DNA of 64,000 bases from Nesterenkonia populi (GTDB lineage Bacteria; Actinomycetota; Actinomycetes; Actinomycetales; Micrococcaceae). The notes beneath the pieces are model-generated. The model was not told the DNA's origin. It saw only the letters and a program-made list of their open reading frames with translations, and did no database searches. A program made the position numbers and the translations under genes. Location: assembly GCF_007994735.1 (NCBI RefSeq), contig NZ_VOIL01000001.1:248001-312000 (forward strand). Reading direction: 5' to 3'. Of the stretch, positions 1 through 64,000 are shown piece by piece. Every line of letters starts with the position of its first letter. Position 1 is the stretch's first letter.

Positions 1-3540
<3,540 letters not shown>

Positions 3541-3602
3541 AGTCCGTATCTCTCTTTTCTGTCTGAAAGCTTCGTAAGACGTTCTGGCGATGCTGGAGAG
3601 GC

Positions 3603-7127
<3,525 letters not shown>

Positions 7128-7411
7128 GAGGGATCCTTCCGAAGACCTTCGTAGCTTCCGAATGTCAGCGTCCAATGGTCTTTAGGTCCGCGCCGCCCGT
7201 TCCAGGCGGCACCGTCCTAAGCTGCCCACCGCTATATGAAGGCATGACAAATGGAGACGACGCGAACTTTGAGAATACATCCATAAGGGCGCGCGTGCAA
7301 GTGCGCGCAGAGAGAAGCCCGGCCAAATTCACGAGCTGGCACACACAGTAGCAGGACGACGGCGCACCCGGCGAGAGCATTGCGCCGCCGGGGCGTGTTC
7401 GTGTCGCCTGC
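7128..7411. other. Intergenic region upstream of rpoB
   Basis: No convincing gene is seen here. It must hold the rpoB promoter and the mRNA 5' end, reading leftward, and the 3' end of the response-regulator transcript. It is more AT-rich than its surroundings at 7230-7290, as expected of a promoter, but I could not fix a convincing -35/-10 pair. Confidence 0.5.
7367..7392 (-). terminator. Possible terminator after the response regulator
   Basis: CCCGGCG at 7367-7373 pairs with CGCCGGG at 7386-7392, forming a 7-bp GC stem about 20 bases after the stop of the leftward response regulator. No U-tract follows, so this is at best a weak I-type actinobacterial terminator. Confidence 0.3.
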
Positions 7412-8062
7412 TCAGACGATTCTCCGCTGCTCAGCCCATCGGGTGAGCTCATGCCTGGAGCTCAGCTGCAGCTTCCGCAGCACCCTCGAGACATGCGTCT
7501 CCACGGTCTTGATGGAGATGAACAGCTCCCCCGCCAGCTCCCGGTAGGTGTACCCGCGAGCGATCAGCCGCATCACCTCAACCTCCCGGGCGGAGAGCCG
7601 GTCCAGCTCCTCGTCGCGGACGTCCTCAGCCGCACCCGTGGTGCCGAAGGCGTCCAGGACGAATCCCGCCAGCCTCGGAGAGAACACAGCGTCGCCCTGG
7701 GCCACCTGCTCGACGGCGTCGACGAGATCCGCGGTGCTGATGGTCTTGGTGACGTAGCCGCGGGCGCCGGCGCGGATCACCGAGACGACGTCGCTGGCCT
7801 CGTCCGAGACGCTGATCGCCAGGAAGCGGGTCTGCTCCTGCAGCGAGCGGCAGGCCCGCACCACCTCCGCTCCCCCGCCGCCGGTGCCGCCCGGCAGATG
7901 CACGTCCAGCAGCACCACCTCGGGCTTCTGCTCCGTGACCGCCTCGACGGCGGACTCCACATCGTGCGCCTCCCCGATCACCTCCACGGCGTCGCCCAGC
8001 TCGGACCTCAGCCCAGCGCGGAAGATCCCGTGATCATCCACGATCACCACGCGGCGCGTCAT
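7412..8062 (-). CDS. NarL/LuxR-type response regulator
   Basis: 216-residue cytoplasmic regulator. The N-terminal receiver has the acidic pair D9-D10, the phosphoacceptor D53 (VVLLDVHLPGG) and the conserved lysine in VTKTIS. The C-terminal LuxR helix-turn-helix is around LSAREVEVMRLIARGYTYRE and TVETHVSRVLRKL. Its start overlaps the stop of the PspC histidine kinase by four bases (ATGA), so the pair is translationally coupled and is presumably a cognate kinase/regulator system. The likely target is the divergent PspC operon at 9555-11320, as in Lia/Psp-type envelope-stress modules. Confidence 0.92.
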   Translation of the reverse strand: MTRRVVIVDDHGIFRAGLRSELGDAVEVIGEAHDVESAVEAVTEQKPEVVLLDVHLPGGTGGGGAEVVRACRSLQEQTRFLAISVSDEASDVVSVIRAGARGYVTKTISTADLVDAVEQVAQGDAVFSPRLAGFVLDAFGTTGAAEDVRDEELDRLSAREVEVMRLIARGYTYRELAGELFISIKTVETHVSRVLRKLQLSSRHELTRWAEQRRIV

Positions 8063-9417
8063 CCGACGGGTCCCTTCTGAACAGGAGCGGGGGCAGCACG
8101 GGGAGGCTCAGCGGGGGCCCGCGGCTCCACGGGCATGTGCAGCTGGACCTCGGTGCCGCGCGCGCCGGAGCGGATGCGAGCCTCTCCCCCGGACCGCCGC
8201 ATCCTGCCGATGATCGACTCGCGGACGCCCAGACGGTCGGACTTCTCCGGGTCCTCGGCGAGCGCCTCGACGTCGAAGCCCGCGCCGCGGTCCCGGACGA
8301 ACACCGCGTCCTCCTCCGCGGAGGATTCGATGTAGACGCTGGCGGGGCCCGCGTGCTTGATGGCGTTGAGGATGGCCTCGCGGGCGGCTCCGACGAGCGC
8401 ACTGTGGTCCGGGGACTGGGACTCGCCCACGCTGACCACCTCCACCGGCACGGAGTGCGCGTCCTCCAGCTCGGCCGCCGCGGCGAGCAGCTGATCCTTC
8501 AAGGTGCCGGTGGACTCAGCGTTCTGCCGATAGAGCCAGGCACGCAGCTGCCGCTCCTGACCCCGAGAAAGGCGCTCGACGGCGGCCGGGTCGGTCTTCT
8601 GCTTCTGGATCATCGCGAGGGTCTGGAGCACTGAGTCATGCAGGTGCGCTGCGATGTCAGCCCGTTCCGCCTCAGCGGCGGCGCGTGCACGCTCAGCCTG
8701 GGAGGTGCGGTGCAGGCGGATCAGCCACGGGGCGACGACCAGCCCCAGCCCCGCGAGCAGCATCGCCGCCACTGTGATCCCCATGATGAGCTCCCCGGCG
8801 GGCACCAGACCGGATGCGATCACCAGCACCGCGATGAGCACCATGGCGGCCCCGCCGCCGATCTGCCACAGCAGGGCAGCCCGCCCGTCCCCCGAGGACG
8901 CGTGGGGGCCCGTGCGGTCCAGCTGGTGCCAGGCCAGCAGCACCCCGAGGAGCAGCACCGCCGGCGGCAGGACGATCCGCCAGTCCACGCCCAGGCCGAG
9001 CATCTGCCCGGCCAGCAGAGCGGCGGCAGCCAGCAGCACCCCTCCGGCGAGGACCTCCGGGGAGCTGGTGAGCGAGTCGAGGGCACCTCGAACTCTGGCA
9101 GCGGGCGAGGCGTCGTCCCGCGTGCTCTGCGGCGCGCTCTCAGAGGCGGGCTGAGCCGCGGGCCCGGACAGGCCGCGGGCGCCAGCGGTCGGAGCGGGCT
9201 CATGCTCGGCGGGCACAAAGATCCACAGCCACAGGTACAGCAGGATCCCCGCTCCCCCCAGAGCGGCCAGCAGGATGAAGCCGACGCGCGCCGCGGGGGC
9301 TGAGACCCCCAGGTGGCGGGCGGTGCCGAGCGCGACGCCCGCCAGCGGTGTGCCCAGGGCGCGCCGCAGCGGCGGCCGGCCGGCCGGGCGCGGGGACGGA
9401 CTGGGCGTGGCGGTCAT
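8059..9417 (-). CDS. PspC-domain sensor histidine kinase (HisKA_3/HATPase)
   Basis: 452 residues from the ATG at 9417, which has AGGATGA (or a CAGGAT -10-like hexamer) just upstream; longer upstream starts give a low-complexity leader and were not used. The N-terminus carries a PspC-like domain ending in a membrane span (near GGAGILLYLWLWIFVPAE), then further hydrophobic segments and a short linker. The dimerisation motif HLHDSVLQTLAMIQ has the phospho-histidine of the NarX/NreB class. The ATPase has N (REAILNAIKHAG) and G (DRGAGFDV) boxes. It senses a membrane signal and phosphorylates the overlapping response regulator. Confidence 0.92.
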   Translation of the reverse strand: MTATPSPSPRPAGRPPLRRALGTPLAGVALGTARHLGVSAPAARVGFILLAALGGAGILLYLWLWIFVPAEHEPAPTAGARGLSGPAAQPASESAPQSTRDDASPAARVRGALDSLTSSPEVLAGGVLLAAAALLAGQMLGLGVDWRIVLPPAVLLLGVLLAWHQLDRTGPHASSGDGRAALLWQIGGGAAMVLIAVLVIASGLVPAGELIMGITVAAMLLAGLGLVVAPWLIRLHRTSQAERARAAAEAERADIAAHLHDSVLQTLAMIQKQKTDPAAVERLSRGQERQLRAWLYRQNAESTGTLKDQLLAAAAELEDAHSVPVEVVSVGESQSPDHSALVGAAREAILNAIKHAGPASVYIESSAEEDAVFVRDRGAGFDVEALAEDPEKSDRLGVRESIIGRMRRSGGEARIRSGARGTEVQLHMPVEPRAPAEPPRAAPAPVQKGPVG

Positions 9418-9444
9418 ACGTTCATCCTGCCACGGGGCCGCGCG

Positions 9445-9507
9445 CCTGACACGCCCTGCGCACCGGAATTCCGGGAGCCTGAGGGAAGGATCAGGGTATT
9501 TGTCAGG
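9445..9507. promoter_or_regulatory. Divergent promoter region with nested inverted repeats
   Basis: Lies between the divergent PspC kinase and PspC membrane-protein genes. CCTGACACGCCCTG at 9445-9458 is mirrored by CAGGGTATTTGTCAGG at 9492-9507 (CCTGACA and CCCTG arms in opposite orientation, spacer differing by two bases). A perfect 12-bp palindrome, CCGGAATTCCGG, sits at 9463-9474. This looks like the operator of the adjacent response regulator; the binding assignment is inference. Confidence 0.45.
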
Positions 9508-9554
9508 GTGCCCCCTCATAGCGACGGATGCCCGGCCGAGCAGAGGATTGGAGC

Positions 9555-10907
9555 ATGGACGACAAGCAGCACGACGGCCGCCGTGAGGCCGGGCATCAGA
9601 TCTTCGACTGGGTGCGCTCCACCGGCGCACGCCGCCCCTCAAACGGCTGGGCGGGAGGTGTCTTCGCCGCCCTGGGCGAGAAGCTGGGCTGGGATTCGAC
9701 GTTGGTCCGGGGGCTGGGCGTCCTGGCGTTCATCCTCGTGGCTGCGCCGACCGCCCTGCTGTACGGGCTGGCGTGGCTGTTCCTTCCGGACCAGGAGGGG
9801 CGCATCCACCTTCAGCGCGCCCTCCGCGGAGACTTCAGCTCCGGGGCGATCGGCGGCGGCCTGCTGGCCGGGTTCGGGGCGCTGAACGTGTTCACCCCCG
9901 CCACTGCCGGCCCGTTCCAGTTCGTGGTGAACGTGGTGGTCCTCGGCGTCGTCGGCTGGGTGGTCTACCTGCTGATGCGGAACTTCTCCCGGGGGAGCCG
10001 AGAGGAGCGGCCCTCAGGGGACGGGCGCTCCGGCGGAGGTCGGGAGGAGGCTCAGCCCGCGCGCGACGACGGCAGACCCGCCTGGTACCCCAAGGAGGGC
10101 GCCGAACGGGTCCCGGCAGCATCTCCCACAGCGGCCGACGCGCACGGCGAGCACACCTACACCTATTCCCCGGAGACGGGAACCGCCCCTGCTCCCGCCC
10201 GGCACGCCCGCGCCCAGCGCGGGGCCGCAGCGGACCCGGACCCGGCTGAGCGGGAGGAGAGGCGCCGTCGCCGGATGGTGACCTTCGGCCTGCTCCTGCT
10301 TGCTGCCCCGGCCTTCGGCATCGCGATGCTTCTCGGCTCCGCACTGGGCTTCACCGCTACTGGGGCGGTGCTCACCGTGCTTGCGGGACTGGTGGCGCTG
10401 CTGGCGCTGATGCACATCGGCTCCGGGCTGCGCGGACGGCGGGGACGGACCGGGCTGCTCGCGTCGCTGACCGCGGTGATGCTGGCACTCGCCTTCGGCC
10501 ACTCCGGCGGGGGCGCCACTCATGTGTTCGGCAACTACGCGACCTCGTCCGAGGAGGTGAACACTGCCTTCGCCAACACCACGGTCGACCTCACGGACCC
10601 ATCGTCCTACGCGGGGACGGATGAGGGCTATGCCCACCATGCGGAGGTCAACGGCGGCTTCGGCAGCGTTGATGTCGTGGTGCCCGACGACGCCGAGGTG
10701 ACGGTGACTGCCTCGCACGCGTTCTCCAAGCTGGAGTTCCGCACGGAGACGTTCAGCGAGGAGCGGGTCGGCATCGGCACGGAGGAGCGCAGCTTCGGCC
10801 CGGCCGATGAGGCGGGCCATGTCGCTGGGCAGATCGAGATCAGCGTGAATCAGGCATTCGGCAGCGTCACCGTCTACGACGCCGCTACGTACGAGGAGGA
10901 GGGCTGA
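9555..10907 (+). CDS. PspC-domain membrane protein with C-terminal toastrack/LiaF-like domain
   Basis: 450 residues from the ATG at 9555 (GGAG nearby; an ATG at 9528 is the alternative). PspC domain at about residues 20-75 (SNGWAGGVFAALGEKLGW then a membrane span), a second hydrophobic stretch, a charged low-complexity cytoplasmic linker at about 145-235, three or more further spans, then a soluble C-terminus of repeating beta pattern (GGFGSVDVVVPDDAEV, QAFGSVTVYDA) typical of the DUF4097/LiaF 'toastrack' fold. The divergent PspC kinase suggests the two proteins share a membrane signal in an envelope-stress circuit. Confidence 0.8.
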   Translation: MDDKQHDGRREAGHQIFDWVRSTGARRPSNGWAGGVFAALGEKLGWDSTLVRGLGVLAFILVAAPTALLYGLAWLFLPDQEGRIHLQRALRGDFSSGAIGGGLLAGFGALNVFTPATAGPFQFVVNVVVLGVVGWVVYLLMRNFSRGSREERPSGDGRSGGGREEAQPARDDGRPAWYPKEGAERVPAASPTAADAHGEHTYTYSPETGTAPAPARHARAQRGAAADPDPAEREERRRRRMVTFGLLLLAAPAFGIAMLLGSALGFTATGAVLTVLAGLVALLALMHIGSGLRGRRGRTGLLASLTAVMLALAFGHSGGGATHVFGNYATSSEEVNTAFANTTVDLTDPSSYAGTDEGYAHHAEVNGGFGSVDVVVPDDAEVTVTASHAFSKLEFRTETFSEERVGIGTEERSFGPADEAGHVAGQIEISVNQAFGSVTVYDAATYEEEG

Positions 10908-10909
10908 CC

Positions 10910-11320
10910 ATGAGCAGCCAGGATGACAGGACGCGCCCAATGCCGCCTTCGGGACGGCCCGATGTTCCCCCGCCGGAGGATGTGGATGCTCTGCTGGCTG
11001 AGTCTCTGCGGGCCCAGTCGGAGGAGGACTTCACATGGAAGGAGCCGGAGCGGAAGCCGCGCTGGTGGCAGCGTCAGGAGATGCACCAGGCCTCTGCGGG
11101 CTCGACGACGGTCCGCTCCTCTGCCGGGGAGCGAAAGGGTGTTCGTCTGGGCTCTGTGATCTTTGGGGCGGTGTGTCTGCTGCTGGCCCTGTGGGTCCTG
11201 GCGACGGTGACGCTCGGGCTGATGATCGATCCGATCGTGGTGGGTCTGGTGGTCTGCACGGCGGCAGGCCTGTCCCTGGTGCTGGCCGGCCTGCGGCCCA
11301 AGCCCGGAACGCGCCTTTAG
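10910..11320 (+). CDS. Small two-span membrane protein of the PspC operon
   Basis: 136 residues starting two bases after the upstream stop (TGACCATG), so cotranscribed and probably coupled. The first 75 residues are hydrophilic and proline/charge rich, including VDALLAESLRAQSEEDFTW and a KPRWWQRQE patch. Two transmembrane segments follow (VIFGAVCLLLALWVLATVTL and a second at about 108-128). No family recognised. Position and topology suggest an accessory to the PspC membrane protein. Confidence 0.75.
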   Translation: MSSQDDRTRPMPPSGRPDVPPPEDVDALLAESLRAQSEEDFTWKEPERKPRWWQRQEMHQASAGSTTVRSSAGERKGVRLGSVIFGAVCLLLALWVLATVTLGLMIDPIVVGLVVCTAAGLSLVLAGLRPKPGTRL

Positions 11321-11338
11321 GCCCTGCCTGCAGATACG

Positions 11339-11376
11339 AGAAGCCCCCCGGAGGACTGCTCCTCCGGGGGGCTTCT
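11339..11376. terminator. Bidirectional terminator between PspC operon and rplL
   Basis: 17-bp perfect stem, AGAAGCCCCCCGGAGGA at 11339-11355 against its complement at 11360-11376, with a CTGC loop. It lies between convergent genes and can stop both transcripts. Confidence 0.9.
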
Positions 11377-11408
11377 TCTGACGTGATGTGCCGCTTACGC
11401 GGCGGGGA

Positions 11409-11795
11409 TCACTTGAGGGTGACCTTGGCGCCTGCGCCCTCCAGGGTCTCCTTGGCCTTCTCGGCGGCCTCCTTGTCGACACCCTCCAGGACCGGCTTCG
11501 GGGCACCGTCGACGAGGTCCTTGGCCTCCTTCAGACCGAGGGAGGTCAGACCGCGCACCTCCTTGATGACACCGATCTTCTTGTCGCCGGCGTCCTCCAG
11601 GACGACGTCGAACTCGGTCTGCTCCTCGGCCTCCTCAGCGCCCTCGCCGCCGGCGGCGGGGGCTGCAGCCACGGCAGCCGGGGCTGCGGCGGTCACGTCG
11701 AAGGTCTCCTCGAAGAGCTTCACGAACTCGGAGAGCTCGATCAGGGACATCTCCTTGAACTGCTCCAGCAGCTCCTCATTGCTCATCTTGGCCAT
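11409..11795 (-). CDS. rplL: 50S ribosomal protein L7/L12
   Basis: 128 residues, the usual length. N-terminal dimerisation domain ([20 protein letters not shown]), Ala/Glu-rich hinge at about 37-58, C-terminal factor-binding domain ([20 protein letters not shown] ... [11 protein letters not shown]). AAGGAG lies eight bases before the ATG. Forms the flexible stalk that recruits translation GTPases. It is the second gene of the rplJ-rplL unit, 66 bases after rplJ, and a strong terminator follows. Confidence 0.99.
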
Positions 11796-11861
11796 TGTGA
11801 CGGCTCCTTAGTTCTGTTGCTTGTTGCGGATCTTGATGCTTATGCGGCGCACTGACAAGCG

Positions 11862-12383
11862 TCAGGCAGCCTCTTCTTCCTTGGCGCGCAGCGCCTCGAC
11901 CGTGCGGACGGTCTTGGACAGCGGCGCCTGGAGGACGGCGGCAGCCTTGGACTGGGCACCGATGAAGGCGCCAGCCAGCTTGCCGAGCAGAACCTCACGG
12001 GACTCAAGATCCGCGAGCTTCTTGATCTCGCTCTCGTCGAGGGCTGCGCCATCCATGTAGCCGCCCTTGACGATGAGCTCGGGGTTCTCCTTGGCAAAGT
12101 CACGCAGTGCCTTGGCCACGTCGACGGGGTCGCCGTGGACGAAGGCGATCGCGGAGGGACCCTGCATCTTGCCCTCAAAGGCATCGATGCCGAGCTCCTC
12201 GGCCGCGATCTCGGTGAGCGTGTTCTTCACCACGGCGTAGTTCGCGTTCTCACGCACAGAGTTGCGCAGCTTCTGCAGCTTCTCCACGCTGAGGCCGCGG
12301 TATTCCGTGAGCACGGCCGCGTCGGAGCCGCTGAACAGGTTCTTCAGCTCCTCAACCGCGGCGGCCTTCTCAGGATTCGCCAT
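11862..12383 (-). CDS. rplJ: 50S ribosomal protein L10
   Basis: 173 residues from the ATG at 12383, preceded by AAGGAG; the frame runs further upstream through the leader, but those 37 residues include the attenuator hairpin and are not coding. The N-terminal rRNA-binding globular part (ANPEKAAAVEELKNLFSGSD, LTEYRGLSVEKLQKLR) and the C-terminal helix that carries L12 dimers (KTVRTVEALRAKEEEAA) are both present. L10(L12) complexes autoregulate this operon in other bacteria; the leader here has the matching architecture. Confidence 0.98.
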   Translation of the reverse strand: MANPEKAAAVEELKNLFSGSDAAVLTEYRGLSVEKLQKLRNSVRENANYAVVKNTLTEIAAEELGIDAFEGKMQGPSAIAFVHGDPVDVAKALRDFAKENPELIVKGGYMDGAALDESEIKKLADLESREVLLGKLAGAFIGAQSKAAAVLQAPLSKTVRTVEALRAKEEEAA

Positions 12384-12654
12384 GGCACTCCTTCCGATTG
12401 CAGGGCCGGCCAGACGGGTCCGGGAGAATCGGGGCATCAAAAAAGCCCCGCTGCGCAGACGCACGGGGCTCACCAGAGTCAGACAGCGCGACATAATCGT
12501 CTCAGCTGTGCTGCCGGTTCGGCTCAGTGTCCTGCGCAGGTCGCCCGTGTGGGTCTTTACAGTTCTGCCGTACTCCGAGAAGTGATTCCCGGTGACCGAA
12601 TCTCCAGAGCCAACTGGATCTTCACGACATGAACGACCGGCGGTCTTTGGTCAG
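12384..12654 (-). ncRNA. Long 5' leader of rplJ-rplL (L10 leader-like attenuator)
   Basis: About 270 nt of non-coding mRNA from the predicted start near 12654 to the rplJ ATG, filling most of the 424-base gap between rplA and rplJ. It contains several hairpins, including GACCGCCGGTC near 12635, a self-complementary CCTGCGCAGG at 12531-12540, and an intrinsic terminator only 55 bases before rplJ. CTGCGCAG recurs inside the terminator hairpin (12451-12458) and could pair with the upstream copy as an antiterminator. A product-sensing attenuator, as shown for L10(L12) in Bacillus, is inferred. Confidence 0.6.
12439..12470 (-). terminator. Attenuator terminator in the rplJ leader
   Basis: On the minus strand AGCCCCG/CGGGGCT (12464-12470 with 12444-12450), extended by TGCG/CGCA, is followed directly by six T residues: a textbook intrinsic terminator. 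It lies downstream of the rplJ promoter and upstream of rplJ, so it can only act as an attenuator. Confidence 0.8.
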
Positions 12655-12660
12655 TGCTCA

Positions 12661-12690
12661 ACTATACGGGAAACGCGGCGGGTCCGCCAA
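12661..12690 (-). promoter_or_regulatory. Predicted rplJ promoter
   Basis: Reading leftward, TTGGCG (12685-12690) and TATAGT (12661-12666) are separated by 18 bases, a good housekeeping-sigma match. The transcript would start near 12654. Confidence 0.65.
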
Positions 12691-12755
12691 GTGCGCTGCG
12701 CGCCTGCCCGCATACAGGCCGGGTCCCCCTGAGACGTTCGCCGCAGGCCGGGATG

Positions 12756-12793
12756 CAAAGAGGCCCGCCCTCGATGGAGAGCGGGCCTCTTTG
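12756..12793 (-). terminator. Terminator after rplA
   Basis: 13-bp perfect stem (CAAAGAGGCCCGC at 12756-12768 with its complement at 12781-12793), 15 bases after the rplA stop. It separates rplK-rplA from the rplJ promoter. Confidence 0.85.
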
Positions 12794-12807
12794 AGGGGTG
12801 CGCGGAC

Positions 12808-13512
12808 TTACTCAGCGACCACCTTGGTGACGTTCGGGTCCACCGGAATACCGGGGCCGAACGTGGTGGCCACGGTGGCACGCTGGATGTAGCGGCCCTT
12901 GGATGCCGAAGGCTTCAGGCGAAGGATCTCCTCCAGGGCTGCGGCGTAGTTCTCCGCAAGAGCCTGGGTGTCGAAGCTGGTCTTGCCGACGATGAAGTGC
13001 AGGTTGGAGTGCTTGTCGACGCGGAAGTCGATCTTTCCGCCCTTGATCTCGCCGACTGCCTTAGCCACATCTGGGGTGACGGTGCCGGTCTTCGGGTTCG
13101 GCATCAGGTTGCGAGGACCCAGGACCTTGCCGAGACGGCCGACCTTGCCCATCATGTCCGGCGAGGCCACGGCCGCGTCGAAGTCGGTCCAGCCGTCTGC
13201 GACCTTGGCGATGAGCTCGTCGCCGCCCACGAAGTCCGCACCGGCCTCCTCGGCCTTTGCCACATTGTCACCCTGGGTGAAGACGACCACGCGGGCGGTC
13301 TTGCCGGTGCCATGCGGGAGGTTCACGGTGCCGCGAACCATCTGGTCTGCCTTGCGGGGGTCCACCGAAAGCCGCATGGCGACCTCAACGGTCGCGTCGG
13401 TCTTCGACGGGTTGCTGTCCTTGGCCAGGGCGACTGCCTCGGCCGGGGAGTACAGGGCGTTCTCGTCGATCTTCTCGGCGGCCGCCCGATATGCTTTGCT
13501 GCGCTGTGCCAT
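12808..13512 (-). CDS. rplA: 50S ribosomal protein L1
   Basis: 234 residues from the ATG at 13512, which has AAGGAG nine bases upstream; the in-frame upstream extension of 27 residues is not family-like. Diagnostic stretches: [48 protein letters not shown]. Binds 23S rRNA at the L1 stalk and, in many bacteria, represses its own rplK-rplA mRNA. It is separated from rplK by 173 bases without an evident terminator, so the two are probably cotranscribed. Confidence 0.98.
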
Positions 13513-13685
13513 CTGCGTTCTCTCCTTAGCAGTTGTGGTACGCGGACCGCGCTCGGCCCTATCCCACGGACCCGGACGGTGCCGGGCTCTCAAATTTGTT
13601 CTGTCAGCCGTTCGCGCCGTCGGCGCTCACCGCTCTCGATCGCCTCGAAGGACTATGAGCGAGCTCGCGTCCTCACGCGGCTCAA

Positions 13686-14117
13686 TCAGCTGTCGACGGT
13701 GATGCCCATGGATCGGGCAGTTCCCGCAACGATCTTGGAGGCAGCCTCGATGTCGTTGGCGTTGAGGTCCTCCATCTTGGTCTGGGCGATCTCCTCAACC
13801 TGAGCCTGGGTCAGCTTGCCGACCTTGTCAGTGTGGGGAACGCTGGAGCCCTTCTTCACGCCCGCTGCCTTCTTGATCAGCTCAGCGGCCGGCGGGGTCT
13901 TGGTGATGAAGGTGAAGGAGCGGTCCTCGTAGACCGTGATCTCCACAGGGATCACGTTGCCGCGCTGAGCCTCAGTCGCGGCGTTGTAAGCCTTGCAGAA
14001 CTCCATGATGTTGACGCCGTGCTGACCGAGCGCGGGACCGATGGGCGGTGCCGGGTTGGCGGCGCCTGCCTCGATCTGCAGCTTGATCAGACCGGCGACC
14101 TTCTTCTTCGGGGCCAT
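13686..14117 (-). CDS. rplK: 50S ribosomal protein L11
   Basis: 143 residues, the family length. The N-terminal proline-rich [19 protein letters not shown] segment is the thiostrepton and factor-binding region, and the C-terminal rRNA-binding domain follows ([20 protein letters not shown]). AAGGACAG precedes the ATG. First gene of the rplK-rplA unit, downstream of nusG in the usual secE-nusG-rplK-rplA order. Confidence 0.98.
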
Positions 14118-14319
14118 AATCTGTCCTTACTGTTCGTGCGTCCAACGGTCACAGGAGCGTGAGCGCTGGGGCGAGCGGACCTGGCCGGGCCGCTCATGAC
14201 GTCGTCGCGCTCCCAAAGCACGGAGCACGACGACGAAGCTTAAGTTGTGCGGCGACGCCGAGGCGCCGCTCATGAGCTTCAGCAGCGCGTAGGGCTGTCC
14301 CTCGGCTGCGGAGGCTCAG

Positions 14320-15072
14320 CTAGTAGATCTTCTCGACCTGGTTGAAGTTCAGGGTGACAGGGGTCTCGCGCTCGAAGATCGAGACCAGCACCACCAGCTG
14401 GCGGGAGTCGGCGTGGATCTCGTTGATCGTGGCCGGCAGGGTGGCGAACGGACCGTCGGTGACGGTCACGGACTCGCCGACCTCGAAGTCGACCTTGACG
14501 TCGCTCGAGGACGCTGCACCGGCGGAGCCGTCCTCGCCGTCGCCGACCTCGACCTTCTTCTGCTCACCGGGCTTGCCGAGGCGGTGCTCCTTGAGCATCT
14601 CGAAGACCTCGTCGGTGGACAGCGGCTGCGGGTCATGTGCGTTGCCGACGAAGCCGGTCACCCCTGGGGTGTGGCGGACGACGCCCCAGGACTCGTCGCT
14701 GAGCTCCATGCGGACCACGACGTAGCCGGGAATGCGGACCCGGTTGACGATCTTGCGCTGAGTGTTCTTGATCTCGACGACCTCTTCCATGGGGACATCG
14801 ATCTCGAAGATGTAGTCCTCCATGTCCTGGGTCTGGATGCGAGTCTCCAGGTTGGACTTCACACGCTTCTCGTAGCCGGCGTAGGTGTGCACCACGTACC
14901 AGTCGCCGAGGCCGCGGCGCAGCTGAGCCTTGAGCTCATCAGCGCGCTCCTCGTAGGTCTTCTCCTCCTCAGCAGGGACGACCTCCTCCTCCTCCTCGGC
15001 AGCGGCAGGCTGCTCCTGGTCGGCCGGGACAGCCTCGGCTGCCTCCTCCTGCTCAAGCTCCTGATCAGACAC
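14320..15072 (-). CDS. nusG: Transcription termination/antitermination protein NusG
   Basis: 250 residues from a GTG at 15072 with AAGGAG just upstream. An acidic N-terminal extension of about 55 residues (runs of Glu/Ala, common in actinobacterial NusG) precedes the NGN domain ([36 protein letters not shown]) and a C-terminal KOW domain ([19 protein letters not shown]). An extra Gly/Ser-rich linker at about 180-195 separates the domains. Binds RNA polymerase and links it to Rho or the ribosome. It follows secE by 37 bases. Confidence 0.97.
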
Positions 15073-15109
15073 GATTCTCCTTGGTATGTATGCGTACGAC
15101 GACGTCGCC

Positions 15110-15358
15110 TCAGGCGCCGAAGATGAAGTCCGCTCCGCGGCTGAAGACCCAGTCCAGCCCGGAGACGATCCCAATCACGATCAGCACGAAGACCAGGACC
15201 ACCAGCGTGTAGTTCAGCAGTTCCGAGCGAGTCGGAACGATGACCTTCCGCAGCTCATCGATGACCTGCTTGAGGAAGCGCCATGTCCGCACAAAGGGGT
15301 TCTTGGACCCGCCGTCGCCGGATGCGCCGTCGACGTCAGTCACCGGGGTGTGGGACAC
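15110..15358 (-). CDS. secE: Preprotein translocase subunit SecE
   Basis: 82 residues from a GTG at 15358 with GGAG upstream. A short hydrophilic N-terminus is followed by the amphipathic helix with the SecE signature ([20 protein letters not shown]) and one transmembrane helix at about residues 50-70. Clamps SecY in the translocon. It lies just upstream of nusG as in most bacteria; tRNA-Trp is further upstream on the same strand and probably shares the transcription unit. Confidence 0.96.
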
Positions 15359-15470
15359 GCAGGCTCCATCTTCTGTGCGTTGCCGTGGTCAGTTCTTCAA
15401 ACAGATCACTGGGTGATCTTCAGGCCGGAGGCCCGCGCCGCCGCAGCAGGCCGACCTTCCAACGCTGTGC

Positions 15471-15542
15471 AGGGCAGACAGGACTCGAACCTGCAACCTA
15501 CGGTTTTGGAGACCGTTGCGCTACCAATTGCGCCACTGCCCT
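15471..15542 (-). tRNA. tRNA-Trp (CCA anticodon)
   Basis: 72 nt; reads AGGGCAGTGGCGCAATTGGT at its 5' end, with a 7-bp acceptor stem closing with CTGCCCT at the 3' end. The anticodon loop CTCCAAA gives anticodon CCA. CCA tail not encoded. It stands upstream of secE, a common actinobacterial arrangement. Confidence 0.97.
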
Positions 15543-15664
15543 AGGGCTCCCAGCCCGAACCAGCAGCCTCCTGAAAGGCACACTGAGTCCAGGTGCCTGA
15601 GACACCAGTGCTCCATTTTACGCACGGGAGGCGCAGGAAGCCAACTGCCCGGAACCGGCGCCGC

Positions 15665-16150
15665 TCAGGCCGCGAGCCGGCGGGGCCTCTCCGCCGGAAT
15701 GCTCAGCAGAGAGAGCTCGCGGCCGTCCACCCTGCAGCGCTCGGGGTTGCGCTGGTCGGCCTGAGACCGGTCGACCAGGCGGCCGAGGGGGCAGTCGGCC
15801 TGGTCGCGCCATGGGACGCAGGCGCCGGAGCAGTCATAGAAGCTGTAGCCGAGCTGGGCGCCGCGAGGCATCCGCCAGGCGATGGCGAAGATTCCATCGC
15901 CGAGGAACTCCATCTCAGAGCGCTGGGCATCCTCAACCTCGGTGAGGCCGTCAAGGATGAGCAGAACAGTGTGGGCGGAGGGGGCCAGGCGCAGGAAGGT
16001 GACCGTGACGAAGCCCTGCTCGTCATCCTCCTCGATGAGCGGCCATCGGCTGGTCCTCCACTTGGGAGGCAGGGGCGGCACAGGCGTCCGCTCGATGCCG
16101 GAGACGCAGTGCCCGGATGGGGAACCCTGCTCCAAATACGCCACTGTCAT
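15665..16150 (-). CDS. Stand-alone enterochelin-esterase N-terminal-like domain protein
   Basis: 161 residues from the ATG at 16150. It resembles the N-terminal substrate-positioning domain of Fes-type enterochelin esterases: VTFLRLAPSAHTVLLILDGL, an EDAQRSEMEFLGDGIFAIAW segment, RMPRGAQLGYSFYD, then a RNPERC ... GRELSLLSIP tail. The alpha/beta-hydrolase half that carries the catalytic serine is absent, and no such gene is adjacent. Iron or siderophore linkage is inferred from the family and from an IdeR-like half-palindrome over the start. It could alternatively be a carbohydrate-binding-like (CBM48/E-set) protein. Confidence 0.6.
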   Translation of the reverse strand: MTVAYLEQGSPSGHCVSGIERTPVPPLPPKWRTSRWPLIEEDDEQGFVTVTFLRLAPSAHTVLLILDGLTEVEDAQRSEMEFLGDGIFAIAWRMPRGAQLGYSFYDCSGACVPWRDQADCPLGRLVDRSQADQRNPERCRVDGRELSLLSIPAERPRRLAA

Positions 16151-16152
16151 GT

Positions 16153-16171
16153 TTACTATTGTGCACCCTAA
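16153..16171 (-). promoter_or_regulatory. Possible IdeR/DtxR-like operator
   Basis: 19-bp element, three bases before the ATG of the Fes-domain gene, whose leftward reading begins TTAGG and ends GTAA. About half the positions fit the DtxR/IdeR consensus, mainly at the ends. Suggestive only because the gene is Fes-like. Confidence 0.25.
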
Positions 16172-16255
16172 ATGGTCAGGGAATCCAATCCCGGACCTGC
16201 CGTCTGACCCCGGAGCACCGGTGACGGCTGGGACGGGTCGCGTTAGGCTGTCCAT

Positions 16256-17461
16256 ATGCCTTCTCCAGCCTCACGCCTGTCAGACCGCATCAGCGCCATC
16301 GCCCCTTCCGCCACCATGGCGGTGGACTCCAAGGCGAAGGCCATGAAGGCCGCCGGCGAGGACGTGATCGGCTACGGCGCCGGAGAGCCCGACTTCCCCA
16401 CCCCGGACTACATCGTCGAGGCCGCCGTCGCCGCCGCGAAGGACCCCCGCTTCCACCGCTACACCCCCGCGGCGGGACTCCCCGAGCTCCGCGAGGCCGT
16501 GGCGGAGAAGACCGCCCGCGGCTCCGGGTACAGCGCCGACGCCTCCCAGGTGCTCATCACCAACGGCGGCAAGCAGGCCGTCTACGCCGCGCTCGCCGCG
16601 CTCATCGGCCCAGGCGAGGATGTTCTCGTCCCCGCTCCCTACTGGACCACCTACCCGGAGGCCATCCGGCTGGCCGGCGGAAACGCCGTGGACGTGTTCG
16701 CCGGCCCAGAGCAGGGGTTCAAGGTCACGGTGGACCAGCTGGAGGCCGCGCTGACCCCCAGCACCAAAGCCATCCTGTTCGTCTCGCCGTCGAATCCCAC
16801 CGGCGCCGTCTACTCCGAGGAGGAGACTCTCGCCATCGGGCGCTGGGCCGCCGAGAAGGGGCTGTGGGTCATCACCGATGAGATCTACGAGCACCTGACA
16901 TACGACGGAGTCCCCTTCACCTCCATCGCCTCACTGCCGGAGCTCGCCGATCAGGTCGTCATCGTCAACGGCGTGGCCAAGACGTACGCAATGACCGGCT
17001 GGCGCGTGGGCTGGATGGTGGGCCCCGCCGACATCATCAAGGGTGCGACCAACCTGCAGTCCCACTCGACCTCCAACGTGGCCAATGTCTCCCAGATGGC
17101 TGCCCTGGCCGCGGTCACCGGGCCGCTGGACGCCGTCCACGAGATGCGCACGGCCTTCGACCGGCGCCGGCGCGCCATGGTCGATGGGCTGAACTCCATC
17201 GCAGGGTTCGACTGCCCCACCCCCGCCGGCGCGTTCTACGCCTACGTGGACGTGCGCGCAGCGCTCGGCCAGGAGATCGGCGGGGTGGTGCCGCAGACCT
17301 CCGCCCAGCTGGCCGAAGTGATCCTCGAGCAGGCCAAGGTAGCCGTGGTGCCCGGTGAGGCATTCGGCCCGGGAGGGTTCTTCCGGCTCTCCTACGCACT
17401 CGGCGACGAAGACCTGAAGACTGGCATCGACCGCATCCGAGACCTGATTGGGAAGGCCTGA
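16256..17461 (+). CDS. Aspartate aminotransferase (class I/II PLP enzyme)
   Basis: 401 residues. Type-I fold signatures: [19 protein letters not shown] near the N-terminus, VSPSNPTG at 177-184, [10 protein letters not shown] at 208-217, the PLP lysine K242 in [16 protein letters not shown], and the carboxylate-binding arginine in FFRLSYA. Closest to AspC/AspB of subgroup Ib. Interconverts aspartate/2-oxoglutarate and oxaloacetate/glutamate. TAGGCT lies six bases before the ATG, with a GTGACG -35-like hexamer 17 bases further up and no Shine-Dalgarno, so a leaderless mRNA is likely. pfkA follows four bases downstream. Confidence 0.92.
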
Positions 17462-17465
17462 AACT

Positions 17466-18497
17466 ATGCGCATCGGACTGCTGACCTCCGGAGGCGACTG
17501 CCCCGGCCTGAACGCCGTCATCCGTGCCGCAGTGCTCCACGGGGAGAAGAGCTTCGAGGACGAGTTCCTCGGGTTCCGGGGAGGCTGGAGAGGCCTCATC
17601 GAGGCCGACTACTTCCCCCTGACCAGGAACGACGTCCGCGGCATCTCCCGCAACGGGGGCACCATCCTCGGCACCTCCCGCACCCACCCGTACAACCACC
17701 CCCAGGGCGGGGCCGAGAACATCGCCGAGACGATGAAGGAGCACGACGTCGACGCCGTCATCGCCATCGGCGGCGAGGGCACCTTGGCAGGCGCCAAGCG
17801 GATGGCCGACGACGGCATCCCCGTCGTCGGTGTGCCCAAGACCATCGACAACGACCTGAAGGCGACTGACTACACCTTCGGGTTCGACACTGCGATCAGC
17901 ATCGCCACCGACGCGATGGACCGGCTGCGCACCACCGGCGAGTCCCACCACCGCTCCATGGTCGCCGAGGTGATGGGACGGCACGTCGGCTGGATCGCCC
18001 TGCACTCCGGGATGGCCGCCGGTGCCCACGCCATCCTGATCCCCGAGCAGCGGGTCAGCATGGACCAGATCTGCGAATGGACCGAACAGGTCCACTCCCG
18101 CGGCCGGTCCCCCCTGGTCGTCGTCGCCGAGGGGTTCATCCCCGAAGGTGCTGAGGAGGCGCTGGCCGGCAAGGGGGTGGAGGACTCCGGACGGCCCCGC
18201 CTGGGCGGCATCGGCGAATGGGTGACGGCCCAGATCGAGGAGCGTACCGGCATCGAGACCCGCAACACCACGCTCGGCCACATCCAGCGCGGCGGGAACC
18301 CCACCGGGTATGACCGGGTGCTCGCCACCCGGTTCGGCATGAAGGCGCTGGACCTCGTCCATGAGAAGGCGTGGGGGCACATGGCCTCGCTGCGCGGCAC
18401 TGAGATCGTCAAGGTGGACCTGGAGGAGGCCCTCGACGGGCTCAAGGAAGTCCCTCTCGAACGCTACGAGGAGGCCAAGATCCTCTTCGGCCGCTGA
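17466..18497 (+). CDS. pfkA: 6-phosphofructokinase (actinobacterial group)
   Basis: 343 residues from the ATG at 17466 (GGAAGG upstream; 18 more upstream bases are in frame but overlap aspC). Motifs: TSGGDCPGLNAVIR, GGEGT at 102-106, PKTIDND at 124-130, MGRHVGW, GHIQRGGNPTGYDR. The residue pair equivalent to E. coli 104/124 is Gly/Lys; Gly at the first position is the ATP-type signature, Lys at the second is otherwise seen in PPi enzymes, a mix known from actinobacterial ATP-PFKs. Phosphorylates fructose 6-phosphate in glycolysis. Probably cotranscribed with the aminotransferase. Confidence 0.95.
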   Translation: MRIGLLTSGGDCPGLNAVIRAAVLHGEKSFEDEFLGFRGGWRGLIEADYFPLTRNDVRGISRNGGTILGTSRTHPYNHPQGGAENIAETMKEHDVDAVIAIGGEGTLAGAKRMADDGIPVVGVPKTIDNDLKATDYTFGFDTAISIATDAMDRLRTTGESHHRSMVAEVMGRHVGWIALHSGMAAGAHAILIPEQRVSMDQICEWTEQVHSRGRSPLVVVAEGFIPEGAEEALAGKGVEDSGRPRLGGIGEWVTAQIEERTGIETRNTTLGHIQRGGNPTGYDRVLATRFGMKALDLVHEKAWGHMASLRGTEIVKVDLEEALDGLKEVPLERYEEAKILFGR

Positions 18498-18507
18498 GGC
18501 CGGCGGA

Positions 18508-19683
18508 TCAGCGGGGCCTGCCCCTCAGGAAATCGCCCTGGGGCCTGCCGACGGCCTGGCCCGCGTCCGGCCGGACGATGAGCTCCTGTCCCGCGGCGTA
18601 GAAGGCCGGCTCCGGCGGCTCCTCCGAGCCTTCCTCCTGCGGGGGCCGATGGCGGACCACCAGCTGCGCCTCCGTGTCCACCTTCCGCTTCACCAGGGCC
18701 AGCGCAATCGGACCGGCCTCATGGTGGCGGGCCGCTGAGGTGACCACGCCCACAGAGCGCTCCTTGGCGAGGGAATCACGATCGCCGGGGTCCTTCGGCG
18801 CCAGCACCTCAGCCCCGGGGGCGGGAAGCGTGTGCTCGGAGCCGTCGAGGTGCAGGAACACGAGGCGACGAGGCGGGTGCCCCAGGTTATGCACTCGGGC
18901 GATGGTCTCCTGCCCCTTGTAGCACCCCTTGCTCAGATGAACGGCAGTGCGAATCAGGTCCAATTCGTGCGGGATCGCCTTGGCGTCCACGTCCTGGGCA
19001 AGCCGGGGACGCCAAGCAGCGATCCGCAGCGCCTCATAGGCCCACATGCCTGCCAGACTGGTGCCGGCGGCCTCCAGGGAGGCGATGGCCTCCTCCACCT
19101 GGCGGCGGGGCACCACCGTAAGGTGCCAGGCCCAGTCGGCGCCTGGGTGCTCCTCCTCGGCCACAGCCGAGTAGCTCTCGGCACCGGGGGCCAGCTGCGG
19201 CCACGGATCGGTCCACGCCGCCGGGGACTCGACGCTTTCCGGCAGCGGCGCTGCGGAGCCGAGCACCGCATACTCGGCGGTGCGGTCAGCGATCTCCACC
19301 CGCAGCGTGAACTTCATCGAGTCCAGCCACTCGGCCAGCGCGGCGCCGTGGGACGCCTCGGTGATGAGCCAGGCAGTCTCGCCGTCGTCGGTGATGGCGG
19401 GTGCCTGCTCGATGCGGCCGGAGATGTCCAGCAGCAGCAGCTCGGAGGACTCTCCCGGCTTCAGGCCGGCGACCTGCTGGGAGCTCAGGGTGGTCAGCCA
19501 GGACAGCCGGTCGGGCCCGGAGACCGTCACCACCGCATAGTGGGACAGGTCCACCACGGCACGGCCGGCCTCCAGCGCTCGCTGCTCGGGCACGGGGCTG
19601 CCGTAATGGGCTGCGACGCCTTCGTCGGGCCCGGATGCGGCCACCGCACCATGGCGGTTCAGCAGAGGTGACGGTGCAGTCAC
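18508..19683 (-). CDS. ygfZ: YgfZ/GcvT-like folate-binding protein
   Basis: 391 residues from a GTG at 19683. The folate-binding aminomethyltransferase-like fold is shown by VVDLSHYAVVTVSGPDRLSW and the YgfZ signature KGCYKGQETIARVHNLGHPP with its conserved cysteine. The family helps repair or assemble Fe-S clusters such as that of MiaB. It starts eight bases after the stop of a 40-residue membrane protein gene and is probably cotranscribed with it. A GcvT-type glycine-cleavage role is less likely given the KGCYxGQE motif. Confidence 0.88.
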   Translation of the reverse strand: MTAPSPLLNRHGAVAASGPDEGVAAHYGSPVPEQRALEAGRAVVDLSHYAVVTVSGPDRLSWLTTLSSQQVAGLKPGESSELLLLDISGRIEQAPAITDDGETAWLITEASHGAALAEWLDSMKFTLRVEIADRTAEYAVLGSAAPLPESVESPAAWTDPWPQLAPGAESYSAVAEEEHPGADWAWHLTVVPRRQVEEAIASLEAAGTSLAGMWAYEALRIAAWRPRLAQDVDAKAIPHELDLIRTAVHLSKGCYKGQETIARVHNLGHPPRRLVFLHLDGSEHTLPAPGAEVLAPKDPGDRDSLAKERSVGVVTSAARHHEAGPIALALVKRKVDTEAQLVVRHRPPQEEGSEEPPEPAFYAAGQELIVRPDAGQAVGRPQGDFLRGRPR

Positions 19684-19690
19684 AGCGGGC

Positions 19691-19813
19691 TCAGCGCTGA
19701 CCCTTGTACAGGCGGGAGAGCACAAGGTAGGCGATGTATCCGATCACCAGGCCGGCCAGCGCGATCAGGCCGATGAAGAACACCTCAAGTGCAATGATCT
19801 GTGCGTCAGTCAT
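19691..19813 (-). CDS. 40-residue single-span membrane protein
   Basis: A small open frame of 40 residues with one strongly hydrophobic helix (ALEVFFIGLIALAGLVIGYI) and a basic C-terminus ending RLYKGQR, giving a probable N-out/C-in protein. TACACT stands seven bases before the ATG, the same leaderless promoter layout as many genes in this window, which supports expression. Eight bases separate its stop from the ygfZ start. No family recognised. Confidence 0.65.
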   Translation of the reverse strand: MTDAQIIALEVFFIGLIALAGLVIGYIAYLVLSRLYKGQR

Positions 19814-19843
19814 AGCGGTCAGTGTACCGGGTCACACTCCTGC

Positions 19844-20104
19844 TCAGGCGAGCAGAAGACTGTCGATGACGTAGGCGCCGGCCCCTGCGGCCAGAGAGCC
19901 CGCCGCCAGGCCGGAGACCACCGCGAACGTGCGCTGCAGCCGGTGCGGACCAGCACCCCAGAGAACCTGGGCTGCGACGGCGATCATGAAGCCGGCGGCC
20001 AGCACCGCAGCGGCGGCCATCGCAGGGCGTGCGCCGAAGAGCACGGCGAGGATGACGGCGAGCGCTGCGGCGCAGGCGGCAATGATCAGGGATATCCGGG
20101 TCAC
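19844..20104 (-). CDS. Small three-span membrane protein
   Basis: 86 residues from a GTG, almost entirely hydrophobic: spans at about residues 4-24, 30-50 and 62-84, with short PHRLQR and ARP polar turns. A CAGGAT hexamer lies six bases before the GTG. Divergent from glnR; 161 bases with a 23-bp palindrome separate the two starts. No family recognised; resembles many uncharacterised actinobacterial integral membrane proteins. Confidence 0.6.
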   Translation of the reverse strand: MTRISLIIAACAAALAVILAVLFGARPAMAAAAVLAAGFMIAVAAQVLWGAGPHRLQRTFAVVSGLAAGSLAAGAGAYVIDSLLLA

Positions 20105-20167
20105 AGTCCCATCCTGCCAGAGACCCGGATCACGCCATGGTTATACTCAAGGTCGAATCATTCCGGA

Positions 20168-20190
20168 CAATTTTCGCATGGCGGAAATTG
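20168..20190. promoter_or_regulatory. 23-bp near-perfect palindrome upstream of glnR
   Basis: CAATTTTCGC (20168-20177) and GCGGAAATTG (20181-20190) are inverted repeats with one mismatch around a three-base centre. It is an AT-rich patch in GC-rich DNA between divergent genes, 75 bases before the glnR start. Probable operator; no GlnR-type direct repeat is seen here. Confidence 0.5.
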
Positions 20191-20264
20191 GAATGCCCTG
20201 GGCCTGCCGTCCGTGTAGTGTCGCTGGCCAGCCGCAGTTGTCTTGATGAGTGGAGGGAAGGCCG

Positions 20265-20933
20265 ATGGCGCAGGTGCTCCTGCTCTCCGACTCCCCCGAG
20301 GACGCTCTGCCCTCTCTGGAGCTGCTGAACCACCGGACCCGTCCGTTCCCGTCGGAGGCCTCCTCCATCGTTCGGGCGCCCACGGTGGACATCACACTGG
20401 TGGATGCCCGGAACAATCTCAGCCACGCGCGCTCCCTCTGCCAACTGGTCAGGTCCTCGATGCTCTCCCCGGTCATCGTCATCGTCAACGAGGCCGCGCT
20501 GCCGACGCTGAACGAGTCCTGGCAGGCCGACGACTTCATCCTCACCGGCGCGAGCCCGGGCGAAGTGGACGCCCGCATCCGCATGGCGGCTGTGGAGACG
20601 CAGGAGGAGGCTCCCGCCGGGGAGATCCGCGCCGGCGCCATCGTCATCGACGAGACCACCTATATGGCCACCATCCACGGCAAGCTGCTCAACCTCACCT
20701 ATAAGGAGTTCGAGCTGCTCAAGCACCTCGCGCTGCACCCGGGCCAGGTGTTCACCCGCGACCGGCTGCTTCACGAGGTGTGGGGGTACGACTACTTCGG
20801 CGGCACACGCACCGTGGACGTGCACATCCGGCGCCTGCGCTCCAAGCTGGGGCCGGAGCACGAATCGCTCATCGGCACAGTGCGCAACGTCGGCTACCGG
20901 CTGCTGGTGGACGGCGAGGCCGACGACGCCTGA
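20265..20933 (+). CDS. glnR: Nitrogen regulator GlnR (OmpR-like winged helix)
   Basis: 222 residues from the ATG at 20265 with GGAGGGAAGG upstream (an in-frame GTG lies at 20250). The receiver-like N-domain is atypical and matches GlnR of Streptomyces in register (LSDSPEDALPSLELL, DITLVDARNNLSHARSLCQL), lacking an ordinary acidic pocket. The C-terminal winged helix is almost family-identical: LTYKEFELLKHLALHPGQVF, WGYDYFGGTRTVDVHIRRLR, LIGTVRNVGYRLL. GlnR activates nitrogen-assimilation genes under nitrogen limitation; likely targets nirB, nirD and nrtA lie in this window and carry GlnR-like boxes. Confidence 0.9.
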   Translation: MAQVLLLSDSPEDALPSLELLNHRTRPFPSEASSIVRAPTVDITLVDARNNLSHARSLCQLVRSSMLSPVIVIVNEAALPTLNESWQADDFILTGASPGEVDARIRMAAVETQEEAPAGEIRAGAIVIDETTYMATIHGKLLNLTYKEFELLKHLALHPGQVFTRDRLLHEVWGYDYFGGTRTVDVHIRRLRSKLGPEHESLIGTVRNVGYRLLVDGEADDA

Positions 20934-20955
20934 GCGTCGCACTACCCTGGGGACT

Positions 20956-21930
20956 ATGAGCGACCACCCCTCACCCGAGCTCCAGATCCTTCCGGCAGCC
21001 CTCAGCGCCGACCTCGCCGAACAGCTCACTCGCCTGGCCGACGCCGCCCGGGACGCCGACGGCGCGGAGCCGTTCAACGACGCGTCCAAAGTGCAGATCC
21101 GTGCCGGCGCAGACGGCCGCCGCCCTTCGGCGACAGTGATCGGCGCCTGGTCCGCTGAGGATTCGGGACGGCTGGAGATGGAGGGAGCCGGCCTCGTCGT
21201 GCACGCGGCCGCAGAAGGCGGGGACGCCGAATCGACCCTGGAGCTGGTGGTCCGTCCCGACTGCCGCGGCCGCCGAGTCGGCACCCGCCTGATGCAGCAG
21301 CTCGCTGCAGGCGCCCTCGCCCCCGCAGAGGGCCGCACCCGGCTGGCCTGGGCCCACGGCGGCCACCCCGCCGCCCCCAAGCTCGCAGCCCGGTTCGGCT
21401 GGGAGCCGGTGCGTGAGCTCTGGGTGATGCGGCACACCGACCCGGCCAGCCTCCCTGAGCCGGAGCTGCCCGAGGGAGTCCGCCTCGGCAGGTTCTCCCC
21501 CGAGCATGACGAGGAGGCGTGGCTGGAGGTCAACGCCGGAGCATTCGCCGACCACCCCGAACAGGGCCGCCTCACCCTCTCTGACCTGCAGGCGAGGATG
21601 GCTGAGGACTGGTTCGACCCCGCCGGACTGCTGCTCGCCTGGGAGGAGGGGTCGCTGCTCGGGTTCCACTGGACGAAGATCCCCCTGCAGGACGGGAAGC
21701 CGGGCCCGGTCGGCGAGGTGTACGCGGTCGGCGTCGCACCGCAGGCTCAGGGCCGCGGCCTCGGCAGGCAGCTGACCCTCGCCGGAATCGGCCACATGGC
21801 CTCCCAGGGCCTCGGCGAGATCATCCTCTACGTGGACGCGGCGAACACCCCCGCCGTCGAGCTGTACAGGAAGCTGGGCTTCGAGGTGTTCAAGACCGAC
21901 ACGCAGTACGCCCCGACTGGTACTTTTTGA
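20956..21930 (+). CDS. mshD: Mycothiol synthase (tandem GNAT acetyltransferase)
   Basis: 324 residues with two GNAT domains. Family features: FNDASKVQIRAG near residue 35, FHWTKIP, GEVYAVGVAPQAQGRGLGRQ (acetyl-CoA loop of the C-terminal domain) and LYVDAANTPAVELYRKLGF. Acetylates Cys-GlcN-Ins to finish mycothiol, the actinobacterial thiol buffer. TACCCT precedes the ATG by seven bases with no ribosome site, so probably leaderless. It is immediately followed, with overlap or near overlap, by the MutT1-like gene. Confidence 0.92.
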   Translation: MSDHPSPELQILPAALSADLAEQLTRLADAARDADGAEPFNDASKVQIRAGADGRRPSATVIGAWSAEDSGRLEMEGAGLVVHAAAEGGDAESTLELVVRPDCRGRRVGTRLMQQLAAGALAPAEGRTRLAWAHGGHPAAPKLAARFGWEPVRELWVMRHTDPASLPEPELPEGVRLGRFSPEHDEEAWLEVNAGAFADHPEQGRLTLSDLQARMAEDWFDPAGLLLAWEEGSLLGFHWTKIPLQDGKPGPVGEVYAVGVAPQAQGRGLGRQLTLAGIGHMASQGLGEIILYVDAANTPAVELYRKLGFEVFKTDTQYAPTGTF

Positions 21931-21932
21931 CT

Positions 21933-22958
21933 GTGAACCGTCCGGACGCCCTGGAGCCCGCGCAGCATCCCATGCAGCACGTCCCCCGCCGCCGCAGCGC
22001 CGCACTGTCAGACGACGGCACCCAGGCGGAGGTCCTCGCCGCCGGCGCACTCGTGTGGCGGCTCCACCAGGGCCAGCTGCAGGTGCTGCTGATCCATCGC
22101 CCCCGGTACGACGACTGGTCCTTCCCCAAAGGGAAGCTCGACGACGGCGAGACGCTGCCCGAGTGCGCGGTCCGTGAGGTCGCAGAGGAGGTCGGCACCA
22201 AGATCCGGCTCGGCGTCCCGCTGCCGGTCACCCGCTACGAGGTGCCGGGGCAGGACGGCCCTCGCACCAAGGAGGTCTGGTACTGGGCCGCGGAGATCAT
22301 CGACGGCAAGCCCAAGCACGACGGCGAGGAGACCGACCAGGTCCGCTGGGCCACGCCTGAGCAGGCCCGCGACCTGCTCACCCAGCCCGGCGACGTCGAT
22401 CCTCTCCTGGAGCTGGAGCGCCTCAGCGAGGAGGCCCGGCTGCGCACTGTGCCGTTCGTGGTGCTGCGGCACGCCAAGTCCAAGCCCCGCTCCTCCTGGT
22501 CCAAGCCGGAGTCAGAACGTCCTCTGGCAGCCACCGGCAAGCGCCAGGCCAAGACCGTGGAGAAGCTGCTGAGCGCCTGGCGGCCCCGCACCCTGCACTG
22601 CTCGCCCTGGAAGCGCTGCGCGGAGACTGTCGCGCCGTATGTGAAGAAGCACCGGCACCGGATCAAGTACCGCAAGACGCTCACCGAGAAGCGCGCCCGC
22701 CAGGACCCCGACAAGACTGCTCGCCGGATCCGGAGATCCTTGGAGCTGATCGCCCCCAGCCTGGTGTGCACCCACCGCCCGGTCCTCCCCCTGGTCCTCA
22801 ACACTCTGGAGACCTGGCTGGACAGCCCCTCCCTCGCCGAGGCGATCCCTCAGGCGGACCCCTACCTGCAGCCGGGCGCGGTCCTCGTCGCCCAGCAGGC
22901 GGTGGACCGCGGCGGACAGATCGTCTCCGTGGAGATCTACGAACCGTACGAGGACTGA
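21933..22958 (+). CDS. NUDIX hydrolase fused to histidine phosphatase (MutT1-like)
   Basis: About 341 residues from a GTG at 21933, two bases after the mshD stop; a TTG at 21927 and an ATG at 21972 are alternatives. The N-domain has a complete Nudix box (GKLDDGETLPECAVREVAEE then VG). The C-domain begins with the RHG-type motif VLRHAKSKPRSSW and has a second catalytic His in VCTHRP. The architecture is that of mycobacterial MutT1, which sanitises 8-oxo-dGTP and hydrolyses diadenosine polyphosphates. Confidence 0.85.
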   Translation: MNRPDALEPAQHPMQHVPRRRSAALSDDGTQAEVLAAGALVWRLHQGQLQVLLIHRPRYDDWSFPKGKLDDGETLPECAVREVAEEVGTKIRLGVPLPVTRYEVPGQDGPRTKEVWYWAAEIIDGKPKHDGEETDQVRWATPEQARDLLTQPGDVDPLLELERLSEEARLRTVPFVVLRHAKSKPRSSWSKPESERPLAATGKRQAKTVEKLLSAWRPRTLHCSPWKRCAETVAPYVKKHRHRIKYRKTLTEKRARQDPDKTARRIRRSLELIAPSLVCTHRPVLPLVLNTLETWLDSPSLAEAIPQADPYLQPGAVLVAQQAVDRGGQIVSVEIYEPYED

Positions 22959-23070
22959 GCCTCAGGGCGAAGCGACGGGCGCAGGCTCCATAGTGGGGCC
23001 CTGACCGTCCCGCGCAGGCGGACCGGCAGGCCGAGGAGCCGCCGCCGCGCGGCCCGTTAGACTGGCCGGC

Positions 23071-23880
23071 GTGACTGCCGCGATCCGAACCCCCTATGAG
23101 GACCTGCTCGCTGATGTGCTGGACAGCGGCACGCTGAAGGAGGACCGCACCGGCACGGGGACCCGCAGCGTGTTCGGCCGTCAGATCCGGTTCGACCTGT
23201 CCGAGTCCTTCCCGCTGATCACCACCAAGCGCGTCTACTTCAAGGGTGTGGCGCTGGAGCTGCTCTGGTTCCTGCGCGGGGACTCCAACAACACCTGGCT
23301 GCGCGAGAGGGATGTGCGGATTTGGAACGAGTGGGCCGACGACGACGGTGAGCTCGGGCCCATCTACGGGGTGCAGTGGCGCTCATGGCCGGCCCCGGAC
23401 GGCACCAGCATCGACCAGATCAGTCAGATCGTGGAGCAGATCCGCCACAGCCCGGACTCCCGCCGCCACGTCGTCAGCGCCTGGAATCCGGGACAGATCG
23501 AGCAGATGGCCCTGCCGCCCTGCCACATCCTCTTCCAGTTCTATGTGGCGGACGGAAAACTGTCCTGCCAGCTGTATCAGCGCAGCGCGGACATGTTCCT
23601 CGGGGTCCCGTTCAACATCGCCAGCTACTCGCTGCTGACCCTGATGGTCGCGCAGCAGACCGGCCTCGAGCCGGGCGAGTTCATCTGGTCGGGCGGGGAC
23701 TGCCATATCTACTCCAACCATTCTGAGCAGGTCCGGGAGCAGCTGTCCCGCGAGGCCCGCCCGTACCCGCAGCTGCGGCTGGCGCGGAAGCCGGAGTCGA
23801 TCTTCGACTATGAGTATGAGGACTTCGAGGTGCTCGGCTACGAGCCGCACCCGACCATCAAGGCCCCGGTCGCCGTATGA
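23071..23880 (+). CDS. thyA: Thymidylate synthase
   Basis: 269 residues, the standard ThyA length. [18 protein letters not shown] (phosphate loop), [14 protein letters not shown], the catalytic cysteine C151 in [33 protein letters not shown] and GDCHIYSNH. Methylates dUMP with methylene-THF, producing dihydrofolate for the adjacent FolA. Starts at a GTG with TAGACT seven bases upstream, a leaderless layout. Its stop overlaps the folA start (ATGA). Confidence 0.98.
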
Positions 23881-24422
23881 GCCGCGGTGCGGTGGGCCTG
23901 ATCTGGGCCCAGACCCCGGACGGTGTCATCGGTGCTGCGGGGGGCATGCCTTGGCGCGTGCCGGAGGATCTCGCCTACTTCAAGACGGTGACCGCAGGCT
24001 GCCCGGTGATCATGGGCCGGCGGACCTGGGAGTCGCTGCCGGAGAGGTTCCGCCCCCTGCCCGGCCGGGTGAACGTCGTCGTGACCCGTGACGCCGCGCG
24101 CACCGGCGAGCTGGCTGAGCAGGGCGCGGTGACAGCGTCGTCCTTGGAGAAGGCGCTGGAGACCGCTCAGGCGCACATCAGCGACGCCCGCAGCACCATC
24201 TGGATCATGGGGGGCGGCGCGGTCTACGCGGAGGCCGTGGAGAAGGACCTCGCGGGCATGGCAAGCGTGACCGTGATCAACGAGCGCGTCGACGGCGACA
24301 CCTACGCCCCCGAGCTGGACCCTCGCCGGTGGGAGCTGATCGGCAGCGCACAGGGCGCAGGGAACTGGGACATCTCCGAGACCGGAACCCCCTACCGCTT
24401 CGAGACCTACCGCCGAGTGTGA
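23877..24422 (+). CDS. folA: Dihydrofolate reductase
   Basis: 181 residues. [20 protein letters not shown] with the Met20 loop, the active-site acid in [20 protein letters not shown] (NADPH-binding arginine region) and [10 protein letters not shown]. Regenerates tetrahydrofolate from the dihydrofolate made by ThyA; the ATGA overlap with thyA makes the pair a coupled unit. Confidence 0.97.
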
Positions 24423-24467
24423 CCTGTGCCCTGTGGCACCTGAGCCGGATTCGCTAGGGTGGAGAGC

Positions 24468-25667
24468 ATGACTTCTGCGCCTGCTTCTGCCGCCACGTCC
24501 GCTGTCGCCGCCGGCACCCCGTCTGTGGGACTGGTCGGCTGGCGCGGAATGGTGGGCTCCGTGCTCATCCAGCGGTTCCTCGACGAAGGAGACTTCGACC
24601 ACTTCAACCCGGTGTTCTTCTCCACCTCCAACGCGGGCGGCCCGGCGCCGGCCTTCGAGAACCTCGAGCTGGAGACCCCTTCCCTCCAGGATGCGCACGA
24701 CATCGAGACCCTGGCGAAGCTGCCGATCATCGTCACCGCCCAGGGCGGGGACTACACCAAAGCCGTCTACCCCAAGCTGCGGGAGGCCGGCTGGGACGGC
24801 GTATGGATCGATGCCGCCTCCACTCTGCGCATGGAGGACTCCAGCATCATCACCCTGGACCCCATCAACCGGGACGTGATCGACGCCGGGCTCGATGCGG
24901 GGGTCAAAGAGTTCGTCGGCGGCAACTGCACCGTCTCCTGCATGCTGATGGGCCTGGGCGGGCTCTTCAAGGAGGACCTGATCGAGTGGGGCACGGCCAT
25001 GACCTATCAGGCGGCATCCGGCGGCGGCGCGAAGCACATGCGTGAGCTGCTGAACCAGTTCGGCGCCCTGAGCGAGACCGTCGGCGCCGAGCTGGAGGAC
25101 CCGGCATCCGCCATCCTCGACATCGACCGCAGAGTGCTTGAGGCTCAGCGCGGCGGCGTCGACGCCTCCAACTTCGGGGTGCCGCTGGCCGGCTCCCTCA
25201 TCCCCTGGATCGACGCGGATCTCGGCAACGGCGTCGCCAAGGAGGAATGGAAGGGCGGCGTGGAGACCAACAAGATCCTCGGCCGCGGCGACAGCCTCGC
25301 TCCCGGCGTGGACCGCCGCGGGGACGCTGTGCCCTTCGACTCCCTGTGCGTGCGCATCGGTGCTCTGCGCTCGCACTCACAGGCACTGACCCTGAAGCTG
25401 CGCGAGGACCTCTCCGTGGAGGAGATCGAGTCCATCATCGACAAGGGCACCGAATACTCGAAGGTGGTGCCCAACGAGAAGGAGGCCACCATGGATCAGC
25501 TGACCCCCGTGGCCGCCACCGGCGAGCTGACCATCCCGGTGGGCCGCATCCGCAAGCTCGAGATGGGCCCTGAGTACATCAGCGCCTTCACCGTGGGCGA
25601 CCAGCTCCTGTGGGGTGCGGCCGAGCCGCTGCGCCGGATGCTGCTGATCTCCATCGGCAAGCTCTGA
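24468..25667 (+). CDS. asd: Aspartate-semialdehyde dehydrogenase (enterobacterial-type)
   Basis: 399 residues from the ATG at 24468; TAGGGT lies seven bases upstream (GGAGAG may serve as a ribosome site; an in-frame GTG is at 24459). The protein is colinear with the long E. coli-type Asd: [34 protein letters not shown], catalytic C154 in [29 protein letters not shown] and EWKG..ETNKIL, plus a short insert (about 9 residues after KILGRGD). Reduces aspartyl phosphate for the Lys/Met/Thr and diaminopimelate pathway. cysK follows by nine bases. Confidence 0.95.
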
Positions 25668-25676
25668 TCGCGTCAC

Positions 25677-26633
25677 ATGGGCCGAATCTTCTCGAACCTC
25701 ACTGAGCTCGTCGGCGGCACCCCGCTGCTGGACGTCACCGCCGCGGTCCCCGGCTCCAAGGCGCGGATCCTGGCGAAGCTGGAATACTTCAGCCCTGCCT
25801 CCAGCGTGAAGGACCGCACAGCCCTGTCCATCGTGCAGACAGCCGTCGCCGAGGAGAAGCTCAAGCCGGGCGGGACCGTCGTGGAGGCCTCCAGCGGCAA
25901 CACAGGGATCGCCCTGGCCTGGATCGGCGCGGCGCTGGGCTACAAGGTGATCATCGCCATGCCCGACGACGCCTCGGTGGAGCGCCGCGGACTGCTCGAG
26001 GCGCTCGGCGCCGAGGTGGTGCTGACCCCCGGCAAGGACGCCATGGCCGGAGCCAACCAGCGGGCCGGGCAGATAGTGGAGGAGACGCCCGGCGCCTTCC
26101 TGTCCGGCCAAGGCGGAAACCCAGCCAACCCGAAGGTGCACCGGGAGACCACCGGCCCCGAGATCTGGGCCGACACCGACGGCGAGCTGGACTTCTTGGT
26201 GGCGACCACGGGCACCGGGGGAACCTTCACCGGAGCCGCCGAGTACCTGAAGTCACAGAACCCTCGGGTGCAGGCGGTTGCCGTGGAGCCTGCCGAGGCG
26301 CCGGTGCTGCGCGGCGGGGAGTTCAGCCCCCACCTCATCCAGGGAATCATCGGCGGCAACGGGGTCCCGCCGGTGCTGGAGCTGGAGCTCGCCGACGAGA
26401 TCCTCGACGTCCCCGGGGCTGAGGCATACCGGGTGGCGCGGGAGCTGGCGCACTCTGTGGGCCTGCTGGTCGGCATCTCCTCCGGCGCCGCCCTGCACGC
26501 CGCCGAGCAGCTGGCGGTGCGCCCCGAGAACGAGGGCAGGACGATCGTGGCGGTCTTCCCCGACGGCGGTGAGCGATACCTCTCCACCGGCCTCTACACC
26601 GGAGACATCCCCACCCCCGGGGAACGGGTCTGA
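25677..26633 (+). CDS. cysK: Cysteine synthase (O-acetylserine sulfhydrylase)
   Basis: 318 residues. PLP lysine K45 in SSVKDRTAL, EASSGNTGIALAWIG for the cofactor phosphate/substrate loop, TGTGGTFTGAAEYL glycine loop, and GISSGAALHAA near the C-terminus. Makes cysteine from O-acetylserine and sulfide. The ATG is nine bases after the asd stop without a clear ribosome site, so translation is probably coupled. CysM is the alternative; the loop sequence fits CysK better. Confidence 0.9.
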   Translation: MGRIFSNLTELVGGTPLLDVTAAVPGSKARILAKLEYFSPASSVKDRTALSIVQTAVAEEKLKPGGTVVEASSGNTGIALAWIGAALGYKVIIAMPDDASVERRGLLEALGAEVVLTPGKDAMAGANQRAGQIVEETPGAFLSGQGGNPANPKVHRETTGPEIWADTDGELDFLVATTGTGGTFTGAAEYLKSQNPRVQAVAVEPAEAPVLRGGEFSPHLIQGIIGGNGVPPVLELELADEILDVPGAEAYRVARELAHSVGLLVGISSGAALHAAEQLAVRPENEGRTIVAVFPDGGERYLSTGLYTGDIPTPGERV

Positions 26634-26647
26634 ACAGGCGGCTCAGC

Positions 26648-27757
26648 TCACAGCTGGCAGCCGATGAGGACTGGTTCGGGGCGCAGCTCGATGCCGAAGG
26701 CGTCCTTCACCTTGTCGCGTGCGGCGCGCGCCACGGTCAGCAGATCCTCCGTGCTGGCCCCGCCGCGGTTGGTGACCGCCAACGTGTGCTTGGTGGACAG
26801 GGAGGCCTTTCCAGCCGTCAGGTCTGCGCCGAAGCCCCTGCCTGCTCCCGCGTTGTCGATCAGCCAGGCCGCTGAGAGCTTCACCAGCGGCTCGCCCTCC
26901 TCGTTGTCTCCGGCCGGGAAGCGGGGCGCCTCGGCCGGGATGTGCTCAGCCGAGGACGCCGGGACGATCGGGTTGGTGAAGAAGGAGCCGGTGGACCAGG
27001 TGTCATAGTCATCGGGATCCACCACCATGCCTTTGGAGCCGCGCAGCTCCAGGACCTTCTGGCGGACCGCAAGCAGATCCGTACGCCGCTGCTCCTCCGG
27101 CAGACTGATGTCCAGGCCCAGCTGACGTGCCAGCTCCGCGTAGCGGACAGGGGCCGACAGCGCCCGGCCGGGGGCGTGGCTCAGCCGGAAGCGGACCTCG
27201 ACCACCACGTAGCGGGGCGAGCCGGCGATGGTCTCCCGCTTCAGCAGGGAGTCCCGGTAGCCGAACTCGAGCTCCTCGTTGGTGAGCACGACCCGCTCAT
27301 CCTCAAGCCGGTCCCAAGCGGTGATGTCCAGGAGGGTCTGTGAGACTTCGGCCCCGTAGGCGCCCACATTCTGCACCGGCACGGCACCAGTGGCGCCGGG
27401 AATCCCGGAGAGGGCCTCCACGCCGGACAGACCACGCTCCACCGTCCAGGCGACCACGTCGTCCCACAGGTGCCCAGCTGCCACCGTGACGATGACGCCG
27501 TCCTCATCCACCGGCTCGGCGCTGATGCCTGAGAAAGCCAGCTGCAGGACGGTCCCGTCGAAACCGTCCTGGGAGACGAGAAGGTTGGAGCCTCCGCCGA
27601 GGACCAGGAGGGTGTCACGGCCGGCGGCGCGGTCCTCATCGCTGGGCAGGTGGTGCTCCCGCAGCACGGCCAGGACGAGCTGGTCGGAGGAGGCGGTGAT
27701 CCACTCCCCCGCCGGTCCGCCCACGCGGGCAGTCGTGTTCTGGGCGAAAGTCTTCAT
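26648..27757 (-). CDS. murB: UDP-N-acetylenolpyruvoylglucosamine reductase (MurB type I)
   Basis: 369 residues from the ATG at 27757, which has TAGGGT eight bases upstream; the 14-residue upstream extension is not family-like. FAD-binding NTTARVGGPA and LVLGGGSNLLVSQDGF, GIPGATGAVPVQNVGAYGAE, the active-site serine region TGSFFTNPIV and AAWLIDNAG. It reduces UDP-GlcNAc-enolpyruvate to UDP-MurNAc for peptidoglycan. Convergent with cysK, with only 14 bases between stops and no clear terminator. Confidence 0.96.
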   Translation of the reverse strand: MKTFAQNTTARVGGPAGEWITASSDQLVLAVLREHHLPSDEDRAAGRDTLLVLGGGSNLLVSQDGFDGTVLQLAFSGISAEPVDEDGVIVTVAAGHLWDDVVAWTVERGLSGVEALSGIPGATGAVPVQNVGAYGAEVSQTLLDITAWDRLEDERVVLTNEELEFGYRDSLLKRETIAGSPRYVVVEVRFRLSHAPGRALSAPVRYAELARQLGLDISLPEEQRRTDLLAVRQKVLELRGSKGMVVDPDDYDTWSTGSFFTNPIVPASSAEHIPAEAPRFPAGDNEEGEPLVKLSAAWLIDNAGAGRGFGADLTAGKASLSTKHTLAVTNRGGASTEDLLTVARAARDKVKDAFGIELRPEPVLIGCQL

Positions 27758-27888
27758 CGGCACTGACCCTATCCCGGACGAACCGCCGAGGACCGACATC
27801 GCGCCTGACGAGTTCTCCGCATAGGATCTACCCCGGCCTGAGCAACGGATCGGGCATCGCCGCTGCGCCTACGAAGGATCTGAGGACC

Positions 27889-29274
27889 ATGACCGCCGTG
27901 CAGAACAGCAGGAGCGCCGCGCTCTGGTTCATCCTGCCCTCCCTCCTGGGCGTCTTCATCTTCATGGTTCCGGTGCCCGACGGCGCCGGATCGCTGACCA
28001 TCCCCATCGCGTGGATGGCGGGGAACGTGGGCGATGCGCTGGCAGCGCTGATCCCTTGGCTTCTGCTGGCGCTGCTGGCCGTCTCCGCTGTCGGCACCAT
28101 CCTCTACAGGGCGGCCCGCCCCGCTCTCCTGGAGAACGAGTGGGGCAGGACCCTGTTCAAGGCCTCCCCCTTCTGGCTGGTGACCCGAGTGCTGGGACTG
28201 GTGTTCGGCGTCGCGATCCTCTTCCAGCTCGGCCCGGAATGGATATGGGGCGATGACACCGGCGGGCTGATCCTGGAGCTGGCCTCACTGCTGGTCGTGG
28301 TCTTCGCCCTGGCCGGCTTCCTGCTCCCGCTGCTGCTGAGCTTCGGGCTCCTGGACTTTGCCGGCGCCCTGCTGACCACAGTGATGCGCCCGCTGTTCAA
28401 GGTGCCGGGACGCTCCTCGGTGGTGGGGCTCACCTCCTGGCTGGGCGACGGCACCATCGGCGTGCTGATGACCAACCAGCAGTACGTTCAGGGCCACTAC
28501 ACCAAGCGTGAGGCCGCGGTGCTGGGCACCACCTTCAACATCGTCTCGGTGACGTTCATCGTGGTGATCCTGGGCTACCTGAGCCTGGAGCATATGTTCG
28601 CTCCGTTCTACCTCACGATCATCGCGGCCGGCCTCGCCGCGGCGATCATCATGCCGCGCATCCCCCCGTTGTCACGCTTCCCCGACGAGCTTGCCGAAGG
28701 CATCACCGCTGACCCGCGCACCGCGGCCCATGCGGCAGTATCCCCGGGGACCGGCCAGAAGCACGACGAGGAGCAGTCCCAGCCCCTGCTGCGTCGCGCC
28801 TGGGACAGTGCCCTGACGCGGGGAAGCCAGGTCCGGGTGCGCGAAGTGGCCCGCAGCGGCGCCTCGAACGCCCTGGAGATGTGGCTCGCGGTGATCCCCA
28901 TCATCCTGGCGGTCGGCACCATCGCAGTCGTCATCGCCGAGCACACGCCCCTGTTCAGCTGGCTGGGGTACCCGTTCGTCCCAGTGCTGGAGCTGATGCA
29001 GGTCCCGGAGGCCCAGGCCGCGTCGGAGACTGTCCTCATCGGCTTCGCGGATATGCTCCTGCCGGCCATCATCGGCGCCGGCATCGAAGCGGAGATGACC
29101 CGTTTCATCATCGGTGCCCTCTCAGTGAGCCAGCTGATCTTCATGTCCGAGACCGGCGGCATGCTGCTGGCCTCCCGGATCCCGGTGAAGTTCCACCACC
29201 TGGTGATGATCTTCCTGGGCCGCACCATCATCACCCTGCCGATCATCGTCGGCATGGCGCACCTCTTCTACTAG
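27889..29274 (+). CDS. YjiH family membrane protein (nucleoside-recognition/Gate domain)
   Basis: 461-residue polytopic membrane protein with about ten hydrophobic segments. The Gate-type domain pair is visible in GLTSWLGDGTIGVLMTNQQY and in ETVLIGFADMLLPAIIGAGI followed by TRFIIGALSVSQLIFMSETG. A soluble acidic loop lies at about 268-310. Members are putative transporters of unknown substrate. AGGATCTGAGGA precedes the ATG. It stands alone between murB and an aldo/keto reductase. Confidence 0.85.
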   Translation: MTAVQNSRSAALWFILPSLLGVFIFMVPVPDGAGSLTIPIAWMAGNVGDALAALIPWLLLALLAVSAVGTILYRAARPALLENEWGRTLFKASPFWLVTRVLGLVFGVAILFQLGPEWIWGDDTGGLILELASLLVVVFALAGFLLPLLLSFGLLDFAGALLTTVMRPLFKVPGRSSVVGLTSWLGDGTIGVLMTNQQYVQGHYTKREAAVLGTTFNIVSVTFIVVILGYLSLEHMFAPFYLTIIAAGLAAAIIMPRIPPLSRFPDELAEGITADPRTAAHAAVSPGTGQKHDEEQSQPLLRRAWDSALTRGSQVRVREVARSGASNALEMWLAVIPIILAVGTIAVVIAEHTPLFSWLGYPFVPVLELMQVPEAQAASETVLIGFADMLLPAIIGAGIEAEMTRFIIGALSVSQLIFMSETGGMLLASRIPVKFHHLVMIFLGRTIITLPIIVGMAHLFY

Positions 29275-29311
29275 AGGCGCAAGCAGGCAGGACATGAACC
29301 GGCGAGGGGCC

Positions 29312-30301
29312 TCAGGAGCGCGGCAGCGGGGCCCCCGCTGAGATGAGCCCCTTCTCAAGCAGCTCCTCCCAGAACGCCCCCGGAATGTCAGCACTCATCG
29401 CCGAGACGTCTTCCGCGATGCGCTCGGGACGGCTCGAGCCGGGAATGACCGCAGCCACCGCGGGGTGGGCCGCGGAGAATCGGATCGCGGCAGCTTTCAG
29501 GCTGATGCGGTGCTGCTCCGCGATCGCCGTGAGCTCGGTGACCCGCTGTTCGATGCGGGGCGGGATCTCCGCGTAGTTGTAGTGGTCGCCGCCCAGCAGA
29601 GCGCCCGAGTTGAAGGGCCCGCCGACAACGATCCGAGCGCCCTTCTCCTCAGCGCTGGGCATCATGCGCTGCAGAGCGCGCTCATGGTTCAGGAGGGTGT
29701 ACTGGGTGGCGGAGAGGCTGATCGTCGGGGCGGCCTCGTCCATATCCAGGGCCAGCTCTATGGGTTCCGTCGTGTTGACGCCCAAGCCCCACCCGGCGAT
29801 GACGCCCTCCTGCTGAAGGCGCGCAAGAGTACGGAAGGCACCGGTGCGCGCCTCGTCGAACTTTGAGATCCAGTCATCCCCGAAGTGGTCCCGCGAGATG
29901 TCATGGACGAACACAAAGTCCAGCCGGTCGGTCTTCAGCCGCTCCAGGCTCTGTTCGATGGCCCGCGCAGTGCCGTCGGCGGAGTAGTCCGTGGTGACCC
30001 TGTTCGGCCGGCCGTGCGCGAACAGGCCCTCCTTCTCCTCCTGCTCATCGAGGATCAGGCGCCCCACCTTGGTGCTCAATGCGTAGTCGTCGCGGTGGTG
30101 CTGCGACAGCGCCTCTCCCAGGCGAGCCTCAGCCAAACCAGCACCGTAGAAGGGGGCAGTGTCAAAGTACCGGATGCCTTGGTCCCATGCGGCCTCAACA
30201 GTCGCCAGGGCCTCTTCCTCGGGTATGGCACGGTACATGTTCCCCAGGGGTGCGGTCCCGAATCCGATCTTGTCCTTCAACACGCTGCGTATGTCGCCCA
30301 T
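29312..30301 (-). CDS. Aldo/keto reductase
   Basis: 329 residues with the AKR barrel signature: RYFDTAPFYGAGLAEARLGE (catalytic Asp and Tyr), STKVGRLI (Lys) and DFVFVHDISRDHFGDD (His). The C-terminal NADP site has AVIPGSSRPERIAEDV. It is closest in layout to D-threo-aldose/L-fucose 1-dehydrogenase types with their longer loop after STKVGRL. Oxidises or reduces sugars or aldehydes; substrate unknown. The ATG has AAGGGAAG upstream. Transcribed alone, convergent with the YjiH gene. Confidence 0.88.
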   Translation of the reverse strand: MGDIRSVLKDKIGFGTAPLGNMYRAIPEEEALATVEAAWDQGIRYFDTAPFYGAGLAEARLGEALSQHHRDDYALSTKVGRLILDEQEEKEGLFAHGRPNRVTTDYSADGTARAIEQSLERLKTDRLDFVFVHDISRDHFGDDWISKFDEARTGAFRTLARLQQEGVIAGWGLGVNTTEPIELALDMDEAAPTISLSATQYTLLNHERALQRMMPSAEEKGARIVVGGPFNSGALLGGDHYNYAEIPPRIEQRVTELTAIAEQHRISLKAAAIRFSAAHPAVAAVIPGSSRPERIAEDVSAMSADIPGAFWEELLEKGLISAGAPLPRS

Positions 30302-30488
30302 AGGGAAGCTTCCCTTCTTGTCGGCTGTCCTTACCAGGCAGGACGGCCCGTCGCTCGCGACCGTCGTCCTCTGACCAACGGCAGAGCTCCGCTCATTCTT
30401 CCCATCACGGAGGTGAAGGAAGCTCCAGCTTCCAGCTGTGCCATGGAATGAGGCGCTCGCATGTCACGGCGCACTGCGCTGAAGGGCC

Positions 30489-31019
30489 TCAGTGCCCAGA
30501 CGGCGGAAGCTTCACCAGCGCCTGAGTCTTGGCGAGGACCTTGGTGCGGTCCTCCCTCTCGAGCAGCTCGACGGTGAGGTCGATGCGGACGGTGCCGGCC
30601 TCTTCGTCGAGCTTGCCGACCTTGCCGGTGATCTCCAGCTCGGCGGTCGTCTGCTCGGGCGAGCCTGACGCGGCGTCGGCCACGGGCACGGGCTTGGTGA
30701 AGCGGGTCTGATAGTCGACGACGGCGCCCGGGTCGCCGGCCCACTGGCTCACCAGGTCCACGGCCGCGCCCATGGTCAGCATCCCGTGGGCGATCACGCC
30801 GTCGAGCCCGACCTCGCGGGCGAAGCGCTCGTTCCAGTGGATCGGGTTGTGGTCCCCGGAGGCAGCGGCGTAGCGGATGAGGTCCGCGCGGGAGAGGCTG
30901 ACCCGGCTGCTGCCGATGCTCCGGCCCTTCCGGAGCTGGTCCCAGCTGCGGGCAGAGCCCGCTAGCTTCTCGGCAGCCTGCGGCGGCGTCTGCCTTCGCG
31001 CCTGAAGATCCTCAGTCAT
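30489..31019 (-). CDS. MaoC-like dehydratase (HadB-like)
   Basis: 176 residues. The hot-dog fold hydratase signature ASGDHNPIHWNERFAREVGL with VIAHGMLTMG provides the catalytic Asp/His. C-terminal beta strands contain FTKPVPV and AELEITGKV. Likely pairs with the upstream HadA-like protein as a (3R)-hydroxyacyl thioester dehydratase; in mycobacteria HadAB serves fatty acid elongation. Its start overlaps the HadA-like stop (TGATG). A 40-residue hydrophilic extension precedes the domain. Confidence 0.85.
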   Translation of the reverse strand: MTEDLQARRQTPPQAAEKLAGSARSWDQLRKGRSIGSSRVSLSRADLIRYAAASGDHNPIHWNERFAREVGLDGVIAHGMLTMGAAVDLVSQWAGDPGAVVDYQTRFTKPVPVADAASGSPEQTTAELEITGKVGKLDEEAGTVRIDLTVELLEREDRTKVLAKTQALVKLPPSGH

Positions 31020-31471
31020 CAGCTCTCCTCCTCAGCGCGGACCAGCAGGGATGACGTCACGGTGGACTTCGCCTGACCGTCCTGGTTGGTGATCTCGGTG
31101 ACGGTGGTGACCATCGCCCCGCCGCCCATCACACGAATACGGTCCAGGGTGGTCTGACCGGTCAGGGCCTCCCCGGCGGTGATCGGGGCATGGTGGGTGA
31201 ACCGCTCCTCAGCATGGACCACCCGGGAGAAGTCGATGCCGGCGGCCGGGTCGTTGATCACGGCTGCTTCGGCACGCTGGGCGACGACGACGGCGAAGCT
31301 CGGCGGAGCGACGAGGTCCGCGTGCCCCAGCCGCAAGGCGGCCTCAGGCTCAAAGTGGGCGGGGTGCTCGGCCTTCACCGCGGCGGCGAACTCACGGACC
31401 GCCTCCCGGGAGACCTGGTACGGCTGCGCGGGGTCATAGGTGTGCCCCTCGCGCTCGGCTGAGATGCTCAC
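31019..31471 (-). CDS. FAS1-like/HadA-type dehydratase subunit (UPF0336)
   Basis: 150 residues. YQVSREAVREFAAAVKAEHPAHF and DLVAPPSFAVVVAQRAEAAV match the N-terminal half-hot-dog of UPF0336/HadA proteins; VVHAEERFTHHAPITAGEAL and the GGGAMVTTVTEITNQ strand follow. It lacks its own full catalytic pair and is expected to form a heterodimer with the overlapping MaoC-like protein. Its ATG overlaps the stop of the small membrane protein by four bases. Confidence 0.85.
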   Translation of the reverse strand: MSISAEREGHTYDPAQPYQVSREAVREFAAAVKAEHPAHFEPEAALRLGHADLVAPPSFAVVVAQRAEAAVINDPAAGIDFSRVVHAEERFTHHAPITAGEALTGQTTLDRIRVMGGGAMVTTVTEITNQDGQAKSTVTSSLLVRAEEES

Positions 31472-31749
31472 GTGCTGCTCCTCTCGGCGTCATCGGCAGC
31501 ACCGCGCTTGCGAATGATGCGGGCGGCCTGCCCTTTGCGCAGCCCGATCCCCACCAGGTGGGAGACCATCCCGACGCCGAGCACCACCAGGCCCGCGGTC
31601 TGCAGCGCGGAGCTGTTCTGAATGCCGGACACCACGATGAGGATGATGCCGATCAGGCTGCCGGCCATACCGATGACCAGGGCGGCCCGGTACGCGGGGG
31701 TTCCGGTGGACCAGGGGTCCATCTGGGCGTTGGAGAGCTGCTGGGACAT
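31468..31749 (-). CDS. Small two-span membrane protein upstream of hadA/hadB
   Basis: 93 residues from the ATG at 31749, chosen because TAGGAT stands exactly seven bases before it (an ATG three codons upstream is also in frame). Two hydrophobic segments at about 22-42 and 50-72, then a basic tail (RKGQAARIIRKR). It is the first gene of a three-gene coupled unit with the HadA/HadB-like proteins, with an ATGA overlap. Function unknown. Confidence 0.7.
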   Translation of the reverse strand: MSQQLSNAQMDPWSTGTPAYRAALVIGMAGSLIGIILIVVSGIQNSSALQTAGLVVLGVGMVSHLVGIGLRKGQAARIIRKRGAADDAERSST

Positions 31750-31769
31750 CAGGCTCATCCTACCGGGGC

Positions 31770-32561
31770 TCAGAGGCTCGTCAGTGCCTCAGCGAAGCGG
31801 TCGAGGACCATCTCGGCAAGGCCGGCGGGGATGTCCGGGGTGCCGTCGGGGATGCTCAGCAGCGGCTCGGTGACAAGGTCTGCGCCCTGGGCGCCCAACT
31901 TGTCCTGGAAGTAGCCGGGGGCCAGCAGATAGCTGGCAATGGCGACCCGCCCGCCGGGCGCCGCGGCACGCGCCTCGGCGACGGCGTCGGCGACCGTGGG
32001 CTCGGCGAAGGAGAGGAAGGACGCCGTCACCGGGGCTCCGAGGAAGTCGGCGAGCATCTCCGCGGTCTCGCGGACATCGGCCTGGGCCGAGGTGTCGGAG
32101 GACCCGGCGCCGCCGAGGACGATCTGGTCCCTCTGGGGGTCCGCTCCTGCCTCGGAGAGCCGCTGGGCGAGGGCCTTGACCAGCCGCTCGTCGGGACCCA
32201 TCGCTCCGGCGATGGTCACCGGACGGGCGGTGTCCTCAACGGCCTCCCTCATGTCCACGTTGACGTGGAAGCCGGCCGAGAGCAGCAGCGGCACCAGCAC
32301 CGCCGGGGTGCCCTCCGGCAGGGAGTCCAGGGTGGCGGCGATGTCGGGCTGCTGGACGTCCACATGGCCCAGCTTCACCTGGGTGACCTTCTCGGCGCCG
32401 CGGGCAGCCTGGGCGACCTGCTCGGCGAGCGCGGCCACGACGGCCTGGCCGTGGGCGGAGGAGGTGCCGTGGGAGATCGCGGCGAGCGCGGCGGCGGGCT
32501 CCGTCCATGGCCCTTCGGAGGCGTTGGCCTGCAGCGTGATGCCTTCGGCGGAGACGCTCAT
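31770..32561 (-). CDS. Sirohydrochlorin chelatase (CbiX/SirB-like)
   Basis: 263 residues from the ATG at 32561, overlapping the nirD stop by four bases. Two related halves: LAAISHGTSSAHGQAVV with the catalytic His and LPEGTPAVLVPLLLSAGFHV in the first, and IASYLLAPGYFQDKLGAQGA in the second. Inserts iron (or cobalt) into sirohydrochlorin. Since siroheme is the cofactor of NirB and the gene is coupled to nirD, a ferrochelatase making siroheme for nitrite reductase is the best reading. Confidence 0.85.
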   Translation of the reverse strand: MSVSAEGITLQANASEGPWTEPAAALAAISHGTSSAHGQAVVAALAEQVAQAARGAEKVTQVKLGHVDVQQPDIAATLDSLPEGTPAVLVPLLLSAGFHVNVDMREAVEDTARPVTIAGAMGPDERLVKALAQRLSEAGADPQRDQIVLGGAGSSDTSAQADVRETAEMLADFLGAPVTASFLSFAEPTVADAVAEARAAAPGGRVAIASYLLAPGYFQDKLGAQGADLVTEPLLSIPDGTPDIPAGLAEMVLDRFAEALTSL

Positions 32562-32914
32562 GCGTTGACCTCCACCTGTCCGTCTGTGATGCGGACATCG
32601 TAGGTGCTGATGGCGGCGGCCTCGGGGTCGGAGAGGCATTCGCCGGTCTCGAGGGCGTAGACCTGCTTGTGTATGGGCGAGGCGATGGTGGGCATGCCGC
32701 CCTTGGACCCGACGATGCCGCGGGCGATCACGTTGGCGCGGGCCACCGGGTCCCAGTGGTCGACGGCGAAGACCCGGTCGCCGGGCAGGCGGACCAGGGC
32801 GATCTGCTTGCTGCCCACCAGGGCCGCCTCGCCCCACATGGGGTCGAGGTCGTCCATGCGGCAGATCGTGTGCCACTGGGTCTTCGCGGGGCGCTTCTCC
32901 TCGGTTTCAGCCAT
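32558..32914 (-). CDS. nirD: Nitrite reductase small subunit NirD
   Basis: 118 residues from the ATG at 32914, with TACGAT seven bases upstream (leaderless layout); an ATG at 32923 is also in frame. Rieske-like fold without Fe-S ligands, as in NirD: QIALVRLPGDRVFAVDHWDP, ARGIVGSKGGMPTIASPIHK, QVYALETGECLSD. Partner of NirB in NADH-dependent reduction of nitrite to ammonium. Unusually it is divergent from nirB rather than downstream of it, and is coupled to the sirohydrochlorin chelatase. Confidence 0.9.
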   Translation of the reverse strand: MAETEEKRPAKTQWHTICRMDDLDPMWGEAALVGSKQIALVRLPGDRVFAVDHWDPVARANVIARGIVGSKGGMPTIASPIHKQVYALETGECLSDPEAAAISTYDVRITDGQVEVNA

Positions 32915-32937
32915 TGGGATCATCGTAGCCAGCCCCC

Positions 32938-32975
32938 GTTTCAGATCAACAGGGCGGGCGTAAAAATCACCTCAC
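32938..32975 (-). promoter_or_regulatory. Weak GlnR-like box upstream of nirD
   Basis: Leftward reading: GTGAG-n6-TTTAC-n6-CCTGT-n6-GAAAC, 24-61 bases before the nirD ATG. The outer elements fit GTnAC and GnAAC, the inner ones hardly. The distance is the same as for the better boxes at nirB and nrtA, which is the main reason to list it. Confidence 0.3.
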
Positions 32976-33004
32976 AGAGATCCGGGCGAGGGTGTGAGGA
33001 GACT

Positions 33005-33042
33005 GTCACACCGGTCTCACACCTAGGTCACGGGGGTTTAAT
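33005..33042 (+). promoter_or_regulatory. GlnR-like box upstream of nirB
   Basis: GTCAC-n6-CTCAC-n6-GTCAC-n6-TTAAT. The two a-type half-sites (GTnAC) are perfect and exactly 22 bases apart, as in GlnR boxes of Streptomyces; the b-type sites are poor. It lies 23-60 bases before the nirB ATG. Confidence 0.55.
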
Positions 33043-33064
33043 GGCGCGCTGAGACTCTGGACCC

Positions 33065-35782
33065 ATGTCACCCGCCCACGGAAACAGCACCGATCGTCGC
33101 CGTCACGTTGCCGTGGTCGGCGGCGGCCCCGCCGCGCACCGGCTGGTGGAGGCCCTGACGGACCGCAACGAGGCCAGTCTGCGGATCAGTCTCTACACCG
33201 AGGAGGCCCTGCCCCCGTATGACCGGGTGGCGCTGTCCAAGCGGTTCGAGGACCGCGGCAATGATCTGCTGCTGGGTGAGGAGGACCTCTGGGAGAACCC
33301 GCAGGTCAGCCTGCACACCTCCACTCAGATCGTCGGACTGGACACCGCGTCGAAGACCATCACCGACGCCGAGGGCACCGTGCACGGATACGACGAGCTG
33401 GTGCTCGCCACCGGGTCCTCTGCGCCGCGGCCGCCGATCGACGGCAGCCAGCACATCGCGGTCTACCGCACGCTCGACGACGTCGACTGGCTGGTCGACG
33501 AGGTCCACCGCCTGGCCGAGGAGCTCGGCCGCACTCCGAAGTGCACGGTGATCGGAGGCGGGCTGCTGGGGCTGGAGGCCGCCGGCGGGCTGAAGGGCCA
33601 CGGCGCCGAGGTGACGATCGTCCACTCCCGCGACTATCTGATGAACGCGCAGCTGGACGAAGGCGGCGGCCGGACCCTGAACCGGCTGCTGGCCAAGGAG
33701 GGCTACGCCCTGCGCATGGGCGAGCGGCCGGCGTCGCTGAGCGTCAATGAGGACACCTCCTCGGCGAAGCACACCCTGAGCTTCAAGACCGGCGACGACG
33801 TCCCGGCGGACCTGGTGGTCGCCGCGATCGGCATCACTGCCCGGGACGAACTGGGCCGGGAGGCCGGGCTGGGGCTGAGCTCCCGCGGCGGCATCACCAT
33901 CGACGAGACCTGCTCGACCTCGGCCCAGCATGTGTGGGCGATCGGCGAGGTCGCCAACTTTGAGGGCATCTGCATGGGACTGGTGGCTCCGGCCAACGCG
34001 ATGGCCGAGGTCGTCGCCGACCGGCTCTGCGGCGGCGAGGCCAGCTTCGAGGGCTTCGACACCGCCGCGAAGCTGAAGCTGGCGGGCATGGACGTGGCCA
34101 GCTTCGGCGACACTCTGGGCACCACACCGGGAGCCCTGGAGGTCACCTTCGCCGACGCGGTCGCCGGCCTCTACCAGAAGCTCGTCGTCACCGACGACGC
34201 CAAGACCCTGCTGGGCGGGGTCTTCGTCGGCGACGCCTCCCCCTACACCTCCCTGCGACCCCTGCTGGGCAGGGAGCTGCCCGCTGAGCCGGGCGCCTTC
34301 CTCTCCGTCTCCGGCGGCGGCGTGGACATGGACCTGCCCGACGACGCCGAGGTCTGCTCCTGCAAGGCAGTCGACGCCGGGCACCTCCGCTGCGCGGTCA
34401 AGGGCGAGACCACCGGTGAGCCCGTCACCGACATGGGCGGGATGAAGAAGTGCACCAAGGTCGGCACCCAGTGCGGCTCCTGCCTTCCGATGGCCAAGAA
34501 GGTCATGGAGAAGGAGATGCTCATGCAGGGCATGGAGGTCTCCAGGGCGATGTGCGAGCACTTCGCCCTGGCCCGCCACGACCTCTTCGAGAAGGTCCGG
34601 GGCGCGGGGCTGCGCAGCTTCACCGAGGTGGTGGAGCAGTTCGGCTCCCCGGCGGACAGCTCGGTGAACCTCGGCTGCGACATCTGCAAGCCTGCGGTCG
34701 CCTCCATGCTCGCCGCGCTGCACGACGAGTACATCCTCGACGACGGCCGCGGCGCGCTGCAGGACACCAACGACCGGGCCCTGGCCAACATGCAGAAGAA
34801 CGGCACCTACTCGGTCATGCCCCGCATCCCCGCCGGGGAGATCACCCCCGACAAGCTGGGAGCGCTCGCCGAGGTCGCCAAGGAGTTCGGGCTGTACACC
34901 AAGATCTCCGCGGCACAGCGCATCGACCTCTTCGGCGCCCGGCTGGAGCAGCTGCCGAAGATCTGGATGCGGCTGGTCGACGCCGGCTTCGAGTCCGGGC
35001 AGGCCTACGGCAAGGCGCTTCGCAACGTGAAGTCCTGCGTGGGCACCACCTGGTGCCGCTACGGGGTGCAGGACTCTGTGGCCATGGGAATCCGCCTGGA
35101 GAACAGGTACAAGGGCATCCGCTCCCCGCACAAGATGAAGTTCGGCGTCTCCGGCTGCGCCCGCGAATGCGCCGAGGCCCGAGGCAAGGACGCCGGCGTG
35201 ATCGCCACCCCGGACGGCTGGAACCTCTACGTGGGCGGCAACGGCGGGGCCACCCCCGTGCACGCCCAGCTGCTCGCCAAGGACCTGGACGATGAGACCC
35301 TGCTGAAGTACATGGACCGCTACATCATGTACTACATCCGCACCGCAGACCGGATGCAGCGCACCGCTCGCTGGATCGAGGAGCTGCCCGGGGGCGTGGA
35401 CCACATCTACGACGTCGTCGTCCGCGACTCCCTGAGCATCGCCGAGGATCTCGAGGAGGCCATGCAGCGGCACGTGGACCGCTACGAGGACGAATGGGCC
35501 GCCACCCTCAACGACCCGGAGAAGCTGCGCCGCTTCCGCAGCTTCATCAACGCCCCCGACGCCCCCGACACCGACCTGAAGTACATCGTCGAGCGTGACC
35601 AGATCCGCCCGGCCACCGAGGATGAGAAGCAGGCCGCGGAGACCGGCACCGGGCCGGTGCTGCTGGGCCCCGAGATCCCCGTCAGGTCCGAGGAGACCGA
35701 AGCCTTCGCACAGGGCGAGGAGGGCATGGAGCCCGATGAGCAGCTTGAGCTCGTCGGCGCACCAGCGGACGGACGCCTGTGA
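33065..35782 (+). CDS. nirB: Nitrite reductase [NAD(P)H] large subunit NirB
   Basis: 905 residues. N-terminal FAD/NAD(P) oxidoreductase (VAVVGGGPAAHRLVEAL; second dinucleotide fold CTVIGGGLLGLEAAGGL), a BFD-like [2Fe-2S] domain near 425-475 (AEVCSCKAVDAGHLRCA, TQCGSCLP), then the sulfite/nitrite reductase repeats with the siroheme-[4Fe-4S] ligands in CVGTTWCRYG and SGCARECAEARGKD near 660-710. Reduces nitrite to ammonium with six electrons in the cytoplasm. A GlnR-like box lies upstream; no clear ribosome site, so possibly leaderless. The downstream nnaR frame overlaps its stop. Confidence 0.96.
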   Translation: MSPAHGNSTDRRRHVAVVGGGPAAHRLVEALTDRNEASLRISLYTEEALPPYDRVALSKRFEDRGNDLLLGEEDLWENPQVSLHTSTQIVGLDTASKTITDAEGTVHGYDELVLATGSSAPRPPIDGSQHIAVYRTLDDVDWLVDEVHRLAEELGRTPKCTVIGGGLLGLEAAGGLKGHGAEVTIVHSRDYLMNAQLDEGGGRTLNRLLAKEGYALRMGERPASLSVNEDTSSAKHTLSFKTGDDVPADLVVAAIGITARDELGREAGLGLSSRGGITIDETCSTSAQHVWAIGEVANFEGICMGLVAPANAMAEVVADRLCGGEASFEGFDTAAKLKLAGMDVASFGDTLGTTPGALEVTFADAVAGLYQKLVVTDDAKTLLGGVFVGDASPYTSLRPLLGRELPAEPGAFLSVSGGGVDMDLPDDAEVCSCKAVDAGHLRCAVKGETTGEPVTDMGGMKKCTKVGTQCGSCLPMAKKVMEKEMLMQGMEVSRAMCEHFALARHDLFEKVRGAGLRSFTEVVEQFGSPADSSVNLGCDICKPAVASMLAALHDEYILDDGRGALQDTNDRALANMQKNGTYSVMPRIPAGEITPDKLGALAEVAKEFGLYTKISAAQRIDLFGARLEQLPKIWMRLVDAGFESGQAYGKALRNVKSCVGTTWCRYGVQDSVAMGIRLENRYKGIRSPHKMKFGVSGCARECAEARGKDAGVIATPDGWNLYVGGNGGATPVHAQLLAKDLDDETLLKYMDRYIMYYIRTADRMQRTARWIEELPGGVDHIYDVVVRDSLSIAEDLEEAMQRHVDRYEDEWAATLNDPEKLRRFRSFINAPDAPDTDLKYIVERDQIRPATEDEKQAAETGTGPVLLGPEIPVRSEETEAFAQGEEGMEPDEQLELVGAPADGRL

Positions 35783-36990
35783 ACGAACAGCGCACTAGGG
35801 TGGGGACCGTGGAACCCACACCTTCCCCCCAGGAGATCCCCGAGGCGCCGACCACCGGATCTGCGGAGGGCTCGGCCGCCTCGTCGCTGCCGCAGACCCT
35901 CTCCGGGTTCCGGATCGGCGTGACCTCCGACCGCCGCTCGGAGGAGCTGATCAGCGCCTTCGAACGCCGCGGCGCCGAGGTGATGCACGCCCCGGCCCTG
36001 CGGATCGCCTCCCTGACCGAATCCATCACCCTGCAGCACGACACCAACAAGGTGATCGATGCGAAGCCCGACTACGCGGTCATCACCACCGCATACGGGA
36101 TGCGCCGCTGGGCCGAGGCCGCCGAGGCCTACGGCGTCTGGCCGCAGCTCTCCGACGTCCTGGAGAGCGCCTCCATCCTCGTCCGCGGCCCCAAGGCACG
36201 CGGCGCTGTCCGGGCCGTGGGGCTCGACGACGACGGCGCGGCCGAGGACGAGCGCACCGAGACGATGCTCGACATGCTTCTGGAGAACGACATCTCCGGG
36301 AAGACCGTGGCGTTCCAGCTGCACGGCCTGCTCAACCATGACCAGATCTCCCGGGTGGAGCAGGCCGGGGCCCAGGTCGTCGCTGTGATGCCCTACACCT
36401 GGACCAAGCCGCCGGAGGACTCCGAGCTGCTGAAGATGATCGATGCTGTCATCGAGCGTCAGCTGGACCTGCTGACCTTCACCGCCGCCCCCGGGGTGGA
36501 CGCGATGCTCGGCGTCGCCCAGCAGTACGGCAAGCGCGAGGCGCTCATCGAGGCCCTGCAGACTGACGTGATCGCCGCGGCCGTCGGCGGAGTCACCGCC
36601 CAGCCGCTCTATGAGGCCGGGGTCGACGCCGTCATCCCGTCCCGGTGGAGGCTCGGGGCGATGATCAAGAAGGTCATCGACCACTTGGAGACCCACCACA
36701 CCCTGCGCTTGGACACCCAGCACGGGCCCATCGAGCTTCGCGGCGCCGAATTCCGGGCACCCGAGGTCACGGAGGACCCCGTGCGCCTGGCGCCGGGCCC
36801 GCTCAGCCTGCTGCGCGCCCTCATGGAGGTCAAGGGCGCCACCCTTTCCCGGGAGCACCTGCTCGAGCAGGTCCGCTACTGCGACTCCGAGCACGCCCTG
36901 GAGATGTGGGTCTCCCGGCTGCGCAAAGCTCTCCCGGAGTCAGACCTGGTGCAGACCGTGGTCAAGCGCGGCTACCGCATCAAGACGTAA
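35779..36990 (+). CDS. nnaR: HemD/winged-helix regulator NnaR-like
   Basis: 403 residues from a GTG overlapping the nirB stop; a second GTG at 35809 with TAGGGT seven bases upstream is a strong alternative (393 residues). The N-terminal two thirds are uroporphyrinogen-III synthase-like (GFRIGVTSDRRSEELISAFE, VAFQLHGLLNHDQISR, LLTFTAAPGVDAML). The C-terminus is an OmpR-type winged helix (LLRALMEVKGATLSREHLLE, EMWVSRLRKALPES, VVKRGYRIKT). This is the architecture of NnaR/Rv0260c, a coactivator of nitrate and nitrite genes together with GlnR. A biosynthetic HemD role is the less likely alternative. Confidence 0.82.
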   Translation: MNEQRTRVGTVEPTPSPQEIPEAPTTGSAEGSAASSLPQTLSGFRIGVTSDRRSEELISAFERRGAEVMHAPALRIASLTESITLQHDTNKVIDAKPDYAVITTAYGMRRWAEAAEAYGVWPQLSDVLESASILVRGPKARGAVRAVGLDDDGAAEDERTETMLDMLLENDISGKTVAFQLHGLLNHDQISRVEQAGAQVVAVMPYTWTKPPEDSELLKMIDAVIERQLDLLTFTAAPGVDAMLGVAQQYGKREALIEALQTDVIAAAVGGVTAQPLYEAGVDAVIPSRWRLGAMIKKVIDHLETHHTLRLDTQHGPIELRGAEFRAPEVTEDPVRLAPGPLSLLRALMEVKGATLSREHLLEQVRYCDSEHALEMWVSRLRKALPESDLVQTVVKRGYRIKT

Positions 36991-37322
36991 GCGGGGCCTG
37001 CGCGCACGGCGTCCTGCATGGGGTGCTCTTCAGCATCAAGTTTCTGTGCAGGGGGTGTTGACTTCACAGTCGGCCTCTAGTGTCGACGTACTTGGCGTCG
37101 CTGACCCACCGAACACAACAACCACAGATGGTTTCACCTATGGCCCTGGGGTCGCTAATAGTCGCCTATGTCGGAACTGGCTGCTCCACCACTTCCTGTG
37201 ACGAAGAGCGGGCCTTAGAGTTCGGTAGCGAGTTCATCGCTCAGCACGAGGCTACTGCGGAATCTGGATACGCTCCAGAGGAGATGTCACACCTACTGTC
37301 CGTTGAGCGGAGCCGGAAACAA
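36991..37322. other. Atypical low-GC intergenic island with doubtful small frame
   Basis: About 330 bases between nnaR and the glpK terminator, clearly less GC-rich and with different codon-like composition from its neighbours. A frame of 87 codons runs from 37080 to 37343 on the plus strand (or 71 codons from the ATG at 37128, beginning MVSPMALGSLIVAYVGTGC, faintly signal-peptide-like), but it has no ribosome site and ends inside the terminator hairpin. TAGTGT at 37078-37083 could be a -10. I do not call a gene; a remnant of transferred DNA or a small RNA are possibilities. Confidence 0.35.
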
Positions 37323-37352
37323 GGGGGCTGGCCCTGTTCATGACCAGCCCCC
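37323..37352. terminator. Terminator after glpK
   Basis: GGGGGCTGG at 37323-37331 pairs with CCAGCCCCC at 37344-37352 around a 12-base loop, about 30 bases after the leftward glpK stop. It could also end any rightward transcript from nnaR. Confidence 0.75.
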
Positions 37353-37383
37353 TACATTTCGCCCCATTCAAAACGTCTGAGAA

Positions 37384-38937
37384 CTACTGCTCCGAGTCTT
37401 CGTCCACCCAGTCGAAGCTGCGGGTGACGGCCTTGGACCAATTCCGCATGAGGCGCTGACGCTCGGTGTCCTCGATCTGCGGGGACCAGCGCGAGTCCTC
37501 GGACCAGTTGGCGGTGACGTCATCGATGGAGTCCCAGAAGCCCACGGCCAGACCGGCTGCGTAGGCAGCGCCGAGGGCGGTGGTCTCGATGACGGCCGGG
37601 CGGACCACGTCCACGCCGAGCACGTCGGCCTGGAACTGCATCAGCGTCTCGTTGACGACCATGCCGCCGTCGACCTTCAGCTCCTTGAGCGGATCGGCGG
37701 CGTCATGGGCCATGGAGTCCACCACTTCAGCGGACTGGTAGGCCACCGACTCCAGGGCCGCACGGCACAGGTGGTTCTGGTTCACATAGCGGGTCAGGCC
37801 CACGATCACGCCGCGGGCATTGGGCTTCCAGTGCGGGGCGAACAGCCCGGAGAACGCCGGCACGATGTAGGCGCCCCCGTTGTCCTCGACCTTCTTCGCC
37901 TTGGTCTCCACCTCAGGGGCTGAGGAGATCAGGCCCAGGCTGTCGCGCAGCCACTGCACCAGGGAGCCGGTGACGGCGATGGAGCCCTCCAGGGCGTAGA
38001 CCGGTGTCTCCTCGCCCAGCCGGTAGGCCACGGTGGTCAGCAGCCCGTGATCGGAGCGGATGATCTCCTCACCGGTGTTCATCAGCATGAAGTTGCCGGT
38101 GCCGTAGGTGTTCTTGCCCTGGCCGGGGGTGAAGCAGGCCTGGCCGAAGGTGGCGGCCTGCTGGTCGCCGAGGATCCCGGTGATCGGGGTGTCGATCAGC
38201 AGGGACTCCTTGCGGCCGTACCCGTACACCTCGGAGGAGGAGCGGATCTGGGGCAGCATGCTCACCGGCACGCCGACCGCCTCGGCGAGCTCCTCGTTCC
38301 AGTCGAGGGTGTCGATGTTCATCATCAGGGTGCGGGAGGCGTTGGTCACGTCCGTGATGTGGATGCCGCCGGCGGTGCCGCCGGTGAGGTTCCAGATCAG
38401 CCACGAGTCCATCGTGCCGAAGAGCAGGTCCCCGGCCTCGGCGCGCTCCCGGACGCCCTCGACGTTGTCCAGCACCCAGCGGATCTTCGGGCCGGCGAAG
38501 TAGGTGGCCAGCGGCAGACCGGTCCGCTCCCGGAACTTCTCGGAGCCGTGGGACTCCTCGAGCTGGTCGCAGATGGCCTGGGTGCGGGTGTCCTGCCAGA
38601 CGATGGCGTTGTAGACCGGCTCCCCGGTGCTCCTGTCCCAGACGAGGGTGGTCTCCCGCTGGTTGGTGATGCCGACGGCGGCGAGGCTGTGCCGGTTCAC
38701 GTCGGCATCCGCCAGGGCCAGCCCGATGACCTCGCGGGTGTTCCGCCAGATCTCGTTGGCGTCATGCTCCACCCAGCCTGCCTTGGGGAAGATCTGCTGG
38801 TGCTCGCGCTGCCCCGAGGATACGATGCGGCCGGCGTGGTCGAAGACCACCGCACGGGTCGACGTCGTGCCCTGGTCGATGGCGAGCACGTACTGGTCCT
38901 CGGTGGGGCGCTTGGTGGTGGGGGCGTTCTCAGTCAT
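37384..38937 (-). CDS. glpK: Glycerol kinase
   Basis: 517 residues of the FGGY family. N-terminal [49 protein letters not shown]-terminal [20 protein letters not shown] and [18 protein letters not shown]. Phosphorylates glycerol to glycerol 3-phosphate for GlpD. AAAGGA lies upstream of the ATG. Last gene of the leftward glpD-glpF-glpK unit, 54 bases after glpF. Confidence 0.97.
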
Positions 38938-38991
38938 TGCGGTGTCCTTTCAGAGTGTGGACAGTCAGGTCAGCGGGTGCGCCGGCGGCGC

Positions 38992-39720
38992 TCAGCCGGC
39001 GAGCAGGATGGGGGCTGTCAGTCCGGCGGCGGTGGCGCCCAGGATGGGCCCCACGATCGGCACCCAGGCGTAGGCCCAGTCGCTGCCGCCCTTGTTCCGG
39101 ATGGGAAGCACCGCGTGAGCGATGCGCGGACCCAGGTCACGGGCCGGGTTGATGGCGTAGCCGGTGGGACCGCCCAGGGAAGCACCGATGCCGACGACCA
39201 GCAGGGCCACCTCGAGCGGGCCCAGCTCGGAGGGTGTGGCCCCGAAGAGCAGAATCACCAGCACCAGCACGAAGGTGGCGATGGCCTCCGTGGTGGTGTT
39301 CCAGCCGTAGCTGCGCACAGCAGGGTCAGTGGAGAAGGTCCCTTTGATCACTCCGGGATCGTCCGCGGCATCATAGTGCTTCTTGTACGCCAGCCACGCG
39401 GCCACCGCACCGAGGAAGGCGCCGATGACCTGGGCAGCGAAGTAGGCGAGCATATGCGGCACGTTCGCAGCGATCCCGTCGGCGAACTCGGCCTCCCCGG
39501 AGACGAAGATGCCGGTGGTCACCGCCGGGTTGATGTGCGCCCCGGAGCCCCAGGAGACGTACACGGCAGCGAAGACTGCCAGCCCCCAGCCGAAGTGGAT
39601 CATGAGCGGGCCGCCGCCGTTTCCTTTGGCCCCGGGGAGCAGGGCGTTGGCGACGACGCCGCCGCCCAGCAGGGTCAGGGTCGCTGTGCCCATGATTTCG
39701 AACAGAAAGATGGTTTCCAC
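38992..39720 (-). CDS. glpF: Glycerol uptake facilitator (aquaglyceroporin)
   Basis: 242 residues from a GTG with AAAGGAG seven bases upstream. Six-span MIP channel with both NPA boxes: HINPAVT (64-66) and YAINPARD (191-193); the Asp after the second NPAR marks a glycerol facilitator rather than a water channel. Lets glycerol enter for GlpK. Middle gene of the glycerol unit, 59 bases after glpD. Confidence 0.96.
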   Translation of the reverse strand: METIFLFEIMGTATLTLLGGGVVANALLPGAKGNGGGPLMIHFGWGLAVFAAVYVSWGSGAHINPAVTTGIFVSGEAEFADGIAANVPHMLAYFAAQVIGAFLGAVAAWLAYKKHYDAADDPGVIKGTFSTDPAVRSYGWNTTTEAIATFVLVLVILLFGATPSELGPLEVALLVVGIGASLGGPTGYAINPARDLGPRIAHAVLPIRNKGGSDWAYAWVPIVGPILGATAAGLTAPILLAG

Positions 39721-39779
39721 CGGATGACTCCTTTGTCACGGTGCTCGATGTGAGCTGGTTCTTCGTTCCTCTTAATCGG

Positions 39780-41585
39780 TCATGTGGTGCGGAGGGTCTG
39801 CTGGACGGGGAGCGCCTCGGCCATCGCTTGAGCGGCCTCGACGTCGGTGGCGGACTGCTCGGCCGCCAGGTGGGCTTCCACGTAGCTGGTGTAGGCCCGC
39901 TTCTCGTAGGCGGCACGTTCATCGTCCCACCCGAGATCGTCCCTGACCATGGCAATCACGTGATCGGCTGCTTCGAGCCCGCGATCGGCAGTCTCGTGGA
40001 AGAGACGAGTGCGCCTCTCCAGCAGGTCCTCCAGGTGCACGGCCCCCTCATACCGGGCGGCGTACACGTACTCGGCGCCCAGGTAGCCGGCGGCTCCGGG
40101 CACCTCCTCGCCGAGCTCAGGCTGCTCATCGATGAGCGCCAGCAGCTCCCCGAGCAGGGAGCCGTAGCGGCCCAGCAGACGCTGAGCCGTCGTCGGCGAG
40201 AAGCTGTGCTGCGCGGCGATCTCCTCGGCACGGCCGGCCCACTCGCCGTAGCCCTGCCCGCCCAGCAGCGGCAGACGCTCGGTGAGGGAGGCGCGGTCGG
40301 CGAACTTCTCTGAGATCGCGAAGTCCACGGCGTCCTCGGCCATGGACCGGTAGGTGGTCAGCTTGCCGCCGGCCACCGCGGAGAGCCCCGGAGCCAGCCG
40401 CATCACGGTGTGCTCGCGGGAGACCTTGGAGCTGGCGGCCTCGCCGGCGTCCACCGGCTGCAGCAGCGGGCGCAGGCCGGCCCAGGTGCCGATCACGTCC
40501 TCGCGGACAAGATCAGTGGACAGCACGGCGTTGGCGTGCTCGAGGACATAGTCGATGTCCGCGGCGTTGGGGGCGGGGACATCGACCGGCTCATGCCATG
40601 CGGTATCTGTGGTGCCCACTGACCAGTAGTCGCCCATGGGGATGATGAACAGCACCGACTTCTCGGTCTGGGTGATGACCCCGACGTGCTCCTGCGCCGG
40701 GATGCGGTCCTTCGGCACGGTGATGTGGATGCCCTTGGAGGCCAGCACCTTCAGCGCGGGAGCGGAGCCGTCCTCGGCGTCGTCGTGGGCGAGCTTCTCC
40801 TGCTCGCCGGTCCAGACGCCGGCAGCCATAATGGTCTCGCGGGCGTAGACGGTGGTGGTGTCCCCGGTCTCCCGGTCGCGGATGACGACGCCGGTGACCT
40901 GCTCCTCGCCGTGGTGCGTCTCACGCACGTACTCGACCACCTCGGTGCGGACAGCAACGTGGGCGCCGAGGCTGGCGGCGGAGCGGGCCAGGGTCATCAC
41001 CAGGCGGGCGTCGTCGACCTGGGCGTCGAAGTACTCCAGGGCGCCGACGAACTTCTCCTGGTCCAGCCCGGCGAAGCGCTGCTGCAGACCCTTGCGGCTC
41101 ATGTGGCGGTGCAGGGGGGCGCGGCCCTGTCCGGTGAGCACGGACTTCAGGCCGTTGCCGCGGACGGAGGCCCCGAAGGACAGGCTGTCGTAGAGGGTGA
41201 CCCCGGAGCCGATGAATGCGCGGTCGATCGCGCGCTTCTCGAAGGGGAAGACGAAGGGCAGGCCCTTGACCAGGTGGGGCGCGGTGCGGGTCATGAGCAG
41301 GTTCCGCTCCCGCAGAGCCTCAGCGACCAGCTTGAAGTCGAGCATCTGCAGGTAGCGCAGGCCGCCGTGGACCAGCTTGGATGAGCGCGATGATGTTCCC
41401 TGGGCGAGGTCCCGAGCCTCGACGAGGCCGGTGCTCAGCCCGCGGGTTGCGGCGTCGAAGGCCGCGGCGGCGCCGACCACACCGCCGCCGACCACCATGA
41501 CGTCCAGCGGATGCTCCGGACTGGTGCCGGCGAATGCCTCAAGCGCGTCGGCGCGGGAGGAGGGGTTCATCGGCAGAGGCTTCAT
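39780..41585 (-). CDS. glpD: Glycerol-3-phosphate dehydrogenase
   Basis: 601 residues. FAD-binding LDVMVVGGGVVGAAAAFDAA, GTSSRSSKLVHGGLRYLQML, GVWTGEQEKLAHDD, TDTAWHEPVDVPAPNAADID and the GGKLTTYRSMAEDAVD motif, followed by the C-terminal GlpD cap. Oxidises glycerol 3-phosphate to dihydroxyacetone phosphate at the membrane, feeding the quinone pool. AGGATGAGCC precedes the ATG. First gene of the glycerol operon, divergent from the SorC-type regulator. Confidence 0.96.
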   Translation of the reverse strand: MKPLPMNPSSRADALEAFAGTSPEHPLDVMVVGGGVVGAAAAFDAATRGLSTGLVEARDLAQGTSSRSSKLVHGGLRYLQMLDFKLVAEALRERNLLMTRTAPHLVKGLPFVFPFEKRAIDRAFIGSGVTLYDSLSFGASVRGNGLKSVLTGQGRAPLHRHMSRKGLQQRFAGLDQEKFVGALEYFDAQVDDARLVMTLARSAASLGAHVAVRTEVVEYVRETHHGEEQVTGVVIRDRETGDTTTVYARETIMAAGVWTGEQEKLAHDDAEDGSAPALKVLASKGIHITVPKDRIPAQEHVGVITQTEKSVLFIIPMGDYWSVGTTDTAWHEPVDVPAPNAADIDYVLEHANAVLSTDLVREDVIGTWAGLRPLLQPVDAGEAASSKVSREHTVMRLAPGLSAVAGGKLTTYRSMAEDAVDFAISEKFADRASLTERLPLLGGQGYGEWAGRAEEIAAQHSFSPTTAQRLLGRYGSLLGELLALIDEQPELGEEVPGAAGYLGAEYVYAARYEGAVHLEDLLERRTRLFHETADRGLEAADHVIAMVRDDLGWDDERAAYEKRAYTSYVEAHLAAEQSATDVEAAQAMAEALPVQQTLRTT

Positions 41586-41659
41586 GGCTCATCCTGTAGA
41601 GGTCGGCGTTGACTGTGACCTCCATAACATCCGAACACCGGTCTTTTTCTCAATAGGTA

Positions 41660-41673
41660 TGCACATACGTGCA
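41660..41673. promoter_or_regulatory. Candidate operator between glpD and its regulator
   Basis: Perfect inverted repeat TGCAC-ATAC-GTGCA, 22 bases before the regulator ATG and 75 before glpD. The position fits autoregulation and control of glpD by the adjacent SorC-type protein. Confidence 0.45.
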
Positions 41674-41694
41674 CCAGTGGTTCAGAATGGGTTT

Positions 41695-42663
41695 ATGAAG
41701 ACCTCATACCGGGAGAAGATCGAGTACACGGCTGCACAGATGTACTACGCCGAGAACCGGACGATGCAGCACATCGCCAACGAGCTCAGCGTCTCCCGGT
41801 CCACCGTCTCCCGCCTGCTGGCCGAGGCGCGCGAGCAGGGCATCGTGCGGATCAGCCTGCACCCGCCCACCGACCGGCCCAGCGCCCTGGAGCACCGGAT
41901 CGCCGAGGACTACGGGGTGACCGCGCATGTGGCCCACACCCTCAGCCGCGAAGACGCCTCCGCACGGCAGGAGGCGGTCGCCGCGCTGGCCTCCGGGGTG
42001 ATCGATTCGCTGGTGGAGCCGGACATGGTGATCGGTGCCGCCTGGGGCGCAACGATGACCTCCGTGGTGGGTCGGCTGCCCGCCAAAGAGGTGCCGGGGC
42101 TGCAGGTGGTCCAGCTCAACGGAGCGGTGAATTCCCAGCCGGCCGGGGCTGAGTCCGCCGGGACCGGCCTGGGAATGGGGGTCGTCGAACGCTTCGCGCA
42201 GGTGTACGGTGGCCGGCCGCACCTCTTCGCGGTTCCGGCGATCTTCGACTACGAGCAGACCAAGCAGATGCTCTGGCGGGAGCGCTCGACCTCACGCGTG
42301 CTCAACCTGCAGCGCCGTGCCTCACTCGCCGTGTTCGGCGTGGGTACGTTCGCCGCGGGCAGGCCGTCCCAGGTCTACGCGGAGGGGTACCTGAGCCGGG
42401 AGGACCTCAACCAGCTGACGGATGAGCAGGTGGTCGGCGACATCTGCACCGTCTTTCTGCGGGGGGACGGGTCGTGGCGGAACATCGAGCTGAACAGCCG
42501 CTGCTCCGGCATCCGCCCGGACGAGCTCTCCCGCATCCCCCGCCGGGTCTGCGTGGTCAACGGCCCGCACAAGATCCCGGCGCTCCGCGGAGCCCTCGCC
42601 GCCGGCCTGGTCACCGACCTCGTCCTCGACCAAGCCTCGGCGGACCTCCTCGCCCACGGTTAG
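41695..42663 (+). CDS. SorC/DeoR-type sugar-binding transcriptional regulator
   Basis: 322 residues from the ATG at 41695; the open frame runs much further upstream across glpD, but that part is antisense. N-terminal helix-turn-helix AAQMYYAENRTMQHIANELS VSRSTVSRLL split by the turn, then the SorC effector domain (DMVIGAAWGATMTSVVGRLP, FGVGTFAAGRPSQVY, RVCVVNGPHKIPALRGALAA). Ligands in this family are phosphorylated sugars or polyols. Divergent from glpD, so probably the glycerol regulator with glycerol 3-phosphate or similar effector. A CAGAAT hexamer six bases before the ATG suggests a leaderless start. Confidence 0.88.
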   Translation: MKTSYREKIEYTAAQMYYAENRTMQHIANELSVSRSTVSRLLAEAREQGIVRISLHPPTDRPSALEHRIAEDYGVTAHVAHTLSREDASARQEAVAALASGVIDSLVEPDMVIGAAWGATMTSVVGRLPAKEVPGLQVVQLNGAVNSQPAGAESAGTGLGMGVVERFAQVYGGRPHLFAVPAIFDYEQTKQMLWRERSTSRVLNLQRRASLAVFGVGTFAAGRPSQVYAEGYLSREDLNQLTDEQVVGDICTVFLRGDGSWRNIELNSRCSGIRPDELSRIPRRVCVVNGPHKIPALRGALAAGLVTDLVLDQASADLLAHG

Positions 42664-44180
42664 GCGGGCTGCTTCTCCGACTCATCGAGAATCTTCTCGA
42701 TGGTGCGATGGCAGGTGCCGCAGCCGGTTCCTGCCCGGGTCTGGGACGCGACGTCGTCGATGCTCTGACAGCAGAGGGCGGCCTCCTGAACCATTCCGAC
42801 CGTGGTGCCGGCGCAGCGGCAGAGAACATCCTCAGGGCCCAGCTCGGCCTCCTTGGTGGCATGCTCAGCGGCCAGCAGCGCGGTGCGGTCCGCAGCCGGC
42901 AGGGTTCCGCGCGAAGCGTGCATGGACAGCTCCGCTGCCGTCCGCGGCATCCCGATGGAGACGAACCCGATCAGCTTCTCCCCCTCGACGACGATCCGCA
43001 GGTACTGGCCGCGTCGCGGGTCAGACCAGGTGGAGACCTCCGGGGAGCTCGGATCCCACGGGTCGACGTCTGTCTTCCCGGCGCAGGCCATGTTCAGCGT
43101 CTTCGACTTCATCAGGATGACGTCCAGCCCAGCGGGCTGCTGCGGCCGGGCGAACTCGATCGGCTCCCCTGCGGCGTCCAGGTCCACCTGTGGTGCCAGG
43201 CCGAGGTCCTGCCGCAGGCTCGCCGCGGCGGCCTCGGCCTGCAGCCAGCCCGGGGCGATCAGCCCGGATGAGCCTTTGCCGTCCACCGAGGAGCAGTCGC
43301 CCACGGCGAAGATGTCCGGGTCGCCCGTGCTGCGGGCGTCGTACCCCACCGTGACACCCCAGGAGCAGGGCAGCCCCGCATCCTTCGCCAGCTCGTCCCG
43401 GGCGGCCACGCCGATGCAGACCACCAGCAGCGCCGCCGGGATCCGCTCGTCCAGGGAGGTGCGGACCGCGGTGAGCTTCCCGTCGTCGGAGACCACCTCG
43501 CGCACGTCGGAGGCCGCCCGGACGTCCACGCCCACCCGGAGAAGCTCCCGGCGCAGGAGCATGCCGGCATCCAGGTCCACCTCACGGCTCATCGGGATGT
43601 TCCCGCGGTGCAGCAGCTTCACCTCGCGCCCCATCTCAGCCAGCGCCAGGGCCGCCTCCACGCCGAGCACGCCGCCGCCGAGCACGACGACGGGCTGCTG
43701 GGCCTGAACCTTCTCCCGAACGGCGAGCGCATCCTCCATGGTGCGCAGGGGCACCACCCCCTGGGGCATCTCGGCACCGGCACGTTCGGCGTCGAGCTTT
43801 CCGCCGCGCCGGGCCTCCACCGTGCAGCGGGGCACCCGGGGCTCAGCGCCGGCCGCGAGGACGAGCTTGTCGTAGGGCAGCCGCTCGCCGTCGGAGAGGG
43901 CCACGATCTTCGCGGACCTGTCGATGCGGGTGGCCTGGATGCCCCTCCGCAGGTCCACACCGTCAGCGGCGAGCGCCTCCGGGGAGTCGATGACCAGCTC
44001 CTCGGGAGCGATCCGGCCGACGCTGACGTCGCCGATGCGGATGCGGTTGTAGGCGGGACGCTGCTCAGCGCCGATGATGGTCAGTGCGACCTGGCCGGCA
44101 CGGACCTCGGGCATCAGCTCCTCGGCCAGCCGGGAGGCGACAGGCCCGAACCCGACAATGACGATGCGGGACGCGCTCAT
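42660..44180 (-). CDS. nasB: FAD/NAD(P) oxidoreductase with [2Fe-2S] domain, nitrate reductase electron-transfer subunit
   Basis: 506 residues. FAD fold RIVIVGFGPVASRLAEELMP, NAD fold QPVVVLGGGVLGVEAALALA, flavin motif DIFAVGDCSSVDG. C-terminal BFD-like [2Fe-2S] domain with CRCAGTT and TGCGTCHRTIEK. The layout is that of the NADH-dependent partner of assimilatory nitrate reductase or the flavin half of NirB, without a siroheme domain. Its ATG overlaps the nasA stop by four bases, so it probably passes NAD(P)H electrons to NasA. Its stop overlaps that of the convergent SorC regulator. Confidence 0.85.
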   Translation of the reverse strand: MSASRIVIVGFGPVASRLAEELMPEVRAGQVALTIIGAEQRPAYNRIRIGDVSVGRIAPEELVIDSPEALAADGVDLRRGIQATRIDRSAKIVALSDGERLPYDKLVLAAGAEPRVPRCTVEARRGGKLDAERAGAEMPQGVVPLRTMEDALAVREKVQAQQPVVVLGGGVLGVEAALALAEMGREVKLLHRGNIPMSREVDLDAGMLLRRELLRVGVDVRAASDVREVVSDDGKLTAVRTSLDERIPAALLVVCIGVAARDELAKDAGLPCSWGVTVGYDARSTGDPDIFAVGDCSSVDGKGSSGLIAPGWLQAEAAAASLRQDLGLAPQVDLDAAGEPIEFARPQQPAGLDVILMKSKTLNMACAGKTDVDPWDPSSPEVSTWSDPRRGQYLRIVVEGEKLIGFVSIGMPRTAAELSMHASRGTLPAADRTALLAAEHATKEAELGPEDVLCRCAGTTVGMVQEAALCCQSIDDVASQTRAGTGCGTCHRTIEKILDESEKQPA

Positions 44181-46456
44181 GCGGCTGCTCCCTCCGGTGC
44201 TCTGGCCCCCTCCGGCGCGGGCCGTTCGTGCGGTGCGGCCGGCCGGATGGTGGCAGGGGTGGATTTGAACTCCGGCATGGAGCTCTCCGGGTCGGTGAGC
44301 CCCCGGGTCAGCAGGTTCGCTGTGCCCGAGCCGGGGAAGTGGAAGGGCGCGAAGACGGTGTCGGCGCGGATCCCGTCGGTGACCTCCACCCGGGCGAGCA
44401 TCTGCCCGTGCGCGGACTCCAGCACCGCGTACCCGTCCTCCGAGAGGGCGTACTGGGCGGCCGTGGCGGGGTGGACCTCCACATAGACCTCCGGCTGGGC
44501 TTCGGCGAGCGCGGGGACCCGCCGGGTCTGGGTTCCGGACTGGTAGTGCTCCATCAGCCGACCAGTGGTGAAGGTGATCTCCCCGGCTGCGCGAGGCTGG
44601 TTCTGGCGGCGGGGACGGATGGCGGAGAGCTTCGCCTTCCCGTCGGCGTGGGCGAACCGTTCGGAGAACATCCGGGAGGTGCCGATGACCGGCTCTCCGG
44701 TCATGGAGGTCTCACCGGAGCTCAGCGCCGAGGGGACCGGCCAGTAGGCGGCGCGGCCGTCGTCGAGCATCGCGTAGTCCAGCCCGGAATAGTCGGCCTT
44801 CGCTCCGCGGGTAGCCTCCCGCAGCTCCTCGAAGACCTCGGCGGGCTCAGTGGGCCAGGCCGACGGCGCACCCAGCCGGCGGGCGAGCTCGGCGAAGATC
44901 CACAGCTCCGAGCGCGCACCCTCCGGCGGCTCCACGGCACGACGGCGCCGCAGCACCCGGCCTTCGAGGTTGGTCATGGTGCCCTCCTCCTCGGCCCACT
45001 GCAGGACAGGGAGGACGATATCGGCCTCCTCGGCGGTCTCGGAGAGGAAGAAGTCGGCGACGACGAGCAGGTCGAGCTTCCGGAGGTTCTCCACCACACG
45101 GCCGGCGTCGGGCGCGGAGAGCGCGATGTTGGAGGCGTGGACGAACAGTGCCTTCACCCCGTCGGGGCCGGCCATCTGGTGCAGCAGCTGGGTGGCGGGC
45201 TTGCCGGGGCCGGGGATGTCGGCGGCGTCCACGCCCCAGACTTCAGCGACCCGGGCGCGGTCCTCCGGGTCGGCGACCATCCGGAGGCCGGGCAGCTGAT
45301 CGGACTTCTGACCCATCTCGCGGCCGCCCTGGCCGTTGCCCTGGCCGGTCAGCGTCCCGTAGCCGCCGCGGCGGCCGCCGCTCTCCCCCGGCATCCCGCC
45401 GCCGGGCAGACCCAGCAGCAGGGCGAGGCTGATCGCGGCACGGGCAGTGTCGGTCCCGTCGCGGTGCTGCTCCACACCGCGGCCGGTGAGGATGAAGACG
45501 GGGTCGCCGCCGTGGCGGGCAGCGTGCGCGGCGTGGCCGAGCTTCCGTGCGAGCAGGCGAATCTGGTCGGCACCGACTCCGGTGGCCGTCTGGGCGCGCT
45601 CGGGCCACCAGTGAGCGGCCGAGCGCCGGAGCTCCTCCAGGCCGTTGGTGCGGGCAGTCAGGTAATCGGCGTCCGCCCAGCCCTCCTCGAGGACAACCTG
45701 CATCACGGAGAGCAGAAGGACCAGATCCCCGCCGGGGGTGGGCTGGATGTGCACGCCGGCGCCGTCGGCGGTCAGCTCTGCGGTGGCGGACCGGCGCGGG
45801 TCCACCACGATCAGCCCTCCCTTGTCCCGGACGCCGTCGAGGTGCTGGACGAAGGGCGGCATCGTATCGGCCACGTTGGAGCCGAGCATCAGCACCGTGC
45901 ACGCGCCGTTGAGGTCGGTGAGCGGGAACGGCATCCCCCGGTCCAGGCCGAACACCAGGGTGGAGGCCTTCGAGGCAGAGGACATGCACCAGCGCCCGTT
46001 GTAGTCGATCTGGGAGGTTCCGAGCCCGACCCGCGCGAACTTCCCGATCGCGTACGTCTTCTCGTTGGTCAGCGCCCCTGAGCCGAAGACCCCGACGGCA
46101 TCCTTCCCGTGCTCGGACTGAATGGTCCGCACCTGGTCAGCGACGAGGTCCAGGACCTCCTCCCAGTCAGCCTCCCGGAAGGCGCCGTCCTCCTTGATCA
46201 GCGGGGCGGTGATCCGGTCGCTGCGGCTCTTCAGCAGCTCATGGGCGGTGCTCCCCTTGCGGCACAGGCGCCCCTGATTGGTGGGGAACCTCGCGCCCGC
46301 AGTCTCATACGCGTTCTCCTCGCCCGGCCGCTCGGTGACCGTCAGGCTCATCGCGCACTGCAGGGCGCAGTACGGGCAGTGCGTCTGCACTGTCCGTCGT
46401 CTCGCCGGGGTCCCCGTCTCCGGGGCCTCGCTGGCAGCCATAGGCGGCGTCGTCAT
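44177..46456 (-). CDS. nasA: Assimilatory nitrate reductase catalytic subunit
   Basis: 759 residues, molybdopterin oxidoreductase family. [4Fe-4S] ligands C27, C30, C34 (HCPYCALQC) and C65 (RLCRKG); Mo-coordinating cysteine candidate C157 in NGRWCMSSASKAS. Mo-bisPGD contacts include SNVADTMPPFVQHL, ILTGRGVEQHRDGTD, TLTGQGNGQGGREMGQKSDQ and the C-terminal dinucleotide-binding domain starting TGRLMEHYQSG. Lacks a Tat signal, so cytoplasmic. Reduces nitrate to nitrite for NirBD. Followed with overlap by nasB and preceded by nrtD by 11 bases. Confidence 0.94.
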   Translation of the reverse strand: MTTPPMAASEAPETGTPARRRTVQTHCPYCALQCAMSLTVTERPGEENAYETAGARFPTNQGRLCRKGSTAHELLKSRSDRITAPLIKEDGAFREADWEEVLDLVADQVRTIQSEHGKDAVGVFGSGALTNEKTYAIGKFARVGLGTSQIDYNGRWCMSSASKASTLVFGLDRGMPFPLTDLNGACTVLMLGSNVADTMPPFVQHLDGVRDKGGLIVVDPRRSATAELTADGAGVHIQPTPGGDLVLLLSVMQVVLEEGWADADYLTARTNGLEELRRSAAHWWPERAQTATGVGADQIRLLARKLGHAAHAARHGGDPVFILTGRGVEQHRDGTDTARAAISLALLLGLPGGGMPGESGGRRGGYGTLTGQGNGQGGREMGQKSDQLPGLRMVADPEDRARVAEVWGVDAADIPGPGKPATQLLHQMAGPDGVKALFVHASNIALSAPDAGRVVENLRKLDLLVVADFFLSETAEEADIVLPVLQWAEEEGTMTNLEGRVLRRRRAVEPPEGARSELWIFAELARRLGAPSAWPTEPAEVFEELREATRGAKADYSGLDYAMLDDGRAAYWPVPSALSSGETSMTGEPVIGTSRMFSERFAHADGKAKLSAIRPRRQNQPRAAGEITFTTGRLMEHYQSGTQTRRVPALAEAQPEVYVEVHPATAAQYALSEDGYAVLESAHGQMLARVEVTDGIRADTVFAPFHFPGSGTANLLTRGLTDPESSMPEFKSTPATIRPAAPHERPAPEGARAPEGAAA

Positions 46457-46467
46457 CTCTCCTGTTC

Positions 46468-47310
46468 TCAGCCGTGGGCGGGCGCGGGCTCGCGCGGGGC
46501 CACGGATGTGTCCTTCGGCGGCATCTTCTCGCGCTCGTTGGGGGTGGTGGTCAGCAGGTACATCATCCGCTCCTGGACCTCCCGGTAGCGGGGGTCGTCG
46601 ATGATGCTCACCCGGTCACGGGGCCGGGGGAGGTCGACGTCGATGATCTCGATGATCGAGGGGTTCGGCGGTGCGCCCATCACCACGATCCGGTCCGAGA
46701 GCAGGATCGCCTCATCGATGCCGTGGGTGACCATCACCACGATCTCCGTGTCCGACTCGGACTTCCACAGATCGATCAGCTGGTCCTGGAGCCGGGCGCG
46801 GGTCAGTGCGTCCAGGGCGCCGAAGGGCTCATCGGCCAGCAGCACCGCCGGCTCCACCGCGAAGGCCCGGGCCACCGCGCACCGCTGCTGCATGCCTCCG
46901 GAGACCTCGGAGGGCTTCTTGTCCTTCTGCTCCCAGAGGCCGACGGCGCTGAGGTACCTCTCCACGCCCTCGTCGATGCGGGCCCTGCCCCAGTCGGGCC
47001 GGGCCTCGCGGACGGCCACCGCCACGTTCTCAGCCAGCGAGAGACGGGGCAGCAGCGAATAGTTCTGGAACACCATCGCCCGGTCCGGGCCGGGCCCGTC
47101 GATCGGCTCACCGTCGAGCGTGATGCTGCCGCCGTCGATGCTGTTCAGCCCGCCCATCGCGTTGAGCAGGGTCGACTTCCCGCAGCCGGAGTGGCCGATC
47201 AGGGAGACGAACTCGTTGCGCTTGACCTCCATGTCCACGCCCCTCAGGACGGACTGGACGCCGCGCTTGGTGTCATAGGACTTCCAGATGTGATCGATGT
47301 TCAGGCTCAC
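46468..47310 (-). CDS. nrtD: Nitrate/nitrite ABC transporter ATP-binding protein
   Basis: 280 residues. Walker A GHSGCGKSTLLNAMGG at 39-54, Q-loop in MVFQNYSLLPRLS, signature VSGGMQQRCAVARAF, Walker B LLADEPFGALDALTR and the switch histidine in VTHGIDEAI. NrtD/SsuB/TauB class. ATPase of the nitrate importer with the permease and binding protein encoded just upstream (ATGA overlap with the permease). Placement before nasA indicates nitrate as substrate. Confidence 0.9.
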   Translation of the reverse strand: MSLNIDHIWKSYDTKRGVQSVLRGVDMEVKRNEFVSLIGHSGCGKSTLLNAMGGLNSIDGGSITLDGEPIDGPGPDRAMVFQNYSLLPRLSLAENVAVAVREARPDWGRARIDEGVERYLSAVGLWEQKDKKPSEVSGGMQQRCAVARAFAVEPAVLLADEPFGALDALTRARLQDQLIDLWKSESDTEIVVMVTHGIDEAILLSDRIVVMGAPPNPSIIEIIDVDLPRPRDRVSIIDDPRYREVQERMMYLLTTTPNEREKMPPKDTSVAPREPAPAHG

Positions 47311-48176
47311 GACTTGTTCTCCTTCTTGGACAGGACGTCGACGGCCTTGAGGAACAGCCAGTCTACGACCAGTCCGATCAGTCCGATCCAGAGGATGTTG
47401 GCCATCATCTGGTCGAAGCGGCTTCCGTTGTAGGCCTCCCAGGTGTCATTGCCGATGCCCACCGCGGTGCCGAGCATCTCGACGGCTACGATCACCAGCC
47501 AGGCCATGCCGAAGGCCAGACGCATTCCGGTGACGATGGAGGCGAAGGTGTTCGGCAGCAGCACGTGCCGGATGTAGGCGGCCCGGCCGAACTTGAACAC
47601 TTGGGCGACCTTCTTCTGGTCCTCGGGGATGGCGGAGGCCCCGGCCGCGGTGTTGATCGCGATCGGCCACAGGGCGGTGATGAAGATGACCCAGATGGAG
47701 GCCTGCTCGGAGTCCATGAAGATCACTGCGAAGATCGGGAACCAGGCCAGCGGGGAGACGGGGCGCAGCAGCTGGGCCACCGGGTTCGCCGAGTTCCACC
47801 ATTTGGTGGAGGTGCCCATCGCCAGCCCCAGAGGGATGCCGACGGCGGCCGCCAGCGCGAACCCCTCCAGCACACGTCCGAGGGACAGGCCCAGCAGGAT
47901 CGCAATTCCGCCGGCGCCGAACGGGTCGGAGATGTCCTCGATGATGCGGGCTCCGACCTCGGGCGGCGCAGGCAGCCGGTCCGGGGCGAAGACCCACCAG
48001 AGCAGGACGACGGCGGCGAAGCCCACCAGCCCCCAGCCCAGTGCTGAGAGGTAGGCCGCCGAGGCTGACTTCCGCGCCGGGGGCGGCGGAGTCTCTCCTG
48101 TGCCGGAATGCGGGGGAGTCCCGCTGCTGTCCGATGCTGTGACTGTCTCCTCGGCGGTGGCCGTGATCTGGCTCAT
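47307..48176 (-). CDS. nrtB: Nitrate/nitrite ABC transporter permease
   Basis: 289 residues. Hydrophilic N-terminus of about 40 residues, then about six membrane spans; the cytoplasmic EAA-like loop is FKFGRAAYIRHVLLPNTFAS. Also LAWFPIFAVIFMDSEQASIW and TGMRLAFGMAWLVIVAVEML, typical of the NrtB/SsuC/TauC permeases. Overlaps by four bases with both its neighbours, so the three transporter genes are coupled. Confidence 0.9.
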   Translation of the reverse strand: MSQITATAEETVTASDSSGTPPHSGTGETPPPPARKSASAAYLSALGWGLVGFAAVVLLWWVFAPDRLPAPPEVGARIIEDISDPFGAGGIAILLGLSLGRVLEGFALAAAVGIPLGLAMGTSTKWWNSANPVAQLLRPVSPLAWFPIFAVIFMDSEQASIWVIFITALWPIAINTAAGASAIPEDQKKVAQVFKFGRAAYIRHVLLPNTFASIVTGMRLAFGMAWLVIVAVEMLGTAVGIGNDTWEAYNGSRFDQMMANILWIGLIGLVVDWLFLKAVDVLSKKENKS

Positions 48177-49423
48177 GACCGGTTCGCCTCCTCTTCGGGA
48201 TTGTTGGGATCGAAGGTGGCACCGTCGAGTGCCACCTCGAAGGGCTCCATGTCGTCATCGGGAACGTCGATGCCTTCGGCCTCGGCGACCTCCCGGTAGA
48301 GGTCCTGCATGACGATCTCGTCAACCATGTCGTAGTCGACCTCGTCGGCGCCGAGCTGGCCGGAGCGGACGTACTGGGACAGCGCCCAGATCCCGTGGGA
48401 CTTGCGGGGGAAGTTCACGAACCCGTCGTTGAAGTAGAGCATCTGGGTGTCCTCGTACTGCTCGGTCGTGCCGTCTCCGAGGTCGTACTCGCCGAGCATC
48501 CGGGATTCGATGTCCTCCACCGGTGCGTTGACCCACTCCTGCGGGGAGATCAGCTCGGCGGCCTCGGCCCGGTTGTCCGGGTTGTCGAGCCATTCGGAGG
48601 CCTGCAGGATCGCACCCATGACGTCGCGCAGCACGTCCTCGCGCTCCTCGGCGAACTGGGTGTTGACCACCAGCGCCTTCTCCGGGTGGTGGGTCCACAG
48701 GTCCTGGGTGGCCAGGTGGGTGCGTCCGATGTCGCGGGAGACGGTCACCCCGGGCCAGGGCTCGCCGACGCAGTAGGCGACCATCTCGCCGCGCTCAGCG
48801 TTGGCGACCATCTCCGGGGGCGGGGTGACCTGCAGGTTCACATCATTCATCGGATCGATGTCCATGGCCATCAGCCAGTACTGCAGCCAGAGGTCGTGGG
48901 TGCCGCCGGGGAAGGTCATCGCCAGGGTGGGGTTGCTCATCCCGCGCAGCGCCTCTCCCGCGGCGTCGATATCCCCGTAGCCGACGTCGGGAAAATGCTC
49001 ATGGGTGAGGTTGATCGCCTGGCCGTTGTGGTTCAGCATCATCGCGATCCGCATGTCGCGGGCGCCGTTGCCGCCGATCCCGCTGGCCACGCTGAACGGC
49101 ATCGAATAGAGGCAGTGGGCACCGTCGATCTCGCCGGACTGCAGGTTGTCCCGGGTGGTGGCCCAGGAGGTCTCCTTGCGGACCAGCACGTTGAGGTCCC
49201 GCTCCTCGAAGTACCCGTTGATCTCCGCGATCGCCAGAGCCGCGAAGTCGGTCAGGGCGATGAAGCCCAGAGTGACGTCGCGGGCGCCGTCGCCGGCGGT
49301 CTCGCCCTCCTCTGCGCCTCCGCCGTTGCCGCTGATGCCGAAGGCGCGGCAGCCGGTGAGCAGGGAGGCGAGCGAGACGGCGCCGGTTCCGGCCAGAAAT
49401 CTGCGTCGGTCGAGTGAGTTCAT
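48173..49423 (-). CDS. nrtA: Nitrate-binding lipoprotein of the ABC importer
   Basis: 416 residues from the ATG at 49423; TAGTGT lies seven bases upstream, and an in-frame GTG at 49432 would remove that spacing. The N-terminus has a twin-arginine-like LDRRRFLAGTGAVSLAS followed by a lipobox-like LLTGC, suggesting a Tat-exported lipoprotein. CmpA/NrtA-type binding fold: TLGFIALTDFAALAIAEING, GEIDGAHCLYSMPFSVASGI, FPGGTHDLWLQYWLMA, EMVAYCVGEPWPG. Captures nitrate outside the membrane. First gene of nrtA-nrtB-nrtD-nasA-nasB; a GlnR-like box lies just upstream. Confidence 0.92.
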   Translation of the reverse strand: MNSLDRRRFLAGTGAVSLASLLTGCRAFGISGNGGGAEEGETAGDGARDVTLGFIALTDFAALAIAEINGYFEERDLNVLVRKETSWATTRDNLQSGEIDGAHCLYSMPFSVASGIGGNGARDMRIAMMLNHNGQAINLTHEHFPDVGYGDIDAAGEALRGMSNPTLAMTFPGGTHDLWLQYWLMAMDIDPMNDVNLQVTPPPEMVANAERGEMVAYCVGEPWPGVTVSRDIGRTHLATQDLWTHHPEKALVVNTQFAEEREDVLRDVMGAILQASEWLDNPDNRAEAAELISPQEWVNAPVEDIESRMLGEYDLGDGTTEQYEDTQMLYFNDGFVNFPRKSHGIWALSQYVRSGQLGADEVDYDMVDEIVMQDLYREVAEAEGIDVPDDDMEPFEVALDGATFDPNNPEEEANRS

Positions 49424-49446
49424 GACGCCCACACTAGGAGCCGCCT

Positions 49447-49484
49447 ATTTCACGGCCGTATTGGCCATGTGACCGATGATTGAC
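49447..49484 (-). promoter_or_regulatory. GlnR-like box upstream of nrtA
   Basis: Leftward reading: GTCAA-n6-GTCAC-n6-AATAC-n6-GAAAT, 24-61 bases before the nrtA ATG and just above the TAGTGT -10 (49431-49436). The 11-base periodicity and the GTnA/GAAA ends match the GlnR pattern, the distance matches the box at nirB. Confidence 0.5.
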
Positions 49485-49585
49485 ACGAACCTCACCGGCG
49501 TCCGGGCTCGGAGTGAGACGGCGGGGATGACGGCACCGCCCAGGGGCGATTGGGGTTTCTCGTGAAGTGCGCGTATGCTGGTTGA

Positions 49586-49881
49586 GCATTCTCCGGATAA
49601 TCCCGTTTATCTGTTGCTGACTCCCGGCGCAGCTGGATACCCCAGCTGGTAGGTCCGGTGGAGTTCTGTTGTTCTGTGTGCGGGTCGACTCCGGAGCCGT
49701 TCCCCGGCCTGAGTCCCCGTGATCCTCGCTTCAGCGAAAACCATCCGATAAGTCCTGCCGTGCCCATGCGCAGCCCTGCTCCCTGAGCGGGCTGCTCGAG
49801 CACGAGCGGTCGACGTCGTCGGAGCGCTGAGGTGCGGCCACGGTGGCCTGAGGCCACTGATGTGACAAGGAGTCACCCGCC
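49586..49881 (+). ncRNA. Long structured 5' leader of the DEAD-box helicase mRNA
   Basis: About 295 non-coding bases after a TATGCT -10 at 49574-49579, filling most of the 458-base gap between nrtA and the helicase. Hairpins include CAGCTGG/CCAGCTG at 49630-49648 and GTGGCC-TGA-GGCCAC at 49843-49857. The ribosome site AAGGA sits in the loop of a GTGAC/GTCAC hairpin at 49862-49876. Long leaders on cold-shock helicase mRNAs are well known; post-transcriptional control is inferred. Confidence 0.5.
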
Positions 49882-51687
49882 ATGTCTGACACTGAGACCC
49901 CCTCCATCCCGCCGTTCTCCGAGCTGGGCCTGGACTCCCGGGTCATGGCCGCCATCGAGGCCATGGGCTACGAGACCCCCTCCCCCATCCAGGCGGAGAC
50001 CATCCCGCAGCTGATCGCCGGACGCGACGTCGTCGGGCTGGCCCAGACCGGCACCGGCAAGACCGCCGCGTTCGCCCTGCCGGCTCTGACCCACATGGCC
50101 AACGCCCATGATGCCGGCACCCTCGGCAGCCGCCCCAGCACCCTGGTGCTCGCCCCCACCCGTGAGCTCGCCATCCAGGTCGCCGAGGCCTTCACCACCT
50201 ACGCGAACAAGGTGGACGGCATCTCCGTGCTGCCGATCTACGGCGGCGCCCCCTACGGCCCCCAGCTGCAGGGGCTGCGCCGCGGCGCGAACGTGGTGGT
50301 CGGCACCCCCGGCCGTGTGATCGACCACATGGAGAAGGGGTCCCTGGACCTCTCCGAGGTGGAGCACCTGGTGCTCGACGAGGCTGACGAGATGCTGCGC
50401 ATGGGCTTCGCCGAGGAGGTCGACAAGATCCTGGCCCAGACCCCCGCCGACAAGCAGGTGGCGCTGTTCTCCGCAACCATGCCCACCGCGATCCGCCGGA
50501 TCTCCGAGCAGTACCTCAACGACCCGGTGGAGGTGAAGGTCAAGGCGAAGACCCAGACCAGCTCCAACACCCGGCAGCGGTTCCTGTTCATCAAGCACCA
50601 CGCCAAGCCGGAGGCGCTGGTCCGGATCATGGAGACCGAGGCGCACGACGCCGCCATCGTGTTCGTCCGGACCCGCTCCGCCACCGAGGAGGTCGCCGGG
50701 ATGCTCAACGCACGCGGGTTCCGCGCCTCCGCCATCAACGGCGACGTCCCGCAGAATCTGCGGGAGAAGACCGTGGAGCAGCTGAAGTCGGGACGCATCG
50801 ACGTGCTCGTCGCCACCGATGTGGCCGCCCGCGGCCTCGACGTGGAGCGGATCAGCCACGTGTTCAACTACGACATTCCCTTGGACACCGAGTCCTACGT
50901 GCACCGGATCGGCCGCACCGGCCGTGCCGGCCGCTCAGGCGAGGCGATCCTGTTCGTCACCCCGCGCGAGAAGCGGATGCTGCGCTCCATCGAGAAGGCC
51001 ACCCGCCAGGACGTGGAGCAGATGAGCCTGCCCTCGGTGGCCGACGTCAACGCTTCCCGCCTGGAGAAGTTCTCCGAGCGGATCACCGCCACTCTCTCCG
51101 GCGAGGACCTCGAGGAGTACCGCGGCCTGGTGAGCAAGTACGTGGACCAGCACAATGTGCCCGCCGAGGACGTGGCGGCCGCACTGGTCTCCATGGTCCA
51201 CGAGGGCCGCTCCCTGCTGCTGGATGAGAACGACGACGCCGGCATGCGCGGCGCCATGCCCGAGTTCCGTGAGGATAAGGGCGGCGACCGCGGCGGCGGG
51301 TTCGAGGACCGCGGCCCGCGCGCCGAGCGGGGCCCCAAGGGCGCACCGTCGGCCGCGCCGGGCAACGCCCTCTACCGGCTGGCCGTCGGCCGCAACAACC
51401 GGGTGACCCCCGGTCACGTCGTCGGAGCGATCACCGGTGAGGCCGGGCTGACCGGCGCCCAGATCGGCAGCATCGACATCCGGCCCACCCACACCCTCGT
51501 GGAGCTGCCTGAGCAGCTCTCCAGCGACCAGTGGAGCGCCCTGGCGAAGACCCGGATCGGCGGCGAGCTGATCCGTATCGAGAAGGATGCCGGCGCCCCT
51601 GGGCCCCGCTCCGGCGGCGACCGCGGCGGATTCAAAAAAGGCCCCCGCAAGGCCGGCTTCAGCGGGAAGAAGAAGGCCCGCCACTGA
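49882..51687 (+). CDS. deaD: DEAD-box ATP-dependent RNA helicase (DeaD/CsdA-like)
   Basis: 601 residues. Q motif FSELGLDSRVMAAIEAMGYE, motif I AQTGTGKT, Ia PTRELAIQ, Ib TPGR, II DEAD, III SAT, V VATDVAARGLDV, VI HRIGRTGRAGR. After a Gly/Arg/Asp-rich linker, a DbpA/CsdA-like RRM-fold RNA-binding domain follows (NALYRLAVGRNNRVTPGHVV, IDIRPTHTLVELPEQ) and a basic tail ending GKKKARH. It unwinds structured RNA in ribosome assembly or cold adaptation. AAGGAG is the ribosome site. Confidence 0.95.
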   Translation: MSDTETPSIPPFSELGLDSRVMAAIEAMGYETPSPIQAETIPQLIAGRDVVGLAQTGTGKTAAFALPALTHMANAHDAGTLGSRPSTLVLAPTRELAIQVAEAFTTYANKVDGISVLPIYGGAPYGPQLQGLRRGANVVVGTPGRVIDHMEKGSLDLSEVEHLVLDEADEMLRMGFAEEVDKILAQTPADKQVALFSATMPTAIRRISEQYLNDPVEVKVKAKTQTSSNTRQRFLFIKHHAKPEALVRIMETEAHDAAIVFVRTRSATEEVAGMLNARGFRASAINGDVPQNLREKTVEQLKSGRIDVLVATDVAARGLDVERISHVFNYDIPLDTESYVHRIGRTGRAGRSGEAILFVTPREKRMLRSIEKATRQDVEQMSLPSVADVNASRLEKFSERITATLSGEDLEEYRGLVSKYVDQHNVPAEDVAAALVSMVHEGRSLLLDENDDAGMRGAMPEFREDKGGDRGGGFEDRGPRAERGPKGAPSAAPGNALYRLAVGRNNRVTPGHVVGAITGEAGLTGAQIGSIDIRPTHTLVELPEQLSSDQWSALAKTRIGGELIRIEKDAGAPGPRSGGDRGGFKKGPRKAGFSGKKKARH

Positions 51688-51712
51688 TCGCAGATCGCCG
51701 CGCTGAGGCGAT

Positions 51713-51742
51713 TTGAGCGGCATGAATATCCGGTGCTAGGAT
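51713..51742 (+). promoter_or_regulatory. Predicted promoter of the tRNA-Thr/tRNA-Met unit
   Basis: TTGAGC (51713-51718) and TAGGAT (51737-51742) with an 18-base spacer, 12 bases before the mature tRNA-Thr 5' end. Confidence 0.6.
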
Positions 51743-51753
51743 GTTCTGTCGTT

Positions 51754-51825
51754 GCCCCAATAGCTCAGAGGTAGAGCGCAGTCTTGGTAAGACTGAGGTC
51801 CCGGGATCGATTCCCGGTTGGGGCT
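51754..51825 (+). tRNA. tRNA-Thr (GGT anticodon)
   Basis: 72 nt, acceptor GCCCCAA/TTGGGGC, D-arm AGCTCAGAGGTAGAGC, anticodon loop TTGGTAA giving GGT, T-arm CCGGGATCGATTCCCGG. CCA not encoded. Confidence 0.96.
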
Positions 51826-51834
51826 CGCGAAAAT

Positions 51835-51878
51835 AGGGCCCGCGCAGCGCAAGCGAAGTTGCGCGGCGTGGGCCTTTC
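51835..51878 (+). terminator. Hairpin between tRNA-Thr and tRNA-Met
   Basis: Nested stem: AGGGCCC with GGGCCT outside and GCGCAA/TTGCGC (51847-51852 with 51859-51864) inside, then TTT. May be a terminator or a processing structure between the two tRNAs. Confidence 0.4.
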
Positions 51879-51882
51879 GCAT

Positions 51883-51956
51883 GGCGGTGTAGCTCAGCTG
51901 GTTAGAGCGCACGACTCATAATCGTGAGGTCCCGGGATCGAGCCCCGGCACCGCTA
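51883..51956 (+). tRNA. tRNA-Met (CAT anticodon)
   Basis: 74 nt, acceptor GGCGGTG/CACCGCT with a terminal G-U, D-arm AGCTCAGCTGGTTAGAGC, anticodon loop CTCATAA. Pairing at position 1-72 and general form fit an elongator tRNA; a lysidine-modified tRNA-Ile2 has the same anticodon and cannot be excluded. Confidence 0.93.
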
Positions 51957-51966
51957 CCGCTTCACA

Positions 51967-51994
51967 GAGACCCCGGGCATCCGCCCGGGGTCTC
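51967..51994 (+). terminator. Terminator after tRNA-Met
   Basis: Perfect 12-bp stem GAGACCCCGGGC (51967-51978) with its complement (51983-51994) around ATCC, followed by GTCGTTT. Confidence 0.9.
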
Positions 51995-52062
51995 GTCGTT
52001 TCTGCGGACTCCCTTCCCCAACGGGCATTTCGAGGAGATTCGCGCCGCCGCTCAGGCCCTAT

Positions 52063-52122
52063 GTCCCCTCCGTTTTCGCGTCAGGAGCGCCTGCGCGGCC
52101 TCAACGCGAAAACGGAGGGGAC
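52063..52122. repeat. Perfect 19-bp inverted repeat with 22-base centre
   Basis: The arm at 52063-52081 is exactly complementary to 52104-52122. Core of the arms: CCCCTCCGTTTTCGCG. The centre contains a smaller CAGG-AGCG-CCTG hairpin. A third, degenerate copy of the arm (CCCCTCCGTTGTC) lies at about 52149-52161. The element is beyond the tRNA-Met terminator and before the MOSC stop. It looks like a dispersed intergenic hairpin (REP-like) rather than a simple terminator. Confidence 0.75.
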
Positions 52123-52171
52123 CGTAAGTTCTCTGCCGACAAAAAGACCCCTCCGTTGTCCCGCTGCGCAT

Positions 52172-52756
52172 TCAGTCGTTGGGGCGGGCTGCTGCGGGGC
52201 CTCTGGCTGCGGCGACCTCCCGCATAGTAGGGCCCTCGCCCTCATTGAGGATGCGGACCTCGTCCCCGGCTCGGATCTCGCCGGTGGTGATGACTCTGAA
52301 ATAGGTGCCGGGGCGGCCTGCGGCGAGGAAGCGCCTCACCCACTGGGGCTGGTCCACCCAACGTCCGAAGGTCGCGCACGGGATGCGGGGACGGGTGACC
52401 TCAAGGACCACGCGCTCCCCCACCTGCCACCGCTCCCCCGCCGTGGCGGAGTCTACGTCCAGGCCAGTGATGCGCAGGTTCTCCCCGAAATACCCGGCGG
52501 GGATCTCCTGCTGCAGCTGATCACCCCACCATGCGGCGTCGTCGGCCGAGTACGCGTAGACCGCCTTCTCCTCGCCTCCGTGATTCTTCCGATCCGCCTG
52601 CACATCCCCGTGCAGCCCCAGGGTCCGCACCTTCACCGGCCCCTCAACCGGCCGCTTATCGATAGCAGTGGTCCCCACCGGCCCGGGATCAAACGTCAGC
52701 TGATGCACCACGCAGACTGCCTCCACAGCGCCGAGGAGGCCCCTTCTGGGCGTCAC
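52172..52756 (-). CDS. MOSC-domain protein (YiiM-like)
   Basis: 194 residues from a GTG overlapping the metB stop by four bases. VRTLGLHGDVQADRKNHGGE, KAVYAYSADDAAWWGDQL, GENLRITGLD and the conserved cysteine in TRPRIPCATFGRW mark the MOSC family, which transfers sulfur or handles molybdenum cofactor; YiiM relatives detoxify N-hydroxylated compounds. The substrate here is unknown. It is last in the leftward unit cbs-metB-MOSC, so a sulfur-related role is inferred. Confidence 0.85.
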   Translation of the reverse strand: MTPRRGLLGAVEAVCVVHQLTFDPGPVGTTAIDKRPVEGPVKVRTLGLHGDVQADRKNHGGEEKAVYAYSADDAAWWGDQLQQEIPAGYFGENLRITGLDVDSATAGERWQVGERVVLEVTRPRIPCATFGRWVDQPQWVRRFLAAGRPGTYFRVITTGEIRAGDEVRILNEGEGPTMREVAAARGPAAARPND

Positions 52757-53928
52757 AGGCCTGCGAGGGCCTTCTCGACGTCGTCGATGAGGTCCTCGAC
52801 GTCCTCGATGCCTACAGAGAGCCGCAGGAGGTTCTCCGGGACGGCGAGCTCGGTGCCGCGGACGGAGGCGTGTGTCATCTCGTGCGGGTAGTTCATCAAA
52901 GACTCCACCCCGCCCAGGGACTCGGCCAGGATGAACAGCTTGGTGCCCTCGGCGACCTTCCGGGCTGCGGGCTCCCCGCCGGCCAGCTGCAGGGACACCA
53001 TGCCGCCGAAGCCGCGCATCTGGGACTTGGCCAGCTCATGCTGCGGGTGGGACTCCAGTCCCGGGTACAGGACCCGTTCGATGGCCGGGTGGCCCTCGAA
53101 GTGCTGGGCGATGGTGAGCGCGTTGGAGCAGTGCCGGTCCATCCGCACCCCCAGGGTCTTCAGGCCGCGGGTGGTCAGGTAGGCGTCCAGCGGCCCGGAG
53201 ACCGCGCCGACGGCGAACTGCTGGAAGGCGACCTTCTCCGCCAGGTCATCAGCGTCGTCGCCCTCCCCCAGGACCACGGCACCGCCGACGACGTCGGAGT
53301 GGCCGCCGATGTACTTGGTGGTGGAGTGCACGACGACGTCGGCGCCGAGGCTCAGCGGCAGCTGCAGGTACGGGGTGGCGAAGGTGTTGTCCACCACCAG
53401 CAGCGCCCCGTTGGCGTGGGCGATGTCCGCCAGGGCGCGGATGTCGGTGACTCCCATCAGCGGGTTGGAGGGGGTCTCCACCCAGAGCAGCGTGGCGTCG
53501 TCGTGCTTCAGCTCGGAGGCAACCCGCTCATGGTCGGAGAGGTCGATAGGAGTGTTGGTGACGCCCCAGTCCCCGTGCACCCGGGCGAAGAGCCGGTAGG
53601 TGCCGCCGTAGGCGTCGTTGCCCATGACCAGACGCTGGCCGGGACGCATCAGTCCACGGATCAGCGCGTCCTCCGCGGCGAGCCCGGAGCCGAAGCTGAA
53701 GGCGTGCCTGCCGCCCTCCAAGGAGGCGAGCTGCTCCTGCAGGGCGGTGCGGGTGGGGTTGCCGGCGCGGCCGTAGTCGTACCCGTTGCGCAGGTTGCCG
53801 ATGCCGTCAGGGGCGTAGGTGGTGGAGAAGTGGATCGGGGGCACCACGGCCCCGTACACCTCGTCAACGTCCTGGCCGGTGTGGATCGCGTGGGTCGAGA
53901 AGCCGGGGGCCCGGTTCTGGTCACTCAT
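52753..53928 (-). CDS. metB: Cystathionine gamma-synthase/gamma-lyase (MetB-like)
   Basis: 391 residues, Cys/Met PLP family. FSTTYAPDGIGNLRNGYDYG, RAGNPTRTALQEQLASLEGG, VETPSNPLMGVTDI, VVDNTFATPYLQ, and the PLP lysine in VVHSTTKYIGGHSDVVGG. C-terminal SLGGVESLMNYPHEMTHAS. Beside a cystathionine beta-synthase gene the pair forms a reverse transsulfuration route from homocysteine to cysteine, as in mycobacteria. Its start overlaps the cbs stop by eight bases. Gamma-lyase activity may be the physiological one. Confidence 0.93.
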   Translation of the reverse strand: MSDQNRAPGFSTHAIHTGQDVDEVYGAVVPPIHFSTTYAPDGIGNLRNGYDYGRAGNPTRTALQEQLASLEGGRHAFSFGSGLAAEDALIRGLMRPGQRLVMGNDAYGGTYRLFARVHGDWGVTNTPIDLSDHERVASELKHDDATLLWVETPSNPLMGVTDIRALADIAHANGALLVVDNTFATPYLQLPLSLGADVVVHSTTKYIGGHSDVVGGAVVLGEGDDADDLAEKVAFQQFAVGAVSGPLDAYLTTRGLKTLGVRMDRHCSNALTIAQHFEGHPAIERVLYPGLESHPQHELAKSQMRGFGGMVSLQLAGGEPAARKVAEGTKLFILAESLGGVESLMNYPHEMTHASVRGTELAVPENLLRLSVGIEDVEDLIDDVEKALAGL

Positions 53929-55465
53929 TGAGGTCGATCTCCTGTCGGTCGGCGCCGGAGAGGTGGGCGAGCAGGTCGTTGCGGGTCAGCACCCCGACGA
54001 TGTCGCCGCGATCGGCGACGAGCAGGGTCGGGTTGCTGCGCAGCTTGGCGAGGATCTGCGAGACGGTCTCCGTGATCCCCACCAGCGGCAGATCGTCCCG
54101 CAGGTGGTCGGAGACCAGCTCGTCCGGGCTGGCCTGGCCCTCGATGACGTCCTCGGAAAGATGCTCGACGTCGACCACCCCGTAGACCTCACCGATGCGG
54201 GCCACCGGGCCCGGGTGGTCGATCACCGGGACGATGTCCACGCCGTAGCGGTTCATCACGCTGACCGCCTCCCGCAGGGTGGTCTCCCGGCTGATGGAGA
54301 TGACCTCCGGCAGAGCCTCGGAGAACATGTCCCGCTTGCCGTGCAGCAGGTCCGCCGCGGTGGTGGTGGAGGGGTCCTTCTCACCGGTGCCGGGGGCCTG
54401 GTCGGTGGTGGCGGCGCCGATCACGCCGTCACGGACCGCCTCAGAGAGCTGCTCGGAGGTCTTCACGGCCAGCTCCGTGCCGGTGGTCGTGGAGACGACC
54501 TCGCCGAAGCCGTGGTCGACCATCCACTGGTCGTTGAAGATCTTGGCCAGATACCCGCGGCCTGAGTCGGGCAGCACGGCGACGACGACGTCATCCGGCC
54601 CCAGGCCCTCGGCAACCTTCAGCGCGGCGGAGACCGCGGTGCCGGAGGAGCCTCCCACCAGCAGGCCCTCCTCGGTGGCCAGCCGGCGGCACATCGCGAA
54701 CGACTCGGCGTCGGTGATCGCGTGGTGCTCGTCCGGCACGGAGGGGTCATAGTTCTTGACCCAGACGTCCTCCCCGACGCCCTCAACGAAGTAGGGGCGG
54801 CCTTCGCCCCCGGAGTAGATGGAGCCGTCCGGGTCGGCGACCACCACCCGCACGGACCCGGAGTCCCGGTCCGCGGAGACCTCTTTGAGGTAGCGGCCGG
54901 TGCCGGTGACGGTGCCGCCGGTTCCCGCCCCGACCACCAGGTGGGTGACCTTCCCCTCGGTGTCCTCCCAGATCTCAGGGCCGGTGGTCTCGTAGTGGGA
55001 GCCGGGCGCGTTCGGGTTGGAGAACTGATCGGGCTTGTAGCCGCCCCTGATCTCCTCGGCGAGCTGGTCGGAGATCCCGTAGTAGCTCAGCGGGGACTCC
55101 GAGTCCACCCCGGCAGGGCCGACGACGACGTCGGCCCCGTAGGCGCGCAGCACGTCCCGCTTCTCCTGCGCGACCTTCGGCACGGTGACGAACACGGCCC
55201 GGTACCCCTTCTGCTGGGCGACGAGCGCCAGGCCGACCCCGGTGTTGCCGGAGGTGGGCTCCACCACCACCCCACCCGGGGAGAGCTTGCCCTCGGCTTC
55301 GGCGGCTTCGATCATCTTCAGCGCGATGCGGTCCTTGATGGACCCGCCCGGATTCAGATACTCGAGCTTGACCAGCACCGTGGCGGAGATGCCCTCGGTG
55401 ACCTTGTTCAGCTTCACCAGCGGGGTGGAGCCGATGAGCTCCACAACGGAATCGGCATAATTCAT
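53921..55465 (-). CDS. Cystathionine beta-synthase with C-terminal CBS pair
   Basis: 514 residues from the ATG at 55465, where TAGTCT lies seven bases upstream (leaderless layout); the longer frame was rejected. PLP lysine K44 in GGSIKDRIALKM, EPTSGNTGVGLALVA, VGAGTGGTVTGTGRYL, GGSSGTAVSAALKV. C-terminal CBS domain pair at about 375-505 (LREAVSVMNRYGVDIVPVID, ILAKLRSNPTLLVADRGDIV). Condenses serine and homocysteine to cystathionine. The CBS pair may bind an adenosyl ligand. First gene of cbs-metB-MOSC. Confidence 0.93.
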   Translation of the reverse strand: MNYADSVVELIGSTPLVKLNKVTEGISATVLVKLEYLNPGGSIKDRIALKMIEAAEAEGKLSPGGVVVEPTSGNTGVGLALVAQQKGYRAVFVTVPKVAQEKRDVLRAYGADVVVGPAGVDSESPLSYYGISDQLAEEIRGGYKPDQFSNPNAPGSHYETTGPEIWEDTEGKVTHLVVGAGTGGTVTGTGRYLKEVSADRDSGSVRVVVADPDGSIYSGGEGRPYFVEGVGEDVWVKNYDPSVPDEHHAITDAESFAMCRRLATEEGLLVGGSSGTAVSAALKVAEGLGPDDVVVAVLPDSGRGYLAKIFNDQWMVDHGFGEVVSTTTGTELAVKTSEQLSEAVRDGVIGAATTDQAPGTGEKDPSTTTAADLLHGKRDMFSEALPEVISISRETTLREAVSVMNRYGVDIVPVIDHPGPVARIGEVYGVVDVEHLSEDVIEGQASPDELVSDHLRDDLPLVGITETVSQILAKLRSNPTLLVADRGDIVGVLTRNDLLAHLSGADRQEIDLNE

Positions 55466-55546
55466 GGGTCCCAGACTACCGGTGGGCGAGCCCCGGACCG
55501 AGGGTGCGGGACTTTCGGAGAAACAGTGAAGTGGGAGGCTGTACCG

Positions 55547-56602
55547 GTGATGATCAGCGAGGCCGAGCGGACGGTGGACCTGGGGGCGCCCTATGACCTG
55601 CCGCGCTCGCTGGGCGTGCTGCAGCGCGGGCACGCCGATCCGGCGGTGCGGGTGGACCGCGGCGTGTTTGAGGGAGGGCCGCGCGGGGCTCCGGGTGCTG
55701 GCGCCTGGCTGTCGCTGCGGGTGCCGTCAGCGGACAGGGGCGACGCGGGCGGCTCGTCCGGGCGGGCGGTGCTGCGGTTCGATCAGCTGGACGTCTCACG
55801 CGTACGCGCCCGGGTCGCCGCTGACTCCGAGGACGCATCCGCCGCGGCGCTGAACCGGGCTCCGCTGGTGCTGGGAGCCGCTGACGACTGGACCTGCCTC
55901 GAACTGCTGCTCGACGCCCTCGGAGACCGTGTCTCCACCGCTCTGGCGACCGTCCGACGTCGTCACCCCGGGGTGCGGCTGCCTGCCGCCGGAGCGCTGT
56001 TCGACCAGCTGATCAATGTGACGCTGGAGCAGAAGGTCACCCACGAGCAGGCTCGGCACGGATGGCGGAGCCTGCTGCGCCGGCACGGGGACGCGCCGGC
56101 CGCCGACTGGGCTCAGGGTGCGGCGCTGCCAGTCCCGGAGTGGCTGCGGATGCCGCTCACAGCGGCCCAGCTGCGAGCGGTGCCGTCCTGGGAGTGGCAC
56201 CGGCTGTGGGTGCAGCCGCCGCTGTCCAAGACCATCCAGCAGATCGCCCGGCGCGCCTCCGCAGTCCACCGCCTGGGGGCAGAGACCCCGGTGGAGACCG
56301 ATGCGGTGAACCAGCTCGCGGAGACCCTGGCCGGGATCCCCGGCGTCGGAGTCTGGACTGCGGCGGAGACGCTGCAGCGCTCCCACGGAGCCGCGGACCT
56401 TCCCGCAGTGGGCGACTACCACTTGGCGCATTTCGTGGGCGAGGCGATGACCGGGACCCGCACCGACGATGCCGGGATGGTGGAGCTGCTGGAGCCGTAC
56501 CGTCCGCACCGGCAGCGGATCGTCCGGCTGCTGAAGCTCTCAGGGTTTCAGCACCAGCGAATGGGCCCCAAGCTCACCTCGGAGGATCACCGGAGCCGTT
56601 AG
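55547..56602 (+). CDS. DNA-3-methyladenine glycosylase (AlkA-like HhH-GPD)
   Basis: About 351 residues; GTG 55547 is chosen because GGGAGG lies nine bases upstream, ATG 55550 being equally possible. The long upstream open frame is antisense to cbs. An N-terminal AlkA-N-like part (DLGAPYDLPRSLGVLQRG) precedes the HhH-GPD domain: AGALFDQLINVTLEQKVTHE, LAGIPGVGVWTAAETLQR (hairpin) and the catalytic Asp in AVGDYHLAHFVGEA. Removes alkylated bases. Convergent with the MocR regulator; four bases separate their stops. Confidence 0.8.
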   Translation: MMISEAERTVDLGAPYDLPRSLGVLQRGHADPAVRVDRGVFEGGPRGAPGAGAWLSLRVPSADRGDAGGSSGRAVLRFDQLDVSRVRARVAADSEDASAAALNRAPLVLGAADDWTCLELLLDALGDRVSTALATVRRRHPGVRLPAAGALFDQLINVTLEQKVTHEQARHGWRSLLRRHGDAPAADWAQGAALPVPEWLRMPLTAAQLRAVPSWEWHRLWVQPPLSKTIQQIARRASAVHRLGAETPVETDAVNQLAETLAGIPGVGVWTAAETLQRSHGAADLPAVGDYHLAHFVGEAMTGTRTDDAGMVELLEPYRPHRQRIVRLLKLSGFQHQRMGPKLTSEDHRSR

Positions 56603-56606
56603 CGGC

Positions 56607-57950
56607 TCAGACGAAGGTGGGGCGAAGGTTGCCGGCCGCTGCCACACCCACCATCTGGGTGAGCTCGGCAAGACGTTCGGGGTCCTCGGGCAGCTGGGCG
56701 ATGCTGATCCGCAGGCTGGGGGCCTGCGCGGGCTGCAGGTAGGCGGAGCTGCCCGCGTCGACCACCACTCCCTGGGAGGAGAGGGCGAGTGTGGTGCGAT
56801 GCTCGTCGACGACCTGCACCCAGACGCTCCAGCTGTTGGGGCCGCTGGCCACCGGGAATCCAGCCGCTTCGAAGGCTCTGACGGCTGCTTCGCGGCGGCG
56901 GGCGTAGCGCTGACGGACGCTCTTGAGCCGGCGGCGCTGGCCAGTGGAGCCGGCAAGCTCGGCGACCATCTGCTGCAGGATCCGGCTGTGCGAGGAGAGA
57001 CCTTCGGCGCGCAGCTGCACGGCCCGGGCGATCAGCCGCTCGGGGCCGGCGAGAACGGCGGTGCGGATGTCGACGCCGAAGGCCCGGGCATAGTCGAGGA
57101 CCCGGAGGCTGCGGTCCGGGTAGGAGGCGGCGAGGCTGGCGGGCGGACTCTCCACCAGGGGACCGAGCGGGTCGTCCTCGATGATGACGGCGTCAGTGCT
57201 GTCAAGGAGCGCCCGGAGCTGCTCGGCGCGATCCTCGGTGAGCATGTGCTGGTGCCCGAAGGGTCCGGCGGGGGCGAGCACGAACGCGGCGGCCCCGGCG
57301 TCGAGCGCCTCCTGCAGCGATTCGGGGAGGGGGCCCTGCTCGTCAGTGGCGACGGCGTGCAGGGTGATGCCCATCTTCCGCGCGGTCTCAAGGAACCCGG
57401 GGTCGAAGGGGCTCTCGACGGCGAGGGTCCCGCCGGGGCTCACGGCGGCGGCGGTGGCGAGCCAGAGCCCGCGGGCGCCGCCGGCGACGGCGATCGCCTG
57501 CTCAGGCTGGAAGGGGAGGTCCTGCGCGCAGGCGCGGCGGAGATCCTCGGTGAGGTACTCGCGGCCCCAGGCGTTGATGCTGGGGTGCTTCAGCGCGGCC
57601 GCGGCGGCATCTTCGAGCGGGGGCAGCAGGGCGGGGTCGGGACTGCAGGCGTGGAGGTCGATGGCGTGGAAGCCGCGGAACCCGGCGGCCTCTGCCCCTT
57701 GGGCATCGACCACCCGGGTGCCGCCGCGGCGGCGGGTCTCGACGGCGTTCTCCTCGCGGAGGAGCCCCCAGGCCTGGGCGATGGTGCCGACGGAGACGCC
57801 TAGCTCCTGGGCGAGGTCTCGGACGGTGGGGAGCCGGGCCCCGGGGGCGAGGGTGCCGTCATCGATGAGCTCCTGCACTTGGGAGGCGATGCCTGCGGGG
57901 GTGCGCGATCCGAGCCGCCGCGCCAGTTCGGCGGCATCGATCTCTGCCAT
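56607..57950 (-). CDS. MocR-type GntR regulator lacking the PLP lysine
   Basis: 447 residues from the ATG at 57950 with CGGAGG upstream. The N-terminal GntR helix-turn-helix (LAPGARLPTVRDLAQELGVS, VGTIAQAWGLLREENAVETR) is fused to a fold-type I aminotransferase-like domain (HPSINAWGREYLTEDLRRAC, GGARGLWLATAAAVSPGGTL). The usual SK of the PLP site is AR here (LDYARAFGVDIRT, R289), and EDDY is EDDP (258-261), so PLP binding is probably lost. Target genes unknown. Divergent or unrelated neighbours give no clue. Confidence 0.85.
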   Translation of the reverse strand: MAEIDAAELARRLGSRTPAGIASQVQELIDDGTLAPGARLPTVRDLAQELGVSVGTIAQAWGLLREENAVETRRRGGTRVVDAQGAEAAGFRGFHAIDLHACSPDPALLPPLEDAAAAALKHPSINAWGREYLTEDLRRACAQDLPFQPEQAIAVAGGARGLWLATAAAVSPGGTLAVESPFDPGFLETARKMGITLHAVATDEQGPLPESLQEALDAGAAAFVLAPAGPFGHQHMLTEDRAEQLRALLDSTDAVIIEDDPLGPLVESPPASLAASYPDRSLRVLDYARAFGVDIRTAVLAGPERLIARAVQLRAEGLSSHSRILQQMVAELAGSTGQRRRLKSVRQRYARRREAAVRAFEAAGFPVASGPNSWSVWVQVVDEHRTTLALSSQGVVVDAGSSAYLQPAQAPSLRISIAQLPEDPERLAELTQMVGVAAAGNLRPTFV

Positions 57951-58097
57951 CAGGGCCTCCGGGAGAAGTTCTGTGCGTGCATGAGTGAAGAAGCTACGCC
58001 CAACAGGGTACCGGTCACAGTGATCACCGGACCCGAAGGAAATGTGGACGGGCCCTTCGGGCCGGGAGGCAGCTGCGCGAGCGCCCATAGGAGGGAG

Positions 58098-58148
58098 GGG
58101 AATGAGAAGGGGGACTCTGGCGTGGCCAGAGTCCCCCTTCTCATTCCC
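58098..58148 (-). terminator. 24-bp perfect hairpin after tRNA-Tyr
   Basis: The arm at 58098-58121 is perfectly complementary to 58125-58148 with a three-base loop. It begins three bases beyond the mature 3' end of the leftward tRNA-Tyr, so it is its terminator, though unusually long and with only a mixed T-rich tail. Confidence 0.75.
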
Positions 58149-58150
58149 TG

Positions 58151-58232
58151 TGGCAGGTGAGGGATTCGAACCCCCGTAGGCAATGCCGGCTGATTTACAG
58201 TCAGCTCCCTTTGGCCGCTCGGGTAACCTGCC
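58151..58232 (-). tRNA. tRNA-Tyr (GTA anticodon)
   Basis: 82-nt class II tRNA. Acceptor GGCAGGT/ACCTGCC, anticodon stem CTGA..TCAG with loop giving GTA, long variable arm, T-arm GGGGGTTCGAATCCCTC-type, discriminator A. CCA not encoded. Confidence 0.97.
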
Positions 58233-58326
58233 ATGAAGTTGTGAGGCCTCGTTCGAGGCACCAAGCAACTTTACCCAAGAGCGGAAAAATTCTCGAATCG
58301 GCAGCGCGGGTGCGTACCGTAGCCCC

Positions 58327-58713
58327 ATGGCTACTACAGACCTGACCGCTGACGGCTTCCAGCAGGCGCTCGAGGACAACGACATCCTGCTGATCGACTT
58401 CTGGGCCGACTGGTGCGGTCCCTGCAAACAGTTCGCTCCGGTGTACCAGCAGGTCTCGGAGCAGCACCCTGACGCCACGTTCGCGAAGGTGGACACTGAG
58501 GCCGAGCAGGAGCTGGCCGCCGCAGCGAGCATCACATCGATCCCCACGCTGATGGTGTTCCGGGAGAAGGTTCTGGTGTTCTCCCAGCCCGGCGCCCTGA
58601 ACGCTGAGCAGCTGGACGGCGTCGTGAAGGCGGTGAAGGACCTGGACATGGCGGAGATCCATAAGCAGGTGGAGGAGCAGCAGGCCGAGGGCGGCGACGC
58701 CGAGCAGTCCTGA
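58327..58713 (+). CDS. trxA: Thioredoxin
   Basis: 128 residues. Active site DFWADWCGPCKQF with C30 and C33, cis-proline in ITSIPTLMVF. About 20 residues longer than E. coli TrxA, with an acidic Gln/Glu C-terminal tail (KQVEEQQAEGGDAEQS). Reduces protein disulfides in the cytosol. TACCGT lies six bases before the ATG and there is no ribosome site, so probably leaderless. A strong terminator follows. Confidence 0.94.
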   Translation: MATTDLTADGFQQALEDNDILLIDFWADWCGPCKQFAPVYQQVSEQHPDATFAKVDTEAEQELAAAASITSIPTLMVFREKVLVFSQPGALNAEQLDGVVKAVKDLDMAEIHKQVEEQQAEGGDAEQS

Positions 58714-58733
58714 CGCTCAGCTCCTTTCGGATA

Positions 58734-58791
58734 CGGCGACGGCGGCCCGCCGGCCCTCCTGGTGAGGGTGACGGGCCGCCGTCGCCGTTTT
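58734..58791 (+). terminator. Terminator after trxA
   Basis: Perfect 16-bp stem, CGGCGACGGCGGCCCG at 58734-58749 with its complement at 58772-58787, then TTTT. Convergent with the MetE-like gene. Confidence 0.88.
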
Positions 58792-58871
58792 CATGCGCGC
58801 TTCAGGCACGATGGCCGGCGCCTCCGCAGCCGGCCGAGAGGCGTGCGTGACCCCTGCGCCTCCGGGACTGG

Positions 58872-60104
58872 CTAGAAGTGCTTCTTGGTCGCGAGGGCTG
58901 CCCCCTGGGCGAGGGACTCCAGCTTCGCGTCGGCGATCTGCGGGTGGATGCGTCCGCCGAGGCCGCAGTCGGTGGAGGCGATGACGTGCTCCCTGCCGAC
59001 CCGCTCGATGAACCGGCCCAGGCGCTGGGCGACCAGCTCGGGGTGCTCCACCACGTTGGTGGCGTGGGAGACGATGCCGGGCACGATGACCTTGCCCTCG
59101 GGGAGCTTCACGTCGTCCCACACCGTGTACTCGTGCTCGTGGCGGACGTTGGCGGCCTCGAAGGAGTAGTACTTGGCGTTGATCTGCAGCATCAGGTCCA
59201 CGATGTGCTTGAACTCGATGTCGGTGGTGTGCGGGCCGTGCCAGGAGCCCCAGCACAGGTGGAACCGGATCTGGTCCTCAGGCAGGTCCCGGATCGCATA
59301 GTTCAGTGCGTCGACGCGCAGCTGGGTGAATTTCCGGTAGTCCTCGACGCTGGGCTCAGGGCTGATCTGGTCCCAGTTCTCTGCCACAGAGGGGTCGTCG
59401 ATCTGAAGGATGAGGCCGGCGTCGATGACGGCCTTGTACTCCTCCCGGAGGGCATCGGCCCAGGCGTAGATGTGCGCCTCCTCGTCGCCGTAGTGGCGGT
59501 CCGCGATGCGGGCGCCGGATCCCGGGGAGAGGGAAGTGATGAAGCCGGTCTCCAGACCGGCGGCGTCCAGGGCCGCGCGGAAGTTCTTCACGTCTGAGGC
59601 GACCTGCTCATGCCCGGTGTACTTCAGCTCCCCCACGGTGGCGGGGAAGGGGGTCGCGTGGTTGCCGGTGCCGATGCCGGAGTCCGGGTCCGAGTAGGCA
59701 TCGGAGAACTTCACCCAGTCGCGGCGGTTGGGGAAGCTGGTCAGCTGCACGTTGCCGGGGCTGGACTCCACGTGGGGCTGGGAGAAGATGTCCTCTCCGG
59801 TGACTTCCAGGCCTTCGACGCGCTGGAAGATGTAGGACCACCACGCGCCGTAGTCGACAGCGGAGCGCATGGCTTTGCCGTACTCGCCGTCGCCCGGGTG
59901 GCTGACGCCCTGGGCGGCCTGGCGGGCGACGAGGCCCTGAACAGCCTCCGCCAGCAGCCGTTCGAACTCGGGGGTCCGCCTGAGGGTGAGGCCGTCCTCC
60001 TCAAACTCGCGGGCGGCGTTGGCCTTGATGAGCTCGGGGGTGCGGGGCAGGGACCCGGCGTGGGAGACGAGGATCTGCTGGGAGGGGTCTTGGGAGAGGG
60101 GCAT
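58872..60104 (-). CDS. Cobalamin-independent methionine synthase II-like protein
   Basis: 410 residues, about the size of the C-terminal catalytic half of MetE. SHAGSLPRTPELIKANAARE start, GVSHPGDGEYGKAMRSAVDY, zinc ligands in RFHLCWGSWHGPHTT (His and Cys), the Glu of YSFEAANVRHEHEY and the Cys of ASTDCGLGGRIHP. LQIDDPSVAENW is substrate-proximal in the family. Probably a methyl transfer or C-C cleavage enzyme rather than full MetE, because the N-terminal MetE half is missing. It has a long structured leader. Confidence 0.85.
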   Translation of the reverse strand: MPLSQDPSQQILVSHAGSLPRTPELIKANAAREFEEDGLTLRRTPEFERLLAEAVQGLVARQAAQGVSHPGDGEYGKAMRSAVDYGAWWSYIFQRVEGLEVTGEDIFSQPHVESSPGNVQLTSFPNRRDWVKFSDAYSDPDSGIGTGNHATPFPATVGELKYTGHEQVASDVKNFRAALDAAGLETGFITSLSPGSGARIADRHYGDEEAHIYAWADALREEYKAVIDAGLILQIDDPSVAENWDQISPEPSVEDYRKFTQLRVDALNYAIRDLPEDQIRFHLCWGSWHGPHTTDIEFKHIVDLMLQINAKYYSFEAANVRHEHEYTVWDDVKLPEGKVIVPGIVSHATNVVEHPELVAQRLGRFIERVGREHVIASTDCGLGGRIHPQIADAKLESLAQGAALATKKHF

Positions 60105-60240
60105 GCGAGCCGCATCCTTTCGTGTCGGTTGGGCTCAGCCGTGGGAGGGAGCGCCGTACCGGGTGGAGCCCCGACCGGTGCGAACCTCTTGCCGGCCGAG
60201 CACGCGTCAGGTGCTTGGAAGGAAGGGTTCGCAGCGGTGA
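60105..60240 (-). promoter_or_regulatory. Structured 5' leader of the MetE-like gene
   Basis: On the minus strand TGCGAACC (60226-60233) pairs with GGTTCGCA (60179-60186), enclosing an AGCAC/GTGCT hairpin (60199-60203 with 60211-60215) and a GGCCGGCAAG segment. A second long-range stem, GTCGG-GGCTC with GAGCC..CCGAC, follows before the ribosome site AAAGGA. It resembles a metabolite-sensing leader but I cannot match it to a known riboswitch class. Confidence 0.4.
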
Positions 60241-60342
60241 CCACTACAGTCGCGAGGCTTCGCATGCTCGCTGCGAGAAATGTTCATCATTAAGTTATGG
60301 ACGTTATCTTACACACAGCACTCGACGACGAAAGGTGAGCCC

Positions 60343-60831
60343 ATGGCTAAAGAGTCAAGCTTCGACATTGTGTCCCAGGTGGACAAGCAGGAGGTCTCCA
60401 ACGCCCTGAACCAGGCGCAGAAGGAGATCGCACAGCGCTACGACTTCAAGGGAACCGGCACAGAGGTGGACTTCTCCGGCGAAGCGATCATCATCCGGGC
60501 GAGCTCTGAGGAGCGCGCCAAGGCCGCCCAGGACGTGTTCGAGTCCAAGCTGATCAAGCGGGGCATCAGCCTGAAGTCCTTCGAGGCATCGGAGCCGAAG
60601 GCCTCCGGCAAGGAATACCGGATCGAGGGACAGATCAAGGAGGGGATCGACCAGGCCGCCGCCAAGAAGATCTCCAAGACCATCCGGGACGAGGGTCCCA
60701 AATCGGTGAAGGCCCAGATCCAGGGCGACGAGCTGCGAGTGAGCTCGAAGTCCCGCGATGACCTCCAGGAGGTCATCGCGCTGCTCAAAGACTTCGACGA
60801 TGCCGCCCTGCAGTTCATCAACATGCGCTGA
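60343..60831 (+). CDS. YajQ family cyclic-di-GMP/nucleotide-binding protein
   Basis: 162 residues from the ATG at 60343 with AAAGGTGA upstream. [77 protein letters not shown]. The family has two RRM-like folds; some members bind cyclic di-GMP, and the role in actinobacteria is unknown. Monocistronic with its own terminator. Confidence 0.92.
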
Positions 60832-60847
60832 TTGAGCAGCAGGCACA

Positions 60848-60888
60848 AGGAATGGCCGACGGCAGAATCTTCGCCGTCGGCCATTCCT
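60848..60888 (+). terminator. Terminator after yajQ
   Basis: Perfect 16-bp stem AGGAATGGCCGACGGC (60848-60863) with its complement (60873-60888). Confidence 0.85.
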
Positions 60889-60955
60889 CTTCAGGCGTGA
60901 AGGCCGCGATCACGCGTCCAAGAGGCGTGCGCGACCTGCGCGCGCCGCCGGGATG

Positions 60956-62215
60956 CTACAGCGCGAAGATCAGGACGAGGGGGACTGCGACGAAGACGAC
61001 GCCGACCCATGCGAAGGCCGCGAGGGTGCGGCGGGCGGCCAGCTCGGAGAGCCAGCGGGCACCGAGCAGCGGCACCTCCCGCAGGCCCGGGATGCCGAAG
61101 ATCACCGCGGTGGCGAAGAGATTGAAGAACAGGTGCACCAGGGCGGCAGTGAGCGCGATGGTGCCGAGCTCGCCGTCGAACGCCATCGCCGCGACGAGGG
61201 CGGTGATGGTGGTGCCGATGTTCGCGCCCAGGGTGAACGGGTAGATCTGGCGCAGGGACAGCTTGCCGGAGCCGGCCAGCGGCACCATCAGCGCGGTGGT
61301 GGTGGATGAGGACTGCACCATCACCGTCACCAGGGCGCCGGAGCCGATGGAGGTGATCGGGCTGCGGCCCACGGAGGCGTGCAGCACCCGTTCGGCGCGG
61401 CCGACCAGCACGGCCTTGAGCTTGCGGCTGATCATGTTGATGACCAGCAGGATCAGCACGATCGCGAAGACGATCATCGCAATGCCGGCCCAGACGTCGG
61501 GCAGCGGGGAGAAGCCGGCCTCGACCAGGTCGCCGGCCGGGCCGGTGGCGCCCTTGATCAGCGCGCCGAACCCTCCGAGGATGGTCTCGATGAGGCCGGT
61601 CTCCGCGGATTCGCTGCCTCCCAGGAGTCCCGAGGCGGCGGTGGCCGTCCGCTCGAGCAGCCCGAAGGCCATCTCCAGGGGCAGGAAGATGGCCACTGCC
61701 AGCAGATTGAAGAAGTCGTGGACCGTGGCGGCGGCGAATCCGCGGCGGAACTGGTCCTTGTCCCTCACCATCGCCAGGGAGACCAGGGTGTTGGTCAGCG
61801 TGGTGCCGATGTTCGCGCCCAGGATGATCGGGATCGCGATGCCCAGCGGAAGCCCGCCCGCCACGAGGCCGACGGTCACAGAGGTGGTGGTGGAGGATGA
61901 CTGGGTGAGCGCGGTGGCGGCGATGCCGATCATCAGGCCGATGATCGGGTTCGCGGCGAAGCTGAAGAGCTCCTCAGCCTGGTCCCCGGCTGCCAGGGAG
62001 AATCCGGAGCCGATGATGCCCACAGCAGTGATCAGCAGGTAGACCCCGGCAGCGACGGCGGCCCAGTTCAGCAGCGCCCGACGGCGGCTGACGGGGGTCT
62101 GCGCCTGGTGCTGCGGAGCCGGCGTCTTTCCCTGTTCGAGGCTGTTGGTGATGGCGGGTGCGGGGGCGTCTGCGGCGCGAGCGGTGACCTGTCGCTCGGC
62201 GGGGGTAACGGCCAT
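60956..62215 (-). CDS. Na/Pi cotransporter family protein
   Basis: 419 residues. About 45 hydrophilic residues, then an inverted-repeat transporter with the QSSS signature twice (ALTQSSSTTTSVTVGLVAGG and VMVQSSSTTTALMVPLAGSG), each followed by LGANIGTT. Eight or more spans; lacks the PhoU-like C-terminal domain of E. coli YjbB. Likely sodium-driven phosphate uptake or efflux. Three 7-base repeats like PHO boxes lie immediately upstream. Confidence 0.9.
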   Translation of the reverse strand: MAVTPAERQVTARAADAPAPAITNSLEQGKTPAPQHQAQTPVSRRRALLNWAAVAAGVYLLITAVGIIGSGFSLAAGDQAEELFSFAANPIIGLMIGIAATALTQSSSTTTSVTVGLVAGGLPLGIAIPIILGANIGTTLTNTLVSLAMVRDKDQFRRGFAAATVHDFFNLLAVAIFLPLEMAFGLLERTATAASGLLGGSESAETGLIETILGGFGALIKGATGPAGDLVEAGFSPLPDVWAGIAMIVFAIVLILLVINMISRKLKAVLVGRAERVLHASVGRSPITSIGSGALVTVMVQSSSTTTALMVPLAGSGKLSLRQIYPFTLGANIGTTITALVAAMAFDGELGTIALTAALVHLFFNLFATAVIFGIPGLREVPLLGARWLSELAARRTLAAFAWVGVVFVAVPLVLIFAL

Positions 62216-62226
62216 ATGATGAACGC

Positions 62227-62255
62227 TCCCAACCCAAGGTGAACTTTAGGTTAAC
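62227..62255 (-). promoter_or_regulatory. PHO-box-like direct repeats
   Basis: Leftward reading: GTTAACC, GTTCACC and GTTGGGA, spaced exactly 11 bases from start to start. GTTCACC at 11-base steps is the Streptomyces PhoP-binding unit. It is 12-40 bases before the phosphate transporter ATG. Confidence 0.5.
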
Positions 62256-62361
62256 TCCGGCCAAATACTTCTCAACACTTCTGCGGGAGGCCCTGCGGAA
62301 TCTCCCCGGATACGATGATGTTGCCCTCCTAGGGACACACCACACCGGCGAAAGGGACCGT

Positions 62362-63228
62362 ATGCACAACCATCACGGACGGCTCAGAACTGCAGGCCTG
62401 CTCGCTTTTCTCTTTGCCATGGTGCTGGTGGTGGGCGCGATCGTCGCCGCCGCCACGGAGACCCCCGCGTTCATCTTCATCTTCGGCATCATCGGCCTGG
62501 TGTCGGTGGCGTACTCCTACTGGAACTCGGACAAGATCGCGCTGCGGGCCATGAAGGCCTATCCCGTGACCCGCGAGCAGGCCCCGGCGCTCTACGCGAT
62601 GGTGGAGGAGCTGGCCTCCCGCGCCCAGCAGCCGGCGCCCCGGATCTTCATCTCGCCCCAGCCGACCCCCAACGCGTTCGCCACGGGACGCAACCCGGAG
62701 AAGGGTGTGGTCTGCTACACCGAGGGCATCCTGAACCTGCTCAACGAGCGGGAGCTGCGGGGCGTCACAGGCCATGAGCTGATGCATATCTACAACCGGG
62801 ACATCCTGATCTCGTCGGTGGCGGCCGCTGTCGCCGGCTTCCTGACCACCATCACGCAGTTCTTCATCCTCTTCGGCCGCGGCGGCGGGCGGAACCAGAG
62901 CCCCTTGGCGCTGATCGGAGCCATCCTTGCCGCGATCCTGATGCCGATCGCCGCAAGCATGATCCGCTCAGCGATCAGCCGCACCCGCGAGTACGACGCC
63001 GACACCGACGGCGCCGAGCTCTCCGGGGACCCGCTGGCACTGGCCTCAGCGCTGAACAAGCTCGAAGGCGGCATCCGGCAGATCCCCCTGAACGAGGATC
63101 CCAAGCACGACGCGCATGCCCACATGATGATCGCCAACCCTTTCGGGCCCCGTGCCAAGCAGATGTTCTCCACCCACCCGCCCATGGACGACCGCATCCA
63201 GCGGCTCAAAGACATGGCCGGGCATTAG
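62362..63228 (+). CDS. htpX: Zinc metalloprotease HtpX
   Basis: 288 residues from the ATG at 62362 with AAAGGGA upstream; TACGAT at about 62310 may be the -10. Two N-terminal spans, QPTPNAFATGRNPEKGVVCY, zinc motif TGHELMHIYNRDILISS, two further spans, then the third ligand region SRTREYDADTDGAELSGDP and C-terminal MFSTHPPMDDRIQRL. Membrane quality-control protease. Its stop codon is part of the -10 of the next gene. Confidence 0.96.
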   Translation: MHNHHGRLRTAGLLAFLFAMVLVVGAIVAAATETPAFIFIFGIIGLVSVAYSYWNSDKIALRAMKAYPVTREQAPALYAMVEELASRAQQPAPRIFISPQPTPNAFATGRNPEKGVVCYTEGILNLLNERELRGVTGHELMHIYNRDILISSVAAAVAGFLTTITQFFILFGRGGGRNQSPLALIGAILAAILMPIAASMIRSAISRTREYDADTDGAELSGDPLALASALNKLEGGIRQIPLNEDPKHDAHAHMMIANPFGPRAKQMFSTHPPMDDRIQRLKDMAGH

Positions 63229-63237
63229 GCTGTCTCT

Positions 63238-63672
63238 GTGGCGGAGATGCTCTACGAGAAGTTCCAGGCGCTGGTCCCCAAGTACCTTGACGACAGGTGG
63301 ACCCCGGATGAGGGGTACACACGTGAGGAGCTTGCTGACCTGCTGGCAGACTCTGAGCTTCCGGATTCCTCCCGCCTGCCCCTGGTGCTGGAGGAGTTCT
63401 ACCTCGCGCTGGGCCGCTGCGAGGAGCTGATGGAGGCGTACCACTTCTTCTTCGACCCGGACGAGCTGGTGACCGAGGAGGGCCACCTGCTGTTCCTGGA
63501 GGATGAGGAGGAGCGCTTCGCCTGGGGCATCGAGGTCTCTGACCTGAGGGTGCCGGACCCGCTGATCCGCCGCCGGAAGAACGCCACCCATGAGTGGACC
63601 GCGGAGGGGGCCACGGTCAGCGAGTTCCTCTTCGACCTGCTGGAGTTCTCCTTCGAAGAGGACGAGGCGTAA
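63238..63672 (+). CDS. SUKH (SMI1/KNR4)-like protein
   Basis: 144 residues from a GTG with TAGGCT six bases upstream, so probably leaderless, the hexamer overlapping the htpX stop. The pattern LPLVLEEFYLALGRCEEL, FFDPDELVTEEGHLLFLEDE, AWGIEVSDLRVPDPLI, TVSEFLFDLLEFSF follows the order of SUKH proteins (leucine-proline start, ELxxxDGxLxF, WGI, DP, SEFL). SUKH proteins are often immunity factors to secreted toxins, but no toxin gene is seen here, so the role is open. Very acidic. Confidence 0.55.
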   Translation: MAEMLYEKFQALVPKYLDDRWTPDEGYTREELADLLADSELPDSSRLPLVLEEFYLALGRCEELMEAYHFFFDPDELVTEEGHLLFLEDEEERFAWGIEVSDLRVPDPLIRRRKNATHEWTAEGATVSEFLFDLLEFSFEEDEA

Positions 63673-63674
63673 GT

Positions 63675-64000
63675 TTGCCCGTTGCCTGGGAGTCGCACGC
63701 TCCGCCGGACTACGCCTGCCCGTTCTGCGGCCTGGTGGCCGGCGATGTCTCGCACCCGGCCAACCGCTGTGAGCTGGGTGATCTGGTGCACCAGGACGAG
63801 CATGTCGTGGTGTTCATCGCCTGCGACGGGTTCGGCCCCTATCCCGGGCATGCGATGATCTGCCCCACGGAGCACCTTGAGGCGCTGTACGACATGGACG
63901 ATGCGATCCTCGCCAGGATCAGCTCGATGTCCCGCGACGTCGCACTGGCGATGAAGCTGGCCTGGGACCCGGAGGGCACCAGCACCCGCCAGCACAATGA
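63675..64000 (+). CDS. HIT family protein (3' end beyond window)
   Basis: 108 codons from a TTG two bases after the upstream stop, open to the edge. PDYACPFCGLVAGD carries the CxxC zinc pair typical of HIT proteins, followed by VVVFIACDGFGPYPGHAMIC and EHLEALYDMDDAILARISSM. The HxHxHxx active site would lie just beyond the window. Nucleotide hydrolase or transferase; substrate unknown. Probably coupled to the SUKH-like gene. Confidence 0.85.
   Translation, partial: MPVAWESHAPPDYACPFCGLVAGDVSHPANRCELGDLVHQDEHVVVFIACDGFGPYPGHAMICPTEHLEALYDMDDAILARISSMSRDVALAMKLAWDPEGTSTRQHN

Follow-up and report, generated by a model that had tools for sequence, protein, structure and literature searches.

A probable GlnR–NnaR promoter layout with fixed spacing to the -10 element at nitrate and nitrite genes of Nesterenkonia populi

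GlnR boxes are described as GTnAC/GnAAC-type 5-mers that lie 6 bp apart, and the available passages of these accounts do not state a fixed distance of 10 bp from the last half-site to the -10 element (PMC10704036, PMC3662644, PMC5826061). A second regulator, NnaR, has been described alongside GlnR: in Streptomyces coelicolor the two bind cooperatively at nirB (PMC10704036), in Mycobacterium smegmatis an NnaR motif was reported together with a similar GlnR/NnaR spacing and leaderless features (PMC6277429), and in M. abscessus the motif precedes two start codons by 63 and 66 bp (PMC11162112). Since nasN of M. smegmatis is controlled by GlnR without an NnaR site (PMC11162112), not every nitrate gene carries the dyad. 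In an Arthrobacter, nrt, nas and nirBD are up on nitrate alone and down upon ammonium addition; this transcriptome work proposes GlnR as a regulator, and neither NnaR nor a promoter layout appears in its available passages (PMC12010642).

Genes and promoter elements in the window

The window analysed here, 64,000 nt of Nesterenkonia populi DNA, contains both a glnR and an nnaR-like gene, as the original prediction had it (Table 1). The best PDB match of the glnR product is 8hih with 240.8 bits, against 94.2 bits for MtrA (2gwr). The start of nnaR overlaps the end of nirB, and its product has a PhoB-like wing at the C-terminus. The ATG of nirB is its sole possible start, given an in-frame TGA at 33050, and the nirD start matches that of N. 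pannonica (locus L048).

Table 1 Genes and promoter elements discussed in the text, in window coordinates
Feature	Position	Strand	Remarks
glnR, orphan OmpR-family regulator	20250..20933	+	adjoins mshD
mshD	20956-21930		neighbour of glnR
nirD, nitrite reductase small subunit	32558..32914	-	divergent from nirB; TIGR02378, 103 bits (over cut-off)
nirD -10, TACGAT	32922..32927	-	7 nt before ATG; predicted leaderless
nirD, three predicted GlnR half-sites	32938..32964	-	GAAAC 32938-32942, CCTGT 32949-32953, TTTAC 32960-32964
nirD box as first noted	32975-32938	-	GTGAG-n6-TTTAC-n6-CCTGT-n6-GAAAC; 24-61 before ATG 32914
Dyad CTCAC-N18-GTGAG, common to nirD and nirB	32971..32998	.	only exact gap-18 dyad in the window
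nirB box, four predicted GlnR half-sites	33005-33042	+	GTCAC-n6-CTCAC-n6-GTCAC-n6-TTAAT; 23-60 bases before ATG 33065
nirB -10 candidate, GACTCT	33053..33058	+	weak, first T missing; 6 nt ahead of ATG
nirB, nitrite reductase large subunit	33065..35782	+	TIGR02374, 877 bits
nnaR, HemD-like domain and winged helix	35779..36990	+	NF005568, 423 bits (cut-off 273)
FAD reductase resembling NirB N-terminus	42660..44180	-	last gene of nitrate operon
nasC-type assimilatory nitrate reductase	44177..46456	-	NF047855, 673 bits (under cut-off 1100)
Nitrate-type ABC transporter ATPase	46468..47310	-	TIGR01184, 280 bits (below cut-off 291.8)
Nitrate-type ABC transporter permease	47307..48176	-	TIGR01183, 184 bits (below cut-off 209)
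nrtA-like binding protein	48173..49423	-	first gene of nitrate operon; weak SsuA_fam match only, plus operon context
nrtA -10, TAGTGT	49431..49436	-	7 nt before ATG; predicted leaderless
nrtA box, four predicted GlnR half-sites	49484-49447	-	GTCAA-n6-GTCAC-n6-AATAC-n6-GAAAT; 24-61 before ATG 49423
nrtA dyad CTCAC-N17-GTGAG	49491..49517	.	only exact gap-17 dyad in the window; one base short of published motif

The boxes predicted upstream of nirB, nrtA and nirD are all present with the positions, letters and ATG distances that had been given for them, and they exceed chance. Two marks of a GlnR-controlled promoter can be seen here: in front of nitrogen genes there are 5-mer half-sites that recur every 11 bp, and the genome has a glnR gene. 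The nirD box has to be redrawn, as the outermost of the four units proposed for it, GTGAG, is an arm of a dyad, which leaves three GlnR half-sites.

This dyad, which the original prediction overlooked, lies upstream of the GlnR array at a distance of one 11-bp step. The copy common to nirD and nirB fits the published NnaR motif ctCACa/c-N16-t/gGTGag, and two features of an NnaR operator, a dyad near a GlnR box and the presence of nnaR, can both be seen, with the reservation on the nrtA copy given in Table 1. From arm to -10 the distance is 59 bp at nirB, 59 bp at nrtA and 48 bp, one half-site shorter, at nirD; the 63 and 66 bp of M. abscessus fit this layout. The circuit is probably not one of GlnR alone, with an NnaR-motif dyad locked in phase upstream.

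Spacing to the -10 element in related genomes

At all three window promoters the last GlnR half-site is followed by the -10 element after 10 bp. The idea that these promoters form a single nitrogen circuit of strict geometry holds with regard to the GlnR-type boxes, the nitrogen circuit and the rigid spacing. Its anchor does not: the start codon is ruled out, because relatives keep the distance from box to -10 and not that from box to ATG. As far as the sequences tell, the constant is 10–11 bp from box to -10, and the near-constant ATG distance of the three window genes arises because their transcripts look leaderless. In most relatives nirB is not leaderless, and the 10 bp are still kept in front of a leader.

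When the box was chosen by the published consensus alone, TANNNT occurred at offset 10 in 33 of 53 nirB loci, the window included, and at any other offset in at most two, with a few nirB loci mislocated in this count (for example L052). For nirD the same approach found TANNNT at 10 or 11 in just 12 of 48 loci; the script took a register one half-site upstream at the window nirB and another site at the window nirD. With a seed that included the -10 and allowed spacers of 9–11 bp, 10 bp was obtained at nirB in 36/36 Micrococcales relatives (35 TANNNT, one CANNNT); these are 36 of 38 loci, L059 and L060 having been left out as Ancalomicrobiaceae MAGs of 32–33% identity. Candidate nirB start codons lie between 6 nt (L023, L055) and 73 nt (L044) past the -10. 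A -10 located 5–9 nt before the start codon was flagged by script in 9 of 53 nirB loci (L038 doubtful) and 8 of 48 nirD loci; the window was not flagged, and by eye its distances are 6, 7 and 7 nt. Similar elements are known from two relatives: an identical TACGAT 8 nt before the nirD ATG of N. pannonica, and GACTGT 6 nt before the ATG at a narK site (L024). A fixed distance from an activator site over the -35 region to the -10, as in Class II activator promoters, is what we find here, with a weak -10 at the window nirB.

The dyad follows the same regularity. Its arm lies 59 bp from the nirB -10 in 34 of 36 relatives; L055 has 58 bp, and N. cremea (L023) has no good dyad at nirB, although it carries nnaR. 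On the nirD side the distance is 59 bp in 29 of the 36, 60 bp in three (those with an 11-bp spacer), 58 bp in two and 48 bp in one, and one has none. Among 17 distant nirB loci, six combine the dyad, 58–59 bp, a -10 and a start codon 6–7 nt further on, which belongs to nirB in three and to a 403–404-aa FAD-oxidoreductase-like gene just upstream in the other three. The full leaderless form is missing in the other 11; several of the distant loci are only 32–37% identical and may not be nirB.

Recurrence of the layout and competing explanations

To score the composite of half-sites and a -10 at 10 bp, a weight matrix was trained solely on nirB and nirD promoters of other species (68 of 72 candidate sites from 36 loci, four under the seed score being dropped, 10-bp spacers only). 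As the seed held the -10 at 10 bp, that spacing cannot be tested on the training sites themselves. In the window the three top-ranking sites without overlap are nrtA (33.4 bits), nirB (21.3) and nirD (17.1); overlapping registers of these sites reach 11.8, 9.9 and 6.8 bits, the best site elsewhere in the window 4.3, and the mean maximum of 20 random 64-kb sequences is 8.9. Since the training set contains orthologues of the nirB and nirD sites, nrtA is the sole independent test, and it scores highest.

The strict consensus performs differently. GTNAC/GNAAC in four units with up to three mismatches gave 14 genome matches, glnA1 among them, and the nirB, nrtA and nirD boxes are absent from these 14; by hand count the nirB box has four mismatches. 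The boxes are therefore weak against the strict Streptomyces consensus. Weak matches to this pattern are themselves near noise, with 6 forward and 8 reverse matches against 0 and 6 in a backward-read control. The possibility that such boxes are equally frequent away from nitrogen genes was not borne out: in 800 kb of the own genome (31% of it) five composite sites of at least 17 bits were found, and none in 800 kb of random sequence. Four of them lie at glnA1, a GntR regulator, an NMT1-type binding-protein gene and an fmdB/formamidase locus, the fifth is unassigned, and not all are proven nitrogen genes. The box-only spacing profile of this own-genome sample is thin (15 box rows; YANNNT twice each at 10, 11, 21 and 1); the strong boxes C1:1155719 and C1:326223 have no -10 at 10–11 bp, and a second glutamine synthetase locus (L113) has no site of at least 11 bits.

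A dyad with at most two mismatches combined with a composite site was searched for in 1.60 Mb outside the nirD/nirB regions. The one-step offset accounts for 16 rows, or 11 distinct sites, and 26 other offsets together for 13 rows. Nine of the 11 sites have at most one dyad mismatch: the window nrtA, four narK-type promoters (the L024 frame being a 148-aa piece) and four formate/nitrite-transporter (fnt) promoters, two of which were assigned by position and length only. The remaining two, with two mismatches, are the own glnA1 and a GntR gene. In same-family genomes the search for nrtA gave a match in 77 of 149, with three below 1e-30 besides the own genome. The two same-genus ones among these three have 34% identity, a cyanase-like neighbour (by eye) and box plus -10 sites; they were not taken as nrtA orthologues.

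Could the upstream arms simply be, on either side, a fifth and outermost GlnR half-site, leaving NnaR without a role in the spacing? We consider this unlikely. The arm does keep the 11-bp register, and many Arthrobacter loci have GTGAC as the 3' arm, which makes a good GlnR half-site and could also be explained as a fifth one. However, the arms form a facing pair at 17–19 bp that fits the published NnaR motif, and they are near-exact at the nrtA, narK and nitrite-transporter promoters, whereas no good dyad accompanies the GlnR-type sites at glnA1 and amtB: the own glnA1 has its two mismatches over both arms, and in the same genome box and -10 are present at the amtB, amidohydrolase, NMT1 and ABC-ATPase sites, with four mismatches in the near arm. 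Moreover, nnaR follows nirB in 33 of 36 relatives, the other three being incompletely covered loci.

MtrA, whose motif is reported to be nearly identical to that of GlnR (PMC6277429), might be the main binder and repress or compete at the boxes; PF00486 matches nine winged-helix regulators in the genome, GlnR and NnaR included. With glnR in the window and the composite sites mostly at nitrogen genes (glnA1, amtB, nir, nrt, formamidase), there is very little to recommend this reading. Mere common descent of an intergenic region that evolves slowly, suggested by the many closely related Arthrobacter among the 36 relatives, is the least credible explanation, given that spacer letters carry 0–0.8 bits and the best half-site and -10 positions up to 2 bits, that dyad-to-(-10) distances stay put while nirB starts shift, and that the layout recurs at nrtA, narK and fnt, and box plus -10 also at glnA1.

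A proposed two-activator model and its relation to known systems

The sequence shows positions, spacing and conservation; from these we infer the binding proteins, their cooperation, the leaderless starts and a two-input logic. The window promoters are likely activator-dependent, sigma-70-type promoters of one architecture, at which GlnR and NnaR would co-activate nitrate and nitrite genes. The predicted order starts with the NnaR dyad CTCAC-N17/18-GTGAG and n6; then come GlnR half-sites every 11 bp, of which nirB and nrtA have four each and nirD has three, and after a further 10 bp the -10 hexamer. The GlnR units would sit over the -35 region and substitute for it, like PhoB-type activators, and NnaR would dock on the same DNA face, a helical turn upstream of them. 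GlnR would convey nitrogen shortage and NnaR restrict firing to nitrate/nitrite genes; the one dyad between the divergent nirD and nirB may act on both sides. Because nnaR begins within the end of nirB, its product probably strengthens nnaR expression in turn.

We lean, with reservations, towards a wider rule: a rigid grammar of actinobacterial nitrate/nitrite promoters in which NnaR dyad, GlnR units and -10 lie on an 11-bp helical lattice with 58–59 bp from arm to -10. Nitrogen limitation by itself would be enough for promoters that lack the dyad, and those that carry it would require a further signal linked to nitrate or nitrite. In Micrococcales the divergent nirD and nirB would be driven as mirror images from a single dyad, and on the nirD side the lineage of the window would be short of exactly one GlnR unit through a natural deletion that kept the phase.

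Degenerate half-sites lead to many doubtful GlnR site predictions, as our own consensus scan shows. A rigid layout would sharpen them, and the presence or absence of the dyad would separate nitrate/nitrite genes from general nitrogen-limitation genes. The two-way dyad and the putative in-phase 11-bp loss bear on the way in which RNA polymerase is recruited by two orphan regulators together, and also on the signal sensed by NnaR, which has been called a mystery (PMC11162112). Both regulators are already known; no account of the exact layout, of the single two-way nirD/nirB switch with its shared dyad or of the 11-bp lattice turned up in a literature search of titles, abstract openings and text passages.

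How does this compare with described systems? PhoB, an OmpR-family regulator, binds the pho-box, whose direct repeats follow each other every 11 bp, take the place of the -35 and lie about 10 bp from the -10. Repeats, the predicted -35 replacement and this distance are alike here; regulator and signal differ, and PhoB is not known to act with a second activator dyad. A structure of GlnR with RNA polymerase was reportedly presented by Shi et al. in 2023. With the GlnR boxes of Streptomyces, Mycobacterium and Amycolatopsis our boxes share the 5-mer type, the 6-bp gaps and, as predicted targets, nirB, glnA and amtB, but the half-sites at nirB and nrtA are weak; the third unit is also the weakest here, as is that of S. 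coelicolor amtB (a2), which is poorly conserved and dispensable. With the NnaR–GlnR promoters of mycobacteria and S. coelicolor (PMC6277429, PMC11162112) they share the dyad motif and a similar motif spacing, and leaderless features, described there, are predicted here. What sets the present promoters apart is the exact register of one 11-bp step and 59 bp to the -10, the dyad common to nirD and nirB, and the same dyad layout at nrtA, narK and nitrite-transporter promoters.

Boxes, spacing and anchor

The three boxes preceding nirB, nrtA and nirD match the letters of the original prediction exactly, and the observation is sound. For a score in bits, the best box-plus-(-10) site per strand was taken from the 300 bases upstream of nirB in 36 of 38 loci from other species, and a matrix was built from the 68 of 72 candidates that passed the score cut. 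Within the window it assigns 33.4 to nrtA, 21.3 to nirB and 17.1 to nirD; overlapping registers of the nrtA, nirB and nirD sites score 11.8, 9.9 and 6.8, the top score elsewhere is 4.3, and 64-kb random first-order Markov sequences have a mean maximum of 8.9. While nirB and nirD are orthologues of the training sites, nrtA is not, and it obtains the highest score.

The surrounding genome is a 2.55-Mb, two-contig assembly (99% complete), of which 800 kb were scanned for composite sites (box plus -10) scoring at least 17, with spacers of 10 and 11 and registers merged. This generated hits at glnA1 (34.7), a GntR gene (33.3), an NMT1 gene (32.1), one further site (19.9) and an fmdB-like/formamidase locus (18.3). 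The last site lies 5' of the fmdB-like frame, assigned by eye, and the formamidase (C1:1680151). Random sequence of the same length contained no such site, with a maximum of 16.6. The amtB site scores 25.1, no site scoring at least 11 occurs at the second glutamine synthetase locus, and two of the sampled boxes, both strong, lack a -10 at 10–11 bp.

At nrtA, nirD and nirB alike, 10 bases separate the last half-site from the -10 hexamer. When nothing but the published half-site consensus is used to pick the box, TANNNT follows it at 10 bases in 33 of 53 nirB loci and at any other offset in at most two. For nirD the count at 10 or 11 is only 12 of 48, perhaps because nirD units fit the consensus poorly. 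The window itself did not qualify in this consensus-only test: its nirB -10 misfits [TC]ANNNT and its nirD box is placed elsewhere, a weakness that counts against the spacing reading. A GAnnnT-type -10 (GACTGT) is also found at a narK-type site in a relative (L024), with the ATG 6 bases later. The predicted fixed distance thus stands as 10 bp from box to -10, but the ATG is not its anchor; the -10 is. Since candidate nirB start codons in relatives lie 6 to 73 bases past the -10, the constant distance to the ATG appears as a by-product of predicted leaderless starts.

Features of the window and promoter elements
Feature	Coordinates	Sequence	Remark
glnR	20250-20933		best PDB matches 8hih, 8hig, 8hml
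nirD/nirB intergenic dyad	32971-32998	CTCAC-N18-GTGAG	exact
Glycerol kinase and glycerol-3-phosphate dehydrogenase-like gene	37384-41585		between nirB-nnaR unit and nrt-nasC operon
Dyad upstream of nrtA	49491-49517	CTCAC-N17-GTGAG	exact; one base short of NnaR motif
Stretch between nrtA dyad and helicase gene	49518-49881		about 360 bases; may hold a long leader
DEAD-box helicase with DbpA domain, divergent	49882-51687		
nrtA -10		TAGTGT	7 bases to start codon
nirD -10		TACGAT	7 bases to start codon
nirB -10		GACTCT	weak; 6 bases to start codon

A second element upstream of the boxes

Both glnR, followed by mshD, and nnaR lie inside the window as predicted. Family models uphold nirB, nirD and nnaR, and the nrt-nasC genes match such models with scores below the curated cut-offs. 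For mycobacteria, one study gives the NnaR motif as ctCACa/c-N16-t/gGTGag, at similar spacing from GlnR motifs and with transcripts showing leaderless features (PMC6277429). The window holds two exact dyads of this type and no further ones at gaps 10–26; 800 kb of the same genome contain one at gap 17, none at gap 18 and 0–5 at each other gap.

The first GlnR half-site comes one 11-bp step after the proximal dyad arm, and at nirB and nrtA this arm and the -10 are 59 bp apart. The nirD side is a step shorter (48 bp), which makes the outermost GTGAG, originally counted as a GlnR half-site, an arm of the dyad instead. Judging from these motifs, the original prediction is to be corrected in that NnaR is probably a partner of GlnR.

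This layout recurs among 36 Micrococcales loci, the closest named ones being from Nesterenkonia, then Kocuria, Arthrobacter, Sanguibacter, Sinomonas, Specibacter and Salinibacterium. The arm lies 59 bp from the nirB -10 in 34 and 58 bp in one (L055); N. cremea (L023) has no good dyad at nirB/nirD. For nirD the distance is 59 in 29 loci, 60 in three (11-bp spacer), 58 in two and 48, as in the window, in N. pannonica (L048). Dyad mismatches number 0 in 12 loci, 1 in 20 and 2 in 4. The nnaR gene is found 3' of nirB in 33 of the 36, and the remaining three end early. nirD is present in 35 and divergent from nirB in all of them, and collinear with it in 11 of 11 more distant loci (L116–L126). Among 17 distant actinobacterial loci, six carry the dyad, 58 or 59 bp, a -10 and a start codon 6–7 bases on. 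This start belongs to nirB in L116, L119 and L120. In L121, L123 and L124, which are large genomes, it is the start of a 403–404-aa gene immediately 5' of nirB that by eye resembles an FAD oxidoreductase.

Two loci deserve separate mention. N. cremea has nnaR and a nirB promoter with strong GlnR sites and a -10 (about 9800–10000). In N. pannonica nirB is matched in separate pieces, which may reflect a frameshift or an assembly error.

The same layout at other genes

A scan for a composite site plus a dyad with at most two mismatches, at varying offset, covered 1.60 Mb: the window, 40 further stretches of its genome and the 36 loci, minus nirD/nirB regions. Offset 11 yielded 16 rows, corresponding to 11 distinct sites; 26 other offsets yielded 13 rows combined. 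At most one dyad mismatch is seen in nine of the 11, namely nrtA of the window, narK-type genes (L037, L034, L038 and L024, the last a 148-aa piece) and formate/nitrite transporters (L027, L026, L044, L051). Identities come from family scans, except for L026 and L051 (position and length). Two mismatches occur at the genome's own glnA1 and at a GntR gene. Its amtB, amidohydrolase, NMT1 protein, ABC ATPase and two GntR-like genes have box and -10, with 3–4 mismatches in the near arm.

The two GntR-like genes, each preceded by a composite site, are those of L004 (C1:72199, minus strand; Pfam) and L013 (by eye). The amidohydrolase, divergent from a xanthine dehydrogenase FAD subunit-like frame (by eye), has a GlnR-type site (C1:102559-102596, minus strand), 10 bp, TAGACT and 7 nt to its ATG. 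In two same-genus genomes (L062, L063) composite sites separate a cyanase-like from an AraC/PAS-type gene, both by eye.

Proposed two-input control and known systems

If transcription starts 7 bases past the -10, GlnR half-sites would be centred near -25, -36, -47 and -58, covering the -35 region, and NnaR would bind near -69 on the same DNA face as GlnR. PhoB-type activators likewise have sites laid out over the -35 region. We infer that these promoters integrate two inputs, GlnR and NnaR.

Four studies agree with this reading. Nitrogen starvation brought no response from S. venezuelae nirB, and its authors propose a possible need for nitrate or nitrite (PMC3087709); NnaR and GlnR bind cooperatively at S. 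coelicolor nirB (PMC10704036); nirB expression is reduced in M. smegmatis glnR and nnaR mutants (PMC6277429); and in an Arthrobacter nirBD and nrt rise when nitrate is the only source and fall once ammonium is added (PMC12010642). Earlier work already describes the regulators, the motifs, the co-regulation and the leaderless features. The literature searched contains neither the exact lattice, nor one dyad mirrored for nirD and nirB across Micrococcales, nor the in-phase loss of one unit seen in the window and N. pannonica. The dyad arms of the window end 66 (nirB) and 67 (nrtA) bases before the ATG. For M. abscessus, PMC11162112 reports two start codons preceded by NnaR motifs at 63 and 66 bp, and these distances fit those of the window if two extra end bases of one motif form used there are counted.
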